Source: a virus. Taken from it: 29,003 nucleotides of DNA. The stretch covers positions 1 through 29,003 of IMG/VR virus record IMGVR_UViG_3300049846_000700; one strand, given 5' to 3'. Below are positions 1 to 29,003 of this stretch, one piece after another. Below the pieces are notes generated by a model, which searched no databases, was not told where the DNA came from, and saw only the letters and a program-made list of their open reading frames with translations. Every line of letters begins with the position of its first letter. Position 1 is the first letter of the stretch. Made by a program: the position numbers and the translations under genes.

Positions 1-166
1 TTTTTAATATCTTAAATTCAGTTTGATAATATGCAGTGCTGATCAACTTTTTGACAGCATGGGGAGTCAATAAAAACTTTTTTTTAAAAAATAGTTGATC
101 ACTTCAAATTGCTCAAAAGTTTGACGGACTACTTGACAACATAGAAAATGAGGATCGGGGCAAAAT
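1..166. other. AT-rich non-coding leader upstream of terminase
   Basis: No gene is visible here. The stretch is A/T rich. It contains an inverted repeat, TGATCAACT at 40-48 and AGTTGATCA at 93-101. It also contains four copies of TTGAC: forward at 51, 121 and 133, and reverse as GTCAA at 66-70. Sitting just upstream of a Nu1-like small terminase, it could hold the packaging recognition site or a late promoter. TTGACA at 51-56 has no good -10 element at the usual distance, so no promoter is called. The assignment is inference from position and repeats. Confidence 0.4.
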
Positions 167-697
167 ATGACAGACAATAAATTCAACATGAGCCTGACTC
201 AATATGCCAGGCATCGAGGCATCAGTGTCTCAGCAGTCTCAAAAGCAATCATTGAGGGAAAGATCAATGGTGCATTCATTCTTAAGGGTGACAAAAAGCT
301 TATTGATCCAATTTTGGCAGACAAGCTTTGGGATGCTCTTTCTTTCTCAGACAATCGCAGGATCAAAATGGAGGAGATGGCATCTGCACCAGCGGCCCAA
401 GGATATGCCAAGGCCAGAGCTGCCAAAGAGACTTTCTCTGCCAAGGTTGCACAACTCCAATATGAGCAAAAGGCAGGCAAGCTCTGCAGGATTGATGATG
501 TCAAGAGAGCTGCTCAAGAGACAGCAAGAGTCACCAGAGATGCAATCCTGGCAATGCCTGACCGATTGGCCCCTGTCCTGGCAGCAGAGACAGATCATCA
601 TAAGATCAGAGAGCTACTCATCAAAGAATTTCACAATGCCCTGACCAATCTTTCTCATGTGAATTGGGATGAGATCCTTGAAAGAGGCAAAAAATGA
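167..697 (+). CDS. terS: terminase small subunit (Nu1-like)
   Basis: This is the likely DNA-recognition subunit of the packaging motor. It would bind the packaging site and load the large subunit. Residues about 10-37 (LTQYARHRGISVSAVSKAI) read as a winged helix-turn-helix. They are followed by an alanine/lysine-rich helical stretch (about 70-125) suited to oligomerisation. The 176-residue length and the order wHTH then helices fit the Nu1/DUF1441 type of small terminase. A GGGG stretch lies 6 bases before the ATG. The gene overlaps the large subunit by four bases (ATGA), the usual coupled terS-terL layout. Family assignment rests on domain order and position rather than on a long conserved motif. 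Confidence 0.82.
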   Translation: MTDNKFNMSLTQYARHRGISVSAVSKAIIEGKINGAFILKGDKKLIDPILADKLWDALSFSDNRRIKMEEMASAPAAQGYAKARAAKETFSAKVAQLQYEQKAGKLCRIDDVKRAAQETARVTRDAILAMPDRLAPVLAAETDHHKIRELLIKEFHNALTNLSHVNWDEILERGKK

Positions 698-2616
698 TTG
701 GAGGGCAATCAGCATGGGCCAGTGCTTTTGCAGTTGGCATAAGGCCAAAGGAAAGACTCACAGTCAGCACCTGGGCCGATAAGAATAGAGTGCTCACATC
801 AAAGACATCAGCAGAGCCTGGCCCCTGGAGGACATCCAGGACTCCCTACTTAAGGGAGATCATGGATGAGCTCAGTGATCATAGCAGTGCACAGAAAGTC
901 ATCATGATGGGAGGTGCTCAGGTTGGAAAGACTGAGACTGGCAACAATTGGATTGGTTACACAATTGACGATGATCCATCTGTCATGATGGTTGTGTGGC
1001 CATCATTGCCAGACGTGCTAACCAATAGCAAGCTCAGAATCACACCACTAATTGAGAATACTCCATGCCTTAAGGATAAGATCATGGATCACAAAGGCCG
1101 AGAGGAGGGCAGCTCAGCAAGATTCAGGAATTTTGATGGTGGAGCACTTATCCTGGCCGGTGCCAATTCGGCCTCTGGCCTCAAGTCCATCCCTGCCAAG
1201 AAAGTCTTTCTTGATGAGGTGGACTCTTATCCTGATGATGTTGAGGGAGAGGGTGATCCAGTTGCTCTGGTCTTTGCAAGGCAGAGGACTTTCAGCAAGA
1301 GAAAAGCTTTCTTATCATCCACACCAACCGATAAGGGCAAGTCCAAAATTGAAAAAGAATTCAGGGCAAGTGATCAGCGATATTATTATGTGCCATGCCC
1401 TCACTGCAAAGAGCTGCAGACTCTTAATTGGGAGCAGATATCCTATGAGACTGATGAGGATCAGAATGGTGAGCCAGTGGTCACATCATGCTCTTATTTT
1501 TGCAAACATTGTGGAGAGGAGATTCCTGAGCACTTTAAGACTTGGATGTTGTCAGAGGAGAATGGTGCCAAGTGGATCAAGCACAACCCTAAGAGCCAGG
1601 TGCCAGGCTTTCACATCTCAGCACTCTATTCTCCCCTTGGATGGTATTCATGGAGAGATGCAGCTCAGGACTATGTGAATGCTGGTGAGGACCAGGAAAA
1701 GCTCAAAGTCTGGACCAACACAGTGCTTGGCATGACCTATGAGATGCAAGGTGAGGCCCCTGACTTTGAAAAGATCAAGTCCAGGTGTGAGCTTTATTCA
1801 ATCGGATCTGTGCCAAGAGGAGTGGTCTTTTTGACTGCATCAATAGATGTGCAGAAAGATCGCTTTGAGGTGTTGATCCAAGGATGGGGGAGAAGGAGAG
1901 AGAGATGGCTGGTTGAGCACAAAGTCATCCCTGCTGACACTGATAATGATAAGGATTGGGATCTCCTGGAGGACTATCTTGCAACAGAATTCAAGCACGT
2001 TGATGGCCAGGTCTTTGGGATCTATAAGGCAGGAATTGACTCAGGCTACCAGGCTCAAAAAGTTTACAACTTTTGCAAGCGATATGATGCCAGCAAAGTG
2101 TTGCCACTAAAAGGCCGTGATGACATCAAGACCATGATTGGGACAACCTCTGCTGTGGACCTCCAAAATGAAAAGACTGGAAAGAGACTCAAGAAAGGTG
2201 TGAGATTGTGGCACATTGGAGTCAATATCATCAAGGATGAGCTTTTTGCAGATCTTAATCTGTCAGCACCAGATGATATTATTGATGGATATCCTGCAGG
2301 ATTCCTGCACTATCCTCAACTTGATGAGGAGTTTTTTAGGCAATTAACAGCAGAAAAGAGAATCATCTCCAGGAGCAGTGATGGAAAGCACAAGTCAACC
2401 TACATCAAGACCTATGAAAGGAATGAGGTGCTGGATCTCCATGTTTATGCCAGGGCCATTGCATCAGTGGTTGGCATTGATCGACTCAATGAATCAGGAT
2501 GGCAAAGATTGGAGAGTCAGAAAGCTATTGCCTTAAAAGTGAAAAAGAAAGAGAATGAAGGAATTGAGCTGAAAATTAAAAAGAAAATAAAACACTCTGA
2601 CTTTTGGGATGACTAA
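694..2616 (+). CDS. terL: terminase large subunit (GpA family)
   Basis: This is the ATP-driven DNA translocase and nuclease that fills the prohead. Walker A is GGAQVGKT at residues 73-80 and Walker B is VFLDEVD at 171-177. A coupling-type SSTPTDKGKS motif lies near 208-217. A four-cysteine zinc-ribbon-like element (CPHC at 235-238, CKHC at 270-273) follows the ATPase, as in many GpA proteins. The C-terminal nuclease has the expected acidic residues: D385 in SIDVQKDR, D449 in AGIDSG and D581 in NEVLDLHVYARA. The 640-residue length is normal for the family. It starts inside the terS stop (ATGA) and its stop is shared with the next ATG. A GpA-type enzyme with a Nu1-like partner favours lambda-style, cos-type packaging, but no cos site can be proven here. 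Confidence 0.96.
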   Translation: MIGGQSAWASAFAVGIRPKERLTVSTWADKNRVLTSKTSAEPGPWRTSRTPYLREIMDELSDHSSAQKVIMMGGAQVGKTETGNNWIGYTIDDDPSVMMVVWPSLPDVLTNSKLRITPLIENTPCLKDKIMDHKGREEGSSARFRNFDGGALILAGANSASGLKSIPAKKVFLDEVDSYPDDVEGEGDPVALVFARQRTFSKRKAFLSSTPTDKGKSKIEKEFRASDQRYYYVPCPHCKELQTLNWEQISYETDEDQNGEPVVTSCSYFCKHCGEEIPEHFKTWMLSEENGAKWIKHNPKSQVPGFHISALYSPLGWYSWRDAAQDYVNAGEDQEKLKVWTNTVLGMTYEMQGEAPDFEKIKSRCELYSIGSVPRGVVFLTASIDVQKDRFEVLIQGWGRRRERWLVEHKVIPADTDNDKDWDLLEDYLATEFKHVDGQVFGIYKAGIDSGYQAQKVYNFCKRYDASKVLPLKGRDDIKTMIGTTSAVDLQNEKTGKRLKKGVRLWHIGVNIIKDELFADLNLSAPDDIIDGYPAGFLHYPQLDEEFFRQLTAEKRIISRSSDGKHKSTYIKTYERNEVLDLHVYARAIASVVGIDRLNESGWQRLESQKAIALKVKKKENEGIELKIKKKIKHSDFWDD

Positions 2617-2858
2617 TGGCACAGAATGAATCTGTTGGATTCACCAAGGAGAATCTCAATTCACTTGAGGCAGCAATTGCTGAGGGTGCAATGAGAGTGA
2701 AATATTCTGACAAAGAGATTGAATACAGATCTTTGAAAGAGATGCTCAAGATAAGAGACTTGATGAAAAGAGAGCTTGGACTTTGCAAGTCAAAAGGAAA
2801 GAAAGGTCTCTTTGGTGGCACAAGAATCCATTCAGAATATGACAAGGATCTTTGTTGA
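2616..2858 (+). CDS. gpW-like head-tail joining protein
   Basis: This 80-residue protein has the pattern of the small lambda gpW-like family that lies between terminase and portal. An N-terminal helix (ENLNSLEAAIAEG) is followed by a beta hairpin (MRVKYSDKEIEYRS) and a second helix (LKEMLKIRDLMKRELG). In lambda, gpW closes the portal after packaging and makes the site for gpFII. The start overlaps the terminase stop and the stop overlaps the portal ATG (TGATG). The C-terminal third is basic (CKSKGKKGLFGG), compatible with contact to DNA in the connector. The call rests on the hairpin pattern, size and gene order. Confidence 0.8.
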   Translation: MAQNESVGFTKENLNSLEAAIAEGAMRVKYSDKEIEYRSLKEMLKIRDLMKRELGLCKSKGKKGLFGGTRIHSEYDKDLC

Positions 2859-4264
2859 TGAATTTTTTTGATATTTTTAAAGGCAAAAAAAGAAAGTATG
2901 AGGCCGCAAGCCAGGGCCGCAGGACTAAGGGATGGAATACTGGATCAGGTGATTCCAATCAGATGATCAAAAAAGATCTCCCATGGCTCAGAGAAAGATC
3001 CAGAGATCTAAGACGCAACAATCCTTATGCACATAAAGGCATTGAGCTTGTCACCAACAATGTGGTTGGCAAAGGAATCAAGTGCCAATTTGATAATGAC
3101 AAGACAGGGAAAGTCTCTGCTCTTTGGAAAGAATGGACAGAGACCACTGCTTGTGACTATGAGGGCAGGAATAACTTGGCCGGTCTGCAGAGATTGATAA
3201 TGGATGCCATTGTTGAATCTGGTGAGGTCCTGGTCAGAAAAAGGTATGTCAATGATAAGAGATTCCCAATTCAATATCAGGTCTTGGAATCAGACTTTTT
3301 AGACACCAACCTTATGGATGGTGCAAAGGCCGGATCATCCAACATCATCATGCAAGGAATTGAATTCAATCCAGATGGCAAAAGAGTTGGATATCACCTC
3401 TATGAGCAACATCCAAAGTCAGCAATATTGACAGGATTAAGCAATAAATCAAATTTTATTCCTGCCAATGAAGTGCTCCACTTATACAGAATGGAAAGGC
3501 CTGGCCAGATCAGAGGTGTCCCATGGCTTTCCAATTGCATGATCAGACTCAAAGACCTTGATGGCTTTGAGGATGCCCAACTCTTAAGAGCAAAGATTGC
3601 CAGCCTTTTCGTGGCATTTATTCAAGATATTTCAGAAAATGTTGAATGTGATGATGAGTCTCAGGATCTTGGTGAGAAAATGGTGCCAGGAATAATTGAG
3701 CACTTGCCTCCAGGCAAAAGCATTGAGTTTGCTAATCCACCTGCTTTTGATCTCTATAAGGACTTTGTGAATTCTCAACTTAGAGGGATTGCAGCAGGTC
3801 TTGGTGTCACTTATGAGGCATTGACTCAAGATCTTTCTCAAGTGAATTTTTCATCTGCAAGAATGGGATGGATTGAAATGGGCCGCAACATTGATGCCTG
3901 GAGAGATGGCATCATGATCAGTGGATTTCTTAATCCAGTGCAAAGTGATTTCAGATTTATGTTGCAATTAAATAGCATAAATGCTGACAATATCACTCAT
4001 GGATATATTCCACCAAGACGTGAGCTGATTGATCCAGAGAAAGAGATCTCTGCCATGAAGGATGCAATAAGACTTGGACTAGACTCAAGACAAAATGCTG
4101 TCCAATCAATGGGCCGTGATCCAGAGCTTGTGTTGAATCAGATTGCCGAGGATAATAAAACAATTGACTCACTTGGAATAATTTTGGACTCAGATCCAAG
4201 AAAGACAGCCAAGTCAGGCAGGATGCAAGATTCAAAAGGAAGTAGAGATGACACAGAAAATTAA
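2858..4264 (+). CDS. portal protein (lambda family)
   Basis: This is the dodecameric vertex protein through which DNA enters and to which the tail attaches. The N-terminal pattern is typical of lambda-type portals: LRERSRDLRRNNPYAHKGIE near residues 45-65, then NNVVGKGIKCQ. The conserved core RGVPWLSNCMIRLKDLDGFEDAQLLRAKI and the late RGIAAGLGVTYEALTQDLSQVNFSSARMG stretch are both present. Length is 468 residues. Two TTG codons precede the ATG at 2858. The ATG is preferred because it overlaps the gpW stop and has AAGGA about ten bases upstream. The 3' end overlaps the capsid fusion gene by 17 bases, so translation is probably coupled. Confidence 0.95.
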   Translation: MNFFDIFKGKKRKYEAASQGRRTKGWNTGSGDSNQMIKKDLPWLRERSRDLRRNNPYAHKGIELVTNNVVGKGIKCQFDNDKTGKVSALWKEWTETTACDYEGRNNLAGLQRLIMDAIVESGEVLVRKRYVNDKRFPIQYQVLESDFLDTNLMDGAKAGSSNIIMQGIEFNPDGKRVGYHLYEQHPKSAILTGLSNKSNFIPANEVLHLYRMERPGQIRGVPWLSNCMIRLKDLDGFEDAQLLRAKIASLFVAFIQDISENVECDDESQDLGEKMVPGIIEHLPPGKSIEFANPPAFDLYKDFVNSQLRGIAAGLGVTYEALTQDLSQVNFSSARMGWIEMGRNIDAWRDGIMISGFLNPVQSDFRFMLQLNSINADNITHGYIPPRRELIDPEKEISAMKDAIRLGLDSRQNAVQSMGRDPELVLNQIAEDNKTIDSLGIILDSDPRKTAKSGRMQDSKGSRDDTEN

Positions 4265-6227
4265 AATTCCAACAACAACCATGATGAGAGCTGCTTTCAC
4301 ACCTGGCAGCTTTAATGATGAAGAAAAGACAGTGGAGGTTGTTTGGACAACAGGCGCAAAGGTGAAAAGGTATACATGGACAGGATCTTTCATGGAGGAG
4401 CTTTCTCTCAAAAAAGATCATGTCAAACTTGATAGATTAAACAATGGAGCACCTGTCCTCAACAACCATTCATCATACGACTTGAGAGATTCAATTGGTG
4501 TGGTTGAAAAAGCATGGATCAAAGATAAGCAAGGTCATGCCATCATCAGATTCTCATCAAGAGAGGATGTCCAAGGTATTGTGAAAGATGTCAAAGATGG
4601 GATCATTCGCAACATCTCTGTTGGATATAAGGTTGATAAGTTTGAGGACGTGACAAAAAAAGGTGATGAGATCCCAACTTATAGAGCAGTTGATTGGACT
4701 CCAGTTGAGCTTTCTTTTGTCAATATTCCTGCAGATGCAAGTGCTCAGGTAAGATCTGAGAAAAATGAGAATGAATTTAATGATGTTATTTTAATTAGGG
4801 AGGAGGAGATCATGGACAAAGAAAAAGAACAAACACAAACAACTGAGCAACCAGCAGTAGAGCAAAAGCCTGCAGATCCAGTTGTTGATCTTGATGCTGT
4901 CAGAGCAGAGGCAGAAAAGAAAGGTCAAGAAAAAGAGATGGCCCGTCAAGATGAGATCAAAAAATCAGTCACAGCAGCAGGTCTTGAGGATAGTGTTGCA
5001 GTCCGATTGATATCAGAAAAGAAAAGCGTCCAAGATGCCAATGCTGAGGTGATCAGGTTATTGGCAGAGAAAAATAAAGAATCAAAAACAAGCAGCCAAA
5101 AAGTGGAGGTGAATGACGTGGACAATAAACAGATGAGAAGAAAGTGTGCAGAGAATGCAATTTTAAAAACATACAGCAAGACTCATAAGAATGAGAAGCT
5201 GGTTGATGGTGCCCGTCAATTCATGGGTGAAGGCATCCTTGACATTTGTCGCCGTTACCTTGAGGCAGATGGTGTTGACACTCGCAACATGACACGTCAA
5301 GTGTTGGCCAAAATTGCCATTGGAAAGCGTGATATTGAGGTTGATGGAATCAGGACTCATGTGAGCACTGACTTTCCATCATTGCTTGCTGATGTGACCA
5401 ATAAATCACTCCAGCGTGCTTATGCTGAACGTCCTCAGACTTTCAGCTTTTTTGTCACTGACCGATTGGTCAATGACTTTAAAACTATTCAATCAACTCA
5501 GTTTGGTGATGCACCTGCACTTGAGAAAGTGAATGAAAAAGGTGAATACAAAGAGGGCACAATTTCTGAGGGTAAAGAGACATACAAGCTTGCAAAGTAC
5601 GGAAAAATTCTTTCTGTGTCTGAGGAGCTTTTGATCAATGATGATCTTGGTGCATTCCTTGGCCTTGCTGAGAAAATGGGCCGCCGCTCAAGAGATCTTG
5701 AATCTGATCTTGTTTGGGGCATCATTAATGCCAACGCTGCCATGATCAATGACAACGTGGCACTTTTCCATGCAAGCCATGGCAACCTTGCTGGTGCTGC
5801 TGCTGCAATTGCAGTTGCATCAGTGAGTGCTGGACGTATTGCAATGAGAGCACAACTTGGATTGGATAAGGCAAAATTAGATCTACAACCAAAATATTTA
5901 GTTGTGCCAAGTGCTCTTGAGACTGTTGCTGAGCAATTTGTTGGCGCAACAGTGCCTCAACAAGATTCCAACTACAATCCATTCAAGACCAAGCTGCAAG
6001 TGGTCTCTGAGATTCGATTGGATGACAGCTCTCTCACAGCTTGGTACTTGTTTGCAGACAAGTCTCAATGTGAGATGGTTGAGATGTCAAAATTGAGAGG
6101 CATGGAGCAACCAAGCATTGAGACCAAAGAGGCCTTTGAGTCTGATGCAATGAAAATAAAAATAAAATATCACGTTGCTGCAAAAGCACTTGATTTCCGT
6201 GGATTCTACAAAAACGCTGGTGTTTAA
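4248..6227 (+). CDS. prohead protease / scaffold / major capsid protein fusion
   Basis: This single 659-residue frame holds three parts. Residues 1-170 are an HK97-type (U35) prohead protease, with catalytic candidates H74 in VLNNH, S124 in NISVGY and E154 in PVELSF. Residues about 185-290 are a highly charged, helix-rich linker resembling a scaffold or delta domain (EQKPADPVVDLDAVRAEAEK). Residues about 291-659 are the major capsid protein, with the E-loop/backbone type sequence expected of HK97-fold capsids. Protease-capsid fusions are known in phages with Mu-like tails. Two in-frame internal starts with strong SD sequences (M189, V291) would give 471- and 369-residue products. Arginine codons change along the gene: AGA/AGG is 9 of 10 before residue 189 but only 6 of 20 after 291. 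This suggests the capsid part is made at higher level. Confidence 0.93.
   Translation: MTQKIKIPTTTMMRAAFTPGSFNDEEKTVEVVWTTGAKVKRYTWTGSFMEELSLKKDHVKLDRLNNGAPVLNNHSSYDLRDSIGVVEKAWIKDKQGHAIIRFSSREDVQGIVKDVKDGIIRNISVGYKVDKFEDVTKKGDEIPTYRAVDWTPVELSFVNIPADASAQVRSEKNENEFNDVILIREEEIMDKEKEQTQTTEQPAVEQKPADPVVDLDAVRAEAEKKGQEKEMARQDEIKKSVTAAGLEDSVAVRLISEKKSVQDANAEVIRLLAEKNKESKTSSQKVEVNDVDNKQMRRKCAENAILKTYSKTHKNEKLVDGARQFMGEGILDICRRYLEADGVDTRNMTRQVLAKIAIGKRDIEVDGIRTHVSTDFPSLLADVTNKSLQRAYAERPQTFSFFVTDRLVNDFKTIQSTQFGDAPALEKVNEKGEYKEGTISEGKETYKLAKYGKILSVSEELLINDDLGAFLGLAEKMGRRSRDLESDLVWGIINANAAMINDNVALFHASHGNLAGAAAAIAVASVSAGRIAMRAQLGLDKAKLDLQPKYLVVPSALETVAEQFVGATVPQQDSNYNPFKTKLQVVSEIRLDDSSLTAWYLFADKSQCEMVEMSKLRGMEQPSIETKEAFESDAMKIKIKYHVAAKALDFRGFYKNAGV
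4798..4814 (+). promoter_or_regulatory. internal ribosome binding site, start M189 of the capsid fusion
   Basis: GGGAGGAGG lies about 5 bases before an in-frame ATG at 4812 inside the capsid fusion gene. It is among the strongest SD sequences in the window. Initiation here would give a 471-residue product lacking the protease, in the manner of lambda Nu3 nested in C. The motif is seen directly; its use is inferred. Confidence 0.6.
5105..5120 (+). promoter_or_regulatory. internal ribosome binding site, GTG start at V291
   Basis: GGAGGT at 5105-5110 stands 7 bases before an in-frame GTG at 5118. The site is exactly at the border between the charged linker and the capsid domain. Initiation here would produce a free 369-residue capsid protein, a normal size for the HK97 fold. 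The same bases encode Val-Glu-Val, so the match could be accidental. Confidence 0.4.
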
Positions 6228-6253
6228 TTAGAATTTTTTAATGAATAAACTTT

Positions 6254-6275
6254 GGGGAGAGAGCAATCTCTCCCC
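6254..6275 (+). terminator. hairpin downstream of the capsid gene
   Basis: A perfect 9-bp stem GGGGAGAGA/TCTCTCCCC closes a GCAA tetraloop 26 bases after the capsid stop. It is followed only by TTAATT, so it may be a weak terminator or an RNA 3'-end stabiliser for the capsid message rather than a full stop. Confidence 0.65.
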
Positions 6276-6298
6276 TTAATTAAGAGGAGATTAAAGCA

Positions 6299-6658
6299 AT
6301 GAAAAGCAAAATAATGAGTGGACACACAGTCACAGTGGCAAGAGGATCTGCATCTGTTGCAGGCCGGCCTTATGATCTTGGATCTGGATTGATTGGTGTT
6401 GCAGTTGGTGATTATGCTGCCAATGAATCTGGTGAATATGAAATCAGTGGTGTGCAGGAATTTGATAAGACATCAGCAGATGTGTATGCCTTTGGTGCAA
6501 TTGTTGATTGGGATGATGCAACCAATAAGACTGTGGTTGATGGTGCCATGGCATCTGACTTTGAACTTGGCCGATGCGTGAAAGCTGCTGGCAATGGTGA
6601 CACAAAAGTCCTGGTGCTTGTCAATAAACTGCCTGGACCTGGCCCAAGTTATAGCTAA
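6299..6658 (+). CDS. capsid decoration protein (DUF2190-like)
   Basis: This 119-residue, glycine- and valine-rich beta protein directly follows the capsid gene. Its pattern (GLIGVAVGDYAANESGEYEISGVQEFDK, then AIVDWDDATNKTV) matches small DUF2190-type proteins regarded as capsid cement or decoration proteins, which bind the outside of the expanded shell. AAGAGGAGA lies a few bases before the ATG, so translation should be strong. Hairpins flank the gene at 6254 and 6670, giving it a near-private transcript segment suited to a high-copy virion protein. Function is inferred from pattern and position. Confidence 0.78.
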   Translation: MKSKIMSGHTVTVARGSASVAGRPYDLGSGLIGVAVGDYAANESGEYEISGVQEFDKTSADVYAFGAIVDWDDATNKTVVDGAMASDFELGRCVKAAGNGDTKVLVLVNKLPGPGPSYS

Positions 6659-6669
6659 TTAATTCGAGA

Positions 6670-6705
6670 GGGGAGAGGAGAGATCCTCTCCCCTTTTTTG
6701 TTTTT
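6670..6705 (+). terminator. rho-independent terminator after the head genes
   Basis: A perfect 10-bp stem GGGGAGAGGA/TCCTCTCCCC with a GAGA loop is followed by TTTTTTGTTTTT. It separates head genes from neck and tail genes. Since no promoter is obvious immediately after it, read-through or antitermination is probably needed for tail expression. Confidence 0.92.
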
Positions 6706-6714
6706 GGGGTGATG

Positions 6715-7071
6715 ATGATTGATTTTAGGGACAGGGTGAATAAGCTCTTAAAGACTGCCACAAAGGTCTTTGGAGAGGAGATCATCTTGATGCCTAAGAA
6801 AGGTGGCCAATATAAGATCAAAGGCATCTTTGACAATGAATATCAGGCCATTGATCCAGACACAGAGGAGATCATCTCCAGCAATCAACCAGTCTTAGGC
6901 GTCAACCTGCATGAGCTTAAGATTGAGCCTCAAAATGGTGATCTGATAAGAATAAGGAATTTGATCTATAAGATCATAGACGTGAGAGAGGATGGCCAAG
7001 GTGGAGCAAGCCTTTTCTTACATAGGGAAAAGCATGGGGAGAAAGTCAGAAAGAAAAAGGATCAGGCATAA
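6715..7071 (+). CDS. FII-like head-tail attachment protein
   Basis: This protein of about 119 residues follows the pattern of lambda FII-like head-tail joiners: IILMPKKGGQYKIKGIFDNEYQAIDPDTEEIISSNQPVLGV, then GDLIRIRNLIYKIIDVREDGQGGASLFLHR. In that family it forms the ring to which the tail docks. GTG and two ATG codons are stacked at 6709, 6712 and 6715. The ATG at 6715 is best spaced from GGGG at 6706-6709. The leader is the tail of the terminator at 6670, so this gene begins directly behind it. The 3' end overlaps the next gene by about 38 bases. Confidence 0.75.
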   Translation: MIDFRDRVNKLLKTATKVFGEEIILMPKKGGQYKIKGIFDNEYQAIDPDTEEIISSNQPVLGVNLHELKIEPQNGDLIRIRNLIYKIIDVREDGQGGASLFLHREKHGEKVRKKKDQA

Positions 7072-7600
7072 AATTGCCGAGATCTTAAAGACAGCAGACA
7101 TCCCAGGTGTTGGGCAGGCAGTCTTTTCTCAAAAATCAATTCCATCTGACCATGATGAATTGCCTGCTATTTTAATCTATCAAAAATCAGAATCAGTGAG
7201 CAGGAATGATGAGTCACCAAAAGTCTATCAACGCAACCTTTCAATCACAATTGAGATCCAATCAACTCATGATGATGATCTAAAATTGACTGATGAGCTT
7301 GATGATATTGCTCAAGCAGTTGAGGATATCATTGAGGGATCTGATGACTTGATGGACATGACTCATGCTGACTCAAAAGAAAAGCTCTTAAATGACTTTG
7401 ACTTGACTGAGACTCAGATTGATCTTGATGGATCAGGCAGCAATCCAACTGGATCTGCCAGATTGACCTACAATTTTGAATACTACACAAACGAGGACAG
7501 ACCAAAGATATTGCATGACTTTAAAAAAATGGAGTCAACTTTTTCTTTCAATAAAAACAAAGACAAAAAATCAAAATCTTTGGACATCTTAGAGGATTAA
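7034..7600 (+). CDS. minor tail protein U-like (tail terminator)
   Basis: The central part (RHKIAEILKTADIPGVGQAVFSQKSIPSDHDELPAILIYQKSESV, then YQRNLSITIEIQS) matches the pattern of lambda U-type tail terminator proteins, which cap the tube and sheath at the head-proximal end. The region about 80-130 is strongly acidic (LTDELDDIAQAVEDIIEGSDDL). An upstream ATG at 6992 is in frame, but the extra 14 residues lie wholly inside the preceding gene. The ATG at 7034 has AGGGA at a suitable distance and is preferred. The lysine-rich C-terminus (about 165-188) goes beyond the usual fold. Confidence 0.7.
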   Translation: MGRKSERKRIRHKIAEILKTADIPGVGQAVFSQKSIPSDHDELPAILIYQKSESVSRNDESPKVYQRNLSITIEIQSTHDDDLKLTDELDDIAQAVEDIIEGSDDLMDMTHADSKEKLLNDFDLTETQIDLDGSGSNPTGSARLTYNFEYYTNEDRPKILHDFKKMESTFSFNKNKDKKSKSLDILED

Positions 7601-7603
7601 AAA

Positions 7604-7825
7604 ATGAAAATAAAGATCAGGCCAAAGGCAGGCCTCAAAGTGCCTCATCCATTATCTCAAAAATTTTTGCATCCAGATGGTGAGATGGTGATAAGATCAT
7701 CTTATTGGATCAGGAGAATCAAGGATGGTGATGTGGAGGAGATCTCCCAAGAATTATCACCACAAGCAGAAAGCAAAACAAAAGAAAAGAAAAAGTCCAA
7801 TAAAAGTGTGGAGGTTGAATCATGA
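7604..7825 (+). CDS. DUF2635 protein (Mu gp38-like)
   Basis: This small basic protein of 73 residues has the pattern IRPKAGLKVPHPLSQKFLHPDGEMV...YWIRRIKDGDVEE. It resembles DUF2635 proteins found immediately upstream of Mu-type sheath genes. The family has no settled function; its constant place suggests a role in tail morphogenesis. The C-terminus is a lysine-rich tail (SKTKEKKKSNKS). It starts 3 bases after the preceding stop and overlaps the sheath start by four bases (ATGA), so it is likely co-translated with the sheath. Confidence 0.78.
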   Translation: MKIKIRPKAGLKVPHPLSQKFLHPDGEMVIRSSYWIRRIKDGDVEEISQELSPQAESKTKEKKKSNKSVEVES

Positions 7826-9294
7826 CAATAGCTTTTAATCAAGTGCCATCGAGCATCCGAGTGCCTTTTCTTTATGCTGAATTCGACAACTCAGCAGCAC
7901 AGCAAGGCCCTAATCAACAACCTTATAAGGTTTTATTGATTGGCCCAAAATTAGCAGCAGGATCTGCTGTGGAGGGATCAATCAACTTATTATCATCAAG
8001 TGCAAAAGAGGCAGACACTCTTTTTGGTGAGGGATCTCTATTGGCCCACATGGCCCAAGCATTCAGAGAGGTCAACACATTCAATGAGCTTTATGCTGTC
8101 CCAATGGTTGACACAGGCCCATCTGTTGCTGCCAGTGGATCTTATGAATTCACATCACCTGCCACTGCTGATGGTGTATTCTCAATTTATATTGCAGGAA
8201 GAAAATATTCTTTTGCTGTCTTAAATGGAGACACTGAATCTGAGATGGCCACAGCTCTTGCTGCTGCCATTCAGGCAGACACTAAGAGATTGGTCAATGG
8301 TGCAGTCAATGGAATGAATCTTGATAAGGTTGATTTCACTGCACGCAACAAAGGAATCCAAGGCAATGACATTGATATCAGATTGAATTATCAATCTGAT
8401 GATGCCCTCCCTGGTGGAGTGGCAGGCACAATCACTGCAATGAGTGGTGGCACAGGTCAACCTGATGTCAGCACAGTGCTTGCAGGATTGCCTGATGAGC
8501 AATTCATCTTATGGGTGAGTGCATGGTCAGACTCTGGCAACAGAGCTGCCATTGAGCAAGAGCTTGATGATCGCTTTGGCCCAATCCAACAGATTGATGG
8601 ATATTGTCACTATTACAAGAAAGGCAATCTTGGGGCATTGACTGCCTTTGGATCTGCCCTCAATAGTCAATTCACTATTGTCCACAGAGCTGGTGGCCCA
8701 GAGCATGGTGCCATGCAGATCTCAAGAAAAGTGGCAGTGATTGCACGCTCTGCTGAGATTGATCCTGCACGTCCTTTTCAAAATCTTGAGGTGAAAGGTG
8801 CATTGCCAGAAAGTGATTCAGAGAGATTGCCTCTTGAGGATCGCAACACTCTGCTTTTCAATGGCATCAGCACTGACAAGATTGTTGGTGGCAAGGTCAT
8901 TCTTGAGAGAGTGATCACGACTTATCAGACCAATGCTGCAGGTGCTGCTGATATCTCTTATCTGGATCTGACAACAATGCTCACACTTTCTTATTTGAGA
9001 TATGATTGGCGAAACTATATGCTGACAAAATATCCAAGACATAAGTTGGCCAATGATGGCACTCGTTTTGCTGAGGGCCAACCAATCATGACTCCAGGAC
9101 TTGGGAAAGCAGAGGCCATCAAAAAATTCCGTCAATGGGAATTGAATGGCCTTGTTGAGGGAGCTGATCAATTCAAAGAGCAGCTTATTGTTGAAAGGAA
9201 TGCCTCAGATCCCAATCGTCTTGACTTCATGTTGCCACCAGATCTCATCAATCAATTGATGGTCATGGGGACACAATTCAAATTTTTGTTATAA
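7822..9294 (+). CDS. tail sheath protein (Mu gpL-like)
   Basis: This is the contractile sheath subunit. The opening (FNQVPSSIRVPFLYAEFDNSAAQQGPNQQPYKVLLIGPK) and the C-terminal half (ERVITTYQTNAAGAADISYLDLTTMLTLSYLRYDWRNYM, then LVEGADQFKEQLIVERN) follow the Mu L-type sheath. Length of 490 residues is normal. GGAGGTTGAATC before the ATG is a strong SD. About 10 of 22 arginine codons are CGN, against 1 of 11 in the tape measure gene. This gene and the capsid therefore escape the general avoidance of CG, as expected if codons are selected for high expression. Confidence 0.95.
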   Translation: MTIAFNQVPSSIRVPFLYAEFDNSAAQQGPNQQPYKVLLIGPKLAAGSAVEGSINLLSSSAKEADTLFGEGSLLAHMAQAFREVNTFNELYAVPMVDTGPSVAASGSYEFTSPATADGVFSIYIAGRKYSFAVLNGDTESEMATALAAAIQADTKRLVNGAVNGMNLDKVDFTARNKGIQGNDIDIRLNYQSDDALPGGVAGTITAMSGGTGQPDVSTVLAGLPDEQFILWVSAWSDSGNRAAIEQELDDRFGPIQQIDGYCHYYKKGNLGALTAFGSALNSQFTIVHRAGGPEHGAMQISRKVAVIARSAEIDPARPFQNLEVKGALPESDSERLPLEDRNTLLFNGISTDKIVGGKVILERVITTYQTNAAGAADISYLDLTTMLTLSYLRYDWRNYMLTKYPRHKLANDGTRFAEGQPIMTPGLGKAEAIKKFRQWELNGLVEGADQFKEQLIVERNASDPNRLDFMLPPDLINQLMVMGTQFKFLL

Positions 9295-9310
9295 TTAAGG
9301 GAGGTGCAGC

Positions 9311-9667
9311 GTGAGAGTAGGTGGAAAAATTTTCATTAAAGCTGATGGTCAACAATACAAGGCCAAAGGCAATTGGACTTATAACCTTGGCAAGGACAAA
9401 AAAGAATCTGTTATTGGGGCCGATGGCCATCATGGATTCAAGGCCATGCCACAGGTTGCTTTCATTGAGGGTGTTATCACTGATAGTGGCAACATCTCTG
9501 CTGAAAAGCTCCTGGAGCTTGAGGACGTGACAGTGACTCTTGAGCTTGCCAATGGCAAGATCATCTCTCTGTCTGGAGCATCCTTTTGTGGAGATGGCAA
9601 CATCACCACTGAGGAGGGTGAAATTGCCACACGTTTTGAGGGAGAAAAAGCTGAGGAGATTCGATAA
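9311..9667 (+). CDS. tail tube protein (Mu gpM-like)
   Basis: This is the inner tube subunit that the sheath surrounds. It is 118 residues and beta-rich. The motifs are typical of Mu M-type tube proteins: GKIFIKADGQQYKAKGNWTYNLG near the N-terminus, then VAFIEGVITDSG and VTVTLELANGKIISLSGASFCGDGNITTEEGEIATRFEG. The start is GTG at 9311 behind GGGAGGTG, a near-ideal SD. It directly follows the sheath, as in Mu and P2, and is followed by a terminator-like hairpin that may boost tube message relative to downstream genes. Confidence 0.9.
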   Translation: MRVGGKIFIKADGQQYKAKGNWTYNLGKDKKESVIGADGHHGFKAMPQVAFIEGVITDSGNISAEKLLELEDVTVTLELANGKIISLSGASFCGDGNITTEEGEIATRFEGEKAEEIR

Positions 9668-9677
9668 TTAATTAAAT

Positions 9678-9704
9678 GGCCACTCCATGTTGGGGTGGCC
9701 TTTT
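9678..9704 (+). terminator. terminator-like hairpin after the tube gene
   Basis: GGCCACTCC pairs with GGGGTGGCC (9 bp, one G-U pair) around a five-base loop and is followed by TTTT. It lies 10 bases after the tube stop and 14 bases before the chaperone start. It is probably a partial terminator that sets tube against chaperone and tape-measure levels. Confidence 0.8.
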
Positions 9705-9718
9705 GCTTTGGGGGCAAA

Positions 9719-10006
9719 GTGAAAAAGAAAGAAAAAGAGCTGGATGTCAACAGCTTAAAAAAAGACGAGAATGGAAAATATATTCTACCATTGAACAAGG
9801 CAATAAAGATCAAGGATAAGACAATCACAGAATTTCACCTTGATGAACCAAAAGCAAAACACATGAGATCAATGCCAACCAATCCATCAATGGATGACAT
9901 CATGAATGTTATTGGGAGCTTGGCAGGTGAGCCAGATCATGTGATTGATGAGCTTTCTGTGAAAGATGTGAATCTTTGTGCAGAATTCTTTCAAGCTTTT
10001 GCATAG
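9719..10006 (+). CDS. tail assembly chaperone (gpE / Mu gp41-like), zero frame
   Basis: This 95-residue protein precedes the tape measure gene, where contractile phages keep their tail assembly chaperone. The core PLNKAIKIKDKTITEFHLDEPKAKHMRSM fits the gpE/gp41-type pattern. The rest is helical (SMDDIMNVIGSLAGEPDHVIDELSVKDVNLCAEFFQAF). Translation probably starts at GTG 9719 behind GGGGG. An upstream in-frame GTG at 9695 lies within the terminator hairpin and is unlikely. The last codons before the stop contain TTTT, and the -1 frame stays open beyond the stop, so a longer frameshift product is expected. Confidence 0.8.
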   Translation: MKKKEKELDVNSLKKDENGKYILPLNKAIKIKDKTITEFHLDEPKAKHMRSMPTNPSMDDIMNVIGSLAGEPDHVIDELSVKDVNLCAEFFQAFA

Positions 10007-10051
10007 CCTGGCCGGCCGATTGGAGCCATGCACTTGGGAGCCTTGCCAGGC
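9997..10051 (+). promoter_or_regulatory. candidate -1 programmed frameshift site
   Basis: Zero-frame codons GCT TTT GCA TAG contain TTTT at 9997-10000. Slipping back one base re-pairs TTT with TTT. Five bases downstream a 7-bp stem can form, GCCTGGC (10006-10012) with GCCAGGC (10045-10051), a usual spacing for a stimulator. A second palindrome GGCCGGCC at 10010-10017 overlaps it. The stem would enclose most of the linker between frames. Confidence 0.65.
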
Positions 10052-10152
10052 ACTTTCACTTTCAACCAAGTGAGCTGAATGAGATGAAAAAGTCTGATGT
10101 CTATTTTTGGATGGAAAGACTTAAGGAGCAATTAGATGGGGAGCGAGTCTGA
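10000..10152 (+). CDS. tail assembly chaperone extension (gpE'-like), -1 frame
   Basis: The -1 frame relative to the chaperone is open from 9952 to the TGA at 10150-10152. It encodes ARHFHFQPSELNEMKKSDVYFWMERL, which closely follows the FHWPPSELDxM...W.ER pattern of gpE'-type extensions in P2- and Mu-like phages. Only one ATG (10084) occurs in the frame, in the middle of this motif, so independent initiation would not make the domain. Slipping at TTTT would join 94 zero-frame codons to 50 codons here, giving a 144-residue protein. Its end overlaps the tape measure start at 10136 by 17 bases. In P2 and lambda the long form coats the tape measure during tail assembly. Confidence 0.82.
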   Translation, partial: CIAWPADWSHALGSLARHFHFQPSELNEMKKSDVYFWMERLKEQLDGERV

Positions 10153-11965
10153 AAGCAAAATAAAGCTCAAGGCCTATGATGGGATGAGTGGTGTCATTGA
10201 TAAGATCAAGGCAAAATTCCCACAGCTCTCAACATCAATTGATCAGACTGCAAGCAGATTCAAGCTACTCCAAGAAAATTCAAAAAATTTCAATAAATCA
10301 ATGTCAAAAATTGGCGACAAAGTGACAGGTGTTGGAAAAGGCATGAGCACTTTCATCACAGCACCTGTTGCTGCTTTTGGTGCTTTCTCATTAAAGACTG
10401 CCACAGAATTCCAGGACTCAATGAATAAAGTCCAGGCCATGACTGGAGCATCTACTGATGAAATGGAAAAGATGAGGCAGATGGCAAAAGATCTTGGTGC
10501 ATCAACAGCATTCTCTGCCAAAGAGGCAGCAGATGCCATGTCCTTTTTTGGACAAGCAGGCTTTGATGCCAATCAAATATTGCAAGCAACACCAGCAACA
10601 CTTTCTCTTGCATCAGCATCAGGGACTGACCTGGCAAGATCTGCAGACATTCTTTCCAATGTCATGGGTGGATTCAACGTCAAAGCTGATCAAGCAGGCC
10701 GCTTTGTTGACATCATGGCAATGGCCACAGCAAAGGGCAACATTGACATGGAGATGCTTTCAGAGACCATGAAGGATGCAGCTCCAGTGGCCCAAAAGTT
10801 TGGAGCATCTATTGAGGAGACATCTGCACTCACTGCCAAGCTTGGTGATGCAGGCATCCAGGGTGGCAAGGCCGGGACAACTTTAAAAAATATGTTTTTG
10901 AATCTCTCTGCACCAACAGAAAAAATAAAAAGCTTGATTGGTGCTCTTGGTGTCCAGACTGTGGACAAGGCATCTGGAAAGATGAGGTCAATGACAGACA
11001 TTCTTTCTCAGATGGGCAAGGCCTTTGAGTCCAAGGGGATCACTGGTGCCAAAAAGCTTGCCATATTGAATGAGATCTTTGGTGACAGAGCAATTGCAGG
11101 AGCTGGCGTTTTGATAGATGCAGTTGGGAAAGTTGATGCCACAACAGGACTCAATTCAGTCCAGGAGCTGACAAAGGCATTGGAGAATTCAACTGGATCA
11201 GCAGCACAGATGCAAAAGACAATGGAGAAAGGACTCCCTGGAGCTTTTAGGAATTTAAGCTCTGCAGTTGAGGGTGTCCAATTGGCATTATTTGACATGG
11301 ATTTTGGTGGCAAAAAATTATCAGAAAGAATTGTGGACATTGTTGATGGCATCACTGGATTCATCCAGTCACTATCAACAACCAATCAATCAATATTGAA
11401 ATGGGGAGCAGGAATTGCTGCAATTGCTGCTCTTGTAGGGCCATTTATTGTTGGCCTTGGATTAGTTATTGGATTTATTCCAACGCTTGTGACTGGCATC
11501 AATTTATTGGTTGCAGGCTTTGGGATTCTTAAGGCAACAATGATTGCCACAACATTGGCAGCAGGTCCAATGCTGGTTGCACTTGGTCTCTTTGCAGCAG
11601 CAGGTGTGATGATCTATAAGAACTGGCAACCAATTAAGACATTCTTTGCAGATCTTTTCACAAGTCCACTCCAGCAATTGAAAGACATGATTGGCTTTGT
11701 TGGCAGCTTTGGAGCATTGAAAAACACCTTTGGCTTTGGGAAAGTTGATTCAGATCTCAAGGCCCAAGGATTCAACATTCAAGAGCAAGGAGCTGAGACA
11801 GGCTCAAGAGTTATGGTGAAAGAATCTGCACAAAATAAATTGAGAGAAAAGAAAGCAATGGTTGATATTAATTTCAGCAATGTCCCCAAAGACACAAAAG
11901 TGATTGCAGATGACAGAGACAGCATCATTGGATCACTGACTGGATTCATGGGCATTGGAGGATAA
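10136..11965 (+). CDS. tail tape measure protein
   Basis: This protein sets tail length and is likely ejected with the DNA. Residues about 60-310 follow the TP901/PhageMin core: TATEFQDSMNKVQAMTGAS, then LGASTAFSAKEAADAMSFFGQAGFDA, GTDLARSADILSNVMGGFN and GIQGGKAGTTLKNMFLNLSAP. Residues about 420-500 form a long hydrophobic stretch with several possible membrane segments (AAIAALVGPFIVGLGLVIG, MLVALGLFAAAGVMIY), common in tape measures and thought to help DNA cross the inner membrane. At about 1.5 Angstrom per residue, 609 residues imply a tail of roughly 90 nm. AAGGAG lies 7 bases before the ATG. Coding begins inside the chaperone -1 frame. Confidence 0.94.
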   Translation: MGSESESKIKLKAYDGMSGVIDKIKAKFPQLSTSIDQTASRFKLLQENSKNFNKSMSKIGDKVTGVGKGMSTFITAPVAAFGAFSLKTATEFQDSMNKVQAMTGASTDEMEKMRQMAKDLGASTAFSAKEAADAMSFFGQAGFDANQILQATPATLSLASASGTDLARSADILSNVMGGFNVKADQAGRFVDIMAMATAKGNIDMEMLSETMKDAAPVAQKFGASIEETSALTAKLGDAGIQGGKAGTTLKNMFLNLSAPTEKIKSLIGALGVQTVDKASGKMRSMTDILSQMGKAFESKGITGAKKLAILNEIFGDRAIAGAGVLIDAVGKVDATTGLNSVQELTKALENSTGSAAQMQKTMEKGLPGAFRNLSSAVEGVQLALFDMDFGGKKLSERIVDIVDGITGFIQSLSTTNQSILKWGAGIAAIAALVGPFIVGLGLVIGFIPTLVTGINLLVAGFGILKATMIATTLAAGPMLVALGLFAAAGVMIYKNWQPIKTFFADLFTSPLQQLKDMIGFVGSFGALKNTFGFGKVDSDLKAQGFNIQEQGAETGSRVMVKESAQNKLREKKAMVDINFSNVPKDTKVIADDRDSIIGSLTGFMGIGG

Positions 11966-11968
11966 TTC

Positions 11969-13186
11969 ATGAGCTGGAAAGACAACCTCAGAGAGGGATC
12001 ATTCAGAGGTGTGAAATTCTACATTGACACCTCACAAAGGACTCTAGGGAGGAGAGCTGTCCTCCATGAATTCCCAAACAGAGACACACCATTCACTGAG
12101 GATCTTGGCCGGCTGGCAGATGTCTTTGAGGTTGAGGGCCATGTTGTTGGTGATGACTATTTCAAAGAGAAAAAGAGACTTGAAAAAGTATTCAATAAAG
12201 AGGGACCTGGAGAGCTTATCCATCCATATTGGGGAGCACGTCAAGTCCAGGTTGGTGTGGTCACAATCTCTGAATCAAACAGAGAGGGGGCCATTGCAAC
12301 ATTCAAGGCCACATTCTATGAGAAAGGTGACAACAGATTCCCAAAGGGTGCCCTGGATAAGGGTGCCTTATTGGCAGAGTCTGTTGAGGGATCTCTGGAT
12401 GCTCTTGATCAAGCATTCCAGACAGCTTTCACTGTGGCCAATATGCCTGCACAGGCAGTCCAATCTGCAAGAGCAGCAGTTGGATCTTTTGCTGACAAAG
12501 TGAATAAGGTTGCCAAGATTGGTGGAGCCGTTGCTGATGGAATCACCAATCTTGCTTTTGCGACAAGGAATCTCGTGGCCGAGGTCAACGACTTGCTCCA
12601 AGCCCCAGATCAATTGGTGTCCAGGTTGCGAGGTTCCCTTGTCCTTTTGCAGGGTGCTTTTGACAGAGCAGAGGACCAATTCAATGCAATGAAAGAGATG
12701 TTTGACTTTGGATCTGACACAGATCCAGACACTGCCCAGGCCCCTGTTTTAGGAGACACTCCAATCAGAGATCAAGAGCGTGCCAACCTTGAGGCACTCA
12801 ATGACTACATAAGGACAGCATCAGCAAGCCTTGGTGCAGAATCTGCTGTGGTGGCAGAGTATGCCTCTTTCAATGATGCAGAGGATGCCAGGGATTCAAT
12901 TGTTGAAATATTTGAGCAGATCCTGGCAAAGGATGATGGCACTGGCAATCCAGTCTTTCAGGCCATTGCTGATGTCAAAGCACAATTGGTCAATGCTTTG
13001 CCAGATCTTGATGCAGACTTGCCTGCAATTAAAGAGATCAAAACAGAGAGAGATGAGAATTCTCTCACTTTATGCTATGACCTTTTTGAATCACTCAAAA
13101 ATGAGCAAGACATCATCTCCAGGAATAAGATCAGGAATCCTGGATCAATAATAAGAGACACAGTGTTGGAGGTCTTAGATGCCTGA
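11969..13186 (+). CDS. DNA circularisation / baseplate protein (Mu gpN, gp43-like)
   Basis: The N-terminal 110 residues (SWKDNLREGSFRGVKFYIDTSQRTLGRRAVLHEFPNRD, then FEVEGHVVGDDYFKEKKRLEKVF and GELIHPYWGARQVQVG) are the DNA_circ_N domain of Mu gpN-type proteins. In Mu this protein is needed for baseplate assembly and was also linked to circularising injected DNA. Residues about 125-300 are helical and alanine-rich. The 405-residue length fits. It begins 3 bases after the tape measure stop and overlaps the hub gene by 8 bases. Confidence 0.9.
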   Translation: MSWKDNLREGSFRGVKFYIDTSQRTLGRRAVLHEFPNRDTPFTEDLGRLADVFEVEGHVVGDDYFKEKKRLEKVFNKEGPGELIHPYWGARQVQVGVVTISESNREGAIATFKATFYEKGDNRFPKGALDKGALLAESVEGSLDALDQAFQTAFTVANMPAQAVQSARAAVGSFADKVNKVAKIGGAVADGITNLAFATRNLVAEVNDLLQAPDQLVSRLRGSLVLLQGAFDRAEDQFNAMKEMFDFGSDTDPDTAQAPVLGDTPIRDQERANLEALNDYIRTASASLGAESAVVAEYASFNDAEDARDSIVEIFEQILAKDDGTGNPVFQAIADVKAQLVNALPDLDADLPAIKEIKTERDENSLTLCYDLFESLKNEQDIISRNKIRNPGSIIRDTVLEVLDA

Positions 13187-14300
13187 TTCTGAAAAGGTCA
13201 GACATAGGCCACTGGTGCCATTCGACTATGGGACACTTGATGAGAATGCTGCCACATTCTATTCCAACAATCTTGTCTTTGATGGATTCAAAGATGTGCA
13301 GATTCAAAAGAGCATGACACAACTTGCTGACAGCTTTCAGATTGCATTGACAGATAAGTGGCAAGTTGAAAAAGAGGACTTTGATCTCAAGCCTGGATCA
13401 AGGATTCATTCACATCTTGGGAAAGAGGCAGTCTTTGAGGGGTATGTTGACAGGTATGGAATCAGCATCACACCAGGCTCAAGGAATATAACAATCAGTG
13501 GCAGATCAAGGACAGCAGACTTGGTGGACTGCACACATGAAGGGCCAACAGACTACAATGACATTGGGATGCTGCAATTGGCAGAGCAGATCTGCAGTCC
13601 TTTTGGGATTAGAGTGCTTAATCCAGATAATGTCTCAATGGGTGCTATCTTTCAAAAATTTTCAGTCAAGCCTGGTGAGACTGCCTTTGAGGCATTGAAT
13701 AGAGCAGCAAGGCAGCGTGAGCTTATTCTACTTTCAAGCACTCATGGCAATCTGATCATCACAAAGAGATCAAAAAAAAGAGCTGGCACAGAGTTGGTTG
13801 AGGGAATTAATGTGACTTTGAATGGTGCCATTTTTGACAACACTGAAAGATTCTCAGAATACACAGTCAAAGGCCAGCAATCTGGATTGATTGCTGATAT
13901 TGATCAGACTACAAGCTCAAAAGCAAAAGCAAAAGACAATGGGATAAAAAGATATCGTCCACTGACAATTATCAATGATAATGCCAGCAGCACTGATGAT
14001 GCACAAAAGCGTGCCAACTATGAGAATGCAGTCAGAGCTGCCAAGGCCATGTCCATCAATTGCTCAGTTATTGACTGGAGAAAGAAAGATGGATCTCTTT
14101 GGGCAATCAATGAGCTGGTGCCAATTCAGGCACCATCAATTGGTGTGACTGAGACACTGCTGATCAAGTCAGTCACCTATAAGCTTGGGCAAGATGGCAG
14201 ATCTTGTGACCTGGAGCTGGTGAGAAAGGATGCTTTCTTGTTTGAGCCAGAAAAGAAAGAGGATGCAGATCCTCTTGCATCACTTGGATGGGATTCATGA
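13179..14300 (+). CDS. baseplate hub protein (Mu gp44, gpP-like)
   Basis: This 373-residue protein has the plan of Mu gp44 and the late control D family, the trimeric hub connecting tube to spike. Near the N-terminus are FDGFKDVQIQKSMTQLADSFQIALTDKW and PGSRIHSHLGKEAVFEGYVDRYG. The LysM-linked region SRTADLVDCTHE and IGMLQLAEQICSPFGI follows, then FEALNRAARQRELILLSSTHGNLIITK. The late part WAINELVPIQAPSIGVTETLLIKSVTYKLGQDGRSCDLELV is a well-conserved family ending. It overlaps the previous gene by 8 bases and shares ATGA with the spike gene. Confidence 0.92.
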   Translation: MPDSEKVRHRPLVPFDYGTLDENAATFYSNNLVFDGFKDVQIQKSMTQLADSFQIALTDKWQVEKEDFDLKPGSRIHSHLGKEAVFEGYVDRYGISITPGSRNITISGRSRTADLVDCTHEGPTDYNDIGMLQLAEQICSPFGIRVLNPDNVSMGAIFQKFSVKPGETAFEALNRAARQRELILLSSTHGNLIITKRSKKRAGTELVEGINVTLNGAIFDNTERFSEYTVKGQQSGLIADIDQTTSSKAKAKDNGIKRYRPLTIINDNASSTDDAQKRANYENAVRAAKAMSINCSVIDWRKKDGSLWAINELVPIQAPSIGVTETLLIKSVTYKLGQDGRSCDLELVRKDAFLFEPEKKEDADPLASLGWDS

Positions 14301-14845
14301 AAGATGTTATTGTCAGAGTATTCAATCAACTAATTGGGCCAATCAAAAGGAGCGTTCTCCTGATGATTGGGAGAGGTGTCCTGATGGCAGTGGACAGCTC
14401 AAAGGACATCCAGCTCATCAAGCTCAGACTTTTGGCAGATGAGAATAAAGATAAGACAGAGATGATGCAGCACTTTGGATTCACCTCCAATCCACCTGTC
14501 AACAGTGATCTTGTTTTTCTTTCAATAGGTGGCAATAGAGATCATGGTGTGGTGATTGCATCAGAGTCCAGGCAATACAGACTAAAAAATGTTGCACCAG
14601 GAGACTCGGCCATCTATAACCAAGCAGGAAAATATCTTTGGATTAAAGGCAATAATATTGAGGGCCTTGTCTCAAAAATAAAAATAAACAATCAAAATCA
14701 TGAGCTGATTGCAGTGCTTCATGAATACATGACAGCAGTCAAAGATGGTCTTGTGGTCACGGCCCTTGGACCAATGCCATGGACTCCAGCGACAAAAACA
14801 CAATTGGAGAATATAATTGCAAAAATAGAGACCTTTAAAATATAG
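14297..14845 (+). CDS. baseplate spike protein (Mu gp45, gpV-like)
   Basis: This is the likely membrane-piercing spike. Residues about 25-110 form an OB-fold-like segment with LLMIGRGVLMAVDSSKDIQLIKLRLLADENKDKTEMMQHFGFTSNPP and VFLSIGGNRDHGVVIASESRQYRL. They are followed by GDSAIYNQAGKYLWIKGN and a helical C-terminus ending VVTALGPMPWTPATKTQLENIIAKIETFKI. Mu gp45 shares this order. An in-frame ATG at 14288 also exists; 14297 is chosen because it makes the ATGA overlap used by neighbouring genes. No clear HxH iron-binding tip motif is visible, and the C-terminal helix is instead of the kind seen in gp45-like proteins with an extra domain. Confidence 0.86.
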   Translation: MKDVIVRVFNQLIGPIKRSVLLMIGRGVLMAVDSSKDIQLIKLRLLADENKDKTEMMQHFGFTSNPPVNSDLVFLSIGGNRDHGVVIASESRQYRLKNVAPGDSAIYNQAGKYLWIKGNNIEGLVSKIKINNQNHELIAVLHEYMTAVKDGLVVTALGPMPWTPATKTQLENIIAKIETFKI

Positions 14846-14856
14846 GCAGGTGATCA

Positions 14857-15129
14857 ATGGCAATGACCAAGGCATCAATGAAAAATAAAATTCTGACAAA
14901 GATCACTGCTTGCAATCCAAACATGAACCCCCAAGTGCAGGCCATTGTTGATGCTTGCCTTGAGGCGTTTTGTGATGGGATAATTGAGGAGATTGTCCAA
15001 AATTCAACAATTACAATGGGGGCCGGTGATTTCAAAGTCAACCCTGGCACCTTTAAAGATTCATTGGTGCAACCAATAACAGGTCAAGGTGACAATGCAA
15101 GCTTTGCTCTCACAGGGAAAATCTCATGA
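14857..15129 (+). CDS. small conserved-position baseplate-region protein, unknown function
   Basis: This 90-residue protein has a helical N-terminal two thirds (SMKNKILTKITACNPNMNPQVQAIVDACLEAFCDGIIEEIVQ) and a short glycine-rich beta C-terminus (FKVNPGTFKDSLVQPITGQGDNASFALTGKIS). Small proteins of this build are often found between gp45-like and gp46-like genes of Mu-type baseplates, but I cannot name a function. AGGTGATC before the ATG is a good SD, and the stop overlaps the gp46-like start (ATGAG). A structural or assembly role in the baseplate is inferred from place only. Confidence 0.7.
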   Translation: MAMTKASMKNKILTKITACNPNMNPQVQAIVDACLEAFCDGIIEEIVQNSTITMGAGDFKVNPGTFKDSLVQPITGQGDNASFALTGKIS

Positions 15130-15578
15130 GTGACATTGGACTTTTCCCAATCAATAACTGTATTGATCTGGATGTCATAGATGATGACCTGGCACCAGAT
15201 GATGGACTTGAGACAGCAGTCATCATCAGTATTTTCTCTGATCGAAGAATCACTGATGAGGATCTGCCTGATCTTGAGACTAATAAGAGAGGATGGTGGG
15301 CAGATGCAGTCTCTGCCATCCCCAATGATCAAATTGGCTCAAGGCTTTGGCTTTTGGAAAGAGAGAAAAGGACAACAGAGACACTCAGGAGATCTGAGGA
15401 ATATATTGATGAGGGCCTGGCCTGGATGCTTGAGGATGGTGTGGCAGAATCAATTGAGGTATCATCATCCTATGATTCTTTTGGACAGCTTATCTCATTA
15501 GTTGAAATATTAAGACCTGCACAAAGTGTGCAAAGATATCAAGTGCTGTGGGAAAAGCAAGAAGTGAGGAGAGCATAA
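15126..15578 (+). CDS. baseplate protein (Mu gp46-like)
   Basis: This 150-residue protein follows the gp46 pattern: GLETAVIISIFSDRRITDEDLPD near residues 27-49, GWWADAVSAIPNDQIGSRLWLLEREKRTTETLRRSEEYIDEGLAWMLEDGVAESIEV in the middle, and a short beta end. In Mu it is the counterpart of P2 gpW / T4 gp25, which nucleates sheath attachment and forms part of the wedge. The start overlaps the preceding stop. The following gp47-like gene starts one base after its stop. Confidence 0.92.
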   Translation: MSDIGLFPINNCIDLDVIDDDLAPDDGLETAVIISIFSDRRITDEDLPDLETNKRGWWADAVSAIPNDQIGSRLWLLEREKRTTETLRRSEEYIDEGLAWMLEDGVAESIEVSSSYDSFGQLISLVEILRPAQSVQRYQVLWEKQEVRRA

Positions 15579-15579
15579 G

Positions 15580-16680
15580 ATGCCTTTTGAAAGACCAACA
15601 TTGCAGCAATTAGTTGACAGAGCTGAGACAGATATCAAGGGAGGTCTTGGGATTGTCAATGTCTTAAGGAGATCATTCATTGCAGTCATTGCCAGGGCCT
15701 TGGCAGGACTCACACATCTCCTCTATGGATTTTTGGACTTTATTGCCAAACAGGCATTCCCTGACACTGCAGAGGTTGAATTCCTTGAAAGATGGGCATC
15801 AATTTATGGTGTCACCAGGAATGAGGCAACCTTTGCAGAGCTTAATGCTAATATTGTTTTCACAGGAGCAGGCACAGTGCCTGCCAATACTTTGGCCCAG
15901 ATCAATGGTGTCCAATACAGGCTGGATGCTGAGGTCACATCTCCAGGAGCTGGCACTTTGTCAGGTCTTTGGATTGCTGTGGTTGCAGGATCTGGTGGGA
16001 ATCTCACCAATGGATCAATCATCACGCTGCTCTCTCCTCTGGTCAATGTCAATTCTCAAATAACAATCACAAGCACCAGTGTTGAGGGGGAGGACACTGA
16101 GACTGATGAATCACTAAGAGCAAGACTACTCAACAGAATTCAGAATCCCCCACTTGGTGGATCTGCCAATGACTATCTGCAAGTGACATTGGGAGTGCCT
16201 GGAGTTACCAGGGCATGGGTGCTGCCACTTAATCAAGGGCCAGGCACTGTTGATGTGACTTTTGTTGAGGACAATGACAATCCAATCACTCCAGATGCCC
16301 CAAAGATTCAAGAAGTCCAAGATGCCATTGATGCTTTCAAGCCAGTGACTGCTCTTGTGGATGTTTTTGCTCCAGTCCTGGCACCAATTGCCATGAATAT
16401 TTCAATCAAGCCAAACAATGCAACAATTCAACAATCAATCACAAAACAACTCCAAGATCTTATCCTGTCAGATTCAAATATTCCTGGAGCGTATAAGAAT
16501 GCCACAGAGACTTATGATGGGAAAATATTGCTTTCAAAAATAACAACGGCCATTGGTGTAACACCTGGCCTTGAGGACTTTTTAATCAACACAATTAATG
16601 GCAACCCACCTGCAGATCCACAAGCAGGCACTGGTGAGCTTTTGACATTGGGAGTGATAACTTGGCAGACTCAGCCTTAA
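15580..16680 (+). CDS. baseplate J-like wedge protein (Mu gp47)
   Basis: This 366-residue protein is the wedge component related to P2 gpJ and T4 gp6. Characteristic stretches are FLERWASIYGVTRNEATFAELNANIVFTGAGTVPANTLAQINGVQY, the GTLSGLWIAVVAGSGGNLTNGS segment, TETDESLRARLLNRIQNPPLGGSANDYLQ and GVPGVTRAWVLPLNQGPGTVDVTFV. GAGGAGAG precedes the ATG. The 3' end overlaps the gp48-like gene by 19 bases. It should form the periplasm- or host-facing ring linking hub and fibres. Confidence 0.93.
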   Translation: MPFERPTLQQLVDRAETDIKGGLGIVNVLRRSFIAVIARALAGLTHLLYGFLDFIAKQAFPDTAEVEFLERWASIYGVTRNEATFAELNANIVFTGAGTVPANTLAQINGVQYRLDAEVTSPGAGTLSGLWIAVVAGSGGNLTNGSIITLLSPLVNVNSQITITSTSVEGEDTETDESLRARLLNRIQNPPLGGSANDYLQVTLGVPGVTRAWVLPLNQGPGTVDVTFVEDNDNPITPDAPKIQEVQDAIDAFKPVTALVDVFAPVLAPIAMNISIKPNNATIQQSITKQLQDLILSDSNIPGAYKNATETYDGKILLSKITTAIGVTPGLEDFLINTINGNPPADPQAGTGELLTLGVITWQTQP

Positions 16681-17288
16681 TATTAAAAAGATGGCAAGCT
16701 GCTCTCAGGAGTTTATTCCCTAGAGGGAAAGCTTGGGATGCAAAAGAGGACTCAGCAAGCAACATAAGCAAGCTGATCAATGCTCTTGGACAAGAGGCCT
16801 GCAGACTTGAGGTCAGGGCCTTTGATCTATTGAATGAGATTGATCCCAGGATCACCAATCAATTGCTGACTGATTGGGAAAGACTTCTTAATCTGCCAGA
16901 TGAATGTGAGCCAGAGCCAGAGAATCTCACTGCTGAGCAAAGGAGACAAAGAATTGTCCAGGTGCTCACCACAAGTGGTGGACAGAATAAACAATTTTTT
17001 ATCAATCTTGCTGCCAATTTTGGCATTGCAATCTCAGTGACAGATGTGACTGACCAGCCACCTTTCAGAGTTGGCAGATCCAGAGTTGGTGACAGACTCA
17101 CCAATGGGCCATGGACTTTTGCCTTTGTTATTTCAGCACCTTTTGAGAATGCCACAAGATTCAGAGTTGGGATCAGCAGAGTTGGTCAAAGATTGGTTGA
17201 CGTGAGCAATCCAACTCTGGAATGCTTAATCAATAAACACAAGCCAGCTCACACAATAGCAATATTGACTTTCACAGGAGAATTTTAA
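16662..17288 (+). CDS. baseplate wedge protein (Mu gp48-like, DUF2313)
   Basis: The N-terminal pattern LILKRWQAALRSLFPRGKAWDAKEDSASNISKLINALGQE and the segment LLTDWERLLNLPDECEP...EQRRQRIVQVLTTSGGQNKQFFINLAANFGI match DUF2313/gp48 proteins, the second wedge component. The start is TTG at 16662, with GGGAG 7 bases upstream; no ATG fits. The C-terminal half holds two related segments, FRVGRSRVGDRLTN and FRVGISRVGQRLVD, a small internal repeat. The next gene, a fibre-type protein, starts 12 bases after the stop behind GGGAGG. Confidence 0.9.
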   Translation: MADSALILKRWQAALRSLFPRGKAWDAKEDSASNISKLINALGQEACRLEVRAFDLLNEIDPRITNQLLTDWERLLNLPDECEPEPENLTAEQRRQRIVQVLTTSGGQNKQFFINLAANFGIAISVTDVTDQPPFRVGRSRVGDRLTNGPWTFAFVISAPFENATRFRVGISRVGQRLVDVSNPTLECLINKHKPAHTIAILTFTGEF

Positions 17289-17300
17289 TGGGAGGCCATA

Positions 17301-17870
17301 ATGTTTAGAATTGATTCAGATGGGGCCACTATCAACAATAGATTCACTGAGGGCAACCCACAGACATCTGTGCCTGCCACAGTGGTGTCTGCTGATTGGG
17401 CCAACAGTGTGCAAGAGGAGATCATCAAAACTATTGAGGAGATGGGCATTGTCTTATCAAAGCCATCAGAGCAGCAGCACTGGCTTGCTTTGCTTGAGTT
17501 ATTTTTAAGAGGTGGCAGAAAGCTGCCAGTGGCACACACACTTGCCAACAACACTGCTGCAACAGCAGTGACTGGCTTTCCAGTGTTGAATAAGAGCAAC
17601 CATCTTTGCAGGGTGGCCTTTTACTACATCGAGAGAAAAACAACAACCCAATCAAAGCAAGAGGCAGGGATCTTGATTTCACGCTACAATTCAAAAGATA
17701 ATAATTGGGATCAACAGTCATTGCAATTATTCGATGACTCTGGATCTACATTCAGCATCGACAACACCAACACAGATGCTGCAATCTTAAAGGTTGCAAC
17801 AGACGACTTGACTGGTGCATCTTATGTTGGCACTTTAAAAATGACACAACTTTTTGAGATAAGAGTCTAA
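17301..17870 (+). CDS. short tail fibre-type protein
   Basis: Residues 1-65 (MFRIDSDGATINNRFTEGNPQTSVPATVVSADWANSVQEEI) are the conserved N-terminal module with which many tail fibres attach to the baseplate. Residues about 85-189 lack any pattern I recognise and end in a beta-rich stretch (GASYVGTLKMTQLFEIRV). At 189 residues it is short for a fibre. It may be an adaptor onto which longer distal proteins dock, or a complete short fibre. It follows gp48, the usual fibre position. GGGAGG is placed 5 bases before the ATG. Confidence 0.8.
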   Translation: MFRIDSDGATINNRFTEGNPQTSVPATVVSADWANSVQEEIIKTIEEMGIVLSKPSEQQHWLALLELFLRGGRKLPVAHTLANNTAATAVTGFPVLNKSNHLCRVAFYYIERKTTTQSKQEAGILISRYNSKDNNWDQQSLQLFDDSGSTFSIDNTNTDAAILKVATDDLTGASYVGTLKMTQLFEIRV

Positions 17871-17882
17871 GGGGAGGACACA

Positions 17883-19652
17883 ATGAGAGCTTTCATGATC
17901 ATAGCAATCATGCTGATTGGCATCACGACAATGAATGCCAATGCAGCAGGAGTCACAGCAGATGTCTTTAAAATTTCAAAGCCAGGATCATCTGCCAATA
18001 AAGAGATCCATCTTGGTGGCACAAGAAAAATCATATCCAATGAGACCACTGGCAAGCTCCAATTCACCAATGATGGTGTTGTCACAAAAAATCTTGGAGC
18101 AGGTGAGGGAGGATCATCTGGTGGAGTCAATGACCTGACCAACCCAGGATTCGAGGATGGCACAACATCATCATGGACATCATCAGGAGATATCAGCCAA
18201 TTAAATAAAACAGGCTGCACCAAGGGCACCAACTGTCCACTGGCAGGCGAGATCTCTTTGAGATTCTCTCCCAATGCAACCAATGACTACTTTGAAAGCT
18301 CACTGGCAACATTATCAGAGGCCAACTTTGGGCGAGCTTGTGAGGTGAAATTCACCTACATTGGAGGTGACACCAACCTAAAGGCCGAGGTCATCAATGG
18401 TGATGCTGAGGTGATTGGCACCTTTAAAAATTCAGCAGGACTTAATCAATTGCCTGCTCATTCAATATCTGCAGATGAGTCAATCTTTTTCTTATGTCCA
18501 ACCAAGACAGCAATTGTTGCCGACAATGATAAGGGCAACCTCAAGATCAAGATCACCAATTCTGGAGGATCTCCAGCAGCAGCATCTGATTGGGACAACT
18601 TTCATCTTGGCAACCTTTTGCAACTTGCTGAGACTACATCACCAGACGTGCTGGCAGGCAGGACAACTGGCACCTGTGCATCAATGGTTGCCAATAGTGA
18701 TCCAGCTTTCACAGCAGCAACCAACTCAGGATCTGGAGTGTGTGATATCACTGTTGCGTCTGGCACATTCACTGAGGTGCCATCTTGCACTTGTGAGGTC
18801 ACTGCCAATGCCACAACAGATTGCATCTATGACACAACAGCAACAACAACAACACTCTTAAGATTCAGGACTTATGTCACCAACACCGCATCATCAGCAA
18901 GTGCCAACATTGCCATCATCTGCAAAAAGACTCAAGCCGATGCAAAGCAATCAGTCCAAGTCTATAAGTCAATCCCAAAAGCTGCACAAAACATCAACAC
19001 TTTCACTGCACTTTTGAACAACACAACAGAGGCGATAAGCCAAGAAAATGCAGACTGGATAAATGGGAATGCCACATCATCTGGCACAGGATCACATTCA
19101 ATCACATTGGTCTCAAGTCTTTTTGGACTTGCTCCCAATTGCTCATGCAGCACCAACACTCAAGGGATTGAGTGCATTGCTCAGACTGTCTCTGCAAGTG
19201 CAATGACTGTTGTTGCCTATTCAACAACAACTGGATCTGCCAATGGTGGAGCTGCCAACTTGACATTGACCTGCTCAAGACAATCAACTGATGTCAAGCA
19301 AGAGGTCACTCAGCCAGTGCTTATTAATCAAGTGCAAGTCTCAAAGCAATCAGGAGTCAGGACAGAATCATGCTACATCACCAACGCAGGGACACCGACA
19401 AAGGCAGGTGACACAAGTCTTTGTGATTGGATCTCATCAATAAGCGACAATTCAACAGGTGATAGTACGGTGCAATTCGCTGCAGGCTATTTCACTGCTG
19501 CACCAGCGTGCACTTGCACGGCCTCTGGCACAAACGCATCACAATGCAATGCCAATTGGAATAGCACAACCAATGTGAATGTTTGGACAGGCAATGCTGC
19601 TGGATCACCTCAAGACTATAACTATCAACTACACTGCACAGGAGCTAGATAA
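17883..19652 (+). CDS. exported, cysteine-rich modular protein with tail-fibre features
   Basis: Residues 1-22 look like a Sec signal peptide: basic start, hydrophobic MIIAIMLIGITT, and a cleavage-type ANA-AG ending. Residues about 24-82 resemble the N-terminal segment of tail-fibre-like proteins (TTGKLQFTNDGVVTKNLGAG), then a glycine-rich linker. Residues about 83-245 open with LTNPGFEDGTTSSWTSSGD, a pattern of carbohydrate-binding beta-sandwich modules. Residues about 258-589 carry three modules, each with F-x-x-[AV]-P-x-C-x-C at 296, 414 and 537, a third cysteine 9-10 residues on, and a fourth about 30 residues later near the module end. Even pairing suits disulphides in an oxidising compartment. 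It sits in the fibre cluster, 12 bases after the short fibre gene. It may be a host-surface protein or an exported receptor-type virion part; function is unknown. Confidence 0.75.
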   Translation: MRAFMIIAIMLIGITTMNANAAGVTADVFKISKPGSSANKEIHLGGTRKIISNETTGKLQFTNDGVVTKNLGAGEGGSSGGVNDLTNPGFEDGTTSSWTSSGDISQLNKTGCTKGTNCPLAGEISLRFSPNATNDYFESSLATLSEANFGRACEVKFTYIGGDTNLKAEVINGDAEVIGTFKNSAGLNQLPAHSISADESIFFLCPTKTAIVADNDKGNLKIKITNSGGSPAAASDWDNFHLGNLLQLAETTSPDVLAGRTTGTCASMVANSDPAFTAATNSGSGVCDITVASGTFTEVPSCTCEVTANATTDCIYDTTATTTTLLRFRTYVTNTASSASANIAIICKKTQADAKQSVQVYKSIPKAAQNINTFTALLNNTTEAISQENADWINGNATSSGTGSHSITLVSSLFGLAPNCSCSTNTQGIECIAQTVSASAMTVVAYSTTTGSANGGAANLTLTCSRQSTDVKQEVTQPVLINQVQVSKQSGVRTESCYITNAGTPTKAGDTSLCDWISSISDNSTGDSTVQFAAGYFTAAPACTCTASGTNASQCNANWNSTTNVNVWTGNAAGSPQDYNYQLHCTGAR

Positions 19653-20320
19653 TGAAATCAATCATCTGCACATTTTTTTTGCTATTAATGGCAATCTGCC
19701 ATGCCAATAATTATCTGCCAGAATCAAAAATTGATGGATCATCAACCAATGGGATGATGATCTTTGGCAATCAATCAGATTGCCAATCTCACTATGGTGA
19801 GAATTGCATCTTGATTCCTGTTGGGTATTCAAAAGAATACCACAGATTGATCAACACAAAATCTCAAGCAGAATCCTGCTCCAGTGATCAAGATTGCCAG
19901 GGCAAGCTTGAGATTAAATCATGCCTTGATGGTGAGATTGCAATCAAAGTCCTGGACTCAGATCCAAAAGAGGTCTATTGCACTAAAAAAGCAGTCACAG
20001 AGAATGCAGGACTTAAGGCGTCTTATGAGGCAGCAGTCTCTGCCAAAGCATCTTATGAGGCAGCACTAGCCCTGGCCATTAAAGCTCAGCAATGTGGCAA
20101 GCGAGTCATGGCACTCATGCTTGTCAGGAATGCTCAGAAAGGCCTTTCAAAGAATCAGAGAAAGCAATTGGTCCAGACCTATAAGGACATCAAAGATCTC
20201 CTGGATGCAGGATCTTTGGATGTTGCCAAAGATGAGATCCAGGCCGTGAATGCTGATGGCACATTGGTGACTGCAGCAGATAAGACAGCTCTGGTTGCAG
20301 AGCTTGATTCCTGTCAATAA
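19652..20320 (+). CDS. exported cysteine-rich protein, unknown function
   Basis: This 222-residue protein starts within the stop of the preceding exported protein (TAATG), so the pair is probably translated together. Residues 1-19 form a signal peptide (KSIICTFFLLLMAICHA). Residues about 20-110 hold seven cysteines, including ESCSSDQDC and KSCLDGE. Then comes an alanine-rich helix with a near tandem repeat, LKASYEAAVSAKASYEAALA. The C-terminal part (SKNQRKQLVQTYKDIKDLLDAGSLDVAKDEIQAV) is helical, and the last residues are DSCQ. I do not recognise the family. Coupling and shared export suggest it acts with its upstream neighbour at the cell surface or in the periplasm. Confidence 0.7.
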   Translation: MKSIICTFFLLLMAICHANNYLPESKIDGSSTNGMMIFGNQSDCQSHYGENCILIPVGYSKEYHRLINTKSQAESCSSDQDCQGKLEIKSCLDGEIAIKVLDSDPKEVYCTKKAVTENAGLKASYEAAVSAKASYEAALALAIKAQQCGKRVMALMLVRNAQKGLSKNQRKQLVQTYKDIKDLLDAGSLDVAKDEIQAVNADGTLVTAADKTALVAELDSCQ

Positions 20321-20331
20321 AGGAGCTTAAA

Positions 20332-20547
20332 ATGGATCAGATCTTGATTCTCTTAATTGGATGCTTGCTCAGTGTGATTGGCACAATCCTGGCCTTTCAA
20401 TTTAAAGGCATGAGACAAGATCTCCATGAGATCACCAAGAGCGTCCAGATGCTCAATGAAAAGCTGGCAAGTGTGCTAACAGACCAGGAGTGGCAAAAGG
20501 AAAGGCTTTCCATTCTGGAGAAAAGAATAGAAAAATTAGTGAATTGA
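20332..20547 (+). CDS. small membrane protein with coiled coil
   Basis: This 71-residue protein has one hydrophobic segment (residues 4-22, ILILLIGCLLSVIGTILAF) followed by a charged heptad-like helix to the end (LHEITKSVQMLNEKLASVL...LSILEKRIEKLV). An N-terminal anchor with a periplasmic or cytoplasmic coiled coil is seen in phage i-spanins and in accessory proteins of lysis regions. No endolysin is next to it, so a lysis role is only a possibility. AAGGAG stands close to the ATG. Confidence 0.65.
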   Translation: MDQILILLIGCLLSVIGTILAFQFKGMRQDLHEITKSVQMLNEKLASVLTDQEWQKERLSILEKRIEKLVN

Positions 20548-20580
20548 GGCATGGGGCCTCATAGCAATAGGAGCAAGATC

Positions 20581-20877
20581 ATGACAAAATTAGTTGATGT
20601 TAAAACACAAGGCACAAAAGAATTGAATGAGGTTGGTGAGGCCCTTAAGGGCATCATGACTGCAACAAAAGCTGCCTTGAAAGATGGCTGGCAACCAGGC
20701 ACTGACCTGCCTTTGATTGTCACATCGGCCTTTGCCTCATTGCCAAAAGCAATTGAGGGACTTTCTCAAGTTGGCCAAGAGGTCAAAGACTTTCCAGTCC
20801 AAGCTGTAATGGGTGCATTGGTGCCTGTGGCAGAGGGTGTTGGTGAGTTGATCTCAGGAGACAAAAGTGGAGAATAA
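20581..20877 (+). CDS. small helical phage protein, unknown function
   Basis: The protein is 98 residues from the ATG at 20581, which has AGGAG 7 bases upstream. An in-frame ATG at 20551 lacks such a site. The pattern TKELNEVGEALKGIMTATKAALKDGWQPGTDLPLIVTSAFASLPKAIEGLSQVG is of amphipathic helices. Small proteins of this appearance recur near fibre and lysis genes of prophages. No catalytic motif is seen. Its last codons overlap a 43-codon membrane gene. Confidence 0.6.
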   Translation: MTKLVDVKTQGTKELNEVGEALKGIMTATKAALKDGWQPGTDLPLIVTSAFASLPKAIEGLSQVGQEVKDFPVQAVMGALVPVAEGVGELISGDKSGE

Positions 20878-20998
20878 GCCCTTCTATAAGAAGGCATCTT
20901 TTTGGCTCAAGCTGCTGCTTGTGTCGGGGGCACTAAGTGCCCCCTTTATTCCTGAAAAAGTGAGACAGGCCATCATCTTTTTCATCTTGGGGGCCTAA
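20867..20998 (+). CDS. 43-residue membrane peptide, GTG start
   Basis: This short reading frame starts at GTG 20867, with AGGAG at 20856-20860 exactly 6 bases upstream. It overlaps the preceding gene by 11 bases and ends in TAATG with the following gene. It encodes MENKPFYKKASFWLKLLLVS-GALSAPFIPEKVRQAIIFFILGA: a basic N-terminus, a hydrophobic stretch (residues about 12-28) and a second short one (about 34-43). Without it, 120 bases between two coupled genes would be empty. Size, charge and hydrophobicity would suit a holin-like or regulatory membrane peptide. A perfect hairpin lies within it. Confidence 0.62.
   Translation: MENKPFYKKASFWLKLLLVSGALSAPFIPEKVRQAIIFFILGA
20926..20944 (+). other. 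perfect hairpin inside a small gene
   Basis: GGGGGCAC and GTGCCCCC form an 8-bp stem with a TAA loop, followed by TTTATT. It looks like a weak terminator but lies within the 43-codon frame. It may attenuate transcription between the two neighbouring genes, or be fortuitous. Confidence 0.5.
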
Positions 20999-21225
20999 TG
21001 GACTATTTCACATTGGCAATGCAATTGGGGGTGGAGCTGCTTGAAAAATTCCCAAGCTATGATCAACGCAAAAAGCAGCAATTCTTTGACAAAAAAAATC
21101 TCTACAATCAAGAAAAGGCCAAGACCTATGAGCAAAGAGATGATGATCTCTTGCTGTCACTAAAAGAGGAGCTTGGTGCTTTCCTGGAATCCTTTCTCCA
21201 GGAGATCAAAGGTGGCAAAGCATGA
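20998..21225 (+). CDS. small charged helical protein, unknown function
   Basis: This 75-residue protein begins in the stop of the 43-residue peptide and overlaps the lipoprotein start by four bases (ATGA). It has a short hydrophobic start (MDYFTLAMQLGVELLEKF), then a strongly charged helix rich in K, Q, E and D (SYDQRKKQQFFDKKNLYNQEKAKTYEQRDDDLLLSLKEELGAFLESFLQEI). No family is recognised. Its place between a membrane peptide and a lipoprotein suggests it belongs to the same membrane-associated unit. Confidence 0.6.
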   Translation: MDYFTLAMQLGVELLEKFPSYDQRKKQQFFDKKNLYNQEKAKTYEQRDDDLLLSLKEELGAFLESFLQEIKGGKA

Positions 21226-21524
21226 AATCAATCAACCTTATCCTTGGCATCTTATTGGGCATGAGCATTGTTGCTGCCTGTGGAATGGGTGGCAAGCCAT
21301 ATAAAAAGCCAGAGCGAAAAGAGCAAGACAAACTATTCAGACCATGCCAAGACTTTGAGACATCAGATCCAGTTGGAAAGCTTTGCAACAAAGTCTGCAT
21401 TGATCGCAAAGGATCTGAGTGCAAGGCATGGAAAATCAACGTCAAGAATTTTTCAGATCCAGAGATCTTTAAATGGTTTAGAGCTGGATCTTTTGTGATG
21501 ATAGATGAGGATCAAGTCCTTTAA
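21222..21524 (+). CDS. predicted lipoprotein
   Basis: The first 20 residues (MKSINLILGILLGMSIVAAC) are a signal peptide with a lipobox ending I-V-A-A-C, so Cys20 should be lipidated and the protein anchored to a membrane facing the periplasm. The mature part is about 80 residues, with four cysteines (PCQDF, KLCNKVC, ECKAW) and basic stretches. Small phage lipoproteins include o-spanins and superinfection-exclusion proteins. The cysteine content is unusual for an o-spanin, which is more often proline-rich. It shares cysteine richness with the exported proteins at 17883 and 19652. Confidence 0.68.
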   Translation: MKSINLILGILLGMSIVAACGMGGKPYKKPERKEQDKLFRPCQDFETSDPVGKLCNKVCIDRKGSECKAWKINVKNFSDPEIFKWFRAGSFVMIDEDQVL

Positions 21525-21536
21525 TGGAGAAAAAGA

Positions 21537-21800
21537 TTGGCACAGATCCCAAGAAAGAGAGCAGCATCAGGACGCTTTGTTGAGAGATTCACTCTCAATT
21601 CCACTCATATTGCCAATAAAAAAGTCACTCTCCAAAATATGCCAGAATCAGCCAACTCAGTTGTTGTCGATGCCCCCTATGGTCCAGTGCAGATTTTAGG
21701 CCAGGACTACATTGTCACTGGTCAAGATGTGTCATGGGATGGCTATGGCCTTGAGACAATATTGGAATCAGGAGATCTTTTAATTATAATTTATTCTTAA
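21537..21800 (+). CDS. small virion appendage module protein
   Basis: This 87-residue, beta-rich protein starts with TTG at 21537, 6 bases after GGAGA. It consists almost wholly of one module: FTLNSTHIANKKVTLQNMPESANSVVVDAPYGPVQILGQDYIV, then VSWDGYGLETILESGDLLIIIYS. The same plan closes the next gene (residues about 290-369): FTL..., a middle strand, an aromatic W-x-G, then a GD-x-[IL]-x-I-x-Y ending. Such a module is typical of distal ends of phage appendages. It may form a cap or a free copy of the neighbour's tip. Confidence 0.62.
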   Translation: MAQIPRKRAASGRFVERFTLNSTHIANKKVTLQNMPESANSVVVDAPYGPVQILGQDYIVTGQDVSWDGYGLETILESGDLLIIIYS

Positions 21801-21813
21801 AAAGGAGAAAGTC

Positions 21814-22923
21814 ATGTCAAGAATCAAGACAAAATATATTGAGGACAATGCAGTCAATGATGTCAAGCTGAGGCTCAGGAATAATCAGGCAATGCGTGCC
21901 AGGAATGCTGGCAATACTGCTGACATTGATATTCTGAAAGTCAGCAATGCTGACATCTTAATGATCTTAAGAGAGATGAGCATGGACTCTCACAAGATCA
22001 CCAACCTTGCAGATCCAACAGGTGCTCAAGATGCTGCCACAAAGAACTATGTGGACGCTGTGATTTCTGGTCTTTCAGATCCAAAAGACTCAGCCAGAGT
22101 GGCCACTGTTGCAGCATTGCCTGCCTGTACTTATGCCAATGGCCCAAGCAATGGCATTGGTGCCACACTGACTGCCAATGCCAATGGTGCCTTGCCATCA
22201 ATTGATGGGATTGGTCTTTCACTCAATCAAAGAATCCTGGTCAAAAACCAGGCAGCAGGTCTCCAAAATGGTCTCTATGTTGTCACTCAATTGGGTGATG
22301 CAGGCAATCCTTGGATATTGACCAGGGCAACAGATGCAGATCAAGGATCTGCTCATGTTGGTGAGGACAGTCCAAGACTTGTGAGCCAAGGGATGCTGGT
22401 GCCAATTGCTGAGGGCACAGTCAATGGATCTCTTGGATTCATTCTGACCACTGTTGATCCAATCTCAGTTGGTGTGACAGCTCTCAATTTTACTCAGTTT
22501 GGCGAGGTCATCCAGGCCGGTCTTGGATTGACAAAGACAGGCCAGACTCTGGCAGTGGATCAAGGTGCTGGACTTGGATTCTCTGACAATCAATTGGTTG
22601 TCCAGGTTGATGATGATCTGGTTGATGGCACCACAAAGATCCTTGCTGATGAGGTTGTTGGCCGCCGCCGATATGAGCAGTCATTCACTCTTTCTGCTGG
22701 TGACATCACCAATGGATATGTTGACCTGACAAAGGTTGCCTCCAGGGATTCAATTGGATTCTTTCCACGTTTTGGCATCAAGCAAAGAGAGACTGTGGAT
22801 TTCACTGTCTCCTATCAAGGTGGCACTGGTGGAAAGACAAGAATCACTTGGACTGGAGACTTTGCCTCAATTGTTGAGGCAGGTGATGTGATTGATATCA
22901 ACTATGAGTCATTGGACTATTAA
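21814..22923 (+). CDS. tail fibre protein
   Basis: This 369-residue fibre has recognisable sections. Residues about 55-85 contain SHKITNLADPTGAQDAATKNYVDA, the repeat of many phage fibres. A central region carries LPSIDGIGLSLNQRILVKNQAAGLQNGLYVVTQLG and WILTRATDAD, also common in fibre proteins. Next comes a repetitive glycine-rich stretch (GLGLTKTGQTLAVDQGAGLGFSDNQLVVQVDDDLVDGTT). The C-terminal 80 residues form the module shared with the preceding small gene. AAGGAG precedes the ATG. It is probably the main receptor-binding fibre or its shaft. Confidence 0.83.
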   Translation: MSRIKTKYIEDNAVNDVKLRLRNNQAMRARNAGNTADIDILKVSNADILMILREMSMDSHKITNLADPTGAQDAATKNYVDAVISGLSDPKDSARVATVAALPACTYANGPSNGIGATLTANANGALPSIDGIGLSLNQRILVKNQAAGLQNGLYVVTQLGDAGNPWILTRATDADQGSAHVGEDSPRLVSQGMLVPIAEGTVNGSLGFILTTVDPISVGVTALNFTQFGEVIQAGLGLTKTGQTLAVDQGAGLGFSDNQLVVQVDDDLVDGTTKILADEVVGRRRYEQSFTLSAGDITNGYVDLTKVASRDSIGFFPRFGIKQRETVDFTVSYQGGTGGKTRITWTGDFASIVEAGDVIDINYESLDY

Positions 22924-23424
22924 TTGAGCAAGCTTAACTTTGCAAAATATGTGAGCAACAGATTGGCCAGCCTTGTCTCATGGGATAAGACTGGCACTCT
23001 GCTTGCTGCACTTAATGTCCAGACCGCTCTGACTGAGCTTGCTTTAAGAACTTTTTCAACTTATTTTGATTCTTTTCTTAGTGTCAGTGATGGTGATAGT
23101 GTCACCACAAGTGTGACCTATGTTGACAAAATTAATGGCAACACTCAATTACTGCAAGGTGGGACTTATATTGTGCTCTACTCTGCAGAGCTGCAGACAT
23201 CTGCTGCCAATAGGGATGCATCAGTCAGAGTGCAGGTTGGGGGGACAACTATTGCAGAGACAAAGGAAAGGGCCACTGCCACTGGACTCTTTATTCCTTT
23301 TGCTGGCTTTGCAGGCATATCTCTCTCATCTGGTGTGAAAAATGTCACCATGAGCTATGCAGTCAGCAGCAATTCTTTGACTATTAGACGAGCCAGAATT
23401 TTTCTTTTTAGGATAGGGCCATGA
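22924..23424 (+). CDS. virion appendage protein with beta-sandwich C-terminus
   Basis: The start is TTG at 22924, directly after the fibre stop (TAA TTG). No good SD is seen, so translation probably relies on coupling. The N-terminal 40 residues are helical (AKYVSNRLASLVSW...LNVQTALTELALRTFSTYF). The rest is strand-rich (LQGGTYIVLYSAELQTSAANRDASVRVQVGGTTIAETKERAT), with a late SLTIRRARIFLFRI, the pattern of a jelly-roll or TNF-like tip domain. It may sit at the fibre end. The stop shares ATGA with the next gene. Confidence 0.62.
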   Translation: MSKLNFAKYVSNRLASLVSWDKTGTLLAALNVQTALTELALRTFSTYFDSFLSVSDGDSVTTSVTYVDKINGNTQLLQGGTYIVLYSAELQTSAANRDASVRVQVGGTTIAETKERATATGLFIPFAGFAGISLSSGVKNVTMSYAVSSNSLTIRRARIFLFRIGP

Positions 23425-24299
23425 CAACTTATTCTTATCTGAGATCACTCATCAACAGCCAGACACTCAATGTGGCAAAGCTCAAGCAAGAGATCCAGAC
23501 ATCATCAATCGAGACTACTCTGGATCACATTAGTGCCAATGCCACTCATGTCAATATTACATTCATGGGAGATCTTTCACAGGTTGACAACAACACACTC
23601 AACTCAATTGTTGACAACCATGTTGACAACAATGATCTTGATCCAAAGATCTGGTCAATCTGCTCTGATGATTTAATTGGGACAGATTTCACTGCCATTG
23701 ACTACAGGACACAACTCAAGCAGACACTTTGGCCTAAGAGATATTTCACCAAAGGGGAGCTGAGATTGGTTGAGTGGTATGCTGACCAACAGCTCACCAA
23801 CATGATCCTCAAGGTTGAGATTGCCTATCAGAGAGATCCTTTTGGATTCCCAATCTCCAGGACCACAACCAGGACATGGATCAACAATGCCAACCAGTCA
23901 ATGGTGCCAACCAAAGTCACAGTCAAAGACTACACTGTCAGCCCATTGAGCCAGATCCAGGAGGGCAAGACCAGGAGAGGCAACATTGTTGATGGCATTC
24001 AGCTCCCCACATTCTCTTTCATGATTCAAGTCTTGACACAGTCCCCATACAGCAAAAGCATCAATGAGATCCTGCTTATGGGCAGAGAATTTATGGATCG
24101 CTTTGAGGGCCACTTTGACACATTCATCAAAAACAGCTCCACAATAACAGATCCACAGAGTCCAAACTTTGGGAGAAAGACTGTTGTGGTCAGGCTTGAG
24201 GAGGCAGCAGCAAGCACAGATCCATGGCTCAATGAGCATCCTGCTGGACTCCAGGGGGCATCAATCTTAGAATATCTTATTGATGAATTTTCCATTTAA
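23421..24299 (+). CDS. phage structural-region protein, unknown function
   Basis: This 292-residue protein has no signal peptide and no membrane segment. It begins with a helix (YSYLRSLINSQTLNVAKLKQEIQ), then THVNITFMGDL and an asparagine/aspartate-rich stretch with two VDN copies (SIVDNHVDNNDLDPKIW). The middle is strand-rich (ELRLVEWYADQQLTNMILKVEIAYQRDPFGFPISRTTTRTWI). The C-terminal part is helical with conserved-looking aromatic and acidic residues. I do not recognise the family. Its four-base overlap with the appendage gene suggests it is part of, or assembles, the same distal structure. Confidence 0.6.
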   Translation: MTTYSYLRSLINSQTLNVAKLKQEIQTSSIETTLDHISANATHVNITFMGDLSQVDNNTLNSIVDNHVDNNDLDPKIWSICSDDLIGTDFTAIDYRTQLKQTLWPKRYFTKGELRLVEWYADQQLTNMILKVEIAYQRDPFGFPISRTTTRTWINNANQSMVPTKVTVKDYTVSPLSQIQEGKTRRGNIVDGIQLPTFSFMIQVLTQSPYSKSINEILLMGREFMDRFEGHFDTFIKNSSTITDPQSPNFGRKTVVVRLEEAAASTDPWLNEHPAGLQGASILEYLIDEFSI

Positions 24300-24311
24300 T
24301 TAGGGGGCACC

Positions 24312-24551
24312 ATGAAAAAGATCACCTCACTTGTCATCCTGGCAATCATAGTGATCATTGCAATTTATGATGTCTTTGCAATTGCCAAAGGTGGCACAGA
24401 GGCAAGCATCTCTCACACTCTCCAGGTCTGGGCCTATAAGTACCCGGCCATGACATTCTCAATTGGCTTTGTCATGGGCCATCTCTTTTGGCCAATCTCT
24501 CACACCAAAGAGCTTGAGGATCTCAAGAAAAAGCTCAAGGGAGACCAGTGA
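24312..24551 (+). CDS. small two-segment membrane protein, holin-like
   Basis: This 79-residue protein has two hydrophobic segments, SLVILAIIVIIAIYDVFAIA (residues 5-24) and PAMTFSIGFVMGHLFWPI (about 45-62), and a lysine-rich C-terminus (ELEDLKKKLKGD). Similar small proteins with a late GHLFWP motif are found in phages and are sometimes annotated as holins. The class II holin layout (two membrane segments, charged tail) fits, but no endolysin is near it. AGGGGG stands before the ATG. Its stop overlaps the next start (GTGA). Confidence 0.62.
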   Translation: MKKITSLVILAIIVIIAIYDVFAIAKGGTEASISHTLQVWAYKYPAMTFSIGFVMGHLFWPISHTKELEDLKKKLKGDQ

Positions 24552-25036
24552 GCACACCAGTCAAGGTTGGAGAAAAGATCCCATTGCTTGCTCATCTTGA
24601 ATGTCTTGATGGCCCTCCACTTTATGTGGATGCTGTGATCAAAAGACCAGACAGATCATCTCTGCCTGGATCACCTTTTGATCTTGGACATGAAGGCAAT
24701 GGAGTCTATTTTGACAATTCAGTGACAATGCCTGATGAGGACTATCTCACAGTGACCTATCGAATATTTGATGACGCTGGAAAGACCATCCCATCAGATG
24801 CCTATTGCCAGGTGACAGAGATCATCACACCAGCACCAGACTCTGCTCAAGTGATCACAACCAACATCCCTGACAGAATAGTGGTAAGGACTTTTGATTC
24901 CAGGTCTGCAATTGGAATTGCAGATCATGGGCCAGGAAAGGTTGCAATTGTTGATCCAGATGCCAATGTTGAGATCCAGGAATCAAGAGCAACAATGAAA
25001 GAATCACAATCAATTAATTCAATTAGGAGCAATTAA
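24548..25036 (+). CDS. beta-rich virion-associated protein, unknown function
   Basis: The start is GTG at 24548, coupled to the upstream stop as GTGA, with GGGAG nearby. Residues 1-95 have an immunoglobulin-like, strand-rich pattern (GEKIPLLAHLECLDGPPLYVDAVIKRPDRSSLPGSPFDLGHEGNGVYFDN...DYLTVTYRIFDDAGKTI) typical of phage surface decorations and baseplate upper-protein domains. The C-terminal 60 residues look flexible. No enzyme motif is seen. The next gene follows one base later with a comparable beta pattern, so both may be parts of one appendage. Confidence 0.6.
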   Translation: MSTPVKVGEKIPLLAHLECLDGPPLYVDAVIKRPDRSSLPGSPFDLGHEGNGVYFDNSVTMPDEDYLTVTYRIFDDAGKTIPSDAYCQVTEIITPAPDSAQVITTNIPDRIVVRTFDSRSAIGIADHGPGKVAIVDPDANVEIQESRATMKESQSINSIRSN

Positions 25037-25037
25037 A

Positions 25038-25703
25038 ATGGACAGAAAAATCAAGATCCTCAAAGGCAGAGCAAAATCTTTTGATCTATTCATCCAGGAT
25101 GAAAAGGGCAATCCAAAGGACATTACTGGATGGTCCATGATAAGACTCAAGATTCAACACTCAAAAGGCTTTCTCACAAAATATGCTCCAATCAGTCCAG
25201 GAGTGAATGAGATTCAGAGAGTGGATCTCAAAGATCCAGACTTGGGATCTTTCAAGCTAAAATTCCAGGATGAGACAACAGGATCATTGGCATTCAATGC
25301 TGGAGCTGCAGCAATTCAGACTGCCCTCAATGCTCTCTCAGAGCTTTCAGGTGTGACTGTGGTTGACAATGGACTTGGTGTCTATGATGTGACCTTTGCT
25401 GGCAATGATGGATCAAGAGCGCAGCCTCTGCTCACAGTGGTTGAAAGCACACTGGAGGATGCTGGAGATCTGGTTGCACCAACAGTCACAGAGTTGACTG
25501 CTGGCAGGGCAGAGAATGGCATCTCAGTTGTTGAGGTGAAATGTGGACAGATCAGAGTCAAACTATCCAAAGAGGATGTTGATCTCCTGGACATCAAGAA
25601 TGACCAATCTATTGATCTCTATGTGAGGATTGGGACAGAGGATCTGGATCTTGATCCAGATCTTTTGGATTCAATTTTGGATGTCTTAGATCCAACGTGC
25701 TGA
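25038..25703 (+). CDS. appendage protein with two beta domains
   Basis: This 221-residue protein begins with a BppU-type N-terminal pattern (KGRAKSFDLFIQDEKGNPKDITGWSMIRLKIQ). Inserted at about residues 70-155 is a second domain (GSFKLKFQDETTGSLAFNAGAAAIQTALNALSELSGVTVVDNGLGVYDVTFAG), a module that recurs in phage and secreted proteins. The frame then returns to the first fold (GQIRVKLSKEDVDLLDIKNDQSIDLYVRIGT). The C-terminus is acidic and repetitive (DLDLDPDLLDSILDVLDP). AGGAG lies before the ATG. It is the last gene of the rightward late block. Confidence 0.66.
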   Translation: MDRKIKILKGRAKSFDLFIQDEKGNPKDITGWSMIRLKIQHSKGFLTKYAPISPGVNEIQRVDLKDPDLGSFKLKFQDETTGSLAFNAGAAAIQTALNALSELSGVTVVDNGLGVYDVTFAGNDGSRAQPLLTVVESTLEDAGDLVAPTVTELTAGRAENGISVVEVKCGQIRVKLSKEDVDLLDIKNDQSIDLYVRIGTEDLDLDPDLLDSILDVLDPTC

Positions 25704-25719
25704 TCTAGTCAGCACGCTT
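25696..25719. terminator. candidate terminator between convergent genes
   Basis: CGTGCTGA and TCAGCACG pair (8 bp) around TCTAG. The stem begins at the last codons of the rightward late operon and is followed by CTTTAA. It lies 55 bases beyond the end of the leftward nuclease gene and could serve both directions, though the T-runs are poor. Nothing else is seen in 25704-25771. Confidence 0.65.
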
Positions 25720-25771
25720 TAAGGCAAGCAATTCTTTGGCGAGTTGGACTAATACATAACAGGATGAGGTC

Positions 25772-26782
25772 TCATTCTTTGCAATCTTGATGGCCTCCTC
25801 CACAATCTCTCTCTCCACTTGATTCAATGGCTTTGATTTTTTTTGATCTTTTCCTTGAGCTTGCTTTTGATCTCCTGACATTCGATGCCCCTTTGATATG
25901 CTTTTGCTGGTTGTTGACGATGATCAATTTTAGATTGTCTTTGAGTGATCTGCCAAGGGATGCAGTGCTCAGATCCCTGAGCTCCAAAATTGCCCCTAGA
26001 TTGCCATGATCAAAGTCCCCTAGCCTTATCATGACTTTCTTTCCAAAGACCATCCTGGTGCTCTTTGCGAGGCCCAGGACCACATCCTGGAGTCTATCCC
26101 TCTCCTCAAATAACTTGCCAATCTGCTGATCAATTCTGTGAATCTTATTGCAGGCTGCCACAGCATCCTTTCTGGTCAAAAACTTGTAGTCATCCTGCAC
26201 CATCTTTGGTGGCCTCCTCTCTTTGACCAGCATCCAAAAGTGCTCACACCAAGCAGTCATTTTTCTCATATATTCCAGATCAGGGGTCACCTTGCAAAAG
26301 GCCACTTGCTTTTGCTCATTGATGCCAATGAAATGAAGCTCAGGCAGACCAGTGACCATGAGCTGATATTGGACTTGTGGCCAATAGTGATCTGGCACTT
26401 TGCCCTCATGCTTAAGCAAGAGCCAATCTGCCTGGCCCATGTATTTCACCTCACCAACAAAGCCTTTCTTAACATTCAAGCAGTCAAGACTGACTCTTGC
26501 CCATGGGATGCTCTTGTGTTGGACAACCATGGCAGGGATATCAAAGCCAATCCTCAACTCCATTGCTTGTCTGGCATAAGATTCAAAGCGGTGGCCTCTC
26601 TCAAAGATATAAGCTTTCTGAGCATGGTCAGGAGTGCAGATCAAAAGCTTTTCCTCCCACAATTGAAAGACTGTCCTCCAGGGACTCACCATCATGATGC
26701 TTGGGACATCTGATCCACCGATGAATCTTTTTCTTTGGTCAAGCCATTCTTTTGTGTTTTGATCTAATTGCACAATCTGCAT
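25772..26782 (-). CDS. YqaJ-type viral recombinase exonuclease
   Basis: This is the only leftward gene. It has the YqaJ / lambda-exonuclease plan: KEWLDQRKRFIGGSDVPSIM near residues 11-30, FERGHRFESYARQ near 60-72, D100 in RVSLDCL, E111 and K113 in GEVKY (the D...ExK metal-binding set), and DHYWPQVQYQLMVTG at 131-145. Such enzymes resect double-stranded ends for single-strand annealing. From ATG 26782 it is 336 residues. GGAG lies 6 bases upstream of this start, whereas an earlier ATG at 26857 would run through the operator region. The last 50 residues are Lys/Arg-rich. It faces the Sak4-like and SSB-like genes across the control region; the three probably form one recombination system. Confidence 0.92.
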   Translation of the reverse strand: MQIVQLDQNTKEWLDQRKRFIGGSDVPSIMMVSPWRTVFQLWEEKLLICTPDHAQKAYIFERGHRFESYARQAMELRIGFDIPAMVVQHKSIPWARVSLDCLNVKKGFVGEVKYMGQADWLLLKHEGKVPDHYWPQVQYQLMVTGLPELHFIGINEQKQVAFCKVTPDLEYMRKMTAWCEHFWMLVKERRPPKMVQDDYKFLTRKDAVAACNKIHRIDQQIGKLFEERDRLQDVVLGLAKSTRMVFGKKVMIRLGDFDHGNLGAILELRDLSTASLGRSLKDNLKLIIVNNQQKHIKGASNVRRSKASSRKRSKKIKAIESSGERDCGGGHQDCKE

Positions 26783-26801
26783 CAAGTGCTCCAATTTACA
26801 G

Positions 26802-26817
26802 GTGGCCAATTGGCCAC
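26802..26817. promoter_or_regulatory. operator-like palindrome O1
   Basis: GTGGCCAATTGGCCAC is a perfect 16-base palindrome 20 bases upstream of the exonuclease start. It contains the half-site TTGGCCA also found in the second palindrome. Probably a dimer-binding site controlling the divergent early genes. Confidence 0.72.
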
Positions 26818-26826
26818 GAAAATAAA

Positions 26827-26843
26827 TGGCCAATAATTGGCCA
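26827..26843. promoter_or_regulatory. operator-like palindrome O2
   Basis: TGGCCAATAATTGGCCA is a perfect 17-base palindrome with one central base. It ends 7 bases before the TTGACA element of the rightward promoter, and its centre is about 25 bases from that of the first palindrome. The difference of one central base between the two sites is notable. Confidence 0.72.
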
Positions 26844-26850
26844 AAAGTTG

Positions 26851-26880
26851 TTGACACCTTATTTTAAAACTTGGCAGGAT
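26851..26880 (+). promoter_or_regulatory. candidate early rightward promoter
   Basis: TTGACA at 26851-26856 is a consensus -35 element. The best -10 at 18 bases spacing is CAGGAT (26875-26880), a weak match. The element stands just downstream of O2 and 38 bases before the HTH gene. Direct repeats TTATTTTAAA at 26859 and 26898 flank it. Confidence 0.5.
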
Positions 26881-26917
26881 TCAAGCATCCATCGAATTTA
26901 TTTTAAAGGGGACAGTC

Positions 26918-27103
26918 ATGACAGTGACCAACAGGCTCATTGCAATCAGAAAAACAATTCCAATCAAAAAGATCTTAAAGCATCTCGATATCTCAGGCAG
27001 GTCACTAAGGAGATGGTGCAAAGATGGTGTGCCAGCAATAGCCTTGGAAAGGACAGAGAAAAAGCTCACTGCACTTGAGAAAAAGAAAAAGGGGGCAGCA
27101 TGA
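26918..27103 (+). CDS. small HTH DNA-binding protein (Cro-like candidate)
   Basis: This 61-residue basic protein has a helix-turn-helix pattern at about residues 18-42 (IKKILKHLDISGRSLRRWCKDGVPAIALER) and a lysine-rich tail (EKKLTALEKKKKG). It is the first gene of the rightward early operon, next to two operator-like palindromes, which is the position of Cro or a small repressor. GGGGA stands 5 bases before the ATG, and the stop overlaps the ATPase start. It is a good candidate for binding the TTGGCCA half-sites. It could instead be an excisionase-like protein; the sequence cannot decide. Confidence 0.68.
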   Translation: MTVTNRLIAIRKTIPIKKILKHLDISGRSLRRWCKDGVPAIALERTEKKLTALEKKKKGAA

Positions 27104-28029
27104 GCATTCTTTCACAAGCCAATAGAGGCAGAATTGAAAAGCCAATTTTTGCTCTCTTGTATGCTCAAAGCAAAGTTGGCAAGACAACCTTTGCAGCATC
27201 ATCACCTGATCCACTTTTCCTGGATCTTGAGGACAGCTCTGAGCACTTAGATGTGGCCAGACTTGGATCAGATAAGTTGACCACTTATGAGCAAGTGATT
27301 GGATTGCTCCAGGAGATATTGAAAGAGGACAAGATCCCTTATAAGTCAATTGTCATTGATTCATGTGACAGACTTGAGCTGAGAATTCATGAGAGAGTGT
27401 GCAGAGATAATGAATGCCATGCCATCGAGGACATTGGATTCTCAAAAGGCTACATCCACGCTCTGCCTTATTGGACAGAGATCTTAAAACTATTGAGACA
27501 GATCCAGCAAAAGCACAAAGTCCATGTCATTCTCATTGGTCATGCTCTAGTCAAAAAATTCACAGATCCTTATAAGAATGAGTCTTATGACCGCTATGAG
27601 ATCAAACTCCACCACAAGGCCGCTGACATTGTGAAAGAGTCAGTTGATATGATTCTTTTCATGAGAAAGGATGTGGCCATCATGAAGGAGGGCAAAGGCC
27701 AAGGGGCCAAGACCAAAGCTTTCAATGTGGATGAAAGACTGATGCACACTCAATTGGAGCCTGCCTTTGATGCTGGCTCAAGAATAGCATTGCCCTCATC
27801 ATTCGAGGTGCCAGAGCACAATGGATTTAAAGTCCTTTTGGATCTCACCAAGGTTGCAAAAGACTTGACTGCTGCAGATCTCTACAAGCAGTGCTGTGCT
27901 GCCATTTTGAATGTCAAAGATGAGGAGTCCAGAAAAACCATAAAGGACTATGTTGATAAGCACAAGAATGACAAGGGTGCAATGCAAGCATCACTTGAAA
28001 GAATAATTGCAAAAACAAGGGAGCATTAA
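27100..28029 (+). CDS. Sak4-like RecA-fold recombination ATPase
   Basis: The 309-residue protein has Walker A AQSKVGKT at residues 22-29, Walker B SIVIDSCD at 83-90, and a VHVILIGHA strand near 142-150. This is the plan of the AAA_24/Sak4 family of RecA-core phage proteins. Such proteins bind single-stranded DNA and promote annealing with their cognate SSB. The neighbour downstream is SSB-like, as usual for sak4, and a YqaJ nuclease lies across the control region. GGGGG precedes the ATG; the start overlaps the HTH stop (ATGA). The region after residue 230 is helical and may hold the DNA- or SSB-binding part. Confidence 0.88.
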   Translation: MSILSQANRGRIEKPIFALLYAQSKVGKTTFAASSPDPLFLDLEDSSEHLDVARLGSDKLTTYEQVIGLLQEILKEDKIPYKSIVIDSCDRLELRIHERVCRDNECHAIEDIGFSKGYIHALPYWTEILKLLRQIQQKHKVHVILIGHALVKKFTDPYKNESYDRYEIKLHHKAADIVKESVDMILFMRKDVAIMKEGKGQGAKTKAFNVDERLMHTQLEPAFDAGSRIALPSSFEVPEHNGFKVLLDLTKVAKDLTAADLYKQCCAAILNVKDEESRKTIKDYVDKHKNDKGAMQASLERIIAKTREH

Positions 28030-28030
28030 G

Positions 28031-28549
28031 ATGAGCACACAATCACCAAAGCCAACAGAGCCAGGCTATTTTAAGAGCAAGCCAGTGTCATGGAGTGCTG
28101 AGAGAAACAATAATGGAAAGCCATTCATCAATGTCAAATTTGAGAATGGACTTTATTGGAGAAAGTTTTTAGTGGGTGGGGCAATTCAAATTGCAGCAGA
28201 TGCTCTTTTCTTAATGGGATTCAAAGGAAAGACTGCCAATGACATCAATAAAGACCAGAATGCACTTGATAGGTCCAAAGAGGTGGATATCAGTGTTGAC
28301 TGGATTAAGAATGCTGATGGCTCCTATTATTTGAAAGAGGGCAAGAAAGTGCTTGAGGTCACTGGAGTGTGGCCACCTTATCAAAAGAAAGAGATCAGCC
28401 AAGCTGATCAGATTGAATTGGCAGGAATTGACCTGAGAGGATATCTGCAGAATTCTAAGAATAACCTTGGCACTCCAGTGGCAAAAGAATCCAAAGAGGC
28501 ACTGCTCCCACCTGCATCTGAATACAACTCGGACAATATTCCATTTTGA
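28031..28549 (+). CDS. ssb: single-stranded DNA-binding protein (SSB-like)
   Basis: The start is ATG 28031 behind AGGGAG, giving 172 residues; a start at 28007 would lie inside the ATPase gene. The N-terminal part is strand-rich (GYFKSKPVSWSAERNNNGKPFINVKFENGLYWRKFLVGG), compatible with an OB fold. The last residues SDNIPF copy the acidic hydrophobic-tipped tail (D-D-I-P-F) by which bacterial SSBs recruit partners. The tail, the place right after a Sak4-like ATPase, and size make SSB the best call, although the core does not match classical SSB closely. It probably coats resected DNA and loads the annealing ATPase. Confidence 0.8.
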   Translation: MSTQSPKPTEPGYFKSKPVSWSAERNNNGKPFINVKFENGLYWRKFLVGGAIQIAADALFLMGFKGKTANDINKDQNALDRSKEVDISVDWIKNADGSYYLKEGKKVLEVTGVWPPYQKKEISQADQIELAGIDLRGYLQNSKNNLGTPVAKESKEALLPPASEYNSDNIPF

Positions 28550-28578
28550 TAGTTTAAAAGCTGTCAAATTGGGGCACA

Positions 28579-28608
28579 GGTGGAGTTGGGCAGCTCTCCA
28601 CCATTTTT
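28579..28608 (+). terminator. rho-independent terminator after the ssb-like gene
   Basis: GGTGGAG and CTCCACC form a 7-bp stem with a ten-base loop, followed by ATTTTT. It lies 30 bases after the stop of the SSB-like gene and separates it from the following hypothetical gene. Confidence 0.78.
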
Positions 28609-28623
28609 AAAACAGAGGCAATC

Positions 28624-28941
28624 ATGAGAGTCATTGATCCAAAAAGCAGAGATGAGAGAGTGCTATCTGACACAATCAGAGAGATGCTCAAGAAAGAATT
28701 GAGACAACCTTTGGACTCTGCCAATGTTATTGATTGCATCACCATGCTGCCATTCCAGACTCTTATCTATCATGACAAGATTTATGGCAGATGGATTGTC
28801 ACCAACCAGCACTTTGACACTATCAGGGCAAGCACCAAGACAACTTTCTCAGGGGCCAACTTCATGGTTGTGGAGCCAACCTTTGAGATCGCTGCAGCAA
28901 GGGCAGTCCATTATCACTATCACACCAGGATGAAAGAATGA
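28624..28941 (+). CDS. early-region hypothetical protein
   Basis: This 105-residue protein follows the terminator at 28579. It has a charged helical N-terminal half (DPKSRDERVLSDTIREMLKKELRQPLDSANVIDCITML) and a C-terminal part with YHDKIYGRWIVTNQHFDTIRAS and HYHYHTRMKE. I do not recognise the family. The His/Tyr-rich ending could bind metal, but no full catalytic set is seen. It overlaps the next gene by four bases (ATGA), so it belongs to the early operon. CAGAGGCAATC before the ATG is a modest SD. Confidence 0.66.
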   Translation: MRVIDPKSRDERVLSDTIREMLKKELRQPLDSANVIDCITMLPFQTLIYHDKIYGRWIVTNQHFDTIRASTKTTFSGANFMVVEPTFEIAAARAVHYHYHTRMKE

Positions 28942-29003
28942 AATATCTCATAGTCAGAGAGGATCAGGTTGAAAAAGACCTGGCAGAGAAAATTAAATCA
29001 AAG
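28938..29003 (+). CDS. partial gene at the right edge
   Basis: The reading frame starts at ATG 28938, coupled to the preceding stop, and runs off the window after 22 codons (MKYLIVREDQVEKDLAEKIK...). AGGA lies about 8 bases upstream. Too little is present to name a product. Confidence 0.6.
   Translation, partial: MKYLIVREDQVEKDLAEKIKSK

Follow-up and report, generated by a model that had tools for sequence, protein, structure and literature searches.

Extreme CpG depletion at the DNA level in a clade of contractile-tailed phages and in a second, separate phage lineage

The near absence of CpG dinucleotides from a double-stranded DNA phage of mid G+C content raises the question as to whether the shortage belongs to the DNA itself or to the proteins it encodes, and what has removed the CpG. 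We addressed this in a phage fragment of 29,003 bases (1..29003, a linear and probably incomplete IMG/VR virus record), referred to here as the window. It contains 189 CpG where approximately 1377 are expected, a ratio of 0.137, and in 200 mononucleotide shuffles of the window the count ranged from 1284 to 1444 and was never below 1284. Around six sevenths of the CpG expected by chance are missing both from the window and from about ten relatives recovered from other metagenomes. With a G+C content of 43.7% the window has a GpC ratio of 1.194, TpG and CpA are in excess (1.534 and 1.594 on the plus strand, 1.55 for CpA/TpG overall), and shortages are strong for TpA (0.345) and moderate for ApC/GpT (0.66). 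The depletion is real, extreme, acts at the DNA level, extends across a clade and has been gained at least twice.

An initial annotation made from the sequence had reported 2 CpG (8344, 8572) and 48 GpC in 7921-8640 and 7 CpG in 10141-12000, and these counts are exact, with 36.0 CpG expected in the first stretch and 87.3 CpG expected beside 122 GpC in the second. The abundance of TpG and CpA that it described and its observation that arginine is mostly encoded by AGA/AGG (336 of 409 codons) were reproduced, and where it had named a CpG ratio above 0.5 or a GpC shortage of equal size as evidence to the contrary we found 0.137 and 1.19. The shortage is present in all 1-kb bins (0.04-0.41, the top bin lying inside the major capsid gene), in genes of both strands, in all gene regions and at all codon positions, and intergenic DNA, 1.1 kb in all, holds 10 CpG against 59 GpC. 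In order to place the window we used a comparison set of 321 other loci from related phages and sampled bacteria, whose minimum CpG ratio is 0.35 and whose lowest-ratio members are all AT-rich; at a G+C of 0.36-0.48 (n=61) the minimum is 0.48, which bears out the rarity that had been claimed.

The phage in the window has a contractile tail and a terminase and portal of the lambda type. The terminase small subunit (167..697, plus strand; phrog_57, E 1.6e-26) and the lambda gpA-type large subunit (694..2616, plus strand; PF05876, PF20454, tblastn) both have a CpG ratio of 0.14. By tblastn the nearest named phages to the large subunit are Wolbachia phage WO (46%), Rhodobacter phage RcOceanus and Silvanigrella phage CP017837, with lambda-type terminases 40-46% identical to that of the window, the last at about 40% and syntenic with the window across the whole structural module. 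Unlike the window these phages have CpG ratios of 0.68 (WO), 1.36 (RcOceanus) and 1.03 (CP017837) over the stretches read. Following the terminase on the plus strand are the portal protein (2852..4264; PF05136, E 3e-106), a fused prohead protease and major capsid protein (4248..6227; PF25209, PF10124) whose CpG ratio of 0.33 is the highest among the long genes, and the tail sheath (7822..9294; PF17482). A tail tape-measure-like protein (10136..11965, plus strand) was assigned by its position after the tube and chaperone and by homologues in relatives; its gene has a CpG ratio of 0.08 and spans the second of the two stretches counted in the initial annotation. The baseplate genes (hub, spike, gp46-like, J-like and I-like; 11969..17288, plus strand) rest on phrog_184, PF04865 and synteny with CP017837.

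At the tail-fibre position two consecutive genes (17883-20320) encode products with N-terminal signal-peptide-like stretches, and homologues of these proteins are also present in clade members, in L105 and in L326, a phage that is otherwise different. The first (17883..19652, plus strand), in which the signal-peptide-like stretch was judged by eye and which has homologues in clade members and L326, gave no positive Pfam or PHROG match and no match to named phages and plasmids, and its link to the phi1422 counterpart was not significant. The remaining features discussed here are a YqaJ/RecE-like recombination exonuclease on the minus strand (25772..26857; PF09588, phrog_434; CpG ratio 0.11), a Sak4-like AAA ATPase (27100..28029, plus strand; PF13479, E 1.8e-39) and two small replication-module genes (28007..28941, plus strand), shortly beyond which relatives L085 and L169 carry a C5 methyltransferase. 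No C5 methyltransferase was found inside the window (1..29003).

Codon usage offers one way to separate a DNA-level effect from one on proteins. When synonymous codons were shuffled within each gene, 628 +/- 18 CpG were expected at codon junctions and only 78 are present, which argues that avoidance acts on the DNA and not on protein sequence or codon preference. By codon position the CpG ratio is 0.32 (1-2), 0.06 (2-3) and 0.11 (3-1). The choice between pyrimidines in the window depends on the following base, with C/(C+T) at 0.067 if G follows, 0.79 if A does and 0.38-0.45 for a following C or T, which indicates that CG and TA are both avoided and CA/TG favoured. The capsid gene (4248-6227) keeps CpG at three times the level of the rest, largely in CGT/CGC arginine codons, which make up 14 of 34 arginine codons there, compared with 13 of 134 across six further long genes of the window. 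Across seven phages CGT/CGC is more frequent in the capsid and sheath genes than in the remaining long ones (pooled odds ratio 3.1; the p of 1e-10 is too small, the seven phages being related), most clearly in the window and L105. Translation therefore does not seem to act against CpG codons, and we read this as translation favouring CGY while some other force strips CpG from the DNA. Codon or amino-acid bias as the cause is ruled out by the synonymous shuffling together with the retention of CGY in virion genes.

Relatives were gathered from IMG/VR by terminase, capsid and sheath protein searches, and a maximum-likelihood family tree was built from 56 tail-sheath proteins. The window falls inside an 11-row sheath clade (support 100/97) whose contigs have CpG ratios of 0.10-0.29, with one at 0.57, while the relatives next to this clade have 0.92-1.48. 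One row of the tree, L235, was translated in the wrong frame; its long branch is artefactual and leaves the clade untouched. L105/L206 lie outside the clade and have a composition nearly equal to that of the window (CpG 0.11-0.13, TpA 0.25, CpA 1.6), with a sister at 1.28; the L105 terminase is only 44% identical to the window terminase, and L206 groups with L208 at modest support (96/69). That a near-identical signature arose twice, separately, favours a cause outside the phage and linked to the host. Composition also appears to shift fast, perhaps with a change of host, as the sheath sisters L167 and L186 differ in CpG (0.12 vs 0.25) and TpA (0.27 vs 0.53). An early-region ATPase was tried as a bridge to unrelated phages and was found only within the clade.

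As possible causes the initial annotation had listed a host that shares the bias, selection against restriction sites with CG in them and a host or phage methylase. The first of these is favoured, as two phage lineages share the signature, although such a host was not found. Our preferred explanation, which we hold with about even confidence, is that the genome-wide signature is an adjustment to one or more CpG-removing hosts, with methylation and deamination as the preferred route and site avoidance added. A host or host group would steadily remove CpG from replicating DNA and the phage would adjust to it; at the root, the host may methylate CpG cytosines, which would then deaminate to give TpG/CpA, and avoidance of CCGG and GCGC sites would add a further layer. 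We infer that imposition by the host is the most likely source of the depletion and methylation with deamination its preferred root; taken alone, that root cause is a tentative proposal to which we give clearly less than even confidence.

Substitutions at CpG sites bear on this route. Where the non-depleted relatives L195, L203 and L208 have CpG, the depleted phage has TG/CA at 33-46% of sites and keeps CG at 5-8%, while GC, CC and GG sites in the same comparison are kept at 35-58%. AG and CT are also frequent in the depleted phage at the CpG sites of these diverged sequences, and NCG to NCA was seen 25 times and NCG to NCT 18 times. The pattern, read from sequence comparison, fits what deamination would leave behind and is not proof of it. 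The strong depletion of TpA and the preference for C before A (0.79) are not explained by CpG deamination.

This second feature suggests another reading, in which TpA and CpG steps would be avoided generally, in DNA or RNA (a pyrimidine-purine rule with CA/TG preferred), for reasons unrelated to methylation. The window has 5542 CA+TG against 793 TA and 189 CG, C/(C+T) swings between 0.79 before A and 0.07 before G, and TpA and CpG are both low in the window and L105, all of which agree with such a rule. L170/L171, however, have a CpG ratio of 0.13 without strong TpA depletion (0.70) and the two are consequently separable, and we consider a general step rule quite improbable. Among relatives the TpA ratio varies independently of CpG (0.24-0.78), which points to a second compositional pressure on these phages. 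That independence, including the 0.70 of L171, also counts against the preferred, host-linked reading.

A cause in restriction should be visible in the sequence context of the CpG that is left. Depletion extends to all 16 tetranucleotide contexts of CpG: even the mildest case stands at 0.2-0.48 and every NCGN is below 0.5, and in the window TpG and CpA are in excess. The rarest contexts are GCGC in the window (3 sites) and CCGG in L085 (2), L169 (4) and L171 (1), and CGCG has 0 sites in the window. Depletion is not concentrated in particular short palindromes, which are only somewhat more depleted, and as all other CpG contexts are depleted too, palindrome avoidance appears to be a second layer. 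These counts rule out one restriction enzyme as the cause. Of the site avoidance proposed in the initial annotation the extra layer is therefore visible, whereas one or two enzymes cannot explain depletion in 16 of 16 contexts. In a broader form, a host could possess several CG-site restriction or methyl-directed nucleases which the phages survive through CpG loss and exchangeable methyltransferases. Both the palindrome avoidance and the C5 enzymes described below, with at least three non-orthologous types in the clade, resemble answers to restriction; against this, many enzymes would be required across the clade to reach every context, we know of no type II enzyme with a 2-base site, and L171 reaches 0.13 with no C5 methyltransferase on 43.5 kb. 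We regard this broader form as doubtful, if less so than the step rule.

C5 methyltransferases are associated with the clade and are not a sufficient cause of its composition. They were found in 5 of 6 clade contigs of >=37 kb (L085, L168, L169, L191 and L193) compared with 7 among the 32 other relatives (Fisher p = 0.008). The L085 and L169 enzymes are 53% identical with HhaI as best PDB match, those of L168 and L191 are 57% identical with DNMT3A as their best match in the PDB (E 4e-14, 2e-11), and that of L193 is a further type. In L085 the gene lies two genes past the homologue of window 28624-28941, i.e. beyond the window end, and the window accordingly stops near the methyltransferase site of L085 and L169. 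Such a distribution would suit a phage that methylates its own CpG, with deamination then emptying the genome of CpG. However, L171 (0.13) and L105 (0.11-0.13) show no C5 methyltransferase on contigs that may be incomplete, L193 has the enzyme yet is the least depleted of the clade (0.57), and in 75 contigs that carry relatives of the DNMT3-like enzyme the ratio spans 0.15-1.60 with a median of 0.85. L171 and the phages of ordinary CpG with DNMT3-like relatives rule out a phage C5 methyltransferase as sufficient cause, and phage-encoded methylation as a general explanation is in our estimation very unlikely. What stands of the phage methylase suggested earlier is its presence in most long clade contigs; the window itself has none.

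We also searched for a CpG-poor host. Clustered-CpG patterns were screened against a reversed control in 955 genomes, comprising 289 from the class of G013 (Alphaproteobacteria by title), 369 from the class of G016 (Gammaproteobacteria by title) and 297 from the phylum of G014 (Bacteroidota by title), and 5-20 kb was then read from about 50 suspects, those poorest in clustered CpG. None of these suspects was below 0.35, which counts against the host reading, as does the 96/69 support of the L206 and L208 pairing. Two 5.5-Mb genomes without any clustered CpG had ratios of 0.66-0.98, which shows that the clustered-CpG pattern alone misleads. No tRNA genes that might serve as a host clue were found in the window or its relatives. 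The lowest E-value for the YqaJ gene among the named-phage matches listed belongs to Bdellovibrio phage phi1422, itself at a CpG ratio of 1.17, and this match together with the Silvanigrella synteny gives a weak hint of a Bdellovibrionota host. A more specific form of the host reading, which we think unlikely, would have a hitherto unrecognised bacterial lineage with most CpG methylated and CpG lost to or below the usual vertebrate level at mid G+C, with phages that mimic it and trade C5 methyltransferases, DNMT3-like ones included, at one locus.

Comparable CpG loss is found in vertebrates, where it is caused by methylation and deamination. In bacteria CpG underrepresentation has reportedly been tied to CpG-specific C5 methyltransferases such as M.MpeI of Mycoplasma penetrans and M.SssI. 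The window resembles such systems in being a prokaryotic replicon in which CpG is strongly and generally short and differs in being a DNA phage of mid G+C (44%), a fragment without a methyltransferase, with several clade members at 0.10-0.14. Phage restriction-site avoidance is similar in that the scarcest contexts of several clade members are CCGG, GCGC and CGCG, but here every CpG context is depleted. Clostridium difficile genomes are CpG-depleted both genome-wide and within coding sequence (PMC6141142), in that case on a bacterial chromosome and not in a phage. A clade of mid-G+C bacterial viruses with vertebrate-like or stronger CpG loss, together with a separate second lineage, would be a natural system in which to ask whether bacterial CpG methylation produces the same trace or whether restriction is able to, and the signature could act as a compositional label for finding the host.

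C5 methyltransferases of at least three non-orthologous types lie in related phages at L166:1501-2262, L180:13021-13980, L182:5666-6709, L328:1480-2514 and L329:964-1914. Several methyltransferase genes of related phages adjoin SSB-like and exonuclease-like genes, a position that looks like an exchange locus. For L180:13021-13980 and L329:964-1914 the best solved relative is DNMT3A and the motif VSAxxRxRxYW is present. Two unrelated contigs with DNMT3-like relatives, L464 (0.24) and L417 (0.29), are CpG-poor but AT-rich.
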